The translations under genes and the position numbers were made by a program. Source: Arcticibacter pallidicorallinus (GTDB taxonomy: Bacteria; Bacteroidota; Bacteroidia; Sphingobacteriales; Sphingobacteriaceae). Taken from it: a DNA stretch of 64,000 bases. The DNA is taken from positions 1-64,000 of the forward strand of contig NZ_PVTH01000005.1 in assembly GCF_003002875.1 (NCBI RefSeq), given 5' to 3'. Shown here in pieces: positions 1-64,000 of the stretch (positions are counted from its first letter, which is position 1; every line of letters begins with the position of its first letter). The notes beneath the pieces are model-generated. The model was given only the letters and a program-made list of their open reading frames with translations. It had not been told where the DNA came from and searched no databases.

Positions 1-1
1 G

Positions 2-31
2 AAGACCAGGGGAATGTTTAGGTTGAGATAG
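2..31 (+). CDS. 3' end of a third copy of the array partner protein (partial)
   Basis: The first complete codons of the window read KTRGMFRLR followed by TAG. These are the last residues of the complete partner protein that ends at 1238, and the 3' flank that follows is nearly the same as that at 1239-1330. The gene therefore starts upstream of the window. It shows that the tandem array extends to the left with at least one more unit. Confidence 0.75.
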   Translation, partial: KTRGMFRLR

Positions 32-87
32 AGCTTTCTTTGAAATGTTCCAGGTACTCATTAGCTCTAACCCTTCAACGATTCATA

Positions 88-119
88 TTGACAATCCAAT
101 GTTTTAAAGGTTACCTATT
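88..119 (+). promoter_or_regulatory. Candidate promoter of the first leader gene
   Basis: A TTG at 88-90 and TACCTATT at 112-119 lie 21 nt apart, roughly the Bacteroidota -33/-7 arrangement (TTG, TAnnTTTG). The match at the -7 box is imperfect. The same block is conserved in the second unit. Transcription would begin very close to the ATG at 137. Confidence 0.35.
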
Positions 120-136
120 CTAAATTGTATGAAATC

Positions 137-619
137 ATGAAAAAATTAAAGCTGAACTTTGAGGAACTCAAAACAGAATTCGAAACCATCGACAATGATG
201 CCATGAGACTAATTAGTGGGGGTTACGACTGTGTTTTTAACTTGATGGGGTACTTAAGTAGCCAGTATGGTGGATCAAACTCATCCAGCTATTACTATAG
301 TAATTATAGTGGTGGTTGGCAGTATGACTCCTCGGGCAACACAATAGGAATTAGCAGCACCAGTGCTCAAGGTTACCTGTCTCAAAATTTTGACTACGAT
401 CCAACGCCGAGCTCACTTGAGGTATATAATGCATTAAATGGTTATGATAGTGCACAAGTAATTGCTAATATTTATATGGGCGGCATCACACATGCCGTTA
501 CGATTGAAAGTCAACTTTCTGATGGATCATATATAATTTTCGATCCATCTTCCGGGAGAACCTCCCAGATTGGGTCGGGGCAAATTCAATCTTGGGGACT
601 CGTCTGTGGAACTAAATAG
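137..619 (+). CDS. Double-glycine-leader protein with papain/C39-like cysteine peptidase signature, copy 1
   Basis: This 160-residue protein begins with a 29-residue leader that is charged and ends in LISGG, the pattern cut by the C39 peptidase domain of bacteriocin-type ABC exporters. The ATG at 137 is preferred over the in-frame TTG at 125 because it gives the usual MKKLKL start. The mature part has Cys32 three residues after the cut (YDCVFNLM), His119 in a strand (GITHAVTI) and Asp136 in YIIFDPSSG. That order and spacing fit a Cys-His-Asp papain fold such as Peptidase_C39_2. Residues 45-75 are rich in Ser, Tyr and Gly. I infer a secreted peptidase or peptidase-like effector; no exporter gene is nearby. 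The partner gene follows after 10 nt. Confidence 0.7.
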   Translation: MKKLKLNFEELKTEFETIDNDAMRLISGGYDCVFNLMGYLSSQYGGSNSSSYYYSNYSGGWQYDSSGNTIGISSTSAQGYLSQNFDYDPTPSSLEVYNALNGYDSAQVIANIYMGGITHAVTIESQLSDGSYIIFDPSSGRTSQIGSGQIQSWGLVCGTK

Positions 620-629
620 TTGCCCATCT

Positions 630-1238
630 ATGAAAAGAATTCTCATTATCTTGGTACTTGTGTTGATATGTACACAAATAAAGGCTCAACGTCCGATGGA
701 CTGGGCTTTTAAGTTAAACCTTAAGGATTATAATGTAAAGTATTCTTTGCCAAAAGGGTTTTCACACCTCGATTCTATGATAAGTTCATACTGTCGGAGC
801 GACTGGTCGGAACTTTTTCAATATAGCTTGATTAATACTGAAGGAGACATAGCTATCCGGTTTCTAATGATTCCAATAACACCGAAAACAGCGGAGCAAC
901 TGGAGTATAGAAAAAGACTTTTCAACCTTTCGGAGCTCTTTCCGCCTAATCAAAATTACCTTAGGACGATTTATTTTCAACTGGAAGCTGATACAACAAA
1001 CCGGATTGCATACTATCCTAAGGCTTACGCTAAGAAGACATTTAATGTAGATGTTGCAGGAGAATATGACAGAGAATGTAAGATAGTCTACAAAGGTAAG
1101 TTCTATAAAAGTAAGGTCGTGTTCTTACATAAAGAGGACCGAATGGACTGCTTTATACATTATTTTTATGAAGAGGGCAAAGAGGAAAAAGTACGAGAAA
1201 CGATTGCGAAGACCAGGGGAATGTTTAGGTTGAGATAG
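630..1238 (+). CDS. Secreted protein of unknown function, array partner copy 1
   Basis: The protein has 202 residues and a clear Sec signal peptide (MKRILIILVLVLICTQIKAQ) with cleavage expected after KAQ. The ATG at 630 is chosen because the longer reading from 570 would overlap the leader gene and bury the signal. The mature part has no motif I recognise. It contains two conserved Cys (in SSYC and DREC) plus a third before FIHYF, and ends in a basic MFRLR tail. It lies 10 nt behind the leader gene, so the two are probably co-transcribed. A periplasmic immunity, inhibitor or accessory role for the neighbouring peptidase is possible but is only inference. Confidence 0.75.
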   Translation: MKRILIILVLVLICTQIKAQRPMDWAFKLNLKDYNVKYSLPKGFSHLDSMISSYCRSDWSELFQYSLINTEGDIAIRFLMIPITPKTAEQLEYRKRLFNLSELFPPNQNYLRTIYFQLEADTTNRIAYYPKAYAKKTFNVDVAGEYDRECKIVYKGKFYKSKVVFLHKEDRMDCFIHYFYEEGKEEKVRETIAKTRGMFRLR

Positions 1239-1290
1239 AGCTTTCTTTGAAATGTTCCAGGTACTCATTAGCTCTAACCCTCAATTCATA

Positions 1291-1322
1291 TTGACAATCC
1301 AATGTTTTAAAGGTTACCTATT
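1291..1322 (+). promoter_or_regulatory. Candidate promoter of the second leader gene
   Basis: The same TTG (1291-1293) and TACCTATT (1315-1322) boxes occur as upstream of the first unit, with identical sequence between them. Conservation across the duplicated units suggests that each unit keeps its own promoter. The -7 box is weak against the Bacteroidota consensus. Confidence 0.35.
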
Positions 1323-1339
1323 CTAAATTGGATGAAATC

Positions 1340-1822
1340 ATGAAAAAATTAAAGCTCAACTTTCAGGAACTCAAAACAGAATTCGAAACCATCGACAATG
1401 ATGCCATGAGACTAATTAGTGGGGGTTACGACTGTGTTTTTAACTTGATGGGGTACTTAAGTAGCCAGTATGGTGGATCAAACTCATCAAGCTATTACTA
1501 TAGTAATTATAGTGGTGGTTGGCAGTATGATTCGTCGGGAAACACTATAGGAATTAGCAGCACCAGTGCACAAGGTTACCTGTCTCAAAACTTTGACTAC
1601 GATCCAACGCCGAGTTCTCTGGAGGTATACAATGCATTACATGGGTATGATAGTGCAACCGTGATTGCTAATATTTATATGGGCGGCATCACACATGCCG
1701 TTACAATCCAAAATCAACTTCCTGATGGGTCATACCTAGTCTATGATCCCTCTTCGGGGCAGACCAATCAAATTGGAACCGGGCAAATTCAATCTTGGGG
1801 ACTTGTCTGTGGATCTAGGTAG
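1340..1822 (+). CDS. Double-glycine-leader protein with papain/C39-like cysteine peptidase signature, copy 2
   Basis: This is a 160-residue paralogue of the protein at 137-619. The leader ends in the same LISGG, and Cys32, His119 and Asp136 are retained. By eye there are 14 differences in 160 residues; only one lies in the first 100 and the rest are in the last 60, around the His and Asp strands and the C-terminal tail. The ATG at 1340 is used rather than the TTG at 1328. The partner gene begins 9 nt after the stop. The constant N-terminal half with a variable C-terminal part suggests gene conversion, or selection for variation near the substrate-facing side of the fold. Confidence 0.7.
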   Translation: MKKLKLNFQELKTEFETIDNDAMRLISGGYDCVFNLMGYLSSQYGGSNSSSYYYSNYSGGWQYDSSGNTIGISSTSAQGYLSQNFDYDPTPSSLEVYNALHGYDSATVIANIYMGGITHAVTIQNQLPDGSYLVYDPSSGQTNQIGTGQIQSWGLVCGSR

Positions 1823-1831
1823 TTGCGTGAC

Positions 1832-2440
1832 ATGAAAAAGATTCTTTTAATCTCGGCACTTGTATTAATATGTACACACTTAAAAGCTCAACGTCCGATG
1901 GACTGGGCTTTTAAGTTAAATCTCAAATATTATAATATTAAATATTCTGCTCCAGAAGGATTTTCGCATCTGGATTCAATGACGAGTTCATATTGTCTGA
2001 GTAATCGTTCAGAGCTTTTTCAATATAGCTTAATAAATAAAGAGGAAGACATAGCAATTCGGTTTTTAATGATCCAAATACTTCCACAAACCGCTGAGCA
2101 ACTAGAGCGAACGAGAAGGCTATTTAATCTCAAATACGTGACTCTTCCGAATGACAATTACCTCAGAACTATTTATTTGCAGTTGGAAGGTGATACAGCA
2201 AACCGGATTGTATACTATCCAAAGTCATACGCTAAAAAAACGTTTAATGTCAATGTTGCCGGAGAATATGACAGGGAATGTAAACTGATTTACAAAGATA
2301 AGTTCTATAAAAGCAAGGTTGTTTTCTTACATAGGGAAAACAAACTAGACTGCTTTATACATTATTTCTATGAAGAGGGCAAAGAGGAAAAAGTACGAGA
2401 AATCATTGCGAAGACTAGACGGATGTTTAGATTGAGATAG
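1832..2440 (+). CDS. Secreted protein of unknown function, array partner copy 2
   Basis: This 202-residue protein begins with a signal peptide (MKKILLISALVLICTHLKAQ) and is a paralogue of the protein at 630-1238. I count about 43 differences by hand, roughly 79% identity, so it is more diverged than the paired leader proteins. The Cys residues, the FIHYFYEEGKEEKVRE block and the MFRLR tail are kept; residues 80-105 vary most. The ATG at 1832 replaces an upstream TTG that abuts the stop of the leader gene. Function unknown. Pairing with a leader peptidase in every unit suggests that the two products act together. Confidence 0.75.
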   Translation: MKKILLISALVLICTHLKAQRPMDWAFKLNLKYYNIKYSAPEGFSHLDSMTSSYCLSNRSELFQYSLINKEEDIAIRFLMIQILPQTAEQLERTRRLFNLKYVTLPNDNYLRTIYLQLEGDTANRIVYYPKSYAKKTFNVNVAGEYDRECKLIYKDKFYKSKVVFLHRENKLDCFIHYFYEEGKEEKVREIIAKTRRMFRLR

Positions 2441-2558
2441 AGCTGTCTTTGAGAGTTGATCTGATGCCCAAAGCGCCCATTTGAATTCTGGGAATGAATA
2501 TGCGAATGAACATTCAGCGCTAGCGTCTGTTTACTCTCCTAACCAGAGAAGCAGAATA

Positions 2559-3362
2559 ATGAAGAATAACCTACAGAAGAAGACCATACTTGTTACCGGG
2601 GCCAGCTCGGGTATCGGTCAGGGGATCGCTATTCGATTCGGTCAACAGGGCGCAAATGTGGTCGTTAACTATCACAGCGATGAAGAGGGAGCAAAATCGA
2701 CGCTTGACAAGATTAACGCAGCTGGTGGCGATGGTTTTATATACCAGGCGGATGTGAGCAGTGAAGAGGAAGTGAAGGGCATGTATGAAGAGGCGGTTAA
2801 GAAGTATGGGTCGATCGATGTTTTAATCAACAACGCCGGAATCCAGAAGGATAGCTCCTTTTCGGAAATGACTTTGGACGAATGGAACGGCGTAATCAAG
2901 ACAAATCTAACGGGACAATTCCTGTGTGCACGGGAAGCTATCAGGCTCTTTGTACAAAAGCCGGACGTTGGTAACGAGGCGAAGGCTAAAGGAAACATCA
3001 TTTTTATCAGTTCTGTGCATGACATCATTCCCTGGGCGGGACATGTGAACTATGCCTCTTCCAAGGGGGGCATCTCTATGCTGATGAAATCGCTTGCTCT
3101 GGAAGTAGCACAAAAAAAGATCCGCGTAAATTGTATTTCCCCTGGAGCAATTGCTACTGATATCAATGATGATGTATGGAAGGACGAGCAAAAGAAAGCG
3201 GAACTTCTGAAACTCATCCCGTATAAGCGGATCGGGCAGCCGGAAGACATAGCGAAGACTGCAGTTTGGCTGGCATCCGATGAAAGTGATTACATCACCG
3301 GTACCACGATTTATGTTGATGGAGGTATGACGCTATATCCGGGATTCCTGGAAAATGGCTAA
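2559..3362 (+). CDS. SDR-family dehydrogenase, glucose 1-dehydrogenase-like
   Basis: The 267-residue protein is a classical short-chain dehydrogenase. It has the cofactor motif TGASSGIGQG near the N-terminus, NNAG in the middle, the catalytic Tyr-Lys in YASSKGG, and a C-terminal YVDGGMTLYPGF typical of glucose 1-dehydrogenases. Residues after the second strand (NYHSDEEGA) suggest NADP binding. The ATG at 2559 gives the standard family length; the longer reading from 2481 adds an unconserved extension. It converges on a 6-phosphogluconate dehydrogenase gene, which hints at a sugar-oxidation role. Exact substrate is uncertain. Confidence 0.85.
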   Translation: MKNNLQKKTILVTGASSGIGQGIAIRFGQQGANVVVNYHSDEEGAKSTLDKINAAGGDGFIYQADVSSEEEVKGMYEEAVKKYGSIDVLINNAGIQKDSSFSEMTLDEWNGVIKTNLTGQFLCAREAIRLFVQKPDVGNEAKAKGNIIFISSVHDIIPWAGHVNYASSKGGISMLMKSLALEVAQKKIRVNCISPGAIATDINDDVWKDEQKKAELLKLIPYKRIGQPEDIAKTAVWLASDESDYITGTTIYVDGGMTLYPGFLENG

Positions 3363-3383
3363 ATGCAGAAGCTCCCCGAGGTG

Positions 3384-3410
3384 GTCAGAGCTTACTGCTC
3401 TGACTTTTTC
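3384..3410 (+). terminator. Rho-independent terminator between convergent genes
   Basis: An 8-bp stem (GTCAGAGC / GCTCTGAC) with a 5-nt loop is followed by TTTTTC. It terminates the SDR gene. The downstream arm overlaps the last codons of the convergent dehydrogenase gene, whose KKKSEQ tail is encoded by the same bases. Confidence 0.75.
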
Positions 3411-4372
3411 TTATAGAGATAACTGCTTTCGATATTCTCCAGCTTACCGTACTTACGTTCGTAGCGAATACCTTCATCCGGACCAAAAGGATGACCGCCA
3501 AAGCCATTACGCATCATAGCTATCGCCTTATCTGCTACCCTATCTGAGTTTCGGGAGGCGAAAAGCTGCATGACCGACTGCGCAATCACCGGAACCGGTA
3601 CCTCCATGCGCATGGCATCGGCAACGAGCCAGTTAACCTCTCCGGTGTCTTCGATATAGGATGGTACGCTTTCGAAGCCCTGTTGCTCGTTATAAGATTT
3701 CGCCATCAGTTCGATCAGCCAGGAACGAATAACGGAGCCATGGTTCCAGGTCTTTAAAATTTCCGGAAAGTTAAGATCCTCTCGGTAATTGGACAAAAGG
3801 TCCATCCCTTCGGCGATCGCCTGCAGCATACCGAACTCTATTCCGTTGTGAACGAGCTTGACATAATGTCCCGAGCCGGGACCACCGGTATGCACATATC
3901 CATTTTCGACCGCCAGATCCTTCAAAATCGGTGACACATGAACCATTGCTTCGGGTTCGCCTCCTGCCATGAAACACGCACCGTTTCTCGCTCCGTCAAC
4001 GCCTCCGCTGGTGCCGCAGTCTACGAACGCAATACCGTGTTCTTTCAGTTCCTGGGCCCTGCGAACAGAATCTCCCCAATAAGAATTGCCACCATCAACG
4101 ATAATATCATTTTCCTGAAGCCTGGTGGACAGCTGTTCAATTATCCGGTCAATTACCGCTCCGGCGGGCACGTATATAAATACTATCTTCGGAGAAGCCA
4201 GTTCCGCGACAAACGCATCCATATCAGACACTTGAAGCACACCATAGTCCTGAAGCTCCTGGTAGTTGTTCAGGTCATACCCAATAACCTGATACCCTTT
4301 ATCAATAGCCTGTAGAGCCATGTTGCCTCCCATTTTACCTAGCCCTATGATACCTATTGTTGTCTTCTTCAT
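3392..4372 (-). CDS. gnd: 6-phosphogluconate dehydrogenase, short (GntZ/YqeC) form
   Basis: The 326-residue protein has an N-terminal Rossmann motif (GIIGLGKMGGNM), a GGVDGARNG substrate loop and the catalytic Lys-Asn in HYVKLVHNGIEFG. It then has the helical 6PGDH C-terminal domain. The length matches the short bacterial form rather than the 470-residue E. coli type. The acidic residue after the second strand (GYDLNN) suggests preference for NAD. It converts 6-phosphogluconate to ribulose 5-phosphate and CO2 in the cytoplasm. It stands alone on the minus strand, convergent with the glucose-dehydrogenase-like SDR; no gluconokinase is nearby. Confidence 0.9.
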   Translation of the reverse strand: MKKTTIGIIGLGKMGGNMALQAIDKGYQVIGYDLNNYQELQDYGVLQVSDMDAFVAELASPKIVFIYVPAGAVIDRIIEQLSTRLQENDIIVDGGNSYWGDSVRRAQELKEHGIAFVDCGTSGGVDGARNGACFMAGGEPEAMVHVSPILKDLAVENGYVHTGGPGSGHYVKLVHNGIEFGMLQAIAEGMDLLSNYREDLNFPEILKTWNHGSVIRSWLIELMAKSYNEQQGFESVPSYIEDTGEVNWLVADAMRMEVPVPVIAQSVMQLFASRNSDRVADKAIAMMRNGFGGHPFGPDEGIRYERKYGKLENIESSYLYKKKSEQ

Positions 4373-4486
4373 CTTTTCACGAATAATATGAGGTCAATCA
4401 CTGGTATTAGTAAGACCCAAGTCAATATTTTGTTTTAGGAAATGGGATAAAGCGGAGTACCTTCGCGCTGAATAAACAATGTAATT

Positions 4487-6559
4487 CTACTTGAAAAAAA
4501 TAAATGCCTTGTTTCTGTAACCGGGCTTGTCAGCGTACCAATCGGCGTATCTGACGCCGCCTGATAATGCCCATTGTGAGAAGTAGGCGTAAACATCATA
4601 AATTGCCTTTTTCTCAACCGGGTAGTCGAACGAACCGAAAATATCGAGTGCGAACGGCTTGTTTTCTTTCGTAAGGTAGTACCTGCTCTTCTGTTCGTTG
4701 GAGTTATCAAACTGAGTTGATAGCAGACTCTTATCTGCAAGATCTGTAGGCAGATGATTAACGAGGTGTACTTCCCTGCCCCGGGTCTGGTTGCTGATCA
4801 GGAAGGGGTTGAAAGGAGCGCGTGCTGTAAAGTCTTCCTGCAGAGGTGAATGGAACGTTATGCTGATATCCACCGTCGTGCTGTTTACCAGGCCACTGTT
4901 CTGGACGGTGTTTATGAAGCCAGGATTCGAAGCGAACAGCTCTTTATGGGAGTCGAACGGTATGATCACAGCAGTCGACTGATTTGCCTCGGTTCCATTT
5001 CCTGACAATCGGATATAGTTGTTACTGAGCCTCTGACCGCTCACGCTTTTTACTGTGCCTGCTGTGAGAGGAAGCTGCACGCCAAAACCGTTGCTGAAAC
5101 TGGCACCGGCGGCCAGAGGTTTATAGGAGCCATTTAGATGGACAACATTATTGTTAGCGTTCATCGCAAACTTGTATTGGTAGCTGATAACCAGATCGTT
5201 CAGGTCATAATCTCCTTCAGCAGGCCACATATCTTCAAAGGTCAGAGTTCCCCATACCGATTTGCTCGGGTAATATCGGTTATAAGCCAGTTTGGGGTCT
5301 TCAGGATATTCATCATAGAGATCAGGAACTCCGTCGCCATCCGTATCTACTACCTTCTCATCTACGAAAGGAATGCCTGTTGGCGAAATGGCATCTACCG
5401 GATTGGATTGAGCATAGAAAACCAGATCGTTGAAGTCCTGGTCACTATGAGCACCCGGCGTCCGGTTAATATCCTCGAAAGCTACCAGGAAGACACGCTG
5501 ACTAGCGTCGTTTAGAAGTACGTTATGTCTCTTAAGGCTGTTGTTGGTTTCAGGATTGAGGTGTTCGTCTGTGTAAAATTTCGTTGCATTGTAGTTCACA
5601 GATTTATCGGTGGTTTGGTAGGCGTTTTGGATGAGCACAAAGCCGACCGAGGTTCCGGGTTTAAATCTTCCGATCTTTACTTTATCACCCATGAGCAGAT
5701 TTCCCAGCCCCTGGCTTCCTTTCATTGATGCGTTGGGGAGGATCATTCTGATGGTGTCGATCTGGTCCGCGGATGTTGGTTTTTGTCCGGTTGGATATGT
5801 ATAATATCCCAATGAATTCAGGAATTCCGCTCCTTCATGCACGAAAGTGATCCAGACGTCAGAAGTCCTGGTGATGGTAAGATTTGTCGGTGCTTCTGTA
5901 TTCAAAAACTCCGGATGCCTGTCCGGAACCGAGCTTCCCTCAGGAATGGTATTTCCCAGATGTTGAATCAGGGCAGCCATATCAACCCGCTGATCGACCG
6001 GTTCCCGGTCGAGAGGCCTGCCAAGTTCATCAAAGGATGCGGGATCATAGATGTAGGCAGTGTTTTGTGAAGAGGTATTGAAGCGGGAAGATTTTAAATT
6101 CATTGTCGAACGGGTCCCTTTTTGAATCATAATGTTTCCGCTGATGCCATTGGCTCCGCCGATAACGGCGGTGACAGAGCTTCCGGCTATGTAGGCATTC
6201 ACCTTTCTCGCGAGACCGATGTAAGCCGGATCTATGACGATGCTTTCCAGATAAGCCGGGAGGTTTAATGTTGCCTTCACATACCCGTCTGCGTCACTAA
6301 GTACTTTGGTGAGTTCTTCGCCAGGCTCCATAGATAAGGGATCATATACGGAAACAAGGACATTCTTTAGCGGCTGGTCTGTCCGTGTCAGAAGCCGGAT
6401 GTTTAGTGCCACTTTCTTTGTGGTGCTGTAATTGAATCCTTCAGGCGATACCTTATCGCCGGGAAGTTCTCCACTTGATTCGGTTAACTGATTTTTTTGA
6501 CAGGATAGCGCCGACAAAGCAAGCATAACCACACACAATTTGAGAAACGTCATTTTCAT
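4487..6559 (-). CDS. LruC-domain lipoprotein with DUF4114 and calcium-type repeats
   Basis: The 690-residue protein starts with a lipoprotein signal ending LSALSC. The ATG at 6559 is chosen because earlier in-frame starts add a region with no signal character; the Met two codons later is an alternative. An Ig/carboxypeptidase-regulatory-like segment comes first. Around residues 350-390 is a DUF4114-like stretch containing SDQDFNDLVFYA, followed by an aspartate-rich DTDGDGVPD calcium-binding loop. The last 270 residues are an LruC/DUF4842 domain (EGDYDLNDLVISY). Such proteins are surface-exposed in Bacteroidota; their role is unknown. It is monocistronic, with a dyad about 75 nt upstream. Confidence 0.85.
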   Translation of the reverse strand: MKMTFLKLCVVMLALSALSCQKNQLTESSGELPGDKVSPEGFNYSTTKKVALNIRLLTRTDQPLKNVLVSVYDPLSMEPGEELTKVLSDADGYVKATLNLPAYLESIVIDPAYIGLARKVNAYIAGSSVTAVIGGANGISGNIMIQKGTRSTMNLKSSRFNTSSQNTAYIYDPASFDELGRPLDREPVDQRVDMAALIQHLGNTIPEGSSVPDRHPEFLNTEAPTNLTITRTSDVWITFVHEGAEFLNSLGYYTYPTGQKPTSADQIDTIRMILPNASMKGSQGLGNLLMGDKVKIGRFKPGTSVGFVLIQNAYQTTDKSVNYNATKFYTDEHLNPETNNSLKRHNVLLNDASQRVFLVAFEDINRTPGAHSDQDFNDLVFYAQSNPVDAISPTGIPFVDEKVVDTDGDGVPDLYDEYPEDPKLAYNRYYPSKSVWGTLTFEDMWPAEGDYDLNDLVISYQYKFAMNANNNVVHLNGSYKPLAAGASFSNGFGVQLPLTAGTVKSVSGQRLSNNYIRLSGNGTEANQSTAVIIPFDSHKELFASNPGFINTVQNSGLVNSTTVDISITFHSPLQEDFTARAPFNPFLISNQTRGREVHLVNHLPTDLADKSLLSTQFDNSNEQKSRYYLTKENKPFALDIFGSFDYPVEKKAIYDVYAYFSQWALSGGVRYADWYADKPGYRNKAFIFFK

Positions 6560-6630
6560 GCTGTGCTGTGTGCATTTTTTATACCAGTTCATCTGATAAG
6601 AATTAGTACACACTTTGGTTAACATTATTT

Positions 6631-6643
6631 CACACATTGTGTG
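6631..6643. promoter_or_regulatory. Short perfect dyad upstream of the LruC gene
   Basis: CACACA-T-TGTGTG is a perfect inverted repeat about 75 nt upstream of the LruC gene start. Its position would suit an operator, but I recognise no cognate regulator and the arms are only 6 bp. Confidence 0.3.
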
Positions 6644-6741
6644 GCAATTTTAACTATTGCGATAAATTGTGAATGCCCCAGATGAGAAAAAAAATGCACA
6701 TGGGACATAATAGCCTGAATTTATTTAGCCGTGTTTATTAA

Positions 6742-6749
6742 TATCTTTG
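6742..6749 (+). promoter_or_regulatory. Candidate -7 box of the acetyltransferase gene
   Basis: TATCTTTG fits the Bacteroidota -7 consensus TAnnTTTG exactly and lies 54 nt before the ATG at 6803. No convincing -33 TTG is seen at the usual spacing. Confidence 0.45.
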
Positions 6750-6802
6750 AGCTCGGGATCTCGACCGGATCCATTCTATGACATCGCTTACAGCTGAATT
6801 TC

Positions 6803-7396
6803 ATGAAGACACAAAAGGAAAAAATGTTTAATGGTGAGCCTTACGATGCTCATTGTGAGGAGATGATCAACATTCGAATGAGGGTGAAGGGTCTTCTGCA
6901 CAAATTGAATGTAACAGAGTATTATACAGACAAGTTTCAGGGAATAATGAACGAATTGTGTCCCAATTCAGCCAGTAATATTCATCTGGAACCTCCCTTT
7001 TACTGCGATTACGGAGATCATATTTACGCGGGGGATAAAGTATTCATCAACTTTGGGGCGGTAATCCTCGATGGGGCGAAAGTTACAATCGGTGCCCGTA
7101 CACTGATTGCCCCTGGGGTGCATATCTATACCGCAGAGCATCCACTGGATGCTGATGAACGCGATCAATGGGAAAGCTGCAGACCGGTCACCATTGGAGA
7201 GCGTTGCTGGATCGGAGGGCATGTTACCATTTGTCCGGGTGTAACCATCGGCGACCGTTGCGTAATCGGCGCCGGATCCGTAGTGGTTAAAGATATTCCG
7301 AATGATTCCCTTGCAGTGGGTAACCCAGCCCGCGTAATCAGAAAGCTCAACCAGGCTGAAGGGGAAATAGACGAGTATTTTTCTGGAAAGACATAA
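6803..7396 (+). CDS. maa: Maltose/galactoside O-acetyltransferase family protein
   Basis: This 197-residue left-handed beta-helix acetyltransferase has the N-terminal MFNGEPYDA segment of the Maac family. Hexapeptide repeats run from about residue 75 to 180, and the catalytic His lies in YTAEHPLD. It would transfer acetyl from acetyl-CoA to a sugar 6-hydroxyl in the cytoplasm. It ends 47 nt before the aldehyde oxidoreductase genes on the same strand, but nothing ties their functions together. Substrate specificity cannot be read from the sequence. Confidence 0.9.
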   Translation: MKTQKEKMFNGEPYDAHCEEMINIRMRVKGLLHKLNVTEYYTDKFQGIMNELCPNSASNIHLEPPFYCDYGDHIYAGDKVFINFGAVILDGAKVTIGARTLIAPGVHIYTAEHPLDADERDQWESCRPVTIGERCWIGGHVTICPGVTIGDRCVIGAGSVVVKDIPNDSLAVGNPARVIRKLNQAEGEIDEYFSGKT

Positions 7397-7443
7397 AACA
7401 ATATGCTCATTGATTAGTAATTACCTAATGTAATTCCTGACCA

Positions 7444-8055
7444 ATGGCTAAAGAAAAAACGAGCAAAGCCTCCAGGCGCAATTTCCTGAAACAATCTACG
7501 CTAATAACGGTCGCCGCTATGGCACCTCCTGTTGCCCTCAAAGCGGCCGAGGAGCAGTGGGACGAGCGACTGGCATCTGCTATCGAGAACGTTCCGTTAA
7601 ACATCGAAGTAAACGGAAGTGTGCATCAGGCGAAAATTGATCCTCGTGTAACGCTTCTCGATTTTCTTCGTGAACATCTGCAGCTAACGGGCACAAAGAA
7701 GGGCTGTGACTATGGACAGTGCGGTGCCTGCACGGTGCATGTTGACGGGCAGCGCATCAACTCTTGCCTGAGCCTTGCGGTGATGAACGACGGTCGCAAG
7801 GTTACAACGATTGAGGGACTGGCTGACGGCGCTGAGCTGCATCCGATGCAGGCCGCATTTATCAAGCATGATGGTTTGCAATGCGGTTATTGCACCCCGG
7901 GGCAAATTATGTCGGCAGTCGCCTGCATTAGGGAAGGTCATGCAGATAGTGATGAGGAAATACGTGAATTTATGAGTGGAAATATTTGTCGCTGTGGCGC
8001 CTACCCCAATATAGTAGCAGCCATCAGAGAGGTGAAAGGAGGGTCAAAAGTATGA
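7444..8055 (+). CDS. paoA: Aldehyde oxidoreductase iron-sulfur subunit (PaoA/YagT type)
   Basis: The 203-residue protein begins with a twin-arginine signal (SRRNFLKQ then a hydrophobic stretch). It carries both [2Fe-2S] motifs of the xanthine-oxidase family: the plant-type site CDYGQCGAC with a later Cys, and CGYCTPGQ with CRCGAY. It would be the electron-transfer small subunit of a periplasmic molybdoenzyme that oxidises aldehydes to acids. The stop overlaps the next gene's ATG (ATGA), which indicates translational coupling. Only this subunit has an export signal, so the complex is likely exported folded through Tat, as in E. coli PaoABC. Confidence 0.92.
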
Positions 8056-9038
8056 AGCAGTTTCAGTACGTACGGCCAACGGAAGCCGGTTTGGCAATCA
8101 ACGCGCTGTTAAAGGATTCCGGAGCAAAATTTGTAGCCGGCGGAACAAATCTCCTTGATCTTATGAAGCGGGGAATTGAAGCGCCGGAACGGCTTGTTGA
8201 CATCAATCGACTTCCTCTTAAGGAAATAACGAAGAACGACCAGGGATTTAACATTGGTGCCTTGACTTTGAACAGCAGTCTGGCGGAGCACAAAGATATT
8301 CGTAAAGACTTGCCTCTGCTGTCGCAGGCACTGCTTGCAGGTGCCTCCGCCCAGCTTAGAAATATGGCAACAGTTGGCGGTAACTTGCTGCAACGTACAC
8401 GCTGTCCGTATTTCTACGATACTTCCATGCCTTGTAATAAACGCTTACCGGGTAGCGGATGTGGCGCGCTGAAAGGCTTCAACAGAATGCACGCGATCTT
8501 TGGTGCAAGTGAGCATTGCATTGCGGTGAATCCCAGCGATATGAATGTTGCCCTGTCCGCTCTGGATGCCATCGTTCAGCTGTCGGGCCCTAAGGGAAAG
8601 AGGAACATTCCTATTCAGGACTTCCACCGTCTACCAGGCGACCGGCCTGAACTGGACTCCGTTATTGGCAAGAACGAACTGATAACAGGGATCAGCATCC
8701 CCACATCAGCTTTAAAGCACGTTCATTATCTTAAGATACGTGATAGGAGTTCTTACGCTTTCGCGCTTGTTTCGGTAGCGGCGGCACTCGATCTTGAGGG
8801 AACTACAATCCGTTGGGCAAGTCTGGCTATGGGTGGGGTTGCACATAAACCCTGGCGGCTTACAGAAGTGGAAACCTTCCTTGCGGGCCAGCAGATATCT
8901 GCTGGCCTGTTTCAGGAGGCGGGAACACTGGCCATGCGTGGCGCCAAAGCATACGAGCACAATGAATTCAAACTAAAGCTGGCACCTCTCAGTATCGGAC
9001 ACGCACTCAGTATCGCTTCCGGACTGGTAAAAGCATAA
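8052..9038 (+). CDS. paoB: Aldehyde oxidoreductase FAD subunit (PaoB/YagS type)
   Basis: The 328-residue protein has the FAD-binding signatures FVAGGTNLLDLM and the TVGGNLLQRTRC stretch of the molybdopterin dehydrogenase FAD-binding domain. An insertion with Cys in RCPYF, MPCNK, SGCGAL and EHCIAV matches the extra [4Fe-4S] cluster of E. coli PaoB. The ATG at 8052 overlaps the stop of the upstream subunit; the longer reading from 7986 lies inside that gene and is rejected. No signal peptide is present, in keeping with hitch-hiker export. Confidence 0.92.
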   Translation: MKQFQYVRPTEAGLAINALLKDSGAKFVAGGTNLLDLMKRGIEAPERLVDINRLPLKEITKNDQGFNIGALTLNSSLAEHKDIRKDLPLLSQALLAGASAQLRNMATVGGNLLQRTRCPYFYDTSMPCNKRLPGSGCGALKGFNRMHAIFGASEHCIAVNPSDMNVALSALDAIVQLSGPKGKRNIPIQDFHRLPGDRPELDSVIGKNELITGISIPTSALKHVHYLKIRDRSSYAFALVSVAAALDLEGTTIRWASLAMGGVAHKPWRLTEVETFLAGQQISAGLFQEAGTLAMRGAKAYEHNEFKLKLAPLSIGHALSIASGLVKA

Positions 9039-9048
9039 ACCTCAGCAG

Positions 9049-11298
9049 ATGGAAAAGATATCTCAGTCAGTAAGAGAACCCCTGCATAGGGTAGACAGCA
9101 GGTTAAAAGTAACCGGAGCAGCAAAATATTCAGCAGAGTATCCCCTCCCCGGCTTGGTATATGCGGTGCTGGTGACCAGTACGATTGCTAAGGGAAGCAT
9201 CAAGTCGATTGACAGCAAGGCAGCGGGCAATGCTCCCGGAGTACTCGCGGTCATTTCACACGTCAATGCCATTAGACCTCCAGGGTACCCTGCGGATAAT
9301 GAGCATCCTACAGAGCCGTCAACACGCGGCCAGCCTTTAAGGGTTTTCTATAACAACAAAGTCTATTTTAACGGTCAACCTATCGCTGTAGTGGTTGCTG
9401 ACACGTTCGAACGCGCGACGTACGCAGCTTCATTGTTAAAGATTAGCTATTCAAAAGAAGAACACCGCACCGATTTTCACGCGCATAGGGATAAGGCGGT
9501 TTTGCCGGAATCGGCCAAAAGAAATCCCAGGTCCGGATTGGCCGACTATGACCGCGGCGAGGTCGATGGATATAAGAAGGCCGCAGTTAAGCTGGAGGCA
9601 GAATATGAGCATCCGGCAGAGATGCATAATCCCATGGAGTTACAGGCCATCACTGTACATTGGGAAGCGCATAATAAGCTCACACTCTATGATAAAGTGC
9701 AGGGAACGCAGCCTACACAGCAAAACTTCGCCAGAGAATGGAAACTTCCTGTCGAGAATGTAAAGGTTATCGCTCCTTTCGTAGGCGGGGCATTCGGGAA
9801 CGGTCTCCATAACTGGCCGCATGAAACCGCGGCCATTATTGCATCGAAAATGGTCAACCGGCCGGTTAAGCTGATGCTGACGCGCGAGCAAATGTTTTTC
9901 ATGGTGGGCTACAGGCCGAGAACCTGGCAGAAAATAGGCATTGGCGCTTCTGCCGATGGAAAGATCGTCGGGATCTCACACTCATCAATAGGTCAGACAT
10001 CATCTTACGAGCAGTTTACGGAAAGCACTCTGCAACAGTCAAAAATGATGTATACGGCGCCAAATGTGAGTACGCGCTATAGGATCCTTCCCCTTGACCT
10101 CAGCACACCCATCTGGATGCGCGGTCCGGGAGAAGCCACCGGTGCATTCGCCCTGGAAAGCGCGATGGATGAGTTAGCCTATCTGCTGAAGATGGATCCA
10201 CTGACATTTCGGCTAGCGAATTACACCGACTCTGATCCGGAAAAGAAGCTACCCTGGTCGACCAAGTTTCTGAAAGAATGCTTCGAGATGGGTAGCAAGG
10301 CTATTGGCTGGGAGAAAAGGAAGCTGGAGCCCGGTATGTTGAGCGATGGGCATTGGCAGATCGGCTACGGAATGGGAGTAGGAACTTTTGGTGCCAATCG
10401 TGGAGGTGCCAAGGTTCGTGGGAAGCTGTATGCCAACGGATCGCTGGTGCTACAGAGTGCGGTAACAGATATAGGTCCGGGTACCGGCACCGCGATGACA
10501 CAGGTAGCGGTTGATCATATCGGAATTTCAGCGAAGAGCATTACGTTCCAGCTGGGCAATTCCGAATTTCCTCAGGCAGGAAATCAGGGCGGCTCATCCA
10601 CGGTCAACAGTGTCGGCTCTGCGGTGATCGCGGCTTGTATGGCCCTTAAAACAGATCTGCTGGCGCTGGCTGACAAGCATATTCCGGAGTTTAAGGGCAA
10701 AAGTCTGGAGCAGGTGGTCTTTGAGAAAGACAGCATCCGGCTCAAAGACAAAGACGTTAGTATGAGTCTTTCTGAGCTGATGAAGAAAAGCGGCACGGCA
10801 GACCTGGATGTTATTGAAGAAGCCAAACCGGGAGAAGAGCGAAAAGCCTACTCGATGTATTCATACTCGGTACACTTTGCGGAGGTGCATGTGCACTCGA
10901 TAACCGGGAGGGTAAAAGTTAAAAAAGTGGTGACCTGTGCAGATGCGGGCGTGATTCTCAATAAGAAGACTGCTGGAAATCAGATGATCGGAGGCGTGAC
11001 GGGCGGGATTGGCATGGCTTTGCAGGAAGACGCTGTGATGGATCATCGCTTTGGTAGATATATCACGAAGGATCTGGCTGATTATCATGTACCTGTACAT
11101 GCTGATGTGCCGGATATTGAAGTCTTCTTTGCCGATAAACCCGATTACATCGTAGATCCTATGGGAACCAAGGGAATCGGGGAAATTGCGATCATTGGAG
11201 TGGCTCCCGCGATCACTAATGCGATATTTAACGCGACGGGTAAACGTATAAGGGAATTGCCGGTTACTCCTGACAAACTAAATATAACACGAACTTAA
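9049..11298 (+). CDS. paoC: Aldehyde oxidoreductase molybdenum-binding subunit (PaoC/YagR type)
   Basis: The 749-residue catalytic subunit has the xanthine-dehydrogenase large-subunit architecture. An N-terminal hammerhead domain (VTGAAKYSAEY) is followed by molybdopterin-binding segments including FVGGAFGNG and GPGEATGAFALE. The active-site Glu lies in GTKGIGEIAIIG near residue 710. It starts 10 nt after the FAD subunit. No PaoD/XdhC-type cofactor-insertion chaperone is encoded nearby, so maturation must rely on a gene elsewhere. The natural aldehyde substrate is unknown; detoxification of aromatic aldehydes is the role of the E. coli enzyme. Confidence 0.93.
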   Translation: MEKISQSVREPLHRVDSRLKVTGAAKYSAEYPLPGLVYAVLVTSTIAKGSIKSIDSKAAGNAPGVLAVISHVNAIRPPGYPADNEHPTEPSTRGQPLRVFYNNKVYFNGQPIAVVVADTFERATYAASLLKISYSKEEHRTDFHAHRDKAVLPESAKRNPRSGLADYDRGEVDGYKKAAVKLEAEYEHPAEMHNPMELQAITVHWEAHNKLTLYDKVQGTQPTQQNFAREWKLPVENVKVIAPFVGGAFGNGLHNWPHETAAIIASKMVNRPVKLMLTREQMFFMVGYRPRTWQKIGIGASADGKIVGISHSSIGQTSSYEQFTESTLQQSKMMYTAPNVSTRYRILPLDLSTPIWMRGPGEATGAFALESAMDELAYLLKMDPLTFRLANYTDSDPEKKLPWSTKFLKECFEMGSKAIGWEKRKLEPGMLSDGHWQIGYGMGVGTFGANRGGAKVRGKLYANGSLVLQSAVTDIGPGTGTAMTQVAVDHIGISAKSITFQLGNSEFPQAGNQGGSSTVNSVGSAVIAACMALKTDLLALADKHIPEFKGKSLEQVVFEKDSIRLKDKDVSMSLSELMKKSGTADLDVIEEAKPGEERKAYSMYSYSVHFAEVHVHSITGRVKVKKVVTCADAGVILNKKTAGNQMIGGVTGGIGMALQEDAVMDHRFGRYITKDLADYHVPVHADVPDIEVFFADKPDYIVDPMGTKGIGEIAIIGVAPAITNAIFNATGKRIRELPVTPDKLNITRT

Positions 11299-11308
11299 AC
11301 ATGTAATA

Positions 11309-11479
11309 ATGATGTACGAATATGATCCGCTCGGAAAAGATCGGGAAAAAGATGATTCACAGAATAAAAGCACCGAAAATCCCGAGGGGGATTACGAGGA
11401 AAATAATGTGGAGCTCGAAGACGGAAGCGATGACCTGGTGTCGCCAGACGCTGGTGAGGGAGTAGATAATCTGGAGTAA
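11309..11479 (+). CDS. Small acidic protein of unknown function
   Basis: A 56-residue ORF (MMYEYDPLG to VDNLE) fills the gap between the molybdenum subunit and the sirtuin. Its stop is directly followed by the sirtuin ATG. It is strongly acidic, with about 40% Asp, Glu and Asn, has no hydrophobic core and is probably disordered. The exact abutment suggests a real gene coupled to the sirtuin. There is no recognisable family. A second Met at codon 2 is an alternative start. Confidence 0.55.
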   Translation: MMYEYDPLGKDREKDDSQNKSTENPEGDYEENNVELEDGSDDLVSPDAGEGVDNLE

Positions 11480-12163
11480 ATGAAGAGGTTGGTTGTATTA
11501 ACGGGTGCGGGTATTAGTGCCGAAAGCGGTTTGCAAACGTTTCGCGGCTCGGACGGACTCTGGGAAGGGCATGCGATTGAAGACGTTGCCACTCCTGAAG
11601 CCTGGGAGCGTAATCCTGTATTGGTTCAGCAATTTTATAACGAAAGAAGACAGTCGGTTCTAGATGCGCAGCCGAACGCTGCGCATCTGGCTTTAGCTGA
11701 ATTGCAGTCTGCATTCGACGTGCAGATCATTACCCAGAATATCGATGATCTTCATGAGCGGGCGGGAAGCCAATCCGTATTGCATCTTCACGGCCTGATC
11801 ACCAGGTCTCAGTCAAGCAGATTTCCCTGGTTAACCTATCCGCTGGAAGGGGCTGAAATCAAGATGGGTGAACTGTGCGAACGCGGCTCTCAGTTAAGGC
11901 CTCATGTGGTCTTTTTTGGCGAGCCCGTACCCATGCTCGAGGAGGCGGCCGAAATCTGTCAGGGTGCCGACTTCTTTGCTGTTATTGGTACGACACTGCT
12001 CGTTTACCCCGCAGCCGGCCTGGTTGACTATGTCCCTCGGGGAATCCCCAAGTTCGTTATTGACCCGGAAATTCCGAATGTGCGTGATAGCGAATTCGTG
12101 CGTATTCAGGAGCCTGCCAGTACGGGCATATTGAAGATGATTGATCGACTATTTACCGTTTAA
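11480..12163 (+). CDS. cobB: Sirtuin NAD-dependent protein deacylase
   Basis: The 227-residue protein has the sirtuin motifs GAGISAESGLQTFRG, TQNIDDLHERAGS, the catalytic His in LHLHG, and FFGEPVP. The FYNERRQ segment places Tyr and Arg as in SIRT5/CobB, which favours acidic acyl groups such as succinyl. The four zinc-binding Cys of most sirtuins are not present: the region after LHG has only one Cys. A zinc-less short form is therefore indicated. It acts in the cytoplasm on acyl-lysines. Its end overlaps the convergent rlmF gene by 4 nt. Confidence 0.9.
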   Translation: MKRLVVLTGAGISAESGLQTFRGSDGLWEGHAIEDVATPEAWERNPVLVQQFYNERRQSVLDAQPNAAHLALAELQSAFDVQIITQNIDDLHERAGSQSVLHLHGLITRSQSSRFPWLTYPLEGAEIKMGELCERGSQLRPHVVFFGEPVPMLEEAAEICQGADFFAVIGTTLLVYPAAGLVDYVPRGIPKFVIDPEIPNVRDSEFVRIQEPASTGILKMIDRLFTV

Positions 12164-13101
12164 CCAGCTTGAGTATCCCTGTGTTGGAAGGTCCAGGCCA
12201 ATATGCGGCTCTTTTTTTGTCCCTGAGACATGTTTATGGTTTTGACGGCTGTGGCTCCATGATAGCTTAAATCACGATAGCAGGCAGGTAGGGTTTCTTT
12301 TTTGGAAATCAGGGAAGTAAACCATCTACAGTTGCTGGAGAACTGCAGGCTTTCTTTGATCATCTGTCGAACGAATCGCTCCTCTCCTCCTTCGCACCAG
12401 AGCTCCGTGTTCTGACCGCCGAAGTTTAGCAAGTCTTTGTCGTGGTTTTGGCCTCTTAGATTCTTCCATTTTCTTCCCGAGCCTTCCATAGCCGCCTGTC
12501 GCGACGCATGAAACGGCGGATTGCAAATTGTAGCGTCAAACTTTTCGCCCGGTCTGATGACACCGCTGAAGATATTTGAAGACGAGCTTTGTTTTCGGAT
12601 AGAGATCACTTTAGACAGCAGGTTAGCATCTACGATTCCCTTCGCATTTTTCAATGCCAGGGAGTCTGTTTCGGAGCCTACAAATGTCCAGCCGTATTCA
12701 CTGTGCCCTATCAATGGATAGATACAATTAGCTCCGACACCAATGTCCAGAATTTTGATGTGTTTCCCTGTAGGAATTTCAGCTTCAGCGGGCTCAGCGA
12801 GCAGATCAGCGAGGTAATGCAAATAGTCTGCCCTGCCAGGTATAGGAGGACAGAGGTATCCTTTGGGAATATCCCAAAGCTCAATCCCGTAAAAATATTT
12901 AAGGAGTGATTGGTTCAGCGCTTTTACAGCATCCGGATCCTTGAAGTCAACAGAAAGATCGCCATAGGGATTGACAGAAACATAATCGCTAAGCTGAGGG
13001 TTCGCCTTGATCAGCGAGGGAAAGTCGTACCTGTCACGGTGCTTATTCCTTGGATGCAGCATTTCTTTCTGATCGGTATTTCTGTTCGGCTGGTCTGTCA
13101 T
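12160..13101 (-). CDS. rlmF: 23S rRNA (adenine-1618-N6)-methyltransferase
   Basis: The 313-residue protein carries the RlmF signature segments LHPRNKHRDRYDF, SVDFKDPDAVKALN and WDIPKGYLCPPIPGRADY. It also has an SAM-binding DIGVGANCIYPLIG and the catalytic NPPF. It methylates A1618 of 23S rRNA. The ATG at 13101 gives an N-terminus like that of E. coli; the reading from 13146 adds 15 unlikely residues. It is convergent with the sirtuin gene. Confidence 0.93.
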   Translation of the reverse strand: MTDQPNRNTDQKEMLHPRNKHRDRYDFPSLIKANPQLSDYVSVNPYGDLSVDFKDPDAVKALNQSLLKYFYGIELWDIPKGYLCPPIPGRADYLHYLADLLAEPAEAEIPTGKHIKILDIGVGANCIYPLIGHSEYGWTFVGSETDSLALKNAKGIVDANLLSKVISIRKQSSSSNIFSGVIRPGEKFDATICNPPFHASRQAAMEGSGRKWKNLRGQNHDKDLLNFGGQNTELWCEGGEERFVRQMIKESLQFSSNCRWFTSLISKKETLPACYRDLSYHGATAVKTINMSQGQKKSRILAWTFQHRDTQAG

Positions 13102-13199
13102 TGCAGGTAATTTCATGGCTAAATTATACATTAAGCGGTACAACATAAATTCTTATCTTTAATTTCAGAGAATCCAGCATTATTACAGCAAATCGGGTT

Positions 13200-14993
13200 A
13201 TGATCAGAGCGTACCTTCTTACTTACATCTTTCTCTTCTTTACAGCACTTTCTTTTGGTATTGCACAGGAACAAACCGACACAGCTGCTCAGCAACAAAC
13301 GCTGATGCTCAACGAGGCGATCATCCTCAAGGACCAGCAGCAGAAGCAAATCGATTCATTGGTGAAGATCCAACTGCAAAGAGAGTTGCAGCTGGCATCA
13401 GGTAATGCCCGCCGAACGGAAGAACTGGAGCAAAAACTCCGTCAAATCAAGATAAACGATTCTTTAAGAACCATCCAACAGATGGAGAAGATAAAGAGCT
13501 TGAAGAAAACAACCGTCGGTTATCCGGTAGTCCTGAATACTGACACGCTCTTTCATGTCTTCACGCGAACAGGTTCTTTCCAGGCGAAAGATCGCGCATC
13601 GGCTATATCCCTTAAAATTGAAAATCTATACAAGGATCCGTTTTTCTCCCCTGATTCGTTAGTGCTTGTTCAAAATGAAGATAATTTTGATGTGATATAT
13701 AAAGACAGGCAGATACTGCTCACTGTTACTCCGATAGATGGATTGTGGTTCGGGAAAAGCAATCAGGAGCTGGCCGGGGAGTATCTTCAGATCGTACGGG
13801 AGGTCATCGTGCGCGAACGGGATGCTCACAGTCTGATAAACTGGCTGAAACGGATAGGATTAGTGCTCTTGATTATCCTTGTGCTGAGCTTCATCGTTGC
13901 GGGAATTAACCGCTTGTTTGCCCGTAGCGCCCTATTTATGTCAGCGGCAAGGGAGAAGTACATTTCGAGTCTCAGTATTCGTAATGTCAAGATATTCAGC
14001 CCTGAACATGTGGAGTATCTGCTACTGAGAATAAATAATATTGCCCGCATCTTGACTATACTGCTGGCGATCTACTTGTCGCTTCCTGTTCTCTTCAGTA
14101 TCTTCCCGGAAACGGAAGCATGGACCGGCACACTTTTAGGCTGGGTACTGGCGCCCATTAAAGCTGCATTAAATGCCGTGGTGCAATATTTACCCAATCT
14201 CTTCACGATTGCGGTTATCTATTATATTTTCAAGTACATTTTGAAAGGCATCAAATACTTGTTTTTTGAAATCAAAAGGGAGAACATTCGTATCAGAGGT
14301 TTTCATACAGATTGGGCGGTCCCAACATTTAACATTCTCCGCTTTATGCTTTATGCATTTATGCTGGTTCTGATATTCCCCTATCTTCCAGGTTCAGATT
14401 CTCCTGCCTTTCAGGGTGTATCCGTATTTCTGGGTATACTTTTTTCCCTGGGTTCATCCAGCGCCATAAATAATATCGTCGCAGGTTTGGTGATTACGTA
14501 CATGCGACCGTTTAAAATCGGCGACAGGGTCAAAATTGGTGAAGTAACGGGCGACATCGTGGAAAAGTCGATGCTGGTGACCCGGATCAGGACTATCAAG
14601 AATGAAGACATCACTGTTCCCAATTCGATGGTTCTGACAAGCAGCACAGTGAATTACTCCAACCATACCCGAGCTGAAAGACAAGGTCTCATCGTCCATT
14701 ATACCGTAACGGTCGGTTATGACGTTCCCTGGAAGCAGGTTTATGATTTGCTGATTGAGGCGGCATTGAAAGCGGCACACATCCTCGAGGAGCCTAAACC
14801 ATTTGTTCTCCAGATCAGTTTGGACGACTATTATGTCTCCTACCAGATCAACGCATATACCAGAGAGGCAAATAAACAAGCCGTAATCTACAGCAGCCTG
14901 CTGGAAAATATTCAGGACGTGTTCGGTGCAGCCGGAATAGAAATACTATCTCCTGTCTACAATGTCATGCGGACGGAGGAATCCAAAGAGTAA
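13200..14993 (+). CDS. MscS-family mechanosensitive channel
   Basis: The 597-residue protein has a signal peptide (to about residue 22), then a Gln- and Lys-rich coiled coil (residues 35-105) and a periplasmic stretch. About five membrane segments follow from residue 215, then the MscS pore and beta domain (GIFSLGSSSAINNIVAGLV-like region and MRPFKIGDRVKIGEVTGDIVE). The C-terminal alpha/beta domain ends near residue 590. It would release solutes on hypo-osmotic shock. A short 54-98 nt gap separates it from divergent rlmF. Confidence 0.9.
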   Translation: MIRAYLLTYIFLFFTALSFGIAQEQTDTAAQQQTLMLNEAIILKDQQQKQIDSLVKIQLQRELQLASGNARRTEELEQKLRQIKINDSLRTIQQMEKIKSLKKTTVGYPVVLNTDTLFHVFTRTGSFQAKDRASAISLKIENLYKDPFFSPDSLVLVQNEDNFDVIYKDRQILLTVTPIDGLWFGKSNQELAGEYLQIVREVIVRERDAHSLINWLKRIGLVLLIILVLSFIVAGINRLFARSALFMSAAREKYISSLSIRNVKIFSPEHVEYLLLRINNIARILTILLAIYLSLPVLFSIFPETEAWTGTLLGWVLAPIKAALNAVVQYLPNLFTIAVIYYIFKYILKGIKYLFFEIKRENIRIRGFHTDWAVPTFNILRFMLYAFMLVLIFPYLPGSDSPAFQGVSVFLGILFSLGSSSAINNIVAGLVITYMRPFKIGDRVKIGEVTGDIVEKSMLVTRIRTIKNEDITVPNSMVLTSSTVNYSNHTRAERQGLIVHYTVTVGYDVPWKQVYDLLIEAALKAAHILEEPKPFVLQISLDDYYVSYQINAYTREANKQAVIYSSLLENIQDVFGAAGIEILSPVYNVMRTEESKE

Positions 14994-15031
14994 TCAGCAA
15001 TTTCCTTCTCCGTTAAACGTTTATAGTCATT

Positions 15032-15679
15032 ATGGAAATAAAAGATCAGCTTCAGCAATCATATATTGAGCATATCCTTCATCATGGCGAACAACCTAAG
15101 ACTGTTTTTCTTTTTGCCAGAGACAATGGGATTACCGAAGAAGAGTTTTACGGCTATTTTGGCTCCTTTGAGAGCATAGATATCCGGATATGGAAGGGAC
15201 TTATGACCGACGCGATCAGCGAAGTGAGATCTCAGGAAGTTTGGACGGAGTATTCCTCCAGAGAGAAGGCACTAAGTCTGTTCTACGGCTTCATGGAACT
15301 GCTAAAAAGCAAGCGTAGCTTTATCACCTTCAGCCTTAGAAATGCAAAGGCTAAGATTGGCCTCAGCAACTTGTTTGAAGGAATGAAGCAAGAGTTTGAG
15401 CTATTCAGTGCTGACGTAATTCAGGAAGGACTGGAGTCGGGAGAACTAACTGACAGGCCATTCTTTGCCGCGAAGTACAAAGACGCGCTGTGGATTCAGC
15501 TGGGCTTTGTGATCAACTTCTGGTTAAAAGATACATCAGCAGGTTTCGACAAAACTGATGAGGCAATAGAAAAAGGCGTTAATGTTACCTATAATCTTTT
15601 CGAGCGTTCACCTATCGATGAGCTGTTTGAATATGGCAAGTTCCTTGCAAAAAATGCAGGCATAAAAATGCCGTTCTGA
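15032..15679 (+). CDS. TetR-like transcriptional regulator
   Basis: The 215-residue helical protein has an N-terminal helix-turn-helix of TetR type, with GITEEEFYGYFGSFESI in place of the usual recognition helix and YFPSKE-like turn. A long ligand-binding all-helical domain follows. The HTH is divergent, so family assignment rests on overall layout. It ends 1 nt before the AarF-type kinase gene and belongs to the same operon, so it may sense a lipid or quinone-like ligand. Confidence 0.7.
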   Translation: MEIKDQLQQSYIEHILHHGEQPKTVFLFARDNGITEEEFYGYFGSFESIDIRIWKGLMTDAISEVRSQEVWTEYSSREKALSLFYGFMELLKSKRSFITFSLRNAKAKIGLSNLFEGMKQEFELFSADVIQEGLESGELTDRPFFAAKYKDALWIQLGFVINFWLKDTSAGFDKTDEAIEKGVNVTYNLFERSPIDELFEYGKFLAKNAGIKMPF

Positions 15680-15680
15680 T

Positions 15681-17006
15681 ATGATAAGAAAAAATGATGA
15701 TGAGCAGAAGAGCATTCCGACCAGCAAGGTGGAACGCTCTACTCAGTTTGTAAAGACGGGGTTCAAGATCGGCGGGAATTATGTAAAGCATTACTCGAAG
15801 AAGCTGTTTAACTCCAATATCAGCAGGGATGAGTTGAATGAAGACAATGCAGCAGACATCTACAGCTCACTGAGCAAGCTGAAAGGTAGCGCTTTAAAAG
15901 TGGCGCAGATGCTGAGTATGGACAAGAACATCTTGCCGAAGGCGTATGTTAATCAATTCTCTCAATCACAATATAATGCACCTCCTCTTTCAGGACCCTT
16001 GATTGTACAAACGTTTAGAAAACTTCACGGAAAGACGCCTGAGAAAATCTTTGACAAGTTTGATCTTAGGTCTAGCAATGCAGCGTCGATCGGTCAGGTC
16101 CATCAGGCTGAACTGGACGGCAAGAAGCTGGCAGTTAAGATTCAGTATCCGGGCGTCGGTGATTCCATATCGTCAGACTTGAAATTAGTGAAGCCTTTTG
16201 CTTTCCGCTTGATCGGTATGAGTGAGAAAGAGCTCGACGTTTATATGAAGGAAGTGGAGGAACGTCTGCTGGAGGAAACAGATTATGAGCTGGAGGTACG
16301 TCGTTCTGTGGAGATCTCGAAAGCCTGTGCGCACCTGGAAAATATTGTTTTTCCAACTTACTATCCGGAGCTGTCCAGCAAAAGAACTATTACTATGGAC
16401 TGGATTGAGGGACTTCATCTAAAAGAATATTTGGAAACCAATCCCTCTCAGGAGGAGAGAAACGTCATTGGACAGGCGCTGTGGGACTTCTATAATTTCC
16501 AGCAACACGAGTTGCGGGCAGTGCACGCTGACCCTCACCCGGGAAATTTCATTATCACTCACGACGGCAAACTGGGTATCATTGATTTTGGATGTATCAA
16601 AGAGCTGCCTGACGATTTCTACTATCCGTTTTTCTCTCTTACTTCCGAAGGTTTTTTCAACGATAAGCCTAAGACTCTACAGGCGTTCAGAGAACTGGAG
16701 ATGATACACGAGAAGGATTCACCTGCTGAAGTTGAATTTTATTATGATATGTACCGTCAAATGATCGGACTGTTTGCGAAGCCATATTCGTCGGACAGGT
16801 TTGACTTTAGCGGAACGGAGTTTTTTGAGCATATCTATAATTATGGTGAGATGATTGCGAAAATGCCTGAGTTTAAACAGGCTCGGGGAGTAAAGCATTT
16901 TATTTATATCAACCGCACAAACTTTGGTTTGTATAATATACTCCATGAGCTTAAGGCGACGGTTCGAACAGACACCTATGTACCCCAGGTAAACCTGGAA
17001 ATTTAG
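15681..17006 (+). CDS. ABC1/AarF (UbiB-family) atypical kinase
   Basis: The 441-residue protein shows the UbiB-family features. There is a KxGQ-like LKGSALKVAQMLS, an Ala-rich nucleotide loop (NAASIGQVHQAEL), the VAIK-like Lys in LAVKIQYPGV, HADPHPGNF for the catalytic loop and IIDFGC for the metal site. These proteins are ATPases or kinases acting in quinone or lipid metabolism, usually membrane-associated. No C-terminal membrane anchor is obvious here. It sits between a TetR-like regulator and an MpaB-type oxygenase, which suggests a lipid-related role. Confidence 0.9.
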   Translation: MIRKNDDEQKSIPTSKVERSTQFVKTGFKIGGNYVKHYSKKLFNSNISRDELNEDNAADIYSSLSKLKGSALKVAQMLSMDKNILPKAYVNQFSQSQYNAPPLSGPLIVQTFRKLHGKTPEKIFDKFDLRSSNAASIGQVHQAELDGKKLAVKIQYPGVGDSISSDLKLVKPFAFRLIGMSEKELDVYMKEVEERLLEETDYELEVRRSVEISKACAHLENIVFPTYYPELSSKRTITMDWIEGLHLKEYLETNPSQEERNVIGQALWDFYNFQQHELRAVHADPHPGNFIITHDGKLGIIDFGCIKELPDDFYYPFFSLTSEGFFNDKPKTLQAFRELEMIHEKDSPAEVEFYYDMYRQMIGLFAKPYSSDRFDFSGTEFFEHIYNYGEMIAKMPEFKQARGVKHFIYINRTNFGLYNILHELKATVRTDTYVPQVNLEI

Positions 17007-17017
17007 AAGAACAGGGT

Positions 17018-18061
17018 ATGCATGAGAGTAGGGGTTATGACAATTTTCTTCGTGCGAAACGGCTAAAAGGAGATGTGCACGTTCAGCCGTTTATTACTGA
17101 GTGGCTTTCGGATGATATGTCGGGAAAGAAGTTCTACACCTGGCTAGGATCGATGAAATCAAATGCAGATCTGGATGTCGTACTAGATGAGTTTGGGAGA
17201 GCGGAGTTTGTAGCTAAAAGCAGGACACTGCCTGACTGGGCAGACAGCGAGAAGATGGTAGAAGGCTCCAGGTTTTTTATCCGGCATTCAGATACGATCA
17301 TGTCCTTGCTGGGTCTGTTGTCTCTTCCCTATTGTTATGCGGCGGCTGACGGGGCGATGGTGCTTTACCTGACTGAGCGCTTAAGGGACCGTCCCGCTAA
17401 ACGGCTTTCAGATACTGCCGATTTCATCTGGGATGTCATGGCACCCAATGCTTTCAGTAATGACGGAAAAGGTTTTGCCAGCTGCCTGAAAATCCGATTG
17501 ACACATGCGCTGGCGAGGCATTATGTATGGCGAAGCGATTATTGGAATGAAGATCTAAAAACACCAGTTAACCAGGAAGATATTGCAGGAACAAATCTTG
17601 CCTTCTCTCTTATGGTCATTCGTGGTTTAAGGAAGCTTGGACTAGCCCTGAGCTATGAGGAACAGCAGTCGTTTATGCATCTCTGGAATGTAATTGGTTA
17701 CTTGCTTGGTCTGGATGAAGAACTGATCCCGCAGGACGGAAAGTCCGCAACGCTTCTTGAAAGCGCCATTCGTAAGCGAAATTTCAAATCATCAATACAG
17801 GGAAAAGCGCTCACCAAAGCATTACTTGATCATATTTCAGAGGATTCATCAATTCCCCTGTCGTCTCAGGAAACCCATCAGATCGTCCGGTTTCTTTTGG
17901 GAGATGAGGTGGCGGATATTCTGGCAGTACCACCCGTCGCAGGACTTGAGTACGCGCCTGCGTTCCTGAAGCTGTCGGCCCGTCTTCCCCGCTTCGACTC
18001 GGGTAATATCCTGATGGCCTACCGGGAGCGGCACGCGGCTTTTTTGAAAGCGAGAACTTAG
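17018..18061 (+). CDS. MpaB/latex-clearing-protein-like oxygenase (DUF2236)
   Basis: The 347-residue protein matches the DUF2236 family of b-type haem oxygenases, which includes MpaB and Lcp. It has a helical core, a conserved His in RLTHALARHYV (probable haem ligand region), NQEDIAGTNLAFS and WNVIGYLLGLDE. No signal peptide or lipobox is seen. It is 11 nt downstream of the AarF-type kinase in a three-gene operon. Oxidative cleavage of an isoprenoid or other lipid is a guess from the family. Confidence 0.8.
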   Translation: MHESRGYDNFLRAKRLKGDVHVQPFITEWLSDDMSGKKFYTWLGSMKSNADLDVVLDEFGRAEFVAKSRTLPDWADSEKMVEGSRFFIRHSDTIMSLLGLLSLPYCYAAADGAMVLYLTERLRDRPAKRLSDTADFIWDVMAPNAFSNDGKGFASCLKIRLTHALARHYVWRSDYWNEDLKTPVNQEDIAGTNLAFSLMVIRGLRKLGLALSYEEQQSFMHLWNVIGYLLGLDEELIPQDGKSATLLESAIRKRNFKSSIQGKALTKALLDHISEDSSIPLSSQETHQIVRFLLGDEVADILAVPPVAGLEYAPAFLKLSARLPRFDSGNILMAYRERHAAFLKART

Positions 18062-18072
18062 TCTTCGGCTTT

Positions 18073-18762
18073 TCATCGTCGCTTATTCCAGAAGACGGAA
18101 GACATGTTGCTACTAAAAGCTTCACTCACGGGTATCTTATTCTCCTTTATCGTGATCTGATGCCTTTCAATCTTCTCAACCTTCGTAATATTTACCATGA
18201 AAGAGCGATGAACACGAACAAATCTATCGGCGGGAAGATATTCCAGGGTTTCGCTGAATGTTGCTCTTGAGAGAATCCTTTTGCCTTCTAGTACAAATGA
18301 GACATAGTTCCCGGAGGCTTCAATAAATAAAATATCGTTAAAGAGAATTCTCAGTTGCTCAAATCCGGTTTTAACGAAAATATATCCAGGCGCCTCTGTC
18401 GAGTTACGACTTTTAAACAGCTCGTGTGCCTTATTGCATCCTTTTAGAAATCTTGGGAGAGAGAAAGGCTTTAACAGATAATCCACTGCATCAAGTTCGA
18501 AGCTAGTCACGGCATGATCCGAATATGCGGTAGTGAAGATAACAAGGGGCTTTTTACTCAGGCTATTGAGGAATTCAATACCGGAGATGTCGGGCATTTT
18601 GATGTCGAGAAAAATGAGATCCACCGGTTGCTTATGCAGATAATCGAGCGCTTCGAATGCATCCGTGAATGTCTCCGCGAGATTCAGGAAAGGCACCTTC
18701 GCTGAGTGATTGCGGACCACATCAAGTGCTATGGGCTCATCGTCAATGGCAATTGCTTTCAT
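18073..18762 (-). CDS. LytTR-family response regulator
   Basis: The 229-residue protein has a receiver domain (DDEP acidic pocket, phospho-acceptor Asp53 in IFLDIKMPD, Lys in LLKPFS). It also has a C-terminal LytTR DNA-binding domain (EASGNYVSFVLEG to FVRVHRSFMVN). The ATG at 18762 is used; upstream in-frame residues read through the kinase gene. It is one base downstream of the histidine kinase stop, so the two form an operon. The target genes are unknown. Confidence 0.92.
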   Translation of the reverse strand: MKAIAIDDEPIALDVVRNHSAKVPFLNLAETFTDAFEALDYLHKQPVDLIFLDIKMPDISGIEFLNSLSKKPLVIFTTAYSDHAVTSFELDAVDYLLKPFSLPRFLKGCNKAHELFKSRNSTEAPGYIFVKTGFEQLRILFNDILFIEASGNYVSFVLEGKRILSRATFSETLEYLPADRFVRVHRSFMVNITKVEKIERHQITIKENKIPVSEAFSSNMSSVFWNKRR

Positions 18763-18763
18763 A

Positions 18764-20254
18764 TCATGTTTGCTTAAGATGGATTGTAAGGTGTACAAAA
18801 AACTCAGCAGGAGACTCCCTGATCTGCAGCTCGTACCGCCCCGCGTACAGCAATTGCAGGCGTTGCCTGACATTGCTAAGTCCCACGCTATTATTGTATT
18901 TTTCTGGGTCAATGTCCGTCCTCTGGTGAATACTATTGGTCACATCAAAATACAGTGTATCTCTCTTAAACTGCAACCTAGTTATAATGTGCGAGGGTTC
19001 ACGCAGACTGATGCCGTGTTTAAAGGCATTTTCTACAAAAGGAATAAGAAGCATGGGAGCTATCTCGCCTGATGATACCGGCTCGTCTATCTGAGAGTTT
19101 ATGCGTATGTACGGGCTGGCATCCGTACGTAATTTCTGAAGCTCTATGTAGTTGATCAAATATTCAATTTCCCGTGAAAGAGGAATTTTTTCCTGCATAT
19201 TTTCCTGAAGCATAAACCTCATCATGTCTCCGAGGCGTTCTACTCCCAAGCTTGTCCGTTCTGCCTTCTCCTGCAGAGCTGTGCCGTAAATGGTATTTAA
19301 AGCATTAAAAAGGAAGTGGGGATTAATCTGTGAACGTAGAAAGTCATAATTAGCGTTCGACTGTCCAAGTGCGGATTTCAAGTCTGCTATCTCCTGCTGC
19401 TTCCTCTGTTGCTGGCGATATAGATACCAGGAAAGAGGTGTTGTAACGATAAGCTGGAAGGGAACATGAAATATGAGGACCATGAAAACGATACTACTGC
19501 GCTCTGTAATTCCCTTTATTATGAGGAACAGCGGTATCGCAGAAAGGAGTACCAGGATCAATACTTTAACATAATATGAAGACCAGGCTTTCTTATCTTT
19601 CATCGATGCTGGGATCAGGTCGTAACACGAATACCAATAAAGGCAGATAGCAAAAGGGATGGTTACTAGCCAAATGGCAAACGGCCCCGTTTCTGCATCA
19701 GCTACTAATAGAAAGAGAATGCTCACAAGCCAGATGACAAAAGCTGCAATTCCGTTTCTTGTGACGATCTTGTATTTGGATTCTATTTCATCAATATTGC
19801 TGCAGAGATATATTGAGGCATACTTGATCAAAGTATAAAAACCAAAAAGAAAGGCCAACCACGCGGTATGAAAAAAGCTGCTGGTGAAGATTACACCATA
19901 GGCTTCGCCGTCTGTAGTATGCCTTAAGAATAGATAGCTTTTCAAATAGGTATTTATCGTACCGAGTGTAAGAAATAAGATAGTTAGCAATAATGCAACC
20001 AGAAGGGCGCTTTTCAGAGCCCCGGTTTTGGAAAACAGCTTAGGCACCAACTTGAAATTCAGGATCAGAAAGCTGGCATACAGCGCAAAATACTGAAGCA
20101 ACCTGGGTATGAGACAGAAACGGGTGTCACCGAAAAAAATGACCCATACGCCGCCTTGCGTTTTCCTGAGTTCAGAGCCTACCTGCTGATGCGCTTTTTC
20201 CTTACGTTCGGCTATCAGATACAGGCGGTTGTTATTGGCTGGTATATCTATCAT
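18764..20254 (-). CDS. LytS-type sensor histidine kinase with uncertain N-terminus
   Basis: The C-terminal half has the His_kinase fold: H-box QINPHFLFNALNTIYG, N-box PFVENAFKHG and GLSNVRQRL. The N-terminal half holds about seven membrane segments. The start is a problem. The only in-frame ATG (20254) lies inside the divergent MFS gene, and the first 35 or so residues look like antisense of it. Family-like sequence begins near LLQYFALYASF, where a TTG at 20101 is an alternative. The natural 5' end seems to be missing. It pairs with the LytTR regulator downstream. Confidence 0.8.
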   Translation of the reverse strand: MIDIPANNNRLYLIAERKEKAHQQVGSELRKTQGGVWVIFFGDTRFCLIPRLLQYFALYASFLILNFKLVPKLFSKTGALKSALLVALLLTILFLTLGTINTYLKSYLFLRHTTDGEAYGVIFTSSFFHTAWLAFLFGFYTLIKYASIYLCSNIDEIESKYKIVTRNGIAAFVIWLVSILFLLVADAETGPFAIWLVTIPFAICLYWYSCYDLIPASMKDKKAWSSYYVKVLILVLLSAIPLFLIIKGITERSSIVFMVLIFHVPFQLIVTTPLSWYLYRQQQRKQQEIADLKSALGQSNANYDFLRSQINPHFLFNALNTIYGTALQEKAERTSLGVERLGDMMRFMLQENMQEKIPLSREIEYLINYIELQKLRTDASPYIRINSQIDEPVSSGEIAPMLLIPFVENAFKHGISLREPSHIITRLQFKRDTLYFDVTNSIHQRTDIDPEKYNNSVGLSNVRQRLQLLYAGRYELQIRESPAEFFVHLTIHLKQT

Positions 20255-21386
20255 CTCACAAAAGACCCGCTTTCGCTGGGGATGATAGGACTTTCTGAAG
20301 CGATTCCCGCCATCAGCATTGCGCTGTACGGCGGATATGTTGCAGATAAATCGGAGAAAACCAAACTGCTAAAGCTCATCATGACCGGGATGTTCATGTG
20401 TTCTCTGGTATTGTATCTCATTACCTTACCCAGTTTGGCGTCGACCATGATAACCAGCCATATTGTTGGAATCATCTATGTGATGATCTTTTGTATCGGT
20501 ATATGCAGGGGATTTATGGGACCGGCAACTTTCTCTCTGATGTCGATGATAATCCCCCGGCCTCTCTATCCAAACTCCTCAACGTGGAACAGTACAGGAT
20601 TTCAGGTTGCTTCTATTGCAGGACCGGCATTCGGTGGTTTGATTTATGCATATGCAGGAGTATCGACGACCTTTCTCTTGATTTTGGCGTTCATCACAAT
20701 TTCCTTCTGCTGCATCCTTTTTATCAGGAAGAGGCCACCGCTATTTATGCCTAAAGAAAATATTTTCCAGAGCCTGACTGTGGGAATTAAGTTCGTTCTG
20801 GGAAACAAGATGATGCTGGGAGCAATGAGCCTCGATATGTTTTCCGTGTTTTTTTGGGGGCGCAGTTGCGCTGATTCCGGTGATCGCCAGTGAGGTGCTA
20901 CAGGTGGGCGCCGAACAGTTCGGGATGATGCGTGCTGCACCTGCGTTAGGAGCAGTACTAACCATGCTCTTTATGGCACGACATTCACCCATGAACAAAC
21001 CCTGGAGAAATCTATTATTCGCTGTCAGCGGTTTCGGGATCTCTATTATCTGTTACGGGCTATCTACAAATTTTTATCTAACGCTCGTATTTCTCTTTTT
21101 TGAGGGAGTATTTGACAGTGTCAGTGTTGTGATAAGGTCGACTATTATGCAATTACTGACTCCGGACGATATGAGGGGACGTGTCTCTTCTGTAAATTCC
21201 ATGTTTATAGGATCATCAAATGAGATTGGTGCTTTCGAATCGGGCTTGACAGCTAAACTTATGGGAACAGTCCCGGCGGTCCTTTTTGGTGGGACAATGA
21301 CACTACTGGTTGTGGGCGTCACTTATCTTAAGACTAAAGTACTTGTGCCTCTTGGCTTGAAAGACATCAACGAACGCAAGCTTTAA
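20156..21386 (+). pseudogene. MFS transporter, broken by frameshift and lacking a normal start
   Basis: Two overlapping readings make one 12-segment MFS protein. The first (to 20893) covers segments 1-6 and the start of 7; the second continues from about 20862 in another frame to 21386. One base too many in the run T7G5 near 20851-20862 breaks the frame: with six T the reading becomes VFFGGAVALIPVIASEVL and joins smoothly. The 5' end also lacks ATG or GTG, although family-like sequence (NDPYAALRFPEFR) begins before the TTG at 20156. Either a real pseudogene or assembly errors. It faces the histidine kinase head to head. Confidence 0.75.
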
Positions 21387-21419
21387 TCATTGGGTACCCT
21401 CTTGAGATACCCAATGATT
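21385..21419. terminator. 12-bp inverted repeat between convergent genes
   Basis: AATCATTGGGTA and TACCCAATGATT form a perfect 12-bp stem with an 11-nt loop, overlapping the MFS stop and ending 6 nt before the convergent OmpA-protein stop. There is no long T tract on either side, so termination may be weak, but its position suits a shared terminator. Confidence 0.55.
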
Positions 21420-21425
21420 AACGAG

Positions 21426-21971
21426 CTACTTTGCCAGTTCTATTTCCACACGGCGATTTATTGCCCGGGACTGTTCTGTGTCATTATTTGTCAGCGGTTT
21501 GGTCTCTCCGTAACCCTTTGTAGTCAACCTCGACTCGCCTACTCCCGCGTTTACCAGATAAGTCTTAACGGCATTGGCGCGATCTCTTGATAAAGACATA
21601 TTGTGTTCCGCAGACCCCTCTGTTGATGAGTGTCCGTTTATGATGAAGCTGACGTTTGCGTCTTTTTTCATTTCTCCCGCAGCTTTGTCGAGAATCGGAT
21701 AGGATACCGTTTTCAATACTACAGAGTTAAATTCGAACTGGATATTTCGGAAGTTGAAGTCCGGAGTTTCTTTAACAGGCTCAGCAACTGGTTCAGCCTT
21801 TTTCGGCTCGGGAGCAGGTGCGGTTTCTGGTTTCTCGGTTACCGGCTCTTTCTGTACGGTACCATAAGGATTGGTCCCTATCCCCGCCTTCTTAGTCTTA
21901 CAAGCCTGAAAAGTTGTCAAGGCCATAACAGAAATAATTGCTGGGAGCAAATGTAATTTCGCAAACTTCAT
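21426..21971 (-). CDS. OmpA-family lipoprotein
   Basis: The 181-residue protein has a lipoprotein signal ending TTFQAC, then a Pro-, Glu- and Ala-rich linker (about residues 45-75). A C-terminal OmpA-like peptidoglycan-binding domain follows (NGHSSTEG, SLSRDRANAVKTYL, RLTTKGYGETKP, NRRVEIELAK). It would tether the outer membrane to peptidoglycan. The ATG at 21971 is chosen because it starts directly before the signal peptide. It is monocistronic. Confidence 0.92.
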   Translation of the reverse strand: MKFAKLHLLPAIISVMALTTFQACKTKKAGIGTNPYGTVQKEPVTEKPETAPAPEPKKAEPVAEPVKETPDFNFRNIQFEFNSVVLKTVSYPILDKAAGEMKKDANVSFIINGHSSTEGSAEHNMSLSRDRANAVKTYLVNAGVGESRLTTKGYGETKPLTNNDTEQSRAINRRVEIELAK

Positions 21972-22052
21972 ATCTTCATGTGATTTTAGATAAACATACA
22001 AGTTATCCGGGAAAAACTAAGTGACCCGGATCAAATTTACCCAATGAGTGAT

Positions 22053-22634
22053 TCAAGGTAGTTTATTTAGTTTAAAATATCCAAGATGGTATTCATCCTG
22101 AATTTCTGAATTCCTTTCTGTGATTTTCAATGCATACTTCTCTCTTTGGTATAAAGGGAGTATTTCCTCAACATCATAGATATCGTCTACGTCGAGCCCG
22201 TATTTATCGTCGATATGCGAGTTTGCTCCCGGGAACTGAGTTTCCCTGTAAAAGGAAGTGTTCTTTGCTTCTTTTGTTGCCGCGGCCATATTTTTTTGTA
22301 CCGTTAACACCTTGAAGTGCGGCTCGTCAAAAAGGCCTTTCTGATAGCCTCCAAGGTTAACAAAAAACAAATGGTCTGTGTCCTGCCCCCTGCTTATGGC
22401 AGCGCGTGGTACAACTTCAATGCTATACGCACCAACCTGTTTTACCTCCCGCCAGGCATCTATATGAAGTTCCCCCTTTGCCTCGGGCCAAAAAAGATTA
22501 ATATCCGGGACAAGAGCTTTCAAACTATCTCCTATCGCAAAGAAAATATCGTGTTGTTCTGTATGTCTGCCCTTTGGTTTACCACCAAGTAATAGCATAT
22601 AAAGGTGCAATGTAGATTCTGAGTTTTGGTTCAT
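22053..22634 (-). CDS. DUF1543 domain protein
   Basis: The 193-residue protein matches the DUF1543 pattern: LYMLLLGGKPKGRHTEQHD, FFAIGDSL, HIDAWREV, then FFVNLGGYQKG. No function is known for the family. The ATG at 22634 places the domain at the N-terminus as usual; the longer reading from 22673 is unsupported. No signal peptide. It stands alone between the OmpA lipoprotein and a divergent small membrane protein. Confidence 0.8.
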   Translation of the reverse strand: MNQNSESTLHLYMLLLGGKPKGRHTEQHDIFFAIGDSLKALVPDINLFWPEAKGELHIDAWREVKQVGAYSIEVVPRAAISRGQDTDHLFFVNLGGYQKGLFDEPHFKVLTVQKNMAAATKEAKNTSFYRETQFPGANSHIDDKYGLDVDDIYDVEEILPLYQREKYALKITERNSEIQDEYHLGYFKLNKLP

Positions 22635-22760
22635 GAGTATACTGTCAGCCAAATATCTGAAATGTATTGACACTTAATAATACTCTGGCACTATTTTAAA
22701 AGAAAAAAATCAAATCCCCCGATTCTCATGTTTTCTATTTATCTATCTAAAACATCTGTT

Positions 22761-23120
22761 ATGAAACGACCTATTTCAAGAAAAGCGCACGGGATTGCGG
22801 ATTGGACGTATATTCCCTTAACGGCACTGGCTCCTGAGCTTTTGCATTTTAAAAACGACAAGAAACCAGCTACGCTCGCACGGTTGATGGCTGCTGCTAT
22901 GCTGGGTTCCGCATTAGTAACGAGGTCTGAATGGGGACTTTTCAAATACATGCCGTTCAAAGCACACCTGGGTGCTGACATCGCCTTGGGCGCTGTATCA
23001 TTACTTGCTCCCTGGTTCGGTAAATTTTCGGACAACGCGGCTGCGAGGAATACATTCCTGGTGATCGGTCTTTCCGGGATCGTCATAGGAGGCCTCTTGA
23101 CCCAGAGGAAAGAGATGTAA
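22761..23120 (+). CDS. Small integral membrane protein, SPW-repeat-like
   Basis: The 119-residue protein has about four hydrophobic segments and resembles short SPW-type membrane proteins (AHGIADWTYIPLTALAPELL, APWF, then a final GLSGIVIGGLLT helix). Function is not known. The ATG at 22761 (MKRPISRKAHG) is preferred to an upstream TTG. A strong hairpin follows directly after the stop. Confidence 0.7.
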   Translation: MKRPISRKAHGIADWTYIPLTALAPELLHFKNDKKPATLARLMAAAMLGSALVTRSEWGLFKYMPFKAHLGADIALGAVSLLAPWFGKFSDNAAARNTFLVIGLSGIVIGGLLTQRKEM

Positions 23121-23121
23121 A

Positions 23122-23156
23122 AACCGGGAGGATTTGCTTAGCAGATCTTCCCGGTT
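23122..23156. terminator. Hairpin between convergent genes
   Basis: AACCGGGAGGAT pairs with ATCTTCCCGGTT (12 bp with one G-T pair, 11-nt loop). It sits 2 nt after the small membrane protein stop and 22 nt before the stop of the convergent BASS transporter, so it probably ends both transcripts. A run of A on the left gives T on the minus strand after the stem. Confidence 0.65.
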
Positions 23157-23177
23157 CAAATTGTATTGCCCCCGAAA

Positions 23178-24500
23178 TTACTCCGGACGAGTTTCAGAAG
23201 TAAAGAGCTCTTGTTTGCGCGACTCTTCCTCCTCCTGTAAAGACTTTCTTTTCCAATAATTAGCGAGAATTGACCCGGAGATGTTCATCCACGGACTGAA
23301 GACCGCCGCGGCAAGACCGACGGTTCCCAGCTTGCCCATTGAGCCAGCGATTCCTGAAGCCATTCCACCATTTTGCAGTCCAACTTCAAAGGCTACGGTC
23401 CGAGAAGAAGATTTGTCCAAGCCAAACCAACGACTCAGGTAATAGCCAAAAATATAGCCCGCTGCGTTATGGATCACTGAAGATATAAATAACAGAAATC
23501 CGATCTTTAATAGGTTGTCTCTTCCTGCAGCGGTCGTAACTGTAGTAAAATAAACGATACCAAACATTGAAATATAGGGCATCAGCTCATCGAGGTTTTT
23601 AAATCGCAGGGTCGCATAGTGATAAAGCAGGCCCACAATTATAGCTCCCGCAAAGAAGTTAAGCGTTTCGATCAGTTGCATAAATTCCGGAGATAAGTGA
23701 TTAGCTAAAATTTGCCATAGTCCTAAGGGCATCATGCAAAGGAGGGCTGCTGAAACAAGTGCGGCCCTATGGACAAATGTCCGACCACTGAAACCAGCGT
23801 TTTTCAAGTAATCATGAACCAAAGCAGCACCAATAGGAACGATCATTATTTTGATAATTTCCATCATCATCTCCACGAATTTCACCTCAATCATTGTGCC
23901 CGCAAAAAGTTTCATCAATAAGGGCGTCATGAAAGGCGCTACAAAGGTAGCTAAAGCCGTCACTGTCACAGACAAAACTAGGTTAGCTCTGGCGATATAA
24001 ACCATCACGTTGGAAGCCAGTCCGCTCGAACAAGACCCGATAAGTATAATACCCGCTGCGATTTCGGTCTCGAAATTAAAAACTTGCGTAAGCAAAACGG
24101 CCATAAGCGGCATTATGGAAAAATGGCAAAGAAGACCGATCAAAACTCCTTTCCCGGTACTTGCGATACCGGCGAAGTCGCGGATACTCATCTGAATACC
24201 CATGCCGAACATAACAAACTGGATGATGATCAGAATGACCCACTTGTTACGCAGATCAAAATTACCCCATTGCAAAAAGGCAGAGGGATAAATCATCCCG
24301 GCGACGACTGCCGTAATAATCCAGGCAGTATACTGGTAGTTACGCAGAGCTGATATCGCTCCGATTCCAATTGCCAGACACACAGAAAGTGTCACCGCTG
24401 AAGCCTGCCACAAGGATGCATTCTCCGTGAACAACCCTGCAAGGAGACATATCAGCGCAACCAGAGAGACTGCAAGACATATTCTTCGAAAACTATTCAT
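23178..24500 (-). CDS. BASS-family (bile acid:Na+ symporter-like) transporter
   Basis: The 440-residue protein has about ten membrane segments. It carries BASS-type motifs in GSCSSGLASNVM (the family GGNxxSN region) and EVGLQNGGMASGIA. Members move organic anions with sodium: bile acids, pyruvate, glycolate or pantoate. It is the last gene of the thirteen-gene minus-strand operon and its start overlaps the racemase-family gene by 8 nt. By context it may import the operon's acid substrate or export a product acid such as glycolate; direction cannot be told. Confidence 0.88.
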   Translation of the reverse strand: MNSFRRICLAVSLVALICLLAGLFTENASLWQASAVTLSVCLAIGIGAISALRNYQYTAWIITAVVAGMIYPSAFLQWGNFDLRNKWVILIIIQFVMFGMGIQMSIRDFAGIASTGKGVLIGLLCHFSIMPLMAVLLTQVFNFETEIAAGIILIGSCSSGLASNVMVYIARANLVLSVTVTALATFVAPFMTPLLMKLFAGTMIEVKFVEMMMEIIKIMIVPIGAALVHDYLKNAGFSGRTFVHRAALVSAALLCMMPLGLWQILANHLSPEFMQLIETLNFFAGAIIVGLLYHYATLRFKNLDELMPYISMFGIVYFTTVTTAAGRDNLLKIGFLLFISSVIHNAAGYIFGYYLSRWFGLDKSSSRTVAFEVGLQNGGMASGIAGSMGKLGTVGLAAAVFSPWMNISGSILANYWKRKSLQEEEESRKQELFTSETRPE

Positions 24501-25170
24501 AAATCGATGCTTTTCGAAGTTCTGCGATGTGTGCTACAGCAATACCGGGGCTGGCGAGGATGGGAACAATTTTGTCTTCAGGTGCAAGTGTTTCCACTAC
24601 CCGCGACATAGATGCCTGAGCTAAAACAATGACGTCTACATTCTTCGATAACTCGATCAATGCCTTGGATACCATCTCGTCGTGCTTCTCCGGATCGCCG
24701 GTCATCAGGGCATCAAACGCTCCTTCGCAGAGCTTTGCCGTCAGATCGATTTCCTTTCCTGCTCTAAGGGCCATCCTTCTAACAAGGTCACTTGTTGGCT
24801 CCAATGTTGTCGGAAGTGTAGCTATCACTCCTATTCTGCTTCCGGTTTGGACAGCCTGTTCCGCCATTGCCTGATCTACCCTTAATACAGGTACATTCGT
24901 CAACTTAGCAGAAGCTTCCACTGCTGCACCAATGGATGAACAAGTAACCATTATCAAATCTGCACCTGCATCTTCTGCTGAACCAACATGATTTACAACC
25001 CGTCGTGCTGTATGGTTAGTCAGCTGATTTTTTGCGATGACATCCTTGATCAGGCTGTCGTCAACGATATTAAATACACTCACATCCGGCAGCAGGTCAC
25101 TACATAGCTTTTGAAAAATAGGTACAAGTGTTGCAGATGTATGAATAAGCCCTAAAGTTTTAAGTTTCAT
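24493..25170 (-). CDS. Asp/Glu/hydantoin racemase-family protein with one catalytic Cys
   Basis: The 225-residue protein has the two-domain racemase fold: an N-terminal LGLIHTSATL, Cys77 in IMVTCSSIG and a mirrored second site in IVLAQASMSR. In racemases the second site carries Cys (LGC). Here the position is Gln185, so two-base racemisation is unlikely. Single-Cys relatives include decarboxylases and isomerases such as arylmalonate decarboxylase and maleate isomerase, though their Cys placement differs. It lies 22 nt after the DUF1537 kinase. It may isomerise or decarboxylate a pathway acid. Confidence 0.8.
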   Translation of the reverse strand: MKLKTLGLIHTSATLVPIFQKLCSDLLPDVSVFNIVDDSLIKDVIAKNQLTNHTARRVVNHVGSAEDAGADLIMVTCSSIGAAVEASAKLTNVPVLRVDQAMAEQAVQTGSRIGVIATLPTTLEPTSDLVRRMALRAGKEIDLTAKLCEGAFDALMTGDPEKHDEMVSKALIELSKNVDVIVLAQASMSRVVETLAPEDKIVPILASPGIAVAHIAELRKASIYE

Positions 25171-25192
25171 ATTGGTTGTTTTAATTGGTTAG

Positions 25193-26581
25193 TTATTTTT
25201 GTTCTCCTGTAGATGCTTTTATAAAATAGTCAGGCTTACCGACCTGGCCTCCCTTGAAATTTAGCTCCAGACCGTCAAGGGGCGAACCCGGAGCTCGGGC
25301 CCGGCAGAGCGGGGCGCCTGGAGCGAAAGCTGAAATCATTTCGACGGACTCAATACCCATCGCTCTGGCTGCATAGCTCGAGGTATCACCTCCCGCGATA
25401 ATTATCCTTTTAACATTAGCTGCCGCCGTCAGCTCTCTGACTATCTGCCCCAATAAGGTGCCATATAAGTATGCGCTGTCTGACTGCTTATAGCCGCCGA
25501 TTTCGAAAGCCTTTCTTGCTCTCCGCAGCCGTTCATCTCCAGTACCACAACTTGTATGTATAAGAATGTTTTTGCCCTCGTTTAAGTATTTACGTCCCAT
25601 ATTTACGTAATCTTGTTTTTGAGAGGTGTACTTTTCTGACGATTCGAATACTTCCGGATCAACAGGTATTTCCGCGAAGCCGGCAGCCAGCGCCGCCTTG
25701 ATCTGACCTCCCGTCACTGGCGAGCAGCTACCTGAAATCACCAGGATTGGCGAGTCAGAAGGTCTAAGCGCCTGTGCTTTCCGAGCGGTAGTGAGCCCTT
25801 TCTCTTTCCAGAAAGAAGCCAGGGCTGATCCCACTCCAGACGATCCCACAGAAAATAGTGGAGTTTTTTTTGTCGCTTGCGCATCAAGAATTCCACCTAT
25901 TCGTTCGATTTGAGAATCGTAAATTGCATCGAAGAACACTATCTCAGCTCCGTTTTCAACAAGCCTCTCGACAAGTAATTCGGTTTCTTCAGCAGGACGT
26001 TCGATCTGCAGGATATCCACAAGAGCGATGGCTTTATCCGTTTGCTTCTGAAGATGCAGGCGAAGATCACTCTCTTCAGAGGGCGTCGTCGGGTGGTTGA
26101 TCATAGAAGGATGCCTGTCCAGACGATGTATTGTTCCATCGCTACCTATCCCCATTCTCGCAAACAGGTTCCCAAAAACACAATAACGGCCGAGGGTTGG
26201 AGCAGCTACGAGAACAGGAACAAATGTTGATTCGAAAATCCTAGCCCCTGTTTCAAGTGCTTTGCCGATACTTCCAATAAACGGAGAGGAATCAAAAGTG
26301 GAACAAACCTTGTAATGCACATGCCGCGGATTGAGTTCCAGCAATTCGGAGTAAGCCTTGCGTAAGGTCTCCTCCATCTGTTCCGGCCGCATAGATCGCG
26401 TCATACCCGCCACTCCAATTGCTTGAAGTCCATCATACTTCGCCAGCTGGCTTTTAGTAGGTGGGTCAATGAACAAAACTGTCTGTATCCCTGCAAGACT
26501 TAACGATTCCAGGGCGTCTGTTGAGCCGGTAAAGTCATCACCATAAAATGCTATCAGCAAGCTATTTTCAGAGTCTATCAT
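25193..26581 (-). CDS. DUF1537 four-carbon acid sugar kinase family protein
   Basis: The 462-residue protein has both domains of the family. The N-terminal acid-sugar-binding domain carries FYGDDFTGSTDALE. The C-terminal nucleotide-binding domain carries VISGSCSPVTGGQI, GGDTSS and FKGGQVGKPDYF. Known members (OtnK, DenK, OiaK) phosphorylate 3-oxo-tetronates or 3-oxo-isoapionate with ATP. The start overlaps the end of the RuBisCO-like gene by 4 nt, so the two are coupled. That pairing matches the OiaK/OiaX logic, in which the kinase product is the substrate of the RuBisCO-like protein. The exact substrate is inference. Confidence 0.9.
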   Translation of the reverse strand: MIDSENSLLIAFYGDDFTGSTDALESLSLAGIQTVLFIDPPTKSQLAKYDGLQAIGVAGMTRSMRPEQMEETLRKAYSELLELNPRHVHYKVCSTFDSSPFIGSIGKALETGARIFESTFVPVLVAAPTLGRYCVFGNLFARMGIGSDGTIHRLDRHPSMINHPTTPSEESDLRLHLQKQTDKAIALVDILQIERPAEETELLVERLVENGAEIVFFDAIYDSQIERIGGILDAQATKKTPLFSVGSSGVGSALASFWKEKGLTTARKAQALRPSDSPILVISGSCSPVTGGQIKAALAAGFAEIPVDPEVFESSEKYTSQKQDYVNMGRKYLNEGKNILIHTSCGTGDERLRRARKAFEIGGYKQSDSAYLYGTLLGQIVRELTAAANVKRIIIAGGDTSSYAARAMGIESVEMISAFAPGAPLCRARAPGSPLDGLELNFKGGQVGKPDYFIKASTGEQK

Positions 26582-27822
26582 TTCTTCCCAAATTTCTCAA
26601 CTGACAAAGCAAACTCCGGATATTTAGAAGCGGTTTCCGCCACGGTCAGCCCTTGAACGGCACCATGCCATGCCTGATGAAGAGCCGTTACTCCGGCACC
26701 AGGTCCGCCCGGATGGGCAATGATTCCTCCGCCTGCCATGTATAGGAGATCAAGTGTCTGCGTGCGCTTATAAGTTTCAGGAGCTTGTCCACCCCATTGA
26801 CCCGAAGAAACCACCGGGAGAACAGAATATCCTCCGAATAAAGGTTTTTGACATGCCTCAATTGACCTAACCACCGAATCGTCAGATTCCCAGAATTTAT
26901 TTTGAATGCCATTGACATGGATCTGATCCACACCTGCCAACCGCCATAACTTCTGATACGCCGGAAATTCAATTCCCAGAAGAGGATGCCTGTTCATCAT
27001 CCCCCAGCCATTCCGATGGCCATGGATAGCCAATTCACCGATATCACAAATCTTCTTTGCGGCCGATATACCCACACTATTTAAACTGATCATTGCGCAA
27101 GTACCGCCGGCACTAATCACTTTCTCATAGTTACGCTGCATCTCGTCCATATCGTCGCTGATGTTAAAGGCATACATCACCTTTTTCCCGGTTTTATCTG
27201 CGTGATCATTGATCACACGCATGACGGCATCCACCCTATCCTCGAATGGAGAGTTTGCGGATGACGACAGCAGCTCATCATCTTTTATGAAATCTATGTC
27301 TGCCCCGGCTAAGGTTCGCACCAACTCTGCTGTTTGCTGGGGACTGAGACCCACACTGGGTTTGATGATGGTACCGATCAGTGGTCTGTCATAGACATTT
27401 GTCAGCTTCCTGCAGCCATCGACACCAAACTTAGGGCCTTCAAAAACCTGCGAATAAGAATGCGGAAACTCAATGTCCATCAATTTAAGACCTGTGAACT
27501 GTGTCAGTTCGTAAAGATTGCCCTGCAAGGTGGAAATAAGAACCGGGAGATTGTAACCGAAGTTCTCTACCGACCAGGACACCTCGATCATCGCCCGTTG
27601 ATAAACCCCGGCCTTGACTTCTACACCCGGAATCGCAGGTGTAGTTGAGGAGTCTAAGACTGTGACAGACTCCACTCTGGCAGCGAAGCGATGTTTAAGC
27701 TCCTCCGTTTCGCCCGGCACAGCAACGAATGTTCCGGACGATTGCTCCCCTGCGAGCACTGTCGCTGCATGGTTTAGGTCGAGAGGTGTCTCGATATAGT
27801 ATTTAGCTGTTACTCTTTGCAT
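26578..27822 (-). CDS. RuBisCO-like protein (form IV type), sugar-acid phosphate lyase candidate
   Basis: The 414-residue protein has the RuBisCO large-subunit fold. Lys154 lies in IGTIIKPSVG (equivalent of K175). The metal site is intact: Lys180, Asp182 and Glu183 in DFIKDDE, where the Lys is normally carbamylated. Departures from true RuBisCO are Ser at the second Lys of the KPK motif and no recognisable loop-6 catalytic Lys. It is therefore not a CO2-fixing enzyme. RuBisCO-like proteins OiaX and XacX act on 3-oxo-isoapionate 4-phosphate as transcarboxylase/hydrolase or decarboxylase. Coupling to a DUF1537 kinase supports such a role here. Confidence 0.92.
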   Translation of the reverse strand: MQRVTAKYYIETPLDLNHAATVLAGEQSSGTFVAVPGETEELKHRFAARVESVTVLDSSTTPAIPGVEVKAGVYQRAMIEVSWSVENFGYNLPVLISTLQGNLYELTQFTGLKLMDIEFPHSYSQVFEGPKFGVDGCRKLTNVYDRPLIGTIIKPSVGLSPQQTAELVRTLAGADIDFIKDDELLSSSANSPFEDRVDAVMRVINDHADKTGKKVMYAFNISDDMDEMQRNYEKVISAGGTCAMISLNSVGISAAKKICDIGELAIHGHRNGWGMMNRHPLLGIEFPAYQKLWRLAGVDQIHVNGIQNKFWESDDSVVRSIEACQKPLFGGYSVLPVVSSGQWGGQAPETYKRTQTLDLLYMAGGGIIAHPGGPGAGVTALHQAWHGAVQGLTVAETASKYPEFALSVEKFGKK

Positions 27823-27840
27823 GATACGAATATTTAGATC

Positions 27841-29139
27841 TTAATGAGTAGAGGGTTTATAACCCCTCATTCCAAATAGGAGAATAATGATATAACAGAT
27901 GAGCGGAACAACATAACCGATCTGAATGTCGTCATGGTTGAGGTCGATTATCGTCCCCATCACATATGGAAGAATCGCACCCCCTACAATGGCCATAATA
28001 ATCCAGGATGAACCTGTTTTTGTACCCTCGCCTAATCCTGCTATGCCGAGAGCAAAAATGGTGGGGAACATGATAGACATAAAGAATCCCAAACCTCCCA
28101 ACGCGTAGATCACGTAAGCACCGTCTCCGGTGATGGCTACTACACAGAGCGCCACGCTGGCCGCCGCATAAATAGACAGCAGCTTTTGCGAGCTGATAAA
28201 TTTCAGAAAGAACGTACCTGCGAAGCGTCCAAACATAAACAGGAAACCGTACACTCCAAGATAATACGCAGCAGTTTTCTCGTCCAGACCACCTCCTTGT
28301 TGAGCCATGCGAATGAAGAAGCTGGTGACACAAACCTGGGCGCCTACGTAAAAGAATTGAGCCGCTACGGCCCATGAAAGATGACGGTGCTTCAATACCG
28401 AAAGAAAGCTTCTTTCTTTTTGTATGACTTCCGCGGGCGGTTTAACCTCCGGAAACTTGATAAAATAAAATAGCACTGCAACCAGCAAGAGGACACTACC
28501 AAGAATAATATAGGGTAACTTAACAGATGCAGCTTCTTCCATAAGATAGGAAAGCCGGCTGGCATCGGGCATAGCAGCAAGTTCTTCGGCTGAGTATTCC
28601 TTGCCCGAAAGAATAAACAGTGATCCTATGATCGGTGCTACCATGGCGGCAAGCCCATTGAATGATGCTGCCAGATTCAAGCGGTTGGAGGCGGTTTCAG
28701 GTTTTCCTAAAACTGCGGCATATGGGTTAGCTGCTGTTTCCAAAATGGTGAGTCCGCACCCAATAATGAAGAGCGCCACGAGAAAAAGCTCGTACATACG
28801 CGTATCTGCTGCCGGAACGAACAGAAAAGCACCAACAGAGAAAACCAGCAGGCCCATGATGATGCTGTTTTTATAGCCCCATTTATTCAGGATCGCTCCC
28901 GCTGGGATCGCCATGAGAAAGTAGGCCATAAACACCGCGGTATCTATCAGAGTGGATTGCCTGTTGTCCAGCTGGCATGCCTTTTTGAGGTGCGGAATCA
29001 AGATAGAATCCAGATTATGCGCCATTCCCCACAGGAAGAACAGGCAGGATATCAAGATAAAAGGGACCAGATACAGGTTGGGCCCCCCTGAAGTGGAATT
29101 GGCCCCCCTGGGTATCTCATGCTGATGATGTAAAGACAT
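27841..29139 (-). CDS. FucP-type MFS sugar permease
   Basis: The 432-residue protein has 12 membrane segments and the FucP/GlcP-family motif ETAANPYAAVLG after segment 4. It also has FLWGMAHNLDSIL in the first helix. Such permeases import monosaccharides with protons across the inner membrane. It lies 18 nt upstream of the RuBisCO-like gene. With SusC/SusD at the outer membrane it provides a complete uptake route for a small sugar or sugar derivative without any ABC permease. Confidence 0.9.
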   Translation of the reverse strand: MSLHHQHEIPRGANSTSGGPNLYLVPFILISCLFFLWGMAHNLDSILIPHLKKACQLDNRQSTLIDTAVFMAYFLMAIPAGAILNKWGYKNSIIMGLLVFSVGAFLFVPAADTRMYELFLVALFIIGCGLTILETAANPYAAVLGKPETASNRLNLAASFNGLAAMVAPIIGSLFILSGKEYSAEELAAMPDASRLSYLMEEAASVKLPYIILGSVLLLVAVLFYFIKFPEVKPPAEVIQKERSFLSVLKHRHLSWAVAAQFFYVGAQVCVTSFFIRMAQQGGGLDEKTAAYYLGVYGFLFMFGRFAGTFFLKFISSQKLLSIYAAASVALCVVAITGDGAYVIYALGGLGFFMSIMFPTIFALGIAGLGEGTKTGSSWIIMAIVGGAILPYVMGTIIDLNHDDIQIGYVVPLICYIIILLFGMRGYKPSTH

Positions 29140-29158
29140 GGTTTAATGTTTTATGCTG

Positions 29159-29602
29159 TTAGTTACTTCTTTTAACCATCAGCAAGTGATCGCAGACGAG
29201 AACTACTTCGCCATGCTGATTGATAATTTCTACGTGCTCGGTTACTGTCCCGAATTCTGGCTTCTTAGCATCCCCTTTGTCAGAAATAGTAACCACAGAA
29301 TGAATCGTATCTCCTATAAAAACGGGTTTGATGAATCGAAGCCTGTCATATCCTTTTGACATCGCTTCGGGGTTGATTTCTGAAGCGGTCAACCCAATGC
29401 CGATGCTGAATATCATCGTGCCATGTGCTATCCGCTGCTTGAACGGCTGGGTCTTACACCATTCAGCGTCCATATGATGCGGAAAGAAGTCGCCGGTGTG
29501 CCCTGCGTGCACCACAAAGTCTGTTTCTGTAATTGTTCGCCCAAGCGTTACCCGCTTATCTCCCAGTGTATATCCTTCGAAAAATGTTGATTTAAAATAC
29601 AT
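29159..29602 (-). CDS. MaoC-type hot-dog hydratase/dehydratase
   Basis: The 147-residue protein has the single hot-dog MaoC fold, with the catalytic pair Asp38 and His43 in GDFFPHHMD and the [10 protein letters not shown] helix. Members hydrate or dehydrate acyl-CoA esters (R-specific enoyl-CoA hydratase, mesaconyl-CoA hydratase). The usual Asn of GDxNPxH is Phe40, which may alter specificity. It follows the Gfo/Idh gene after 17 nt. Together with two CoA transferases in the same operon it points to a CoA-thioester branch. Confidence 0.88.
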
Positions 29603-29619
29603 GTTGATCGTCTTTGCTC

Positions 29620-30696
29620 TTAATCTTTTAATTGGTCTGAAACCCTGACACCGCCCTGGTCACTCGAAATGTAGGCACTCTCCACAACAGCCATCGTCTG
29701 GATGACATCCTCTACACCCGTGTGAAGAATATCTGAAGAACCCTCCTTAAACCGCATCAGGCTCGCCATTGTACCTATGAAAGCCTCCGGAAACCAGGAA
29801 CCTTCAAGCGCGATCGTTTTCCATTGTGGTGGCGTTCCTTCTTCGGGAATGCAGTATTCAAACAGGTCAGGAACACCGTCCGGGTAGTTCATCAGCAACC
29901 CCATTTTCGCCTTAATAACTCCTTTCGTCCCCTCCCACTTGATGAAACTTTCCTGATTGTGCGGACCAAAATCATGATCATGGTTTGTATTGATGACGGC
30001 ATGCATGGTATCTCCGTAGTCCATCAAAACGGTTGACCGCGAAGAAGAAAGGCTTTTAGCCGGATGCTTCAGAGTCTTGGCATATACTGTATCAGGGTTT
30101 CCGATGAATGATCTGATCAGGTCGATATAATGAATGCTGTGATACTGGATCTCCAGGCGCGGATGAATTTTTACCAGAGGAAACAGCTCCCAGGGAGTTT
30201 TCAGCGTAACGCGCACTTCCATATCATACAGCTCTCCGATCATTCCCTGGTCGATCATATATCGCGCCGCTGCAACAAAGGGAGCGAAACGCAACTGGAA
30301 ATTTATAGCGGCAACAAGGTTTTTCCGCCTGCAGACCTCCAGGATCTCTTTAGCCTGCCAGAAGTAATCCCCCATAGGCTTCTGGATCAGGACTGCTGTA
30401 CCGTCAGGAAGCTGGGTAAGAACCTCAACATACTGGTCGGGCATAATTGTTATGTCGTAAACTGCGTTTGCCGGTGCGTGAGCCACTGCATCGGCGACAG
30501 TATCATATACATTTGGAATATCAAACTCCCGGGCAACCTTCTCGGCGCGTGCTCTTGTTCTGTTCGTAATACCATGAACGAAGAATCCGGCCTTTTTATA
30601 CGCCGGAAGGTGGGCGTCACTTACGATACCTCCGGCTCCAATGATTATTATCGGCTGAACGGTTTTGGGTAAATCAGGCTTATAGGGTATTATCAT
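29620..30696 (-). CDS. Gfo/Idh/MocA-family dehydrogenase
   Basis: The 358-residue protein has an N-terminal Rossmann domain ([17 protein letters not shown]) and the EKP-equivalent loop as QKPMGDYF. The Gfo/Idh C-terminal domain contains the [12 protein letters not shown] histidine motif. It would oxidise or reduce a sugar or cyclitol derivative with NAD(P) in the cytoplasm. In known apiose catabolism the first enzyme, ApsD, belongs to this family, so a similar step is conceivable. It overlaps the solute-binding-like gene by 4 nt. Confidence 0.88.
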
Positions 30697-31940
30697 AGTT
30701 CTTGTTTTTTTAGTTGATCGATTTTCGCCTGCGCATCCCGGAGGAGGGCTGACGAAAGTCTTGTAGTCGTTAAAGCGTCTGAGATAGTCTGATCAATGAT
30801 CTTGGCAATCTGGACCCAATCCCCTTGTTGAGGCAGCGACTTTGCGTGCTGATGCAGACCGGCAAGCTTATGGTAGTAAGGAATAGTTTCATTCACTTCT
30901 TCGTCGTACCATGTAGACTTACGGCAGCCAATTCCGCCTTCCAGAGTCAGTTTCTTATCGTTTTCGGCGTTTACAGCGAAACGTAGAAAGTCGTAGGCAA
31001 GCTCTTTGTAACGGCTTCCTGCACCGACAGTATACAACCAGTAAACATTGAGGGATGCTGGCTGACTGCCGCTGATACACGGAATATTACTTACATCCAC
31101 TTTTCCCTTAACCTTAGAATCGTCCGACACCTCACAAACAGATGCGAAACCGAACCAGTTAACCATCATTGCCGCTTCGCCACGGGCGAAGGCCATGCCT
31201 GTTTTCACAGATTCATATTCAGGCGAATGGGGATGAACAGCCGTCTTATCTCCCAGCATCTTTCTATAAAAGTCTAAGCCTTCAGCAGCCTGAGGTGTGT
31301 CAATCTGGATATTGCCATGCTGATCGGTAAGCGATCCTCCACGACTCCATAATTGCAGACAAAAGTCAAAAACCGTGTTATGACCGTCAGCCTTGGCAGC
31401 AAACACGCTTCCATATAGGTTTTGTTCCGGCCTGTAAAAAAACCGCGATATCTGATAGAATTCATCCCAGGACACCGGCGGTTTGAGTGCTTGACCGAAA
31501 CGTTCAAAATAGCTTCTCATTTCATTCGGATCTGTAAACAGGTCTTTTCTGTAGACCAGGCATTCAGGACCGTCATGAAAGGGCAAGCCGGCTGTATGCT
31601 CGCCGAACTGCTGTAGCTGAAGAAGTGATTCACTCCAGCCGCCGGGGTAATCCACTGGCGGTTTCCTGCCTATATACGTACTCAGGTCTTCAAGGAGTCC
31701 GGCAGAATACGCCTCATATATCCAGTCTGTGTTAATGTGTGCGATATCCCATTCTCCGGTTTCCAGTCCGCGGTTCTGAATAGTCGTTTCGTGAAGCTCA
31801 TGCAAGTCCATCGGTACCATTTCCACCTCCACGTTGCAGCCTGTACTTTCGCAGTACCGTTGCCAGATGATGTCCATAGCCCTCTCGAAGGGACCGAATT
31901 TACGTACGGCTATTCTGAGTTTTTTGGATGTATCGTGCAT
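30693..31940 (-). CDS. Solute-binding-protein-like protein without signal peptide (1)
   Basis: The 415-residue protein has the family 1 solute-binding fold: a KLRIAVRKFGPFERA start strand, DIAHINTDWIYEAYSAGLLEDL near residue 65, PFHDGPECLVYRKDLF and FARGEAAMMVNWFG. Unlike periplasmic binding proteins it begins at the first beta strand, with no signal peptide or lipobox and no upstream in-frame extension that would supply one. No ABC permease or ATPase genes are present. It is therefore probably cytoplasmic. It flanks two CoA transferases with a second such protein on the other side. Role unknown: a cytosolic ligand carrier, sensor or enzyme-partner is possible. Confidence 0.8.
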   Translation of the reverse strand: MHDTSKKLRIAVRKFGPFERAMDIIWQRYCESTGCNVEVEMVPMDLHELHETTIQNRGLETGEWDIAHINTDWIYEAYSAGLLEDLSTYIGRKPPVDYPGGWSESLLQLQQFGEHTAGLPFHDGPECLVYRKDLFTDPNEMRSYFERFGQALKPPVSWDEFYQISRFFYRPEQNLYGSVFAAKADGHNTVFDFCLQLWSRGGSLTDQHGNIQIDTPQAAEGLDFYRKMLGDKTAVHPHSPEYESVKTGMAFARGEAAMMVNWFGFASVCEVSDDSKVKGKVDVSNIPCISGSQPASLNVYWLYTVGAGSRYKELAYDFLRFAVNAENDKKLTLEGGIGCRKSTWYDEEVNETIPYYHKLAGLHQHAKSLPQQGDWVQIAKIIDQTISDALTTTRLSSALLRDAQAKIDQLKKQEL

Positions 31941-31950
31941 GGTTTAGTAA

Positions 31951-33093
31951 TTACAATGAGAATTCGGTTAATATAGTCTGGTTATCCTGACCTAGCTTTG
32001 GCGACCCCTTACCGGATGTGAGCAGCTCTCCATCGATACGGATAGGACAACGCGTTGTTTGGTAGGTATAGCCGTCAGACATGCTGACCTTCTGCGTCAT
32101 ATTCAATACCTTGAACCCCTCATGCTCAAAAAGCTGATTCCAGTTGAGAACGTCAGCGCACCAGATATCGGCAGGCTCCAAAATGGAAAGCCATTTTTGC
32201 GTACTATCCGTTCGGAGATGTTGGCCAAGGATGCTTTTAACTTCATCTCTCTTTTCGAATGCAACCGCAGCGTCTGCGTAGCTAGCCAGGGCATCACATC
32301 CCAGTAATTTCCCCAGAACCGGAATCGATCCCATGGCAAGGGCCAGATAACCATCAGCAGTCTGGTATATACCGTAAGGTGCGCCCAAATAGGCATTTGC
32401 ATTATTTGTGAGGGATCTCTGGGGGTTTTCACCACCGTCATTCATAAAAGTCGTGATCGTTTCAAACTGAAAATCATAAGCTGATTCCAGCATGCTGACC
32501 TGTACCAGACCTCCTTCTCCGGAGACTGCCTTACGGTAAAGGCAGGCCAGGATCCCCTCGGCCAGATGGGCTCCCGCCAGCATATCAACAATAGAAAGCC
32601 CCATTGCTACGGGTCCACTATCAGCGTTCCCGGTTAACCAGGTCAGGCCGGTCAGTGATTGGAGCAGGAGGTCCTGACCCGGTCGGTCTTTATATTCCCC
32701 CTCACTTCCATATCCTGAGATCTCACCATAGATAACGTCAGGCTTTATTGCTTTAACGCTGTTATAGTCGAAACCCAGACGCTCCATTACTCCCGGCCGG
32801 AAGTTGTGCATCACAATATCCGCCTTCAAAAGGAGTGTTCTTATAGTATCGCGGTCCTGCGGATTTTTCAAGTCCGCGGCAAAGCTCTCTTTATTTCGGT
32901 TTATTGCATGGAATACAGATGAATCTCCATTCATCACCACATTCGATGTATACAGCGAGCGGCATATATCACCACCCTCTGGTCGTTCAATTTTGATCAC
33001 CCTGGCACCAAGATCTGCCAGTCGTAAACTTGCCGAGGGTCCCGAGAGGAACTGCCCGAAATCAATGATCAGATATCCTTCAAGTGGTCTCAT
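31951..33093 (-). CDS. CaiB/BaiF (family III) CoA transferase 1
   Basis: The 380-residue protein has the formyl-CoA-transferase fold, with Asp170 in [10 protein letters not shown] matching the catalytic Asp (Asp169 in Oxalobacter FRC). It also has [12 protein letters not shown] and [12 protein letters not shown] CoA-site motifs. It would move CoA between carboxylic acids in the cytoplasm. It overlaps the upstream paralogous gene by 14 nt, and the next gene starts 10 nt downstream. Two paralogues side by side suggest either a heteromer or two different acids. Confidence 0.9.
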
Positions 33094-34243
33094 TTTGTAT
33101 ATTAAATTCCTGATTCAGTGTACTATTATGTGCTCCTACCTTCGGTGCTGGTTTAGAGGATAAAAGCTTCCTATTGTCGATCCGGATAGGGCTTCTTGTC
33201 GTCCGGATTTCCAAAGAGTCACTCACCTGAACAGACTGGCTGATGCCAAGCTGCCCAAAGGCTGGATGTTCAACAGCTCTTTTATAGTCTAAAACATCAG
33301 CACACCATATATCGAGGGGCACGAGAATTTCAAGCCAGTCTTTCGTGTGTTTCTCTTTAAATGTCTCCGAAAATGCCTCAAGAATGTCATCCCTTCTGTC
33401 GAAAGAAGAATTGCCACCGGTGAATAGTGAAGAAATATCACAGCCGATTGCTGCTGCAATTTTATTGAGATCACCCATAGCAAGCGCCAAATAGCCATCG
33501 GCAGTTTCATAGATTCCATAGGGAGCGCTTAGATAGGCGTGTCCTGCACCTTTTACATAGCTTCTTTGCGGAAGCTTCTTACCGTCGTTGAGATAGGTTG
33601 TGAGGACCTCAAACTGCATATCAAGCGTAGACTCCAGCAGGCTTACTTCCACGAGCACACTCTGTTTTGTCCTGGCCCGCTTGATTAAGGCGGCGAGGAT
33701 ACCCTGCGTTAAATGATTGCCGCACATGATATCGGAAACGGACAGACCAAAGGGAACAGGTCCCTGATCGGCTGTGCCCGAAAGGTAGGCTAGTCCCGAT
33801 AGAGACTGCACGAGCAGATCCTGCCCCGGCTTAGTGGCCCAGGGGCCGGCGTTGCCATACCCGGTAACGGTTGCATAAATAATTCTTGAATTCAAAGCCT
33901 TTACAGAAGCGTAGTCAAGTCCGATCTTTTCCATTACACCTGGCCTGAAATTATGTGTAATGACATCAGCCTTCGCAATAAGTTCTTTTACCGCATTAAG
34001 GTCGTCCTGATTTTTAAGGTCAGCTGCGTACGACTCCTTGTTTCGGTTGATGGTATGAAACAACAAGCTATCACCCTCAACAAACATATTTTTAATGGCC
34101 AGCTGTCTGCCCGCTTCGCCCTTCAGCGGACGTTCGATTTTTATCACCCTGGCACCCATATCTGCCAGTTTAAGGCCAGCCGACGGCCCGGCGAGAAACT
34201 GGCAAAACTCCAACACTAATAACCCTTCCAGCGGCCTGCTCAT
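33080..34243 (-). CDS. CaiB/BaiF (family III) CoA transferase 2
   Basis: The 387-residue paralogue of the neighbouring CoA transferase carries the catalytic Asp171 in [10 protein letters not shown] and the same RVIKIERP and [12 protein letters not shown] segments. It overlaps the preceding solute-binding-like gene by 4 nt (ATGA-type) and the next CoA transferase by 14 nt, so the proteins are translated together. Similarity to its neighbour is clear throughout, which indicates an old tandem duplication. The acid substrate is unknown. Confidence 0.9.
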
Positions 34244-35400
34244 ATCATCTGAAGTTTTCTTGATTTTAAGTAAAGTTTGTTCATTTCTTCCAGAACGGAT
34301 TTTTCTTCTCCGCCGTTCATCAGGTAGTTGCGCACGATGTCGCCCGCATGATCCTGGAAGTACATATGCCCGTAATAACGCGGACGTAGAAAGGCTCTTT
34401 GCAACGCAGGAAGCGTATCCGCAAAATAGTTATTCGTTTGGCGGTTAGCTTCAGCATTTTGCCAGGCTCCCAGGTGTCCCGGTTGACCGCCATTACTGAA
34501 GTAAAGCTTACTCTGGCATTCTTCTGATGCTACAAAATGAGCGTATTGTGCCGCCACATCAATATAAGCACAATGTGCTGAAATAGCCAGACCGGTACCT
34601 CCGATCGTGCTCCTCATATTGGATTTGCCGTCCAGGCTGATCATATCATGAAAGTGCAGCACTTTTCTGGCATATCCCTCCCGGGCATAATTGGAGTACC
34701 CATAGGCAAACGGACAATAGGCAATTTCATCAGTCTGAGTCATTGCTTCATAAACCTGTATCGGATTTCTTTCAAAATTGGCAACGTCTATGCGCGAGGT
34801 AAGCTCCCTGAACATTTGCAGGGCCCTCATTCCAACAGCCTCAGAGACGATCTTATCTTCCTCCTGACAAGGATCCTCGCCCAAAGAGCTACAGAACATG
34901 TAAAAGCTCATCAGCACATCGATCGGAATTCCCGCAAACGCAACAAGTCCTTTGTCAGCAAGGGACAGCAGCTGCTCGAAATTCTCAGGACGCTTGGTGT
35001 CAGCCTTCTCTAAAAGATCAGGTCTGCTTGCAGCGACGGGCGTCGCAGCATCAATAGGTAGTGCCCATTGATGGTTGTCATATGTGTAGCTTTCGTAAGA
35101 ATGGCCAACAGAATTTTGCTGTTGGTTTTTTAAAAATTCATCGGGTAGCACCTCATCCAATGGGATAATTGACCGCTTTTTAGCAGCAAACCCCGCCCAG
35201 GGATGATCGATTACCAGGAGGTCGAACCTTTTCGCAAGCTCTTCAATCGAGAAGTCTGCAAATTGCTGAAGGCTGCGCTTTTCCCAGGATATCTCAGTTC
35301 CTGGATATAGTTCCGAAAATCGCTGAGCTGTAGCAACCATTGGCACAAGCCCCCTACTGTGGTTCCATGTAATTCCTTTTAGCGTTATTGTATCTGGCAT
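34240..35400 (-). CDS. Solute-binding-protein-like protein without signal peptide (2)
   Basis: The 386-residue protein resembles family 1 solute-binding proteins: ITLKGITWNHSRGLVPM start, FDLLVIDHPWAGFAAK, IGGTGLAISAHC and AAQYAHFVASEECQ. It starts at the first strand, with no signal peptide or lipobox. Its similarity to the other solute-binding-like gene of the operon is low by eye. It is the third gene, 54 nt after SusD and overlapping the CoA transferase by 4 nt. The lack of an ABC transporter and of an export signal argues against a transport role. Confidence 0.78.
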   Translation of the reverse strand: MPDTITLKGITWNHSRGLVPMVATAQRFSELYPGTEISWEKRSLQQFADFSIEELAKRFDLLVIDHPWAGFAAKKRSIIPLDEVLPDEFLKNQQQNSVGHSYESYTYDNHQWALPIDAATPVAASRPDLLEKADTKRPENFEQLLSLADKGLVAFAGIPIDVLMSFYMFCSSLGEDPCQEEDKIVSEAVGMRALQMFRELTSRIDVANFERNPIQVYEAMTQTDEIAYCPFAYGYSNYAREGYARKVLHFHDMISLDGKSNMRSTIGGTGLAISAHCAYIDVAAQYAHFVASEECQSKLYFSNGGQPGHLGAWQNAEANRQTNNYFADTLPALQRAFLRPRYYGHMYFQDHAGDIVRNYLMNGGEEKSVLEEMNKLYLKSRKLQMI

Positions 35401-35454
35401 GTTTAAAATAAGTAAATGGAGAGGATGGTTCCTACCACCCTCTCGTGTTCTATG

Positions 35455-37017
35455 TTAATTATAGCCCGGGTTCTGCTTCAGTTGCGGGTTATTTAGTAAT
35501 TCAGATAAAGCAAATGGCAAAAGATAATTGTTTTCATTGAAAACAAGAGGTGTATTACTTGGAGTTTTCAATAAAGGAAGTTTAATATGGGCGATTTTCC
35601 ACCTCTTCAGATCGTTATAACGCTGTCCCTCAAGGGCAAATTCCACCCTGAATTCATGTCGTATATAATCACGTAACTTTTCCTTTGTATTATATTTCTG
35701 CTGGTCTACCGGTGGCATATTGATGCCGGGACGCGAGCGAACCTGATTGATCGCCGAGTACACAGACTGATCCGGCACCGCTAAAACCTCGTTCTTTGCC
35801 TCAGCATACATCAGTAAAATATCTGCGTATCGAAGATGTATATAGTCCTGATCCGTAGTCGTTGCTGTGGCCGAAGTGAAGGGAGCTTTTGCCAGATCAA
35901 CGTACTTTTCAACCAGGAAACCGGTAGCGGTCGTATAACTGTCTGTCCATGCAGCGCCGGAGGCATTTCTCCAAACTTCTCCGGGAAGCCTGACGGTTAG
36001 ATCCAGACGTGGGTCCCGGTTTGCATAAGGGTTGGCAGGATCAAACAATGACGACTCATTTGCCGGAAGCCCATCTTTCATTTCATAATCGTCGGCAAGA
36101 TCCTTGTACGGTTGCATCAATGACCACCAGCCAAGCTCGATGTTCATACCCGCAGCACCGGGGCGTATACGTTGCGGATTTACTGGACCAAGATACTGTG
36201 TGGAAAACATAATCTCCGAATTGACGGCCGCATTCGCTTGTCCGGCCGAAGTAAACAACGCAGCATAGTTATTCGACAGCGCAAAAAGTCCCGATGAGTT
36301 GCTCATTAAATCTTCCAGTACGGTAACGGCCTGGCTCCATTTCTGCTGAGTAACCAGCACTCTGGCTTTAATCCCCTGCGCACTTCCCTTTACCGCATGG
36401 CCATTGTATTTAGTATTAGGCAGATACTGGATCGCAAAGTCCAGATCTTCCTCAATGAAGGCGTAAACCTCTTCCTGACTGCTCTTGGCTATTTTATATT
36501 CCTCGAGCGATTTAAAGTAGTTCTTATAAATAGGAACTCCACCAAACAACTGAACCAGGTCGAAATAAGACAGTGCGCGAATAAAGCGTGCTTCAGCTTT
36601 GTATTTGTTTTTGTTCTCCTCCGATACCGGAGCCTTATCGATATTATCCAGAAAATAATTACAGGATGATATGGCACGGTACGGGCTACTATACATGTTT
36701 GCAATGGCACCCGTAACACCGGCGTTAATGCCGCCTGTCGTTAAAATTTGCATATTAGCCTGGTTTCCGTTCCCAGGATCCAGATAAGCATTGTCACTAA
36801 GACCATCCAGGTACACGCGTTCGTATCCGAGGAAGTTCTGCTGAAGCCGTGAATATACTCCGGCAAGACCTGTTTGAACGTCAGCTTCCGAAGCCCAGAA
36901 TATCTGGCTCGAAACGCTGTTTAATGGGTTCCGGTCTAAAAAATCATCATTACATGCGGTGCTTCCCAGTAAAATACTGGCAGTAAGCACACAGGCTATT
37001 TTAAATGTATGTCGCAT
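35455..37017 (-). CDS. susD: SusD/RagB-family outer-membrane lipoprotein
   Basis: The 520-residue protein has a lipoprotein signal ending GSTAC, followed by the SusD start NDDFLDRNPLNSVS. It has the TPR-rich RagB/SusD fold and the C-terminal SusD region (VRSRPGINMPP, HEFRVEFALEGQRYNDLKRW). It caps the TonB-dependent transporter encoded 9 nt upstream and binds the ligand at the cell surface. No surface glycan-binding protein or glycoside hydrolase accompanies it, so the ligand is probably a free small molecule or is released by enzymes encoded elsewhere. Confidence 0.95.
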   Translation of the reverse strand: MRHTFKIACVLTASILLGSTACNDDFLDRNPLNSVSSQIFWASEADVQTGLAGVYSRLQQNFLGYERVYLDGLSDNAYLDPGNGNQANMQILTTGGINAGVTGAIANMYSSPYRAISSCNYFLDNIDKAPVSEENKNKYKAEARFIRALSYFDLVQLFGGVPIYKNYFKSLEEYKIAKSSQEEVYAFIEEDLDFAIQYLPNTKYNGHAVKGSAQGIKARVLVTQQKWSQAVTVLEDLMSNSSGLFALSNNYAALFTSAGQANAAVNSEIMFSTQYLGPVNPQRIRPGAAGMNIELGWWSLMQPYKDLADDYEMKDGLPANESSLFDPANPYANRDPRLDLTVRLPGEVWRNASGAAWTDSYTTATGFLVEKYVDLAKAPFTSATATTTDQDYIHLRYADILLMYAEAKNEVLAVPDQSVYSAINQVRSRPGINMPPVDQQKYNTKEKLRDYIRHEFRVEFALEGQRYNDLKRWKIAHIKLPLLKTPSNTPLVFNENNYLLPFALSELLNNPQLKQNPGYN

Positions 37018-37026
37018 GGCAGTCTT

Positions 37027-40000
37027 TTAAAATTTTACATTAAGTCCTACGTTATAAATCTTCGCCTGAGGATATTGGGCGTAATTCCCAGTTGGGCTGG
37101 CGCGTTCCGGATCACCACCTTCGTATTTGGTAATGGTGAAAAGGTTGTCTGCAGATACATAAACCCCCAGATTTTTAGCTCCTACTTTTTTCGCAAAAGA
37201 AACTGGCACCTCATAAGACAGCATGATATTTTTCAGTCTCAGGTATGATGCGTCCTGCAGGTAATAGGTGGAGCTGCCGTAGCTTGCTACACCGGAGTAA
37301 CCGGCGATGTAGATACCAGGAAGTTCGTTGCTCCTGTTTTCGGGTGTCCATGCATCCCTCCACTTTGTAGTCGGTGCAGTACCTTGCATAAATGGATCGA
37401 TGCCCCAATTGTTCACGCGGCTCTTAATACCTTCTACGCCCTGAAAGAAACCATTCAACTGGAAACCCTTATAACCTACATTAAAACCGAATGAATACGA
37501 GAAATCCGGATAATATCCGTCGACCACCTGCCTGTCATTTACGTCTACCACGCCGTCGCCGTTCAGATCCTTCATCTTAAGATCGCCGGCCTTAGGGTTC
37601 ATGTTCAACGCATGTTTCGGAACGTTCGGATTGCCGATGTCTTCTACCTGGAAGATGCCGTCCCATACATAGAGGTAATGTGCGTCATAAGGTAATCCGA
37701 TTCTTCTGATGTTTGCCCCTGACTCCGCCGGAATCCGTATGTCCAGCACCTGATTTCTTGCCGTAGATATAAGTCCGTTTACGCCGTAGCTAACTTCACC
37801 AATTCTGTTTTGATGAGTAAGGCCCAGCTCGATACCCCGGTTACGCATCCTCCCGTCATTAAGCGTAGGCGCGGTTAAACCGAGACTTGCCGGAATAGGC
37901 TGCATCGCCAGAATGTCATACGTGGTCTTATCAAACCAATCGAATGTAAGTCCCAACAGACCGTTCTTAATGTCCAGATCAAGACCCAGGTCAAGCATTT
38001 TAGTCGACTCCCATCTCAGGCTCTGATCGCGAAACACATTGTTCACAGCACCCTGCTGAAGGGTGTTATTATCGAATGGATAGAATATATCGTTGATCAC
38101 CAGATTGTCCTGGTATAAATAGGTTCCTACGTCCTGATTACCGAGTATTCCATACGATGCTCTCAATTTGAAGTTACTCAACCAGCTAAAACGGTCCTTA
38201 ACGAAGCTTTCTTCAGAAACTATCCAACCCCCTGAAACTGATGGATAGAAACCCCAGCGGTAATCAGGCGACACTTTCGATGTTCCGTCGTATCGTGCGT
38301 TTACTTCCAATAAGTATTTCCCTTTAAAGTTATAGTTGGCACTTCCAAAGAAAGACCGCATAGCCCATTCTGAAGGCGCTTGCAGCGACGGAAGTCTTGG
38401 ATGGCTAAAGTAGAGCTGTTCCTGACCCGGCAGATATCCGGTAAGGTCTGTCAGCGCCGGAGCGACAGTATTTATCCTACGGCCTCTAAGGTTCTGATTT
38501 TTGTAAAATAACTGCTCATAACCTGCCAGAAAGCGAACATTGTGATCCTTCGCTATAGTAGTATTATATGTCGCGGTAGAATAAATTGTTGGATTCAGTA
38601 CTTTAGAATATTGATCGGTTACACCAAGAATATCGGGGCCAAAGGTATTACGGGTATAGTCGGCATTCCCTGATTCCTTTTGAAAGAGGTAAGCGTCATA
38701 ATTTTTCTGGTACATTTTATAGTACTCATCAACATAGTTCATCGCAACCTTTGTAGTCCAGGTCAAACCTTTAAATGGCTTTACGTCAATAAATGCCTGT
38801 CCGTTAAGATTGTACTCTTTAGTGCTCTGGTTTCCCATGGCATAGTATTCTTGTGGATTACGGTTCCTGCCTTCAAAAGCGTATGCTTTTGAAGCAATCC
38901 TGCCACTGCCGTCAGGCAGGAATGGGCCATATAATGGTCCTGCTGCGTAAATGGCCAGTGTGATGTTTTCTCCGGTGAAGGGAGGTTCATTTCTGTCTTT
39001 ATAGGTGGCATTGACCGAGGTCCCGATCGTAACAACTTTGCTTATATCGTTGGTATAACTAAGCAAGCCATTGTATCTTTTGAACTTATAACCTTTTATC
39101 ATTGCGTTTTGGTCGAGATATCCCAATGATAAATTGAACGTACTCTTTTCTGATCCGCCTGAAGCAGAAACACTATGGTTGGTTACTGTCGCAGGATTAA
39201 TGTAATAGTCGACGTTGTCGAAGTTCGGATACAGGTTTCTGTCCGTTGCATTCCGGTATTTTTCTATTTCAGCTTGCGCAAACTGGCTGCTTGCAGGAAG
39301 CCCCTGTCTGATAGCGGCGGCATTGAACATTTCCATATATTCCGCTGAATTTGTGATCAGATCAGGTAAAGCGGTAGGCGTATGCCTGGCCACGTTTCCC
39401 CGGTAACTGATAACTGTCTGCCCTTTCTTTCCTCGTTTCGTCGTAACCAAGATGACACCATTGGCTGCACGTGCTCCGTAGATAGATGCAGATGCGGCGT
39501 CTTTTAAAACGGTAACCGATTCGATATCATCGGGAGACAAATTACCGAAAGACCCTGTCACTCCATCAATCAGTACCAAAGGTTCGTTGGCTGTTCCTCC
39601 GCTGAACGATCCACGACCCCTTATCAGAAAGCTGGGATTGTCGCGACCTGGCTCTGATGAATTCTGGGTGACCTGAAGTCCGGTTACGCGCCCCTGCAAA
39701 AGAGAAGCTGCATTTGGTGCCGCTCTCTGTGTAAGGGTATTACCGGTAACAGACGCTACAGATCCGGTAAGGTTAACCTTGCGTTGTGTACCGTAACCGA
39801 CCACAATAACCTCATCCAAAGCTTTGCTATCCGTCTGTAGCCGAACGTTAATCGAAGTACGACTTTGGATGGGTACTTCCTGTGTAATAAAACCAATATA
39901 GGTAAAGACAAGTGTTGCATTTCCCGATGAGGAGATTTTAAAATTACCGTTGGCATCGGATACGGTTGAGAGGGCCGTTCCCTTCACTTTGACACTTACG

Positions 40001-40164
40001 CCAGGCAATTCCTCGCCGTCTTCAGCGGTTACTTTTCCTGAAATGAGTGATGAACCAGGGGTCTGTGCATAGCCAGCACTAGAATAACAGACATGGATAA
40101 GCAGATACGATACCGCTAAACATAGCCTTCCCCAACTAGTTAGAGTTAGTTTGAAAGTTTGCAT
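37027..40164 (-). CDS. susC: SusC/RagA-family TonB-dependent outer-membrane transporter
   Basis: The 1045-residue protein has a signal peptide ending in SAGYAQ, a carboxypeptidase-regulatory-like domain (ISGKVTAEDGEELPGVSVKVKGT) and a TonB box (DEVIVVGYGTQ). A plug domain (LLQGRVTGLQV, DIESVTVLKDAASASIYGARAANGV) and a 22-strand barrel ending LNVKF follow. No N-terminal secretin/STN domain is present, so anti-sigma signalling is not expected. First gene of the operon; a candidate promoter lies about 130 nt upstream. Confidence 0.96.
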   Translation of the reverse strand: MQTFKLTLTSWGRLCLAVSYLLIHVCYSSAGYAQTPGSSLISGKVTAEDGEELPGVSVKVKGTALSTVSDANGNFKISSSGNATLVFTYIGFITQEVPIQSRTSINVRLQTDSKALDEVIVVGYGTQRKVNLTGSVASVTGNTLTQRAAPNAASLLQGRVTGLQVTQNSSEPGRDNPSFLIRGRGSFSGGTANEPLVLIDGVTGSFGNLSPDDIESVTVLKDAASASIYGARAANGVILVTTKRGKKGQTVISYRGNVARHTPTALPDLITNSAEYMEMFNAAAIRQGLPASSQFAQAEIEKYRNATDRNLYPNFDNVDYYINPATVTNHSVSASGGSEKSTFNLSLGYLDQNAMIKGYKFKRYNGLLSYTNDISKVVTIGTSVNATYKDRNEPPFTGENITLAIYAAGPLYGPFLPDGSGRIASKAYAFEGRNRNPQEYYAMGNQSTKEYNLNGQAFIDVKPFKGLTWTTKVAMNYVDEYYKMYQKNYDAYLFQKESGNADYTRNTFGPDILGVTDQYSKVLNPTIYSTATYNTTIAKDHNVRFLAGYEQLFYKNQNLRGRRINTVAPALTDLTGYLPGQEQLYFSHPRLPSLQAPSEWAMRSFFGSANYNFKGKYLLEVNARYDGTSKVSPDYRWGFYPSVSGGWIVSEESFVKDRFSWLSNFKLRASYGILGNQDVGTYLYQDNLVINDIFYPFDNNTLQQGAVNNVFRDQSLRWESTKMLDLGLDLDIKNGLLGLTFDWFDKTTYDILAMQPIPASLGLTAPTLNDGRMRNRGIELGLTHQNRIGEVSYGVNGLISTARNQVLDIRIPAESGANIRRIGLPYDAHYLYVWDGIFQVEDIGNPNVPKHALNMNPKAGDLKMKDLNGDGVVDVNDRQVVDGYYPDFSYSFGFNVGYKGFQLNGFFQGVEGIKSRVNNWGIDPFMQGTAPTTKWRDAWTPENRSNELPGIYIAGYSGVASYGSSTYYLQDASYLRLKNIMLSYEVPVSFAKKVGAKNLGVYVSADNLFTITKYEGGDPERASPTGNYAQYPQAKIYNVGLNVKF

Positions 40165-40297
40165 GATTAAAATGATTGTTGGTTAGTTAATAATAACCCG
40201 GTAGAGTCCGGTAGTCTCTTTGGAAGATCTACACTAGTTTTTTCTCATAATTATTCCCCGTTATTAGATGTAATGAAATAGTTAGTTGATGTATATT

Positions 40298-40305
40298 CAA
40301 ATATA
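40298..40305 (-). promoter_or_regulatory. Candidate promoter -7 box of the susC operon
   Basis: On the minus strand this reads TATATTTG, an exact TAnnTTTG -7 box. It implies a start about 125 nt upstream of the susC ATG, a leader length common for SusC genes. The expected -33 TTG is not clear. The AT-rich block between it and the IclR promoter is a likely regulator-binding region. Confidence 0.5.
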
Positions 40306-40382
40306 AATAGTTATTTCATATATAAAAATAGATTTTTAATAATCTTCAGCCGGAGTTTTTTAAAACATAATGCGCCTATTTG

Positions 40383-40390
40383 TATGTTTG
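40383..40390 (+). promoter_or_regulatory. Candidate promoter -7 box of the IclR gene
   Basis: TATGTTTG fits TAnnTTTG exactly and lies 20 nt before the ATG at 40410, giving a very short leader. Because the box overlaps the upstream TTG reading, it supports ATG 40410 as the true start of the regulator. Confidence 0.55.
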
Positions 40391-40409
40391 TAATCCTAAA
40401 CCGCTCCCG

Positions 40410-41183
40410 ATGAAAGAAAAAGAAAGTAAGTACAATGCGCCGGCATTAGACAAAGGGCTCGACATACTAGAGTACTTGTCATCGCAGTCGACGCCTCAGT
40501 CGCAGACGGATATTGCCGCCGGAATAGATAAAACGCCAAACGAGATCTACAGAATGTTAACCACCCTGGAAAGCAGAGGATACATTCTAAGAGACGAGAT
40601 CTCGGGAAAGTACCGCCTTTCTCTAAAGCTTTATCATCTCTCTCATCGCCACTCACCAATTGATGAACTGCGCAGGGCCGCCCAGTATCCCGTTGAAGAA
40701 TTAGCTTATCAGATTCGTCAATCCTGTCATATGAGCATTCTATACATGCGAAAAGTGCTTGTCATCATGCACGCAAAGAGTCCGGAGCCAATAGCCTTAT
40801 CCGTTGAAGAAGGAAATACATTCCCTCTTTCTCTTACCGCCTCGGGAAAGGTATTTCTGGCTTATATGTCTGATTCTGTCCTAAGGGAAAGCCTACAAGA
40901 AAACAACGTGGATGATCTGAATGCGAGCCAGCGAAAGACTTTTTTCGATACGCTGAAGAAGATCAAATCGGATGGTTACTATATTAAACGAAGTGAGCTT
41001 GCCGAAGGCGTTGTTGACATTGCGGTTCCCGTGTCAATTACCGCTCAGGGCGTTACCGCATGTCTGACCGTTTCCCGTTTGACCACGTTTAATATGAATA
41101 AAGGTATTGAAAACGTAGAAATCCTTGCTGAAGTCCTCAAATGCGCCGAAAAAATCCGCGCCAGGATTGGACAGGCACCATAA
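40410..41183 (+). CDS. IclR-family transcriptional regulator
   Basis: The 257-residue protein has an N-terminal winged helix (ALDKGLDILEYLSS, QTDIAAGIDKTPNEIYRMLTTLESRGYI). A C-terminal IclR effector domain follows (SCHMSILYMRKVLVIM, PLSLTASGKVFLA, DIAVPVSI). It is divergent from the susC operon with 245 nt between starts and is the obvious candidate for its regulator. IclR proteins typically bind small organic acids, which fits an acid-sugar pathway. Whether it represses or activates cannot be told. Confidence 0.92.
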   Translation: MKEKESKYNAPALDKGLDILEYLSSQSTPQSQTDIAAGIDKTPNEIYRMLTTLESRGYILRDEISGKYRLSLKLYHLSHRHSPIDELRRAAQYPVEELAYQIRQSCHMSILYMRKVLVIMHAKSPEPIALSVEEGNTFPLSLTASGKVFLAYMSDSVLRESLQENNVDDLNASQRKTFFDTLKKIKSDGYYIKRSELAEGVVDIAVPVSITAQGVTACLTVSRLTTFNMNKGIENVEILAEVLKCAEKIRARIGQAP

Positions 41184-41308
41184 CGCTGATTCCTGGAACT
41201 GTACCGGTGTAATATATTTATTACGGGATCGATTGCATAGTTTTCTTATTCCCCTGAAGCTGTTTTAAGCGCGCATTTTTTTAGATTCGTCTTACTAACC
41301 ATAAAATT

Positions 41309-42643
41309 ATGCTTCGGAGAAAATTCATACAACAGACCGGCACTGTAATGGCAGCTGCCCTCCTTTCAGACTCTCTTTTTGCTTCCACTTTAAATGCACC
41401 CAAGAAAAAGATCGCTATGGTCGGAACCGGCCATAGGGGAACCGGAATGTGGGGAACGGAAGTTCTCGAGGAATATGCAGATACTGTCGAGTTTGTCGGC
41501 CTCTGCGATAAAAATTCAGGAAGGGTCGCCACAGCAAAGAAAATGATGAATTTGAGCTGTCCCACTTATGTAGATCTGGACAAGATGCTCAAGGAGACCA
41601 AGCCGGAAATACTGATCGTTACAACCGTTGATAGCACCCATCACGAGCAGATCGTTAAGGGACTCGAATCAGGAGCCGATGTCATTACCGAAAAACCCAT
41701 GACAACGGATGAAAAGAAATGTCAGATGATTCTAGACGCCGAGGCCAGGACCGGTAAAAAAGTTTACGTTACTTTCAATTATCGATACTCTCCGCACCGT
41801 CAAAAAATATATGAACTCCTTAACAATGACACGATAGGAAAAGTAACATCGGTAGATTTTCATTGGTATCTGGATACCTCTCACGGTGCCGACTATTTCA
41901 GAAGATGGCATAGAAAAAGAGAATTTGGGGGTTCCTTGCTCGTCCATAAATCAACACATCATTTCGACCTGTTAAACTGGTGGCTGAATTCTGATCCGGA
42001 AGAAGTTTATGCAAACGGTTCTTTGGAGTTCTATGGCAAAAACAATTCGTTTCGCCATACACACTGCCGCCCTTGTCCGCATAAAGACAAGTGTAAATTC
42101 TATTTTGACGTAACGAAGAGTCCACGCCTCGTGCAGCTTTACGTTGACAATGAAAAATACGATGGCTATCACCGCGATGGTTGTGTATGGAAAGAAGATA
42201 TCGATATTTTCGACAAAATGGCCGTTCAGATTAAATATGCTAACAATGTTCAGGTAAGCTATTCACTGACTACCTATTCCCCTTATGAGGGTTACCGGAT
42301 TTCATTTAATGGCACCAAGGGCAAGCTGGATGCCTGGATTCATGAAAGACAGCCCTGGGAAATGCAAAAGTATGATGAGATACAGGTTACCCGCAACTTC
42401 GGCGGCACCGAATTTATCCGCATCGACAATACGGAGGAAGGCCACGGCGGAGGGGATAAGCGTCTGAGAAAACAACTGTTTAATCCCGGACCCGATCCTT
42501 ACAAGCAAGGGGCCGGTAGCCGTGATGGTGCCATGTCCATTCTGGTAGGTATTGCCGCCAGGCAAAGTATAGACAAGGGCAAGGTAGTCAAGATAAAAGA
42601 TCTGACTAAACTCAAGCCTCACCCCACGAGAGGTACTGTATAG
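41309..42643 (+). CDS. Tat-exported Gfo/Idh/MocA-family oxidoreductase with a Cys cluster
   Basis: The 444-residue protein has a twin-arginine signal (RRKFIQQTG, hydrophobic to about residue 27). Its Rossmann motif is MVGTGHRGTGMW, the catalytic loop ITEKP is at residues 126-130, and HKSTHHFD lies near 213-220. Cys253, Cys256 and Cys262, with Cys292, form a CxxCx5C...C cluster that could hold a metal or iron-sulfur centre. Periplasmic Gfo/Idh proteins of this kind in Bacteroidota act on glycans, some through 3-keto intermediates. It follows the IclR gene on the same strand, 125 nt apart. Confidence 0.87.
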   Translation: MLRRKFIQQTGTVMAAALLSDSLFASTLNAPKKKIAMVGTGHRGTGMWGTEVLEEYADTVEFVGLCDKNSGRVATAKKMMNLSCPTYVDLDKMLKETKPEILIVTTVDSTHHEQIVKGLESGADVITEKPMTTDEKKCQMILDAEARTGKKVYVTFNYRYSPHRQKIYELLNNDTIGKVTSVDFHWYLDTSHGADYFRRWHRKREFGGSLLVHKSTHHFDLLNWWLNSDPEEVYANGSLEFYGKNNSFRHTHCRPCPHKDKCKFYFDVTKSPRLVQLYVDNEKYDGYHRDGCVWKEDIDIFDKMAVQIKYANNVQVSYSLTTYSPYEGYRISFNGTKGKLDAWIHERQPWEMQKYDEIQVTRNFGGTEFIRIDNTEEGHGGGDKRLRKQLFNPGPDPYKQGAGSRDGAMSILVGIAARQSIDKGKVVKIKDLTKLKPHPTRGTV

Positions 42644-42657
42644 TTAATTTAATAGAG

Positions 42658-42686
42658 AAGGAGTTGCCCGGGGCAGCTCCTTTTTC
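42658..42686 (+). terminator. Rho-independent terminator after the Gfo/Idh gene
   Basis: AAGGAGTTGCC pairs with GGCAGCTCCTT (11 bp with one G-T pair, short loop) and is followed by TTTC. It lies 14 nt after the stop and before the convergent SDR gene. Confidence 0.75.
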
Positions 42687-42705
42687 TATTAAATGCTCAG
42701 ATATT

Positions 42706-43422
42706 CTAAGGATTCGTCGACCACATTGATGAGTCTTTTACAAACACCCGTCGGTTCAGCTTTAGCTGAGATATGATGAGCTCCGCGATATCTTCCGGAT
42801 GCATCACGCGCTCCTCGTTATTATTAATCAGGTTTGAACTTTTCGCAAGATCGGTTACAACTGTGCTCGGGGTAAGTGCCGTTACGCGAATGTTATGCTT
42901 GCGCATCTCCTGCATCAGCGAGTCTGTCAAACCTAAGAGGGCAAACTTGGAAGCACTATAAGCACTCGTCGTGGCTGCACCTTTTAAACCTGCAGTAGAT
43001 GAAATATTTATAATATCACCTGTTTTTCTTTCGATCATCTGCGGTATGACAGAGCGGGTTACATAATAAACCCCGAATAGGTTCACTTTTACCTGTGCTT
43101 CCCACTCCTCTGGTTCCAGATCCAGAAACTTCCCGAACTTAGCGATGCCGGCATTGTTTATCAATATATCAACATTTCCAAGAGCCTCTTGAATGGCTGT
43201 AACAGCGGTATTAACCGACTCGATACTGCTAACATCCGCTACTGCGATGGCAGCCTTTACTCCTTTCCCCTCGATTTCCTTGGCAAGGCTTTGAAGGTCA
43301 CTTTCCGTCCTTGCTATTAAGCCTACATCTACACCCTCTGTGGCCAGGGCTAAAGCTATTGCTTTGCCGATACCCTTACCAGCTCCGGTGACCAGTGCTA
43401 TTTTTCCTTTTATAGATTCCAT
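42706..43422 (-). CDS. SDR-family oxidoreductase, FabG-like
   Basis: The 238-residue protein is a classical short-chain dehydrogenase: [25 protein letters not shown], the catalytic Ser in INISSTAG and Tyr-Lys in YSASKFAL. It is shorter than FabG and ends in SMWSTNP, a tail seen in Bacteroidota 3-ketoacyl-reductase-like SDRs of unknown substrate. It is convergent with the Gfo/Idh gene and probably transcribed alone. Confidence 0.85.
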
Positions 43423-43863
43423 ATAAACGCGATTTTACTATACAAACCTAAATACTAAATTGTAAACTCAATCTACAGCTCTATTTTATGACAAATTAAT
43501 TAGGATGTCGCATGAAGTAAACCAGGTGCTGAAATCATAGCTCCGTCATACTCGGCTTCCATCGCCTTTGTATGAGGGAGCAATAGAGGCCACACGTTAT
43601 CGGCTGCATATAAACGCATCCTAAGCGGAGAAGAGCATATCTTATACGAAAAACACCTTTTTAATATCGGACCGTAAACGGTCTAACCCTTACGACGAAA
43701 GAGGAATTGGACAGGTTCGGCATTACACTCTTCCGGAGACATTCCGAAGTAATAAGCTCTGAGCAGTCTTGGGCTTCTCCGCGAAAGCTTCGGAAGCAGA
43801 CGCCACTAAATAGAAAAAGGGCCTGCGATTTACATCACAGACCCTTCTTGTTCGTCATTTAAA
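43423..43863. other. 441-nt gap without a convincing gene
   Basis: This region separates the FabG-like SDR and the GH3 gene, both on the minus strand. It holds the GH3 terminator near its right end. A plus-strand open stretch around 43680-43830 can be translated but has no recognisable start, family or neighbour relation. The rest holds the SDR promoter region. It might be a decayed gene. Confidence 0.5.
43813..43845 (-). terminator. Rho-independent terminator of the GH3 gene
   Basis: On the minus strand AGGGTCTGTG pairs with CGCAGGCCCT (10 bp including G-T pairs, 8-nt loop) and is followed by TTTTTCTA. It begins 18 nt after the GH3 stop. Confidence 0.75.
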
Positions 43864-46491
43864 CTAGAGAACTGTTAACACTTTTTGAGCCACCTTCTTC
43901 TGGCTGATTGCACTTTGGTTTGGCTGGCTTCCTCCTGCAGTGATCAACACCTTTCCTTTAGGCTGGCGGGCAGTTCCATCTTCACCAACAATAGCCAGAT
44001 CCTGAGGATTGAGGGTGAAGGATATAACCTGGCTCTCTCCTTTTTTAAGAGATACCCGTTTAAATCCCTTTAGTGATCTTAAAGCGGTTTTATCTTTGCT
44101 GTCATGCGAAAGATACAACTGAACGACTTCGTCGCCATCGCGGCTTCCTGAATTCGTAACGCGAACTTTGACAGAAACGTTGTTTCCTGATTTCACATTA
44201 GCCGGAATACTCAACTGATCGTAAGTGAAGTTTGTGTAGCTTAAGCCATGACCGAACTCAAACAGAGGCTTTCCGGTAAAATACCTGTAAGTACGATTAG
44301 TCATAGAATAATCGTTAAAAGGAGGCAAATCTGAATCTTTTCCATAGAATGTTACAGGTAAGCGGCCTGCCGGATTGTAGTCGCCAAAAAGCACGTCTGC
44401 TATTGCGGTACCGGCAGACTGTCCGCCATACCAGGCATTAACAATTGCCGGAACGTTTTCAGCTTCCCAAGGGGTAGCAATGGCACTGCCTGTCATCATT
44501 ACAAACACAAGAGGTTTGCCGGTAGATTGAAGCGCTTTCATTATTTCGGTCTGCACACCAGGCAACAAAATGGAAGTACGGTCTCCTCCATCGAAGCCTA
44601 CCTCGTTCACTTTCATTTCTTCACCTTCAAGCTGCGGCGAAATACCTCCCACGTAGATGATGGCATCTGCGTCTTTCAGACGGTTTGCCAATTGCTGAAA
44701 GTTTGTTTTCTTAAAATCGCCGGCACGAAGCTTTATAGAAGCTTTACCGCCATCCTGGTAATATTCGATAACTAAACGATAGCTCTTGCCTTTTTCTGTC
44801 TGGAGCTTAAAGCTTTTCGCTCCCCAGCGGTTTCTTGTCCAGGCATTCAGCACCTCTTTTCCATCGATAGTGAAGCGGTAGCCGTCATCACCTTCAACTT
44901 CAAAAGTGATGATTCCGGTCTCTGTTGCTTTGTAGTCTGTGGTGTAACGTGCTGAGAAGCTGTAGGCTTTCATCTGGTTTACTACCGTTTCACCCTCCTG
45001 CCAACTGTGGTTAATATCCTGCTCCATACGGCTGACGACAGGCGTGCCACTCAGCTCTTTATTGCTGAAATATTCCGCTTTCACACCTTTCTTTCCATCA
45101 AGGCTGTATTGCGCAGTTACATCCCTGTAAACAAGTAACGTGTCTTTCGTAAATGTAGTCGCGCGTTCGTAAACCACTTCGGTACCTGATCCCAGCTTGC
45201 TCTTTATACCTTTCAGGGCGGTTACCACTTCTGAGGGAGTTCCATTGTAGTTTCCAAGAACCGAGATCTCATTATCGGCATTTGGTCCGAGTACAGCGAT
45301 CTTCTTCAACTTTTTGCTTAAAGGAAGAACGTTATTCTGATTTTTCAATAGTACAATCGATTGTTGAGCCATTTTTAGCGCATGAGCGCGGTGAGGTTCG
45401 CTTTCCAATACTGAAACCGGAGTTTGTGCGTATTTAACCATGGAAACCGGGTCGAACATACCGAGCTTGAAACGGATGGTAAACAAGCGCTTCACGGAAA
45501 CGTCGATTTGTTTTTCGGTTATCTTACCTTCTTTTACTGCCTGCACCAGCCCTTTATAGGCTTCCTCTCCGCAGTCGAGATCTGTTCCATGCATCACGGC
45601 ATCTGCTGATGCACTTACTGCGTCAGGGTGAGTTTTGTGATTTTTATAAAAGTCGTCAATCGCCCAGCAGTCTGATGTTACATAACCATCAAATTTCCAT
45701 TGGTTCCGGAGGATATCCGTCATCAACAAATCACTTCCACAACATGGCTGACCCTGGTAGGCATTGTAAGCGCACATGACACCTGCAACTTTCCCGCGGA
45801 CAACTAACTCTTCAAATGCGGGCAAATAGGTGTCCCACAGATCATACTTGCTTACTGTGACATCAAAAACATGTCTCAATGGCTCCGGACCGCTGTGTAC
45901 AGCATAGTGTTTGGCGCAGGCGGCGGCCTTCAGATACTTAGGATCGTCGCCCTGCAGACCATGGACGAAAGCTTTACCCAACATAGCCGTCAGATAAGGA
46001 TCCTCTCCGTAAGTCTCCTGTCCTCTGCCCCAGCGTGGATCCCTGAAAATGTTGATGTTCGGTGTCCAATAGGTAAGACCGACATAGCGCTGGCCCTCTT
46101 TTCCATCAGCGATCGCCTTATTGTATATAGCCCTGCCTTCAAGAGCAGAATAGTCGGCCATATGAAACAAAGACAAGGTGTCGAATGTCGCGGCCATACC
46201 GATTGCCTGTGGAAACACGGTCACCTTGTAAGGCGTACGCGCAACGCCATGAAGCACTTCGTTCCACCAGTCGTATGCCGGTATACCAAGGCGTTCAATA
46301 GCAGGCGCCGCATTCAGCATCTGTGCTACCTTCTCTTCCAAGGTTAGCTTTGAAACAAGATCATCCACCCGGACTTCGATGCTTTTTTCCGGATCCTGAA
46401 AGACATAAGTATAGTCAGTTTTTTTCGGGGACTTACAGGACGCGGTTGCCACCAGAATCAATACGATCAGTAGGTTTAATGGATTTTTCAT
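43864..46491 (-). CDS. GH3 glycoside hydrolase lipoprotein with PA14 insert
   Basis: The 875-residue protein has a lipobox ending ATASC (Cys19). The GH3 N-terminal barrel carries the nucleophile Asp274 in VTSDCWAIDD and AKHYAVHSGPE upstream. A second GH3 sandwich domain (IAVLGPNADN) is interrupted by a PA14 domain at about residues 470-610 (KAEYFSNKELSG, FEVEGDDGYRFTIDGK). A C-terminal fibronectin-like domain follows (FEFGHGLSYTNF). The layout is that of beta-glucosidases or xylosidases anchored to the outer membrane or periplasm. It stands alone; a 10-bp palindrome CCAACGTTGG lies about 27 nt upstream. Confidence 0.92.
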   Translation of the reverse strand: MKNPLNLLIVLILVATASCKSPKKTDYTYVFQDPEKSIEVRVDDLVSKLTLEEKVAQMLNAAPAIERLGIPAYDWWNEVLHGVARTPYKVTVFPQAIGMAATFDTLSLFHMADYSALEGRAIYNKAIADGKEGQRYVGLTYWTPNINIFRDPRWGRGQETYGEDPYLTAMLGKAFVHGLQGDDPKYLKAAACAKHYAVHSGPEPLRHVFDVTVSKYDLWDTYLPAFEELVVRGKVAGVMCAYNAYQGQPCCGSDLLMTDILRNQWKFDGYVTSDCWAIDDFYKNHKTHPDAVSASADAVMHGTDLDCGEEAYKGLVQAVKEGKITEKQIDVSVKRLFTIRFKLGMFDPVSMVKYAQTPVSVLESEPHRAHALKMAQQSIVLLKNQNNVLPLSKKLKKIAVLGPNADNEISVLGNYNGTPSEVVTALKGIKSKLGSGTEVVYERATTFTKDTLLVYRDVTAQYSLDGKKGVKAEYFSNKELSGTPVVSRMEQDINHSWQEGETVVNQMKAYSFSARYTTDYKATETGIITFEVEGDDGYRFTIDGKEVLNAWTRNRWGAKSFKLQTEKGKSYRLVIEYYQDGGKASIKLRAGDFKKTNFQQLANRLKDADAIIYVGGISPQLEGEEMKVNEVGFDGGDRTSILLPGVQTEIMKALQSTGKPLVFVMMTGSAIATPWEAENVPAIVNAWYGGQSAGTAIADVLFGDYNPAGRLPVTFYGKDSDLPPFNDYSMTNRTYRYFTGKPLFEFGHGLSYTNFTYDQLSIPANVKSGNNVSVKVRVTNSGSRDGDEVVQLYLSHDSKDKTALRSLKGFKRVSLKKGESQVISFTLNPQDLAIVGEDGTARQPKGKVLITAGGSQPNQSAISQKKVAQKVLTVL

Positions 46492-46700
46492 GAAAGAATT
46501 TAGTTTTTGGGCTTACGCCAACGTTGGTATTTTAGGTTATATTAGTTAATCGTTTCCATAAAACTAAAAATTTATCTAACGTAATTCTTCAAAAAAGAGA
46601 TATTTAATGAAATATGGGTATATCAATCATCTTTTTTACAGACATTGCATGGTTAGGTATAATCGAAGGCATTAAATTTACCCCCCTACTACACCATAAA

Positions 46701-49139
46701 ATGAAACTTATTTTTCTTGTCTGCAATTTTCTGCTTTGTTCGTCCCTCGCCCTAGGTCAGACCTCCGTGCAGCTCTCTTCATCAGAAATTAAACTGGGCA
46801 TCGAGAAGCTCGCTGTTACCGGCAGCGTGCTTTATATCGCCGCTCATCCGGATGACGAAAACACACGCCTGTTGTCTTATCTGGCAACGGAGCGCAAGGT
46901 GCGAACTGGTTATCTCTCCCTGACTAGAGGAGACGGAGGGCAAAATCTGATCGGTACAGAACAAGCGGAAGAGCTCGGACTGATTCGCACGCAGGAACTC
47001 CTGGCGGCAAGAAGCATAGATGGAGCCGAGCAGTTTTTCACCCGTGCTAATGATTTTGGCTTCTCGAAGACGTCGGAAGAGACGTTCAAGATCTGGAATA
47101 GAGACAGCATCCTGTCAGACGTGGTATGGGTTATTCGCAATTTCAGGCCTGACGTTATTATAACACGCTTTCCACCGGATGCCAGAGCTGGACACGGGCA
47201 TCATTCCGCCTCGGCAATTTTGGCGATTGAAGCATTTAAAGCAGCAGCGGATCCTGCAGCTTTCCCAGAGCAGCTTTCTTATGTGAAGCCCTGGAAGTCA
47301 CACCGAATCTTATGGAACACCTTCAATTTTGGTGGAAATAATACGACAAGCGAAGATCAGCTGAAGATCAATGTGGGACAATACAATACCCTCCTGGGGC
47401 AGTCTTATGGCGAAATTGCTTCAGAGAGCCGATCACAGCATAAATCACAGGGATTTGGTGTGGCCAAACAACGAGGTGAATCGTTTGAATACTTCGAATT
47501 GTTAGCTGGGCAGCCTGCAAAGAAGGACCTGCTGGATGGCAGGGAGGCCAATTGGGTCGCTGGGCCCAACGGTGCTGCAATAGCTAAGCTCGTTACGGAG
47601 ATCAACCGTGAATACCGGATCGAGGCACCGGAAAAATCGGTACCTGCACTGCTCAGGCTCTACGAACTGATATCGGGCGTTCAGGATGAGATGCTAAAGA
47701 AGCTAAAAATGGCCGAAGTAGCCGATCTTATACTGGCGACGAGCGGTACATGGTTCGAAGTGTATGCATCTGAACCGGCCTATTCGATCACAGACAGCAT
47801 CCCGCTAAGAGTTCAGGCAATCTCCAGATATCAAGATGGCGCAGCGGTCGTTCCGTTCATTAGCGGGAAATCAGAACAAAAGCTTTCCCTGTCGTATAAC
47901 CGGATGGAGTCTCTGGAAGGGAGTGTGAAAGCATCGCGCTTGAGTCAGCCTTATTGGCTGGAGCATGCACATCCGATAGGCGAATATAAAATCAGTAACA
48001 GAAAAGATATTGGCATGGCGGAAAGCGCCGCGCCGCTTGTGATCAGAATTGACCTTCACATTCAAGGACAGAAGATTTCATACAGCAGGCCTGCCGTTTA
48101 TAAATTCACGGATCCTGTACGGGGCGAGGTTTACCGCAAGCTGGAGGTTACTCCACCCGTGGTTGTCGCGCTTCAAAGCTCCCGTTTACTTTATACCGGT
48201 GATGAGGCCCGGCCCCTGGAAGTTAAGCTGAAGTCATTCAGCAGAGCCGCCAAAGGGGATTTACGACTCAAATTGCCCTCTGGCTGGACCTCAAGTCCGA
48301 AATCCCTTCCCTATGAGATGACGAGCAAAGGTGAAGAGCGAATGTTCAGATTTACGGTAAAACCCGGTCAGTCGGCCTTGTCGGGACAGCTAACTGCCGA
48401 ACTAAACGCCGGAGGAAGCACATGGAGTAAGGCGATGAGCAGCATCCAGTATGATCATATTCCGACCACAACCTGGTTCCCTGAAGCGGCAATGAATCTG
48501 GTACGGCTACAAGCTAAGAAAGCAGGCAATAAAATCGGATATATCCCCGGAGCCGGGGATCTCATCCCTGAGTCGCTCAAGCAATTGGGATATGAGGTGG
48601 TGATGTTGAACGCAGGATCGCTGGATAACGTCGACTTAAGCTCTTTTGATGCCATTGTTGCAGGTATTCGCCTTTACAATGTTTCGCCTGCTATCAAATA
48701 TATCAATGACAAGCTGTTAAAATATGTAGAGAACGGTGGCGTACTGCTTGTTCAATATAACGTGAGTCAGCCATTGATGCTGAATGATATCGGTCCCTAC
48801 CCTTTTTCCATTACACGTAACCGGGTAACCGAGGAAGATGCAACTGTTAACATCCTTAATCCGGCACACCGTATCTTCAATTATCCCAATAAGATCACCG
48901 CTCGGGACTTCGACGGTTGGGTGCAGGAACGAGGCTTATACTTTGGTGGATCAATAGACCCGAGATACCAATCGCTGCTTTCGATGCGTGATACGGGCGA
49001 AGCTGAAAATACGGGAGCTCTATTTGTGGCAGATTATGGGAAAGGGAGGTTTGTTTATACCGGTCTGTCTTTCTTCAGACAGCTGCCTGCAGGGGTACCT
49101 GGTGCCTACCGTTTGTTTGTAAACCTTATTTCCCACTGA
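46701..49139 (+). CDS. Large secreted PIG-L-type deacetylase
   Basis: The 812-residue protein has a Sec signal (MKLIFLVCNFLLCSSLALGQ). Its PIG-L zinc domain has His49, Asp51 and Asp52 in AAHPDDE and His165/167/168 in GHGHHSAS. The remaining 550 residues include a sandwich region and a C-terminal GATase-like domain (AAGIRLYN, GGVLLVQYN). PIG-L enzymes remove N-acetyl groups from amino sugars; here the site would be periplasmic or surface-exposed. The ATG at 46701 is preferred to that at 46614 because it starts the signal peptide. It heads an operon with a small membrane protein and a sodium symporter. Confidence 0.9.
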   Translation: MKLIFLVCNFLLCSSLALGQTSVQLSSSEIKLGIEKLAVTGSVLYIAAHPDDENTRLLSYLATERKVRTGYLSLTRGDGGQNLIGTEQAEELGLIRTQELLAARSIDGAEQFFTRANDFGFSKTSEETFKIWNRDSILSDVVWVIRNFRPDVIITRFPPDARAGHGHHSASAILAIEAFKAAADPAAFPEQLSYVKPWKSHRILWNTFNFGGNNTTSEDQLKINVGQYNTLLGQSYGEIASESRSQHKSQGFGVAKQRGESFEYFELLAGQPAKKDLLDGREANWVAGPNGAAIAKLVTEINREYRIEAPEKSVPALLRLYELISGVQDEMLKKLKMAEVADLILATSGTWFEVYASEPAYSITDSIPLRVQAISRYQDGAAVVPFISGKSEQKLSLSYNRMESLEGSVKASRLSQPYWLEHAHPIGEYKISNRKDIGMAESAAPLVIRIDLHIQGQKISYSRPAVYKFTDPVRGEVYRKLEVTPPVVVALQSSRLLYTGDEARPLEVKLKSFSRAAKGDLRLKLPSGWTSSPKSLPYEMTSKGEERMFRFTVKPGQSALSGQLTAELNAGGSTWSKAMSSIQYDHIPTTTWFPEAAMNLVRLQAKKAGNKIGYIPGAGDLIPESLKQLGYEVVMLNAGSLDNVDLSSFDAIVAGIRLYNVSPAIKYINDKLLKYVENGGVLLVQYNVSQPLMLNDIGPYPFSITRNRVTEEDATVNILNPAHRIFNYPNKITARDFDGWVQERGLYFGGSIDPRYQSLLSMRDTGEAENTGALFVADYGKGRFVYTGLSFFRQLPAGVPGAYRLFVNLISH

Positions 49140-49140
49140 A

Positions 49141-49266
49141 ATGAAAGAGAATAATGAAGGCCTTCCACCTTTCATACGATCGTGGAAGCAGTTCTACCTG
49201 ATCATAGTTTTTTGGCTCATTTTTCTTATAGCCGCATTTTCAGTGATAACTAACATTTACTCATGA
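49141..49266 (+). CDS. 41-residue single-span membrane protein
   Basis: This small ORF starts 1 nt after the deacetylase stop, and its TGA overlaps the symporter ATG in an ATGA junction. The product (MKENNEGLPPFIRSWKQFY, then one hydrophobic helix of about 20 residues) has a Trp- and Lys-containing N-terminal segment and a single membrane span. The tight coupling suggests a real gene and a small accessory subunit of the symporter, as some SSS-family transporters have. No family assignment is possible by eye. Confidence 0.65.
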   Translation: MKENNEGLPPFIRSWKQFYLIIVFWLIFLIAAFSVITNIYS

Positions 49267-50969
49267 GCTTAATTGATTGGGTTGTTCTTGGAATAACATT
49301 GGCTTCCATCGTTATCTATGGGGTATGGAAGAGCAGTGGCAGCAAGAATATGGACCATTACTTTCTGGGAGATCAGTCGTTGCCATGGTATCACGTAGGG
49401 CTGTCGGTGATGGCGACTCAGGCAAGCGCTATTACGTTTTTGTCTGCACCAGGACAGGCCTTCTCCGACGGGATGAGATTTGTGCAGTTCTATTTCGGGT
49501 TACCCCTTGCGATGATTGTTCTCTGTATTACGTTTGTGCCGATATTTCACAGGCTGAAGGTATATACCGCCTACGAATATTTAGAACAGCGCTTCGACCT
49601 TAAGACAAGGGCCTTTACTGCTTTTTTATTCCTGATACAAAGGGGATTATCTACGGGCATCTCTATCTATGCTCCCGCTATTATTCTGTCGACCATACTG
49701 CAGATTGATACACTCTATACAACCCTGTTTACCGGAGGCCTGGTGATCATATACACCGTTTACGGCGGCACTAAGGCGGTATCTTATACCCAACTTCTGC
49801 AGATGAGCATCATCTTTTCGGGACTCTTTTTAGCGGGGATCGTCGTCGTTATGCTCTTACCAGAGAATGTAGGCATGAACAAAGCCTTGCATATCGCTGG
49901 GAGCATGGACCGGATGAACGTTATCGACTGGAATTTTGACTGGGACAACCGATACACGGTGTGGACCGGTATTCTTGGAGGCTTCTTTCTGCAGCTTTCC
50001 TACTTTGGTACTGACCAGTCCCAGGTAGGCCGGTACCTTACCGGGAAATCTGTCAACCAGAGCAGGCTGGGACTCATCATGAATGCCGTGGTGAAGATCC
50101 CTATGCAGTTTTCTATCCTCCTGATCGGTGTGCTGGTGTTTGCTTTCTATCAGTACAATCAGCCTCCCCTGTTCTTTAATAGTTATGAGGTAAAGCGCAT
50201 TGCTGAATCTCCGCTCGGTGAAGAATACAGTCAACTGGATGAGCGATATCAGGCGCAGTTTCAGGAACGGCGGAAATATGCTACGCTTCTCGCTGAAAAT
50301 AGCGGGAATCCGCAACTGAGGGAACAGATCAAAGAGTCGAACCAGGCGATGGAAAAAACCAAGGAGGAGGCCACTGCTTTGATGAAGAAGAACAATAAGG
50401 AAGCCGATACCAACGATTCGAATTATGTTTTTCTGACTTTCGTTACACAGCATCTTCCGAAGGGGCTGGTCGGACTGCTAATTGCGATCATCTTCCTGGC
50501 CTCTATGGGTTCTATAGCCAGCGCATTTAATTCCCTGGCCTCTACCACTTCGGTAGATATTTATAAGCGTTTGATCAACCCTAACGCCAGTGAAGAGAAC
50601 TATCTCCGGTTCTCCAGAGCCAGTACAGTTGGCTGGGGACTGGTCAGTATCGGCATGGCGCTATATGCCGGAAAAATGGGAAATCTGATTGAGGCAGTGA
50701 ACATACTGGGTTCACTCTTCTATGGGACCATTCTGGGAATCTTTGTTGTAGCCTTCTATGTGAAACGGGTCAAAGGGAATGCCGTTTTCGTGGCAGCGGT
50801 ATTCGCTGAGGTGTTGGTATGTTTGGCCTATTACTACGAAATAATGGCTTATCTCTGGCTGAACGTACTAGGCTGTGTGCTGGTGGTCGTATTGGGTATT
50901 CTCGCCGAAATACTGCTTCCCAAGCAAATGACCAGAGTGCCGGTTTCAGAAGCAGGTAACAAAAATTAA
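49263..50969 (+). CDS. Sodium:solute symporter (SSS family)
   Basis: The 568-residue protein has 13-14 membrane segments and SSS features: YFLGDQSLPWYHVGLSVMATQASAITFLS near the N-terminus, GLLIAIIFLASMGSIASAFNSLAS in the sodium-site helix. A hydrophilic Glu- and Lys-rich insert lies at about residues 305-390. It would import a sugar or related solute with sodium. It is translationally coupled to the 41-residue membrane protein and downstream of the PIG-L deacetylase, whose released product may be the substrate. Confidence 0.92.
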   Translation: MSLIDWVVLGITLASIVIYGVWKSSGSKNMDHYFLGDQSLPWYHVGLSVMATQASAITFLSAPGQAFSDGMRFVQFYFGLPLAMIVLCITFVPIFHRLKVYTAYEYLEQRFDLKTRAFTAFLFLIQRGLSTGISIYAPAIILSTILQIDTLYTTLFTGGLVIIYTVYGGTKAVSYTQLLQMSIIFSGLFLAGIVVVMLLPENVGMNKALHIAGSMDRMNVIDWNFDWDNRYTVWTGILGGFFLQLSYFGTDQSQVGRYLTGKSVNQSRLGLIMNAVVKIPMQFSILLIGVLVFAFYQYNQPPLFFNSYEVKRIAESPLGEEYSQLDERYQAQFQERRKYATLLAENSGNPQLREQIKESNQAMEKTKEEATALMKKNNKEADTNDSNYVFLTFVTQHLPKGLVGLLIAIIFLASMGSIASAFNSLASTTSVDIYKRLINPNASEENYLRFSRASTVGWGLVSIGMALYAGKMGNLIEAVNILGSLFYGTILGIFVVAFYVKRVKGNAVFVAAVFAEVLVCLAYYYEIMAYLWLNVLGCVLVVVLGILAEILLPKQMTRVPVSEAGNKN

Positions 50970-51021
50970 ATTAATCACCCGGAATACGTCGATTGCCGGA
51001 CAAAAGGGGAATATTAAGATC

Positions 51022-51060
51022 AACTGCGCCAGCACTAGTCTGACGCAGCTGAAGTTTTTT
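51022..51060 (+). terminator. Rho-independent terminator after the symporter operon
   Basis: CTGCGCCAG pairs with CTGACGCAG (one mismatch, 7-nt loop), followed at 51055 by TTTTTT. It lies 54 nt after the symporter stop and abuts the stop of the convergent DUF2911 gene. Confidence 0.6.
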
Positions 51061-51907
51061 ATTTGCCTGCTTCGGTAATCAGTTTCTTATTTAAAGCGAC
51101 ATAGTCAGGGTTCTGCTGAGCCTCGGCCTTCTTCATAGAGCGCTGAGCAGCAGCTATCGCACCCTTCTTATCTCCTTTTTTGAGTAAGATCCTGGCTTGA
51201 AGATGCTCCACCCAAAACGCGTCTGGCTGTGCCTTTACAGCTTCAGTAGCCCAGGTCGCGGCCTTGTTGATATCAAGCCCCTTCTCAAAGTAGTAGCTTG
51301 CCGCCTGAAAATATGGTTTCTTCTCACCCTTCATGGCCTGATCAATGGATGCAAGGATCCGGTCATCTATATCAGCCTTTACCGTAAAACCTACTGCAAC
51401 ATTTGCCCATAGTAGCTGGATCTCTACTGTGTTTGCCGTCTGATTGGAGAAAAGAATGGTAAAATTCTCCACGTTCATAGGCAGTCGCTGTGGCGTAGCG
51501 GTAAACCTCATCAGATCGTCAGACTGCTGATAACCTGAAGCTCCCCATAGAGAAAGCTTTTTGCTTAAGATAAATGTCCACTGGTTTTCTGACGGTATCG
51601 TGTATAGTGCGTATTCTCCTGCAGGTACAGCCTGACCATTGATGGATACTGGCTCAGCGAATTTAATCTTTGTAGGTGAATTAGCCCCTGTACGCCAAAC
51701 TTGTCCGTAAGGAACCAGATCTCCAAAGATCGTCCTTCCTTTCACTGCCGGTCTGGAATAACTTAACGAAATATTCGAAAGTGCAAACTCCTGGGTAACT
51801 GTTTGAGCAGGGCTCGGAGCAGGTAGCTTCACATCCTGGGCTTGCAGGTTAGCAGACAGCATTACGCCCGCGACGGCCATCACGATAACTCTTCTTAGAT
51901 TGTTCAT
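51059..51907 (-). CDS. DUF2911 domain protein with TPR-like tail
   Basis: The 282-residue protein has a signal peptide ending ANLQAQ. A DUF2911 domain follows (SYSRPAVKGRTIFGDLVPYGQVWRTGAN, PAGEYALYTIP). A C-terminal helical TPR-like segment (about residues 190-280) completes it. DUF2911 proteins are periplasmic and of unknown function. The ATG at 51907 is chosen because it starts the signal peptide. It is divergent from the PmoA-family gene. Confidence 0.88.
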   Translation of the reverse strand: MNNLRRVIVMAVAGVMLSANLQAQDVKLPAPSPAQTVTQEFALSNISLSYSRPAVKGRTIFGDLVPYGQVWRTGANSPTKIKFAEPVSINGQAVPAGEYALYTIPSENQWTFILSKKLSLWGASGYQQSDDLMRFTATPQRLPMNVENFTILFSNQTANTVEIQLLWANVAVGFTVKADIDDRILASIDQAMKGEKKPYFQAASYYFEKGLDINKAATWATEAVKAQPDAFWVEHLQARILLKKGDKKGAIAAAQRSMKKAEAQQNPDYVALNKKLITEAGK

Positions 51908-51976
51908 AATGTTATTTATATTTAACAAATTAAGGGATAAATTAAGAAAGTTCCTTTATTAAGACCGATTCCTAAG

Positions 51977-53185
51977 ATGTTTAAAAGATTTGTTACACTA
52001 TTTTTCCTGTTTTCATCGGCGCAGAGCTTCGCACAAAAGGCCTTCCGTATCACTGTATCCAACAACGGAGACGCCAGGAAAAACAGTATAGTAAGCTTCC
52101 CATACAAGCACTCAACCGATAAGGCACAGTTCGAGCTGGTTGACCGCGAGAGTAATACCAGATACCCTGTTCAGATCCTGCCTGGCGGCGAAGCCATCAG
52201 TATCATTGACATTAATGCAGGCGAGAAGAAGGATCTTACACTGACGAAAGTAAAAAAAAGACAGTCCGATATAACAGTGGTTAAGTCGGCAACGGATCAT
52301 AAAGTGATGCTTGCGGGGAAACAAGTTCTCGGCTTTCAGACTGGCCAGGCACCTTTGCCAGATGGCGTTGCCCCGATCTACAGAAGAGGCGGATATGTGC
52401 ATCCTGTACTTTCGCCCGGCGGCCTGCAAATTACGGATGATTATCCCTCAGATCACAAGCATCATCATGGAATATGGGCAGCCTGGACGAAAACTTCGTT
52501 CCGCGGAAACAAGCCAGATTTCTGGAATGTAGACGATAATACTGGTGCGGTACTTTTCGAGGGAATTACCGGAATTCAATCGGGCTCCGTATTAGCGTTG
52601 ATTTCAGCGAAGAACAGCTATATAGATAAGACTGCAATACCCAATACGAAGGTCTTGGATGAAGACTTCGTTGTCCGCGTCTTTAATCTCGTTGGTACGG
52701 AAAAGCCCTATTATCTGTTTGACGTAGAGTTGAGGCAACAATGTGCGACGGCGGATCCGCTCAAGCTACTTTATCATATATATGGTGGTATTGCCTTCCG
52801 AGGTAATGGGGAATGGAACGGACCCGGTAATGCAAACTTCCTTACGTCAGCAGGAAAAAACCGGGAAGCAGGGAATGCCACGGCTGCGGACTGGATACGC
52901 GTCAGCGGACATGCAGGCGGTCAGGAGACGGGGATCACCATTCTGTCTCACCCTGATAATTTCAGGGCTCCGCAACCGCTAAGGATACACCCGAAAGAAC
53001 CTTATATCAGTTTCGCACCTTCTCAAGCCGGAGAATTTAGCATAGAACCGGGAAAACCATACATCGCCCGATATCGGTTTATCGTTTACGACGGTGAAGC
53101 GGATACGAGCTTTATAGAACGCATGTGGCGTGATTACAGTAATCCTTTAGTGGTAAAGATGGGTGGTAGCGATAAGAGTCCTTAA
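51977..53185 (+). CDS. PmoA-family (DUF6807) secreted protein
   Basis: The 402-residue protein has a Sec signal (MFKRFVTLFFLFSSAQSFAQ). A DUF6807/PmoA-like domain follows (RGGYVHPVLSPGG, ITDDYPSDHKHHHGIWAAW, ending near MWRDYSNP). The His-rich DHKHHHG motif could bind metal. Despite the family name it is not a methane monooxygenase subunit. Such proteins occur next to carbohydrate genes in Bacteroidota; the function is unknown. Confidence 0.85.
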   Translation: MFKRFVTLFFLFSSAQSFAQKAFRITVSNNGDARKNSIVSFPYKHSTDKAQFELVDRESNTRYPVQILPGGEAISIIDINAGEKKDLTLTKVKKRQSDITVVKSATDHKVMLAGKQVLGFQTGQAPLPDGVAPIYRRGGYVHPVLSPGGLQITDDYPSDHKHHHGIWAAWTKTSFRGNKPDFWNVDDNTGAVLFEGITGIQSGSVLALISAKNSYIDKTAIPNTKVLDEDFVVRVFNLVGTEKPYYLFDVELRQQCATADPLKLLYHIYGGIAFRGNGEWNGPGNANFLTSAGKNREAGNATAADWIRVSGHAGGQETGITILSHPDNFRAPQPLRIHPKEPYISFAPSQAGEFSIEPGKPYIARYRFIVYDGEADTSFIERMWRDYSNPLVVKMGGSDKSP

Positions 53186-53193
53186 TGCGTTGC

Positions 53194-54066
53194 CTAAGTC
53201 TCAGCCGCAACTTTCCCGATAAATGCAGTTTGAAGCATTTTAGTGATGGGACCTGCATCCTGGGTCCGGAACACTTCATTCCCGTCTAAGTGGACAGAGG
53301 TAACAGCGGTGATCTGAACGGTGGTCCCGGTAAGAAAAATTTCATCCACGTTTCTAACTTCATCACTTTGGACAGCCTCTTCTTTAAGCTTTAAACCCAA
53401 ATCTCCACAAAGGTCAATGACCACTCTCCTGGTGATACCCGGCAATATATGATGGCCTTCAGGATGCGTGTACACCGTATTGTTTTTAACGAAGAAGACG
53501 GATGTGTGTGATCCCTCGGTGATATAGCCTTCCCTTGATAAAAGATTCTCTGCCAGGCTCTGCCTGTGCGCTTCGTTGTTTGCTCTGACGTTCGCCATCA
53601 AAGAAATGGATTTGATATCACACCTGTGCCAACGTATATCTTCGGAAATCATCACACTGGCGAGCTTATTCTCGAACCCCCTCAATGTGATTGGGTACGC
53701 ATAAAGCAGAACACTGGGCTTTACATCCTCAGGAAAAAAATGTGTACGAGGTGCCACCCCCCTTGTCACCTGTATATAAATTGCAGCATCAGAGCCATGC
53801 AGAGAGGAGCGTTCCAGGCACTGGCGCAACAGCGGGCGCAAGTCGTCTACGTCAAATCCAATCCCGACAGCGTCCAGTCCTGCCTGAAAGCGGAGCATAT
53901 GCCCCTCGACGGCAAACGGCTGTCCGTTATAAACAGGGATCACTTCATAAATTCCGTCACCGAGCATGTATCCGCGGTCGAAAACAGAAACAAACGCTTT
54001 GTCGTGGGCCAGCCAATCACCGTTGAGATACACCAACTCCGGAAAAGATTTTTTCAAAGATGCCAT
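53194..54066 (-). CDS. Class IV aminotransferase, D-amino-acid-transaminase-like
   Basis: The 290-residue protein has the fold-type IV PLP pattern: FDRGYMLGDGIYEVIPVYNG, RWHRCDIKSISLMANV with the PLP Lys152, and EGSHTSVFFVKN. The CDIKS context resembles Bacillus D-amino acid transaminase more than the branched-chain enzymes. It would interconvert D-alanine and D-glutamate through their keto acids for cell-wall precursors. A catabolic or promiscuous role cannot be excluded. Confidence 0.87.
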   Translation of the reverse strand: MASLKKSFPELVYLNGDWLAHDKAFVSVFDRGYMLGDGIYEVIPVYNGQPFAVEGHMLRFQAGLDAVGIGFDVDDLRPLLRQCLERSSLHGSDAAIYIQVTRGVAPRTHFFPEDVKPSVLLYAYPITLRGFENKLASVMISEDIRWHRCDIKSISLMANVRANNEAHRQSLAENLLSREGYITEGSHTSVFFVKNNTVYTHPEGHHILPGITRRVVIDLCGDLGLKLKEEAVQSDEVRNVDEIFLTGTTVQITAVTSVHLDGNEVFRTQDAGPITKMLQTAFIGKVAAET

Positions 54067-54151
54067 GGAATAAAATTGATTAGTGAATAGTGTACAGATG
54101 TTACAGCAATGTACACAAAAAATAAATAATTGTAAGGATCGCTTTTTTATT

Positions 54152-54167
54152 TACGAAATCATTCGTA
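54152..54167. promoter_or_regulatory. BlaI-type operator, upstream copy
   Basis: TACGAA-ATCA-TTCGTA is a 6-bp inverted repeat with a 4-nt centre. It resembles MecI/BlaI operators in size, and an identical copy follows 24 bp downstream. It lies 32 nt before the regulator start, so autoregulation is expected. Confidence 0.75.
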
Positions 54168-54175
54168 TAATTACA

Positions 54176-54191
54176 TACGAAATCATTCGTA
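54176..54191. promoter_or_regulatory. BlaI-type operator, downstream copy
   Basis: An exact second copy of TACGAAATCATTCGTA, ending 7 nt before the BlaI-type ATG at 54199. Two dimer sites in tandem at a spacing near two helical turns would allow cooperative repression. Confidence 0.75.
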
Positions 54192-54198
54192 CATCATA

Positions 54199-54576
54199 AT
54201 GACCAGCAAACTAACAGATAGTGAACTAGAAATCCTGCAGATACTTTGGGAGCTTAAAAGCGCCACAGTGAGGGAAGTGAATGAAGTGTTGTCGAAAAAC
54301 AAAGACAAGGAAGTTGGTTATACTACAACCCTTAAGCTGATGCAAATCATGCATGAGAAGGAATTGGTTGCTCGGGACGTTAGCTCCCGCACGCATATAT
54401 ACAGGCCGCTGATCAGTCAGAAAGACACTCAGGTGAACCTCCTGAGTAAGATTATCGACACAGTGTTTAACGGCTCACCCGCTCAGCTGGTCATGCAGGC
54501 GCTGGACAGCAAAAAATCGTCTCCCAAAGAAATAGAGCTTATACGCGAATACTTAGAACAGATCCAAAAACGATAA
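54199..54576 (+). CDS. BlaI/MecI/CopY-family repressor
   Basis: The 125-residue protein is a winged-helix repressor of the penicillinase family: LTDSELEILQILWELKSATVREVNE, GYTTTLKLMQIMHEKELV. A C-terminal dimerisation helix pair follows. It should bind the twin operators upstream and be inactivated by cleavage through the membrane metallopeptidase encoded 4 nt downstream. The genes it controls beyond this pair are unknown; no beta-lactamase is nearby. Confidence 0.93.
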   Translation: MTSKLTDSELEILQILWELKSATVREVNEVLSKNKDKEVGYTTTLKLMQIMHEKELVARDVSSRTHIYRPLISQKDTQVNLLSKIIDTVFNGSPAQLVMQALDSKKSSPKEIELIREYLEQIQKR

Positions 54577-54580
54577 AATT

Positions 54581-56197
54581 ATGGGAACCTCTGCATTCAT
54601 TGAAGCCCTGACCGAAACGCTGCTTATATCTACGGCGCAGGCTTTTGCGATTGTGCTTTTTTTCAGAGTAATGTTTGGCGCAGTGCCCGATATTCCGTCT
54701 GCAATTAAATACAGACTATGGTATTCGTCGCTCGTTCTGATCTTCGGACTTTTCATATATACCTTGTTCTCGCTTTATCACCGAAAGCTGGAGATGGACA
54801 CTGTGATTAGTGCGATTCAGGCAACTCAGGCAGATACACAGCAGATCTCATGGCTGGAAAAGGTGGAGGCCTGGAAGCGGGAATACGCCAAGCCTATTGC
54901 ATTGCTGTATTTTACGGGTGTAGTTATACAATTACTTTCTTTGGCTCTTGCATGGTTCAGAACCCGCTCTTTGGGTAAGGGCGATCCCCTTTTGCAGGAT
55001 CCTGTCTGGCTAGCGAAGTTAAACGCATTGAGTAAGAAGCTCGGCGTTGTGAAACATGTCACGCTGCATGTATCAGAAAGGATTAAGGTTCCTTTAACAG
55101 CAGGCTTTATAAAGCCGGTTATACTTTTGCCGGTGGCCATGGTTTCCAGGTTGAGTCCTGAGCAGGTTGAATCTATACTTTTACATGAGTTAGCTCACAT
55201 CAAGAGGCTTGACTACCTTTGGAATATGATCCAGAAAGTCATTGAAAGCATCCTTTTCTTTAATCCTTTTGTCTGGCTGATCGTGAAAGAAATAAATAAG
55301 GAACGTGAGTATTGCTGTGATGAAATCGTCGTCAGCAAGACATCCGATCCCTTGACCTACGCAAAGGCTTTACTTCAACTGGAAGTTGAAGTAAAGTGCA
55401 ATGAACTGGCCATGTGTGCCAATGGTAATGAGAAATATCCGCTTCTGGATAGAATCAAGAGAGTTTCAGGAATGACTAACCCGGATCCATCACCAAAAAC
55501 AGGATTGATTGTTCTGGCCACTATTCTGTGTGTGGGATTGTCTCTTGCCGTCGCATTACCACAGGAAGAGAAAGATATTGTTATTGTAAAGAACGAAAAG
55601 TTATCCGGTAAGCAGCAACAAACGACAGTTCATAGCATAGAAGAAAGTATATCTTCGGCAGATAATGACGAAGGGCGGCCTGTTCTTAATAAATTTCTGG
55701 TAAGAGCTGCCACAAAAGCGAATACAATATGCCTGGAGGACGCAACTATTGGTTTGCATCAGGATGAACTAAGGAAGCACGCTGAAGCAGTCAGGGAACA
55801 TGCGTTGCTTCGGGCCAAACATCATGCGAGTATCCGTCAGCATGCCGAAGAGTTGAAGAAGCATATTGAAGGTCAGGATTTGAAAGATATGCAACAGGAA
55901 CTGGCTAAACACAGCGCAGCTATAGCGGAGGCCGCGCTGGATTTACAGCATCTTGAAGAGCTTCGTCTTCCCCCTCCTCCGCCTGAACTTCCTAAAGAAC
56001 AAGGAAAGCTACATCAGCAAATCGAGAAACTACAAAGGAAATTTGAAAGTCCGGAGTGGCAAGCTAAACACATCGCGCTTCTCAGAAAAGTAACCAATGC
56101 TACCAGGAAGGTAACATCGGTTGATTGGGGTCAAACAGGCGAAGAGATCAGCGTTCATGTAGAAGAACTGGTAAAAGGATTCGACAGCTTGCCTTAG
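54581..56197 (+). CDS. BlaR1/MecR1-type M56 membrane metallopeptidase
   Basis: The 538-residue protein has about four membrane segments. The M56 zinc peptidase site has His202, Glu203 and His206 in LLHELAHIKRLDYLWN, then EYCCDEIV. A last membrane span is near residue 310. The periplasmic part (about 330-538) is not a penicillin-binding sensor. It is a long charged helical region rich in His, Glu, Lys and Gln with heptad-like periodicity and a short LPPPPPELP break. The signal sensed is therefore not evident. It forms an operon with the BlaI-type repressor. Confidence 0.9.
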   Translation: MGTSAFIEALTETLLISTAQAFAIVLFFRVMFGAVPDIPSAIKYRLWYSSLVLIFGLFIYTLFSLYHRKLEMDTVISAIQATQADTQQISWLEKVEAWKREYAKPIALLYFTGVVIQLLSLALAWFRTRSLGKGDPLLQDPVWLAKLNALSKKLGVVKHVTLHVSERIKVPLTAGFIKPVILLPVAMVSRLSPEQVESILLHELAHIKRLDYLWNMIQKVIESILFFNPFVWLIVKEINKEREYCCDEIVVSKTSDPLTYAKALLQLEVEVKCNELAMCANGNEKYPLLDRIKRVSGMTNPDPSPKTGLIVLATILCVGLSLAVALPQEEKDIVIVKNEKLSGKQQQTTVHSIEESISSADNDEGRPVLNKFLVRAATKANTICLEDATIGLHQDELRKHAEAVREHALLRAKHHASIRQHAEELKKHIEGQDLKDMQQELAKHSAAIAEAALDLQHLEELRLPPPPPELPKEQGKLHQQIEKLQRKFESPEWQAKHIALLRKVTNATRKVTSVDWGQTGEEISVHVEELVKGFDSLP

Positions 56198-56279
56198 AAA
56201 ACTATCTTTAAGTTGCTTTAGGAGCCAATCTGTCCTGAGGCTTCCTTTAGTTCGTCAATATTAATTTTACGCATTTTCA

Positions 56280-57074
56280 TTAAGGCGGCGTTACTTGAGG
56301 AGCTGTGTCGGGATCCGTCATGAGGGTGCTTAACGTGGAAGGGATAATCTGCCACCAGACGCCAAAGGAATCCTGACACCAACCGCATTGGCTTTCCTTA
56401 CCTCCTTCAGTGAGGTTTAGCCAGTAAAAGTCGATTTCTTCCTGCGTATCACAGGTCAATACTAAACTTATACCCTCATTAAAAGCAAAGGCATGCGACA
56501 TTGAACTGTCCATTGCGCCGAAACGGCATCCGTCAATATAGAACTGGGAATATTTGACGTTTCCCGCTGTGTCGTGATCACCCGCTTCATATCGGGCAAT
56601 CAGTTCTACGTTAGAGTTTTTAAATAGGGAGGTGTAAAAATTAATGGCTTTCTCCGCATTTCCGTTCTGCTTACCGACAAACATCAATGCAGGGAAGATG
56701 TCAGGATCCTCAAGCCCCTTCTTAGCAAGCGACAGCTGCCATGAAACCCCGTACCGGTCTTCTACCCACCCGTATCTATCGCTCCAGGGATAGCTGTCTA
56801 AGGGCATTAGAACCTTGCCGGCATCACTTAGTAAGTTCCAGGCCCGATCGACTTCCTCTCCCGATTCGCAGATGGTAAAGAAAGATATTGAAGGATTGGG
56901 TTTGAAGTGCGGTCCTCCGTTAAGACCCATAAAGGGTTTATTCTTGATGGAAAAACTGCACACGAAAGGCGTACACTCTTCAAGTTTGCTACCGTTGAAA
57001 GCTGAACAGTAAAGTCTTGCGGCTTCTTCTGCCCTTCCATCAAACCAAAGGCAGGGATAAACGGGCTTTTTCAT
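56280..57074 (-). CDS. Two-domain VOC (PhnB-like) protein, 3' end frameshifted
   Basis: The 264-residue product has two PhnB-type VOC domains (PCLWFDGRAEEAARLYCSAF; ALMFVGKQNGNAEKAINFY). It ends abruptly at APQVTPP. In a neighbouring frame the sequence continues as ALMKMRKINIDELKEA to a stop at 56218-56220. That is the normal C-terminal tail of the family, so one base has been lost or gained near 56284-56291. The rest of the gene is intact. It starts directly after the DinB gene's stop in a VOC-DinB-VOC operon. Function unknown, perhaps metal-dependent resistance or isomerisation. Confidence 0.85.
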   Translation of the reverse strand: MKKPVYPCLWFDGRAEEAARLYCSAFNGSKLEECTPFVCSFSIKNKPFMGLNGGPHFKPNPSISFFTICESGEEVDRAWNLLSDAGKVLMPLDSYPWSDRYGWVEDRYGVSWQLSLAKKGLEDPDIFPALMFVGKQNGNAEKAINFYTSLFKNSNVELIARYEAGDHDTAGNVKYSQFYIDGCRFGAMDSSMSHAFAFNEGISLVLTCDTQEEIDFYWLNLTEGGKESQCGWCQDSFGVWWQIIPSTLSTLMTDPDTAPQVTPP

Positions 57075-57707
57075 CTATTTCTTGGGAAAGTTCTTGTCTG
57101 CTTTGACCTCTTCTATTTGAAGTGTATGCCGGGAGGTATGTCCGGCGATAAACAGGAATGATTGATAAGCGTCGATCGGTCCAAATGGCGAGTCAGTGAT
57201 GTGATCACGAAGGTCACTCTCTTTCACAGCATCCAGATACCCTAGAATCACTTTCCTATTATTTTGCAAATCAGTCAGTGCGTCTGAGACATTATTGAGC
57301 TGGTTTTTTCCGGTTATGTCATCAGTGGCTTTGGCTTTGAAGGACCTGTCAGTGATTCCCCTCACGATTTCCTCATCTTTCGATTTGACTTCAGACCGGC
57401 GCTCTGGCGTAGCGGGCTTCTCCATTGTCTGCTTAGCATAATCAAATAGCGTTTTTTCAGTCGCAAGAATGTGCTCCATGCACTGCGCCACAGACCATCT
57501 GTCGGCCGCGGGCTTGAAATGAAGCTGAGCCGAACTTAGGCCTTCCGTACTTTTCTTTAGCGCCTCAAAGGTTTCTTGGTAATAATTAAGAAGAAATTCC
57601 TTTCCGTTCGACGATGTGGCCGAGGTCTGGTTATTTGAAACTTGTTGTGCATTGATGCTGCCGGCTGCTAACAGTAGCACCAGTAACAGGTATCCTAAGC
57701 GTTTCAT
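57075..57707 (-). CDS. Secreted DinB-family protein
   Basis: The 210-residue protein has a signal peptide (MKRLGYLLLVLLLAAGSINAQ) and a DinB-like four-helix bundle. The conserved His residues are in VAQCMEHILATE and FIAGHTSRHTLQIEEV, a metal site. Most DinB proteins are cytoplasmic thiol-dependent enzymes, so the export signal marks a periplasmic variant known in Bacteroidota. It overlaps the upstream VOC gene by 4 nt and directly abuts the downstream one. Confidence 0.87.
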   Translation of the reverse strand: MKRLGYLLLVLLLAAGSINAQQVSNNQTSATSSNGKEFLLNYYQETFEALKKSTEGLSSAQLHFKPAADRWSVAQCMEHILATEKTLFDYAKQTMEKPATPERRSEVKSKDEEIVRGITDRSFKAKATDDITGKNQLNNVSDALTDLQNNRKVILGYLDAVKESDLRDHITDSPFGPIDAYQSFLFIAGHTSRHTLQIEEVKADKNFPKK

Positions 57708-58132
57708 AATGTTGGTTGTTGGTTAGCATAATTTATCATCCAGAAAGTACCAAACTTGTCTTGGAATGAGCCAAAATAGTCGCCCCAAAACATGTCTTCC
57801 AAGGGCATTTCGATCTTTCCTCCTTCGGAGAGCCCATTGAAGATCCTTTCTGCTTCCTCCCGGCTCTCCGGAGAAACGGATATATAATTATTGTTGCCGT
57901 TCACCAATGTATGACCTTGGGATTTGATACAATCAGACGCCATTAGAAACTGGCCGTCGCCTATTGGTATGGAAACGTGCAAGGCAAGGTTTTTCTCCTC
58001 ATCCGACAGCCCTTCTGTCCCGGGTGCGGAACCCATTTTTTGGATAAATAATTCACCGCCAAAGACAGACTGATAAAACTGGAACGCTTTCTCGGCGTTG
58101 CCGTCAAAGTTAAGATACGGATTGAGCTTCAT
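57704..58132 (-). CDS. Single-domain VOC (PhnB-like) protein
   Basis: The 142-residue protein has the PhnB pattern: KLNPYLNFDGNAEKAFQFYQSVFGGEL, the EEAERIFNGLSEGGKIEMPLEDMFWGDYFG stretch and KFGTFWMINY. The start ATG at 58132 is chosen over 58180 because it matches the family N-terminus. It heads the VOC-DinB-VOC set, 103 nt after the Crp-type regulator. Confidence 0.88.
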   Translation of the reverse strand: MKLNPYLNFDGNAEKAFQFYQSVFGGELFIQKMGSAPGTEGLSDEEKNLALHVSIPIGDGQFLMASDCIKSQGHTLVNGNNNYISVSPESREEAERIFNGLSEGGKIEMPLEDMFWGDYFGSFQDKFGTFWMINYANQQPTL

Positions 58133-58235
58133 GTTGAGATTTAATTTAGTTGTGTAATTGATTGAACCTATGCTGGTCAACCAAAACTATGATAACCTCA
58201 GGAAAATCCACTTGCCATAAGACAAGAAACTACTC

Positions 58236-58811
58236 TCAACTTTCGCGTACAAGTTCCTTTCTGATTCTGCTAAGAGATGTATCTGTGATTCCCAAATAGC
58301 TGGCGATATACTTCAAAGGCGACTGTTGAAGAATTTGCGGATGCTTTGATCGCAGGGTTTTGTATCTTTCGCTTGCCGATTCTGTTATCATGGAAATAGT
58401 GCGTTGCTTTAACTCAAACAAGCTTCCGGACATCCACGCGCGGCCCCACTCGTTAAACCCCTTTATGGAGTGATATAAAATTTGAAAATCATTCAAAGGA
58501 ATTGAATAGCATTCACAATCTGTAAGTGCCTGAAAGTATTCAACCGCGGGAATCTCATGGAATAACGATATCACATCAATCGCCAGTTCATTTTCACCAA
58601 CAAAGCCTGTTGTTATATCATTTCCCTCATAGTCATATACGTATGATCGTATAAGACCCTTCTCCACACAGAAATATTTTTTTGCGATCTGATCCTTTTT
58701 TAATAAATAGTCTCCTTTTTTAAAGTGAACTTTCTCATGGGCATTGATTATTGTGTTAACATCCTCGGGAGATAATAAAGGGTGTTGATAGATTCTCTTT
58801 AAAACTGACAT
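58236..58811 (-). CDS. Crp/Fnr-family regulator
   Basis: The 191-residue protein has an N-terminal cyclic-nucleotide-binding-like barrel (HFKKGDYLLKKDQIAKKYFCVEKGLI) and a C-terminal helix-turn-helix (PLKYIASYLGITDTSLSRIRKEL). No Cys for an iron-sulfur cluster is seen in the sensor region. It lies just upstream of, and in line with, the VOC-DinB-VOC genes and may control them or be co-transcribed. Confidence 0.9.
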   Translation of the reverse strand: MSVLKRIYQHPLLSPEDVNTIINAHEKVHFKKGDYLLKKDQIAKKYFCVEKGLIRSYVYDYEGNDITTGFVGENELAIDVISLFHEIPAVEYFQALTDCECYSIPLNDFQILYHSIKGFNEWGRAWMSGSLFELKQRTISMITESASERYKTLRSKHPQILQQSPLKYIASYLGITDTSLSRIRKELVRES

Positions 58812-58965
58812 CTGGTTGGTTCGTTAGTGATAGGTATGACGTATAAAGGCTTCTATACGTACTAACTTAATCAATTCCGCGGAAAAATCACCTTCAAAAC
58901 GAGATAAAAAATCACCGTTTGCTGCTTTACCAGGAAATAGGATACCATGAGAACAGGCATTAAGC

Positions 58966-59002
58966 GAGCACAAAGCCAGTCCGAAGAATCAACTCTGTGC
59001 TC
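58966..59002 (-). terminator. Possible terminator of the efflux operon
   Basis: GAGCACAAAG and CTCTGTGCTC form a 10-bp stem with one imperfect pair and a 17-nt loop, 25 nt after the transporter stop. There is no T tract, so the call is tentative. The 215-nt gap around it holds nothing else recognised. Confidence 0.3.
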
Positions 59003-59026
59003 AGGCCTGAAATATCGCTCCCGGGA

Positions 59027-60604
59027 TCAGTTTTCTTCAGTTATTTCTTTCCTTAACATCTTTCTAATCGTCCGCATCTTGGGATATAATGCCTTGACAG
59101 GAAGGTAAGGGTACTTGTAGAAGATAAATAATATGAAGCATACCATACACCAGATCAACAGATAACCGTAAAGCTCTTTAAAAGAAACCATCAGAACCTG
59201 TTTCTGAAGTATTTCTTCCAGCATTGTAGAGGATACACTTAAAAGCTGATGGTTAACCCGGTCCAGATTTGCTGTAAGTAGTTGAAAGTTCTTTTTGGCA
59301 ATATCGCTGAATAAATGGTGAATAATGGCAGAGCCAATGGCGCTACCGCATGCAGCACTAACAAATGCCTGAACAGAAACCGCTTGAAAGAAATGATGAA
59401 ACGGAACTTTTACCAGATTGGTAAGCAATACAATGGCTATAGTCACATAGCCGAAATTCCGGAAAAAGACAGGAGCTATTAACATTCGCTTGGTTGTCTG
59501 GTAATCGATCATAAAGTACATCAAAAAAAGATAGACCATGACCGCTCCGAAGCCGATCAAAAAAGTTGCCTTGTATGAGTTCTTCTTTGATGCGAAGAAG
59601 TAGAAGGCAAAGGCAGAACCAGCTACCACACCAAGAAGTCCCATCAGATTAACGTGAATCAGATGCGTTGCATCGTACCTCAAGACTTCATCGTAGTAAA
59701 TATGCTCGATGAGATGAGCCGGTGCGAGAAATACATCGATGATGACATATAATATAAGTGGAATGTAGACCGCTTTATACCGGAAGGTCTGTAATGCAAT
59801 GAAAGGATGCCGGATGAACGATGCGCGATAAATATTCAGGCAAAGAAGGACAAATAAAAACAAGCTGGCAGTTCGAATTTCTTCGCTACTCCACCAGTCG
59901 TAGTGTTCACCGTAAATGCTGATGAAGTTGATAGATAACAGGATCAGCCCCCACATCAATCCTCCCAGCCAGTCTATTCCGAACAGAGGAAATGCCCTTC
60001 CATAACGGTTATTGTTGAAAATAAGCAATGTCATCATGACCAAAAATAGCAGAGCGCCTACAACGAACCAATGCATGTACTGCCAGTTAGAAAAAAGTGC
60101 GAGATACATATTCGGAATACCCGAAAGCAGGATACTGCCCTGTACCAACAGGTATATGTAACAAAAGAAAATACTCAAGTCGCGTTTAGGTGTAAGCCAT
60201 AGCTGGATAGTTGAATTACACTCAAAAGTTCCCCACATCCGGAATACCCCGGCAAAAAAACATGTCGTTACCAGGACAAAGACATTTTGAGTATAGATAC
60301 AGATAATGTTACAAACGACTAAGGCTACGCTGCAAACAAGAAAAGAAAACTTAGATGTAAATCTCATTTTCAGGCGAAGCATAAAAGCAAACACTAACGC
60401 CATTCCTGCCAGGGACGCATATCCTGCCATCAAAATATCTTCCTGCAGTAATGCTGTAGAACCAGCCATCTCGTTTGCTGTTGCCAGATAGACACCGCCC
60501 GAGAGCTGAAAAATTAAGACAAATACGATAATTATGTAGGGCTTAAGCTTTTCAGGTACGAAGTCATTGATTGCGGGGATCGAAAAAGGTCCGTGATGTT
60601 GCAT
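59027..60604 (-). CDS. EmrB/DHA2-type MFS efflux transporter
   Basis: The 525-residue protein has about 14 membrane segments, as in DHA2-type drug exporters, and is encoded directly after a membrane-fusion protein and a TolC-like channel. It lacks the strongly conserved DHA motifs of proteobacterial EmrB, so assignment rests on topology and context. It would drive efflux of hydrophobic compounds with the proton gradient. It starts 6 nt after the membrane-fusion gene. Confidence 0.85.
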   Translation of the reverse strand: MQHHGPFSIPAINDFVPEKLKPYIIIVFVLIFQLSGGVYLATANEMAGSTALLQEDILMAGYASLAGMALVFAFMLRLKMRFTSKFSFLVCSVALVVCNIICIYTQNVFVLVTTCFFAGVFRMWGTFECNSTIQLWLTPKRDLSIFFCYIYLLVQGSILLSGIPNMYLALFSNWQYMHWFVVGALLFLVMMTLLIFNNNRYGRAFPLFGIDWLGGLMWGLILLSINFISIYGEHYDWWSSEEIRTASLFLFVLLCLNIYRASFIRHPFIALQTFRYKAVYIPLILYVIIDVFLAPAHLIEHIYYDEVLRYDATHLIHVNLMGLLGVVAGSAFAFYFFASKKNSYKATFLIGFGAVMVYLFLMYFMIDYQTTKRMLIAPVFFRNFGYVTIAIVLLTNLVKVPFHHFFQAVSVQAFVSAACGSAIGSAIIHHLFSDIAKKNFQLLTANLDRVNHQLLSVSSTMLEEILQKQVLMVSFKELYGYLLIWCMVCFILFIFYKYPYLPVKALYPKMRTIRKMLRKEITEEN

Positions 60605-60610
60605 AGAATA

Positions 60611-61645
60611 TTAATATTTTACAGATCCCTGCACATTCATTCCTGCACGAAGTCGCTGAATGTATCTTGCGTCGTTATCTTTCGCAAATTCGATGCGTAC
60701 CGGGATTCGTTGCTCAACTTTGACAAAGTTTCCTGCTGAGTTGTCTTGTGGGATAACAGAAAAGCTAGCGCCAGTTGCATTTGAAATCGATTTGACTACG
60801 CCAGTTAGCTTGACGCCGGGAAGTGCGTCTACTTCCATTTCCACGTTCTGGCCCTCCTTAATGTGCGACGTTTGTGTTTCTTTAAAATTCGCTATAACCC
60901 ATTTTTCATTTTTGTCTACCAGGTCAACGATCGTCTGACCGGGCTGGATCAGCTGGCCGACCTGTAGATTCTTCCGGCCAGTAAATCCGTCTGTCGGTGC
61001 GAGAATCGCGGTGTAAGAGAGATTCAGTGCAGCCAGATCCAGCGCCGCTTTTGCAAGTCGTATTCCTGCTTGATTTTGCGACAATCGGCTGTTTTGTTCT
61101 CTCGTTAACAAAATACTCGACTGCTTCTGACTCTGAAGGGATCTGTATCTCGCATTCAGGGACATGTATTTGGCGTAAACACCGTCGTACTCCTGCTGAG
61201 TAGCAGATTCTTGAGCCAATAAGTTCTTATAGCGCCTATGCTCTTTCTCGGCATGATCGAGCAAGGCTTTCACCTCAGCGAGAGCAGCGTCTGAGACGAT
61301 AATATTGTTTTGTGCAGTAGTAACGGATGAAGTAGCTACTCGTTTAGCAGCGAGTGCATTTTCGTAGTCTGCCCCTACTTGTGCTAAACGAAATTTGAAT
61401 TCTGTGTCTTCGACTAAAAGTAACGTGTCGCCCTTCCTTACCTCCTGATACTCATCAAACCGTATTTCCTTGACGAAGCCCGATATACGGGAGTTAACAG
61501 GAACGATGAGTTGCTTGACCTGGGCGTTATCTGTATATTCCACGTTTCCCAGATGGACGAATTTTGCAGCCACATAGACGATTCCTGCCCCTACTGTAAT
61601 AACCGCAAGGATATTGTAAAATAGTTTTTTCTTTTTGTGTGTCAT
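60611..61645 (-). CDS. EmrA/HlyD-type membrane-fusion protein
   Basis: The 344-residue protein has one N-terminal membrane anchor (LFYNILAVITVGAGIVYVAA), and a barrel-lipoyl half (VEYTDNAQVKQLIVPVNSRISGFV). A long alpha-hairpin (about residues 95-200) and the second half-lipoyl (LSYTAILAPTDGFTGRK, GQLIQPGQ) follow. It bridges the inner-membrane transporter and the outer-membrane channel. It is 16 nt after the channel gene. Confidence 0.93.
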   Translation of the reverse strand: MTHKKKKLFYNILAVITVGAGIVYVAAKFVHLGNVEYTDNAQVKQLIVPVNSRISGFVKEIRFDEYQEVRKGDTLLLVEDTEFKFRLAQVGADYENALAAKRVATSSVTTAQNNIIVSDAALAEVKALLDHAEKEHRRYKNLLAQESATQQEYDGVYAKYMSLNARYRSLQSQKQSSILLTREQNSRLSQNQAGIRLAKAALDLAALNLSYTAILAPTDGFTGRKNLQVGQLIQPGQTIVDLVDKNEKWVIANFKETQTSHIKEGQNVEMEVDALPGVKLTGVVKSISNATGASFSVIPQDNSAGNFVKVEQRIPVRIEFAKDNDARYIQRLRAGMNVQGSVKY

Positions 61646-61661
61646 GATTGATTTGTGATGA

Positions 61662-62981
61662 TTATAGAGTTCCGGCTAGTTTTCTAAGTTGATAGTGATG
61701 AAAACGGATATTAATTTGTGCGTTCGCAGTCTCCATTTCGGCATCAATCTTTGAATTCTCCGCATCGAGCATTTCAGTGATCAATACAAGATCATCCAGA
61801 TACCGGTTCTTTACTACTGTATAGTTCTCTGTCGCCAGCTGCACTCCTTTGAGTTTTGTTTCATAAATTTTCTGAGCTTCTTCAGTCCGGATGATTGCAG
61901 TCGTTATATCTGTCGTAAGCTTGTCCTCGACAATAGCTTTCTCTTCGAGTGCCATTTGGCGATAGATCCTTGATGCCCTCAGCTTTGGTTTGGATTTATA
62001 AAGCGACGCGATATTATACTTAACACCCAACCCAACATACCAGTAATTGAGGTTCTTATTCAATGGGGGCACCTCTATTGTAATCGGACCATCCAGACGA
62101 TCAGCTGCAAAAGCAAACAGTTCGGGCTTGCTATCTGCCTGAGCCAGTTTTTCTGAAAGCCTAGCCTTTTCGACCTGCAAACGCATCTTGCTCAACACAG
62201 GAGCATTCTCCTGTGAAAGGGCCCTCCAATCCGTCTTTAATTGAGCAGCTTCAACAACAGGGGGAGTATCCATACTGACAAGGAGTTTGGTACCTTCGGG
62301 TAACGACAACGTTTTGACCAGCTCGTTATTAATTATCCTTTCAGAACTTTCCAGGCGGATTAAGCCTAACTCATGGGATTGTTTTTGCAGTTCATACCGC
62401 GTTACGGCACTTCTCAGCGAGACACCCTGACTAAACTTATTTCGCAGCTGCTGCAACAACTTTTCGGTCTGCAGCATATTGTGCTGTAATATTTTCTTCT
62501 GGTTCTGTAACCTCTGCAACTCCAGATAGTATCCGGAAATCATGAATCTGATATCTTGCTTATTGTCATCCTTTTCCAATCTTGAAATCATCAAATTCAA
62601 CTCGCCGGCTTTGATAGAGGTTTTGACAGCTCCTCCTCCGTAGATCAACTGCGTGGCTTGCAAAGCAAAGTTATTGCCAAAGTCAGGTATAGGTGCATTC
62701 ATGCCACCCGTAAAATCCCGGTCACATAGCCAACCGTCGCCATTGTAACTAAAGTTAAATGATACATCAACGGAGGGTAAAAGCTTGTTTTTTTGTTGCT
62801 GAATCTCCTGTTCCGCAAGCTCCTCATTGTAGCAAGCAATCTTGAGCACGCGGTTGTTCTTATCTGCCATTTCAAACAGATCGAGAAGCTCAACCCGAAG
62901 AGTATCGGACCTCTGGGCAAATAAATTTGGAGTGTTGATGACCGAGAAAACTATAAGGAAGAGATGAACAGTTTTATTCAT
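61662..62981 (-). CDS. TolC-family outer-membrane efflux protein
   Basis: The 439-residue protein has a signal peptide (MNKTVHLFLIVFSVINTPNLFAQ) and two TolC-type repeats with long helices and turns (LDLFEMADKNNRVLKIACYNEELAEQ; RYLDDLVLITEMLDAENSKIDAEMETANAQ). The ATG at 62981 starts the signal peptide; the longer reading from 63125 runs into the divergent regulator and is rejected. First gene of the tripartite efflux operon. Confidence 0.92.
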   Translation of the reverse strand: MNKTVHLFLIVFSVINTPNLFAQRSDTLRVELLDLFEMADKNNRVLKIACYNEELAEQEIQQQKNKLLPSVDVSFNFSYNGDGWLCDRDFTGGMNAPIPDFGNNFALQATQLIYGGGAVKTSIKAGELNLMISRLEKDDNKQDIRFMISGYYLELQRLQNQKKILQHNMLQTEKLLQQLRNKFSQGVSLRSAVTRYELQKQSHELGLIRLESSERIINNELVKTLSLPEGTKLLVSMDTPPVVEAAQLKTDWRALSQENAPVLSKMRLQVEKARLSEKLAQADSKPELFAFAADRLDGPITIEVPPLNKNLNYWYVGLGVKYNIASLYKSKPKLRASRIYRQMALEEKAIVEDKLTTDITTAIIRTEEAQKIYETKLKGVQLATENYTVVKNRYLDDLVLITEMLDAENSKIDAEMETANAQINIRFHHYQLRKLAGTL

Positions 62982-63115
62982 AAGAGTGGAATTATTTATC
63001 GGCTGCAAAAATCCGCTTTTTAACCTTGATGGCGCTCTTCCGAAAAAGGATAAAATTGGTTTGTTTTGAAACAAAGAATCCCAGTAGTTCGTATAACTAA
63101 TAGAATTAACAACAG

Positions 63116-64000
63116 TTGAAAGCACCCGAACTCATTAAGACAGACGACGAATTATTTCGAGCCCCCGGGGAAAGTTTAGCAAACTCTGCCAATATTAACA
63201 TTATGGAGCTGAGCTCCTTGCACTTGAAGAAGCAATTGAACACCACGGTCTATCTAAGGTCTTCTATGTTTATATTGGTTCTAAGTGGAACCTGCGCAAT
63301 AGAGATCAACTTCCGTAGGTATGAAGTTTCTACCGACGAAATTATCCTTCTCTCATTCGGTCATTTCTTTAAAATCTCCCATTTGAGCGAAGATTTAAGA
63401 TGCATAGTCTTGTATGTAAGCAAAGGCTACATTGACGATATGTTCTCCACGGATATGGTGTACAAGCGAATTAAATACGGCGTGAGGATGCATAGAAAGC
63501 CGCATTTAACGTTAAATAATGAAGAGGCACATTTATTACATCAAAGACTGCAATTTATACAGGGCGTGGTTCTGAATGAGCAGCACCGGTATCATAAAGA
63601 AATGATTTTGGCGTCACTCCTATTTTTCTTCCTAGATCTTAGTAATATTATAGAGAAAGATGAACGGGATTTATTGGCTTCTCAGCCGAGTCGCGACGAA
63701 ATTTACTTTCAACAGTTTCTTGAGCAGCTGGTTCTTCACTATAAGTCGCAGCACCATGTCGATTTCTATGCAGAGAAGCTGCATATAACCACCCACTACC
63801 TCACGTTGATAGTCAAACGCGTTAGTGGGCAAACGGTTACCGACCTGATTTTTCAGTTGCTGTTCAGCGAAGCGAAGCTATTGTTGCAGCAGCCGAGATT
63901 TTCAGTACAGCAAGTGGCCGAAGAACTCCACTTCTCAGACCAGTCAGCTTTTGGTAAATTCTTTAAACGCAAAAGCGGCACCTCTCCTAAAGAATTTGCA
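63116..64000 (+). CDS. AraC-family regulator (runs off the window)
   Basis: An open frame without stop runs to the window end. The N-terminal part is a sensor domain (STDEIILLSFGHFFKIS). The C-terminal part is an AraC helix-turn-helix: FYAEKLHITTHYLTLIVKRVSG, then FSVQQVAEELHFSDQSAFGKFFKRKSGTSPKEF. The TTG at 63116 gives a plausible N-terminus (KAPELIKTDDELF); the first ATG is at 63203 and would cut the sensor short. It is divergent from the efflux operon, 134 nt apart, and is its likely regulator. Only a few C-terminal residues are missing. Confidence 0.85.
   Translation, partial: MKAPELIKTDDELFRAPGESLANSANINIMELSSLHLKKQLNTTVYLRSSMFILVLSGTCAIEINFRRYEVSTDEIILLSFGHFFKISHLSEDLRCIVLYVSKGYIDDMFSTDMVYKRIKYGVRMHRKPHLTLNNEEAHLLHQRLQFIQGVVLNEQHRYHKEMILASLLFFFLDLSNIIEKDERDLLASQPSRDEIYFQQFLEQLVLHYKSQHHVDFYAEKLHITTHYLTLIVKRVSGQTVTDLIFQLLFSEAKLLLQQPRFSVQQVAEELHFSDQSAFGKFFKRKSGTSPKEFA

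Follow-up and report, generated by a model that had tools for sequence, protein, structure and literature searches.

Thirteen open reading frames form a single run on the minus strand at positions 23178-40164 of the window, the 64,000-nucleotide stretch of Arcticibacter pallidicorallinus DNA analysed here. In the ORF list of this 64-kb window the intergenic distances, read 5' to 3', are 9, 54, -4, -14, 10, -4, 17, 19, 18, -4, 22 and -8 nt, with 54 nt as the widest spacing and five overlaps. These coordinates agree with the original prediction of 13 same-strand genes with gaps of at most 54 nt, overlaps and a divergent IclR gene, and the family identities that it gave to the operon genes are recovered by Pfam or NCBIfam profiles. 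The features are, in the direction of the operon:

40380..41183, plus strand: IclR regulator, divergent from SusC (Pfam)
37027..40164, minus strand: SusC-like TonB-dependent receptor, first gene (Pfam Plug and CarbopepD_reg_2)
35455..37017, minus strand: SusD-like lipoprotein (Pfam SusD_RagB)
35419..35444, minus strand: 11-bp hairpin in the 54-nt SusD-SBP1 gap (RNA fold -18.8 kcal/mol, z -4.45)
34240..35400, minus strand: SBP1, MalE-fold solute-binding-like protein without signal peptide (Pfam SBP_bac_1)
33080..34243, minus strand: CTa, family III CoA transferase (CoAT; Pfam CoA_transf_3)
31951..33093, minus strand: CTb, family III CoA transferase (Pfam CoA_transf_3)
30693..31940, minus strand: SBP2, second solute-binding-like protein without signal peptide (Pfam SBP_bac_8 and SBP_bac_1)
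29620..30696, minus strand: Gfo/Idh/MocA oxidoreductase (Pfam)
29159..29602, minus strand: MaoC-type hydratase/dehydratase (Pfam)
27841..29139, minus strand: FucP-like MFS sugar symporter (NCBIfam fucP 359.4, above the cut-off of 280.4)
26578..27822, minus strand: RLP, RuBisCO-like protein of OiaX type (Pfam, NCBIfam, tree)
25193..26581, minus strand: DUF1537/four-carbon acid sugar kinase, OiaK-like (Pfam SBD_N and NBD_C)
24493..25170, minus strand: Asp/Glu racemase-family protein (Pfam)
23178..24500, minus strand: BASS (sodium/bile acid symporter family) carrier (Pfam SBF)

The adjacent SusC/SusD pair, assigned by Pfam, is a hallmark of polysaccharide utilisation loci. CAZyme genes are absent from the operon itself; a GH3 gene lies nearby at 43864-46491, and relatives show GH78, GH106, GH2, GH127 and GH28. 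The SusD-SBP1 hairpin is the strongest of 18 terminator-like sites found against 16.4 expected, and it may act as an attenuator or partial terminator that separates SusCD from the catabolic genes. The promoter scan, with 28 sites found against 26.3 expected, is uninformative. The divergent IclR protein is the probable regulator of the operon.

The last four genes, here termed module B, encode the RLP, kinase, racemase-family protein and BASS carrier, a set found in 8 of 8 genomes compared; the RLP and kinase genes overlap by 4 nt. The RLP scores 508.7 bits with the OiaX model NCBIfam NF042437, by far its best model, far below the 700-bit cut-off, and the same model gives 416-518 for four relatives from Proteobacteria or haloarchaea and for another two Bacteroidota RLPs. 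Similarly the kinase reaches 405.3 bits with the OiaK model NF042436, still its best model and below the 700-bit cut-off. The RLP scores 130.7 bits as an MtnW methionine-salvage enolase (TIGR03332, cut-off 513.6) and 225.3 bits as a type III RuBisCO (TIGR03326, cut-off 497.45), and falls below both. The proposed likeness to OiaX and OiaK holds, these being the nearest NCBIfam models, with both scores far under the cut-offs, and the RLP groups with the OiaX type instead of the methionine-salvage branch (508.7 versus 130.7 bits; tree). The best PDB match of the RLP is 3nwr, a RuBisCO-like protein (392.9 bits). In the tree the 11 Bacteroidota RLPs form a single clade (support 100/100), with an outgroup of 10 of the 80 weaker matches (27-31 % identity), which belong to another RLP group and are excluded from the count of 8 RLP genomes. 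Residues K154, K180-D181-D182-E183 and H267 are invariant in 13 of 13 aligned sequences, and the conserved Lys, Asp and Glu residues are presumably the RuBisCO-type active-site set. The racemase-family protein, previously described as single-Cys, contains three Cys residues. Two of them, C77 and C148, do not vary among 13 relatives, and a LAQAS motif occupies what we take to be the position of the second catalytic Cys. Its only PDB match is 2eq5, a hypothetical hydantoin racemase (E 1.2e-4).

Module A precedes module B and includes the two CoATs, whose CoA_transf_3 scores (CTb 311.8 and CTa 310.4 bits, cut-off 23.3) place them in family III. In alignments filtered to at least 44 % identity and 0.8-1.25 of the query length, CTa D171 is invariant in 93 of 93 sequences and CTb D170 in 94 of 94, each of which we take to be the catalytic Asp of the family, and D38 and H42 of MaoC are invariant in 85. 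RhaT occupies the place of FucP in some relatives. Likewise a crotonase takes the place of MaoC in some relatives where MaoC is not seen, and can substitute for it.

SBP2 is assigned to the solute-binding class by Pfam alone. The MalE-type fold of SBP1 is predicted confidently (AlphaFold2 pLDDT 92; Foldseek and VIA matches), its model aligning with 6jaq over 371 residues (VIA Z 37.7, rmsd 2.8); these matches show the fold only, and the lack of enzymes at the top of the lists is no evidence against catalysis. A simple hydropathy score, used in place of SignalP, lies below the signal-peptide threshold in 95 of 100 SBP1 ORFs, the other five starting upstream of the conserved N-terminus. It detects a signal-like stretch in none of 93 homologous SBP2 ORFs, and 9 of 9 proteobacterial SBP relatives are likewise below threshold. 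Controls above threshold include 8 of 10 SusD, 9 of 14 SusC and 5 of 5 true ABC SBPs, and the score errs toward calling signals, since it also passes the cytosolic CTa and Gfo of the window. Pfam identifies no ABC permease or ATPase gene among the 13 genes of the operon. With both proteins signal-less and no such partners, the uptake role implied at first for the two solute-binding-like proteins is not upheld; judged from their sequences, SBP1 and SBP2 are apparently kept inside the cell. MalE-fold relatives, wherever checked in Bacteroidota and Proteobacteria, also lack a signal peptide and mostly adjoin CoATs. Annotation labels SBP1-family proteins as extracellular solute-binding proteins, which would be wrong if they are enzymes or subunits.

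The SBP1 family is widespread, at least 589 pattern-matched stretches encoding a relative. Among 80 named loci, the best of these at least 589 and biased toward near relatives, gene order is non-random: SBP1-CoAT-CoAT-SBP2 is repeated in all 80, the module A order SBP1-CoAT-CoAT-SBP2-Gfo/Idh-MaoC-FucP/RhaT is kept through MaoC in 79, and, within flanks of up to 10 kb, an IclR match lies near the cassette in 18 and an RLP beside it in only 4. The order SBP1 to FucP-RLP-kinase-racemase of the window recurs in 4 Mucilaginibacter loci of the same best 80 of at least 589. Locus order was taken from tblastn matches with identity thresholds, sorted by coordinate, because gene calls based on the longest ORF are faulty in GC-rich loci of Hymenobacter and of Proteobacteria. 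Both CoATs are present in 19 of 19 sampled genomes with SBP1, 11 of which carry the cassette without a close RLP. The operon is two separable modules and not a single linear pathway. Scattering of the genes among relatives, weighed in the original prediction as evidence against it, is found in part: in 7 of the 8 RLP genomes 13-102 kb separate modules A and B, which nevertheless always share a contig. That prediction had the RLP cleave a branched sugar acid and the CoA branch handle the released acid, a scheme that agrees with the contiguity of the modules in the window and in 4 named loci (best 80 of at least 589) and with an apiose-pathway RLP that, according to PMC6302742, also performs transcarboxylation/hydrolysis of 3-oxo-isoapionate 4-phosphate. 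In contrast, the cassette is independent of the RLP, no close RLP accompanying it in those 11 of 19 genomes or in 76 of the 80 named loci (best 80 of at least 589; flanks up to 10 kb), and its FucP/RhaT sugar carriers point to a substrate of its own. The cassette also occurs in fucose-type clusters in several Proteobacteria and near GH141 genes in Bacteroidota, which argues against a CoA branch within a single RLP pathway, and we regard the scheme as highly improbable.

Involvement of apiose, also part of the original prediction, is supported by the co-occurrence of the RLP with Pfam Apiosidase (PF13204), found in 8 of 8 RLP genomes versus 32 of 387 others and lying on the contig of the RLP, 9-52 kb away, in 7 of the 8. 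SBP1 is present in all 8 RLP genomes versus 11 of the 387 others. Apiosidase occurs in 15 of 19 SBP1 genomes versus 25 of 376 without SBP1, and in 14 of these 15 it lies on the same contig as SBP1, 31-63 kb away. GH141 (E < 1e-60) is found in 14 of the 15 genomes with SBP1 and apiosidase versus 4 of the 25 with apiosidase and no SBP1, leaving uncounted weak matches in G154 and G182 (with SBP1) and G347 (without). Of 13 genomes with both GH141 and SBP1 on one contig, 11 have them 7-23 kb apart. The GH141 family is not specific to rhamnogalacturonan-II (RG-II), as it also contains a xylanase. The sampled genomes are related, many coming from one genus, so Fisher values for these counts overstate independence. 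An ApnO-like oxidoisomerase has no credible match in the 8 RLP genomes (one query; one match, E 6e-4), leaving the apiose route, as we understand it, incomplete there; an ApnO-like neighbour is annotated in 4 of 9 OiaX-type loci outside Bacteroidota, and none among the annotated neighbours in the other 5. Module A might then make 3-oxo-isoapionate from apionate in place of ApnO, with module B finishing a single apiose pathway. The missing ApnO, the close RLP that is never found without SBP1 in the genome sample, the apiosidase of most SBP1 genomes and the contiguous order in the window and the 4 Mucilaginibacter loci would all fit. Nevertheless, the cassette dispenses with the close RLP in 11 genomes, apiosidase is absent from 4 of the 19 SBP1 genomes, FucP/RhaT carriers and fucose enzymes adjoin the cassette and its proteobacterial relatives are of fucose type, making this pathway quite unlikely.

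The surroundings of the cassette in relatives often suggest fucose-type sugars. Fucosidase or fuconolactonase/fucose dehydrogenase genes adjoin it, and SBP1 relatives in Proteobacteria adjoin CoATs, mostly within fucose-type clusters. In G286, which has no GH141 match, SBP1 adjoins L-rhamnose isomerase and aldolase genes and the CoATs lie 61 kb off. On pSymB of S. meliloti the CoAT-SBP1 pair has no annotated sugar-pathway genes adjoining. A Microvirga locus encodes an SBP1 relative with no CoAT among its annotated neighbours. Both of these loci speak against a uniform context. An ordinary L-rhamnose or L-fucose route would account for the carriers and fucose-type enzymes of module A. However, a RhaI-type rhamnose isomerase is already present in 16 of 19 SBP1 genomes (RhaA-type, PF06134, in 0 of 19), for which reason the rhamnose route is rejected as the main reading, and at least 8 SBP1 genomes hold a separate UxaA-SDR-FAH cluster. 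We know of no rhamnose or fucose route that employs CoA transferases, and this option is very doubtful. FAH itself was rejected as a marker specific to module A, being carried by 69 of 395 genomes (E 1e-70), including 16 of the 19 with SBP1.

Clusters adjoining the cassette in Flavobacterium contain fucose dehydrogenase, lactonase, SDR and FAH hydrolase with no recognised dehydratase, and locus L082 reads SBP1-CTa-CTb-lactonase-RhaT-Gfo-MaoC-SDR-FAH consecutively. Both observations would suit a module A in which CTa and CTb shuttle CoA between a 6-deoxyhexonate and its 2-keto-3-deoxy product, MaoC dehydrating the thioester in place of an aldonate dehydratase and SDR and FAH finishing to pyruvate and lactate. 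The carnitine enzymes CaiB and CaiD provide the model logic, and the crotonase seen where MaoC is not, together with a nearby UxaA-type dehydratase at 8 of 13 separate FAH places in SBP1 genomes (by Pfam in G000, G170, G033, G214 and G324; by BLAST in G025, G222 and G316), is consistent with it. The 13 places are part of those found in SBP1 genomes, and the BLAST calls of UxaA and fuconate dehydratase compared about 11 kb of DNA with a single reference for each enzyme, one of the two being partial, so that other dehydratases could be missed. Against such CoA cycling, no dehydratase is recognised at 4 of the 13 (G080, G138, G150, G269) and a fuconate-dehydratase-like ORF lies at one (G182). FAH clusters with Zn-ADH and no recognised dehydratase also occur where SBP1 is absent (in genomes such as G387, G391, G292, G118 and G206), annotated L-fuconate dehydratase accompanies CoAT-SBP1 in alphaproteobacterial clusters, and the two SBPs are left unaccounted for. 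These counter-examples reduced what had been considered a universal replacement of aldonate dehydratase to a rival that we judge unlikely.

Module A might instead be a new catabolism of 2-O-methylated sugars (2-O-methylfucose of RG-II; algal and bacterial methylated 6-deoxy sugars), with SBP1 and SBP2 as cytosolic MalE-fold substrate-presenting subunits or catalysts, roles that to our knowledge are unreported for this class. The acid would become a CoA thioester, MaoC or crotonase would remove the 3-OH, giving an enol ether that the enzyme then re-hydrates, methanol would leave and the 2-keto-3-deoxy acid would join SDR/FAH. If true, this would explain why fucose enzymes and carriers occur with no aldonate dehydratase recognised, why GH141 is linked to the cassette and why ordinary routes for rhamnose and fucose are present alongside it; we rate it as quite unlikely. 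GH127 genes lie near the RLP in some relatives, and GH127 includes an aceric acid hydrolase. This had prompted aceric acid as a substrate of the CoA branch, an idea dropped since the carbon adjoining its carboxyl bears no hydrogen for elimination by MaoC.

Our preferred reading, to which we give about an even chance, is that the operon handles sugar catabolism within a utilisation system for RG-II-type pectin, with an apiose-derived and a fucose-type CoA-thioester branch. RG-II carries sugars that are among the rarest in plants, including apiose, aceric acid, 2-O-methylfucose and 2-O-methylxylose. Families, conservation, co-occurrence, the SBP1 fold and the lack of a signal peptide are computational observations, from which we infer every substrate and reaction. 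In branch B an apiose-derived sugar acid would enter the cytoplasm, presumably through the BASS carrier, the DUF1537 kinase would phosphorylate it and the RLP would decarboxylate 3-oxo-isoapionate 4-phosphate or a closely similar compound. The oxidoisomerase step, performed by ApnO elsewhere in the apiose route, would fall to another enzyme, perhaps the racemase-family protein or Gfo/Idh. Branch A would take up, via FucP/RhaT, a fucose-type 6-deoxy sugar released from this polymer and oxidise it to an acid by Gfo/Idh (with fucose dehydrogenase and lactonase where present). CTa and CTb would convert the acid to a CoA thioester for dehydration or hydration by MaoC, or crotonase in some relatives, and SBP1 and SBP2 may act in the cytosol, binding a pathway acid so as to hold or present it. 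The CoAT-SBP1 pairs in proteobacterial fucose-type clusters and the co-occurrence with GH141 and apiosidase argue for the two branches. Conversely, the low RLP and kinase scores, the lack of a credible ApnO and the SBP1 genomes without apiosidase argue against this reading, as do the marine and rhizobial relatives, which do not suggest RG-II, and the different contigs that hold apiosidase (C1), GH141 (C2) and the operon (C5) in the window's own genome. We know of few genes assigned to the intracellular catabolism of freed RG-II sugars in Bacteroidota, and for two of these rare sugars the operon supplies genes that can be tested.

D-apiose catabolism by OiaK/OiaX was reportedly described by Carter et al. 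in 2018. The operon shares with it a DUF1537 kinase overlapping an OiaX-type RLP, with apiosidase in the same genomes, and differs in scores far below the cut-offs, the lack of ApnO, the added racemase-family protein and BASS carrier and its setting within a SusCD operon. The non-phosphorylating L-fucose pathway consists of fucose dehydrogenase, lactonase, fuconate dehydratase, SDR and FAH hydrolase. Its enzymes adjoin the cassette in Flavobacterium and Alphaproteobacteria and the FucP carrier is in keeping with it, but the cassette adds two family III CoATs, MaoC and two signal-less SBPs, and the Flavobacterium cassettes have no recognised dehydratase alongside. The CaiB/CaiD carnitine system similarly pairs a family III CoAT with a hydratase whose substrate is the thioester, whereas the cassette has MaoC in most cases and another crotonase in some, a sugar context and SBPs. 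SBP1 has the fold of MalE-type ABC solute-binding proteins and, unlike them, neither signal peptide nor ABC genes in its operon, its gene overlapping that of a CoAT. In the available text of PMC5507952, which notes uncharacterised loci for fucose and rhamnose, the fuc locus of A. marincola HL-49 lacks FucD and a Rhodobacteraceae rhamnose locus holds six unexplained enzyme genes; compared by description, these loci have no CoAT or signal-less SBP named there, and the term 'CoA transferase' is absent from the available text of PMC10444878 and PMC5507952. A literature search with subscription papers mostly outside its reach found no published description of the module A cassette. For the branch of CoA enzymes and signal-less SBPs no earlier description was thus found, and the OiaX/OiaK-like branch resembles the known apiose route.

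The 13-gene minus-strand operon at 23178-40164 is real, as the original prediction held: the ORF listing of the window gives 13 ORFs with the strands and coordinates claimed, and the Pfam families agree (SusC, SusD, two SBP_bac proteins, two family III CoA transferases, Gfo/Idh, MaoC, MFS, RuBisCO_large, DUF1537 kinase, Asp/Glu racemase and SBF). Five neighbouring gene pairs overlap, the intergenic distances lie between -14 and 54 nt, and the only gap above 22 nt separates SusD from SBP1, the first solute-binding-like protein. The features in and around the operon are:

22728-23120, plus strand, next ORF of at least 100 aa past the operon
35419-35444, minus strand, strong 11-bp hairpin between SusD and SBP1 (-18.8 kcal/mol, z -4.45)
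from 40380, plus strand, IclR gene divergent from the operon

The hairpin may be an attenuator, keeping SusCD transcription above that of the catabolic genes. Adjoining the IclR gene, a Gfo/Idh protein (41309-42643, plus strand) whose N-terminus looks twin-arginine-like by eye may act in the periplasm, oxidising a sugar ahead of acid uptake through the BASS carrier. An almost identical pair of 164-aa ORFs (125-619 and 1328-1822, plus strand), with a related 205-222-aa ORF behind each, seems to reflect a recent tandem duplication; by eye, the 164-aa ORFs are perhaps papain-like or bacteriocin-type leader proteins.

The single route proposed through the RuBisCO-like protein (RLP) and a CoA branch is unsupported, the CoA transferase/MaoC/SBP cassette being independent of the RLP. 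Among 395 Bacteroidota genomes, close RLP relatives (69-100 % identity) occur in eight, the window's own included, and 80 relatives are distant (27-31 % identity), while SBP1 occurs in 19, comprising 8/8 RLP genomes versus 11/387 others (Fisher 5.5e-12, inflated by genome relatedness). The two genes are 8 kb from each other in the window; in the remaining seven RLP genomes they share a contig, separated by 13-102 kb. A Rufibacter tibetensis plasmid carries both modules inside 49 kb, with ~19 kb between them and pectin-type genes around, and Persicobacter psychrovividus has the cassette without an RLP within the 31 kb examined. Within flanks of up to 10 kb, SBP1, the CoA transferases CTa and CTb, and the second solute-binding-like protein SBP2 stand together in all 80 nearest named loci (the best 80 of at least 589), accompanied by Gfo (79/80), MaoC (79/80) and FucP (77/80); RLP, kinase and racemase appear in four, all Mucilaginibacter, two of which add the BASS gene. 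Both CoA transferases are present in 19/19 SBP1 genomes, and SBP1-CTa-CTb is contiguous in 17 of the 18 fetched besides the window's, the exception (G286) having the transferases 61 kb from an SBP1 that adjoins rhamnose isomerase and aldolase genes. In the Flavobacterium-type genome G206 (contig C1, loci L167 and L187) SBP1 and both CoA transferases were unmatched, as was MaoC nearby, and FucP-Gfo with FAH, fucose dehydrogenase, lactonase and Zn-ADH is retained despite this.

For the RLP and kinase, the apiose idea was rightly held. The RLP scores 508.7 bits against OiaX (cut-off 700), 225.3 against RuBisCO III and 130.7 against MtnW, and the kinase 405.3 against OiaK (cut-off 700); the OiaX cut-off also leaves out four proteobacterial or haloarchaeal relatives, because they score 416-518. 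The tree gathers eleven Bacteroidota RLPs into a single clade (100/100) that falls on the side of the OiaX-type proteins, far from the 29 % group, with Cupriavidus and Bradyrhizobium as weakly supported nearest sister (87/80), and active-site residues are invariant in 13/13. RLP, kinase, racemase and BASS are all found in 8/8 genomes compared (seven sampled plus Rufibacter). The apiosidase PF13204, which we take to be GH140, occurs in 8/8 RLP genomes (40/395 overall), in seven on the RLP contig, 9-52 kb off. A 6PGDH-type gene, presumably ApnO, adjoins the RLP in 4/9 loci fetched from outside Bacteroidota and had no credible match in the eight RLP genomes. Apiose is thus a good candidate source; one known step of its pathway being missing, the substrate may therefore be an analogue of the apiose-pathway one. 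Passages of PMC6302742 describe apiose-pathway RLPs as decarboxylating, or transcarboxylating and hydrolysing, 3-oxo-isoapionate 4-phosphate. On a plasmid of the alphaproteobacterium Croceibacterium (L182), an RLP-kinase pair comes straight after a beta-L-arabinofuranosidase-domain gene, and fucosidase, beta-galactosidase and TonB-receptor genes are close by, so that an RG-II-like locus exists outside Bacteroidota too.

The cassette is mostly associated with fucose-type genes. One Flavobacterium-type locus has, divergent from it, genes for fuconolactonase (267.4, cut-off 400), L-fucose dehydrogenase (353.9, cut-off 300), Zn-ADH, SDR and an FAH hydrolase whose best model is 2,4-didehydro-3-deoxy-L-rhamnonate hydrolase (367.6, cut-off 500). 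By BLAST, the lactonase/fucose dehydrogenase/Zn-ADH/FAH/SDR set recurs in many Flavobacterium loci, with ORFs resembling GH28 and, by our own reading of the sequences, PL10, GH105 and pectinesterase candidates. In locus L082, SBP1-CTa-CTb continues in a row with lactonase, RhaT, Gfo, MaoC, SDR and FAH. MaoC was unmatched in the 20-kb stretches of G182, where crotonase and aldehyde dehydrogenase come immediately after CTb, and of G107, where crotonase and, by our reading, an aldehyde dehydrogenase precede SBP1. Flanking CAZymes include GH78, GH106, GH2, GH127, GH28, GH141 and a fucosidase. A single ORF (L160:4770-7280) joins a GH141-type protein to a C-terminal L-rhamnose mutarotase (rhaM) domain, and frames of similar length (~830-870 aa) carry GH141 matches in other genomes.

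On proteobacterial plasmids of Martelella, Ensifer, Labrenzia, Shinella and Rhizobium (the last partially annotated), a CoA transferase-SBP1 pair accompanies mutarotase, IclR, MaoC and Gfo/Idh, with SDR, lactonase-type amidohydrolase, FAH or L-fuconate dehydratase as varying extras; the order is reversed in Ponticoccus, and crotonase follows the pair in S. meliloti pB and Variovorax. The pair on a S. meliloti pSymB has no sugar-pathway genes annotated alongside, and a more distant Microvirga relative adjoins two mannonate-dehydratase genes with no CoA transferase annotated; both contexts are exceptions to the fucose-type setting.

GH141, counted at E below 1e-60, is present in 14/15 apiosidase-positive genomes with SBP1 versus 4/25 without (Fisher 1.7e-6, relatedness ignored). 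In 13 genomes it shares a contig with SBP1, at a distance of 7-23 kb in 11 of them and of 48 and 120 kb in the other two. In the window's own draft genome, apiosidase and GH141 are on contigs other than the operon's. Parts of PMC10154630 report that GH141 BT1002 releases 2-O-methylxylose-fucose from RG-II chain A and GH139 BT0984 releases 2-O-methylfucose from chain B, another GH141 member being a xylanase; RG-II sugars are enumerated in a section of PMC12168206. The marine and symbiotic relatives can hardly all feed on RG-II.

SBP1 is confidently predicted to adopt a MalE-type fold (pLDDT 92.1, pTM 0.88), matching 6dtq (Foldseek 3e-19) and 6jaq (VIA Z 37.7, rmsd 2.8 over 371 residues). A signal peptide was not found on SBP1 in Bacteroidota or in nine proteobacterial relatives, and the same test saw one on five true ABC SBPs of the proteobacterial clusters. 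An alignment of 18 Bacteroidota homologues shows no variation at H14, R16 and G17, close to the N-terminus, or at many further polar residues, some of them presumably at MalE sugar-binding places; SBP1 therefore probably binds a conserved small ligand. CTa D171, CTb D170 and MaoC D38/H42 are likewise invariant in their aligned sets.

Rhamnose isomerase RhaI also occurs in 16/19 SBP1 genomes and a separate UxaA-SDR-FAH cluster in at least eight of the 19, the window's own among them; therefore the cassette should serve something besides plain rhamnose or fucose, or serve these under other conditions. Clusters with FAH but no recognised dehydratase also occur in SBP1-less genomes. The CoA transferase/MaoC/SBP part is thus an independent, widespread, mostly fucose-associated cassette, which in some Bacteroidota is combined with an apiose-type RLP module within RG-II-type loci, and its signal-less SBPs are the feature that is least accounted for and of most interest. 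Parts of PMC5507952 had already pointed to fucose and rhamnose loci in which enzymes are missing or unexplained, and the cassette may help to explain them.
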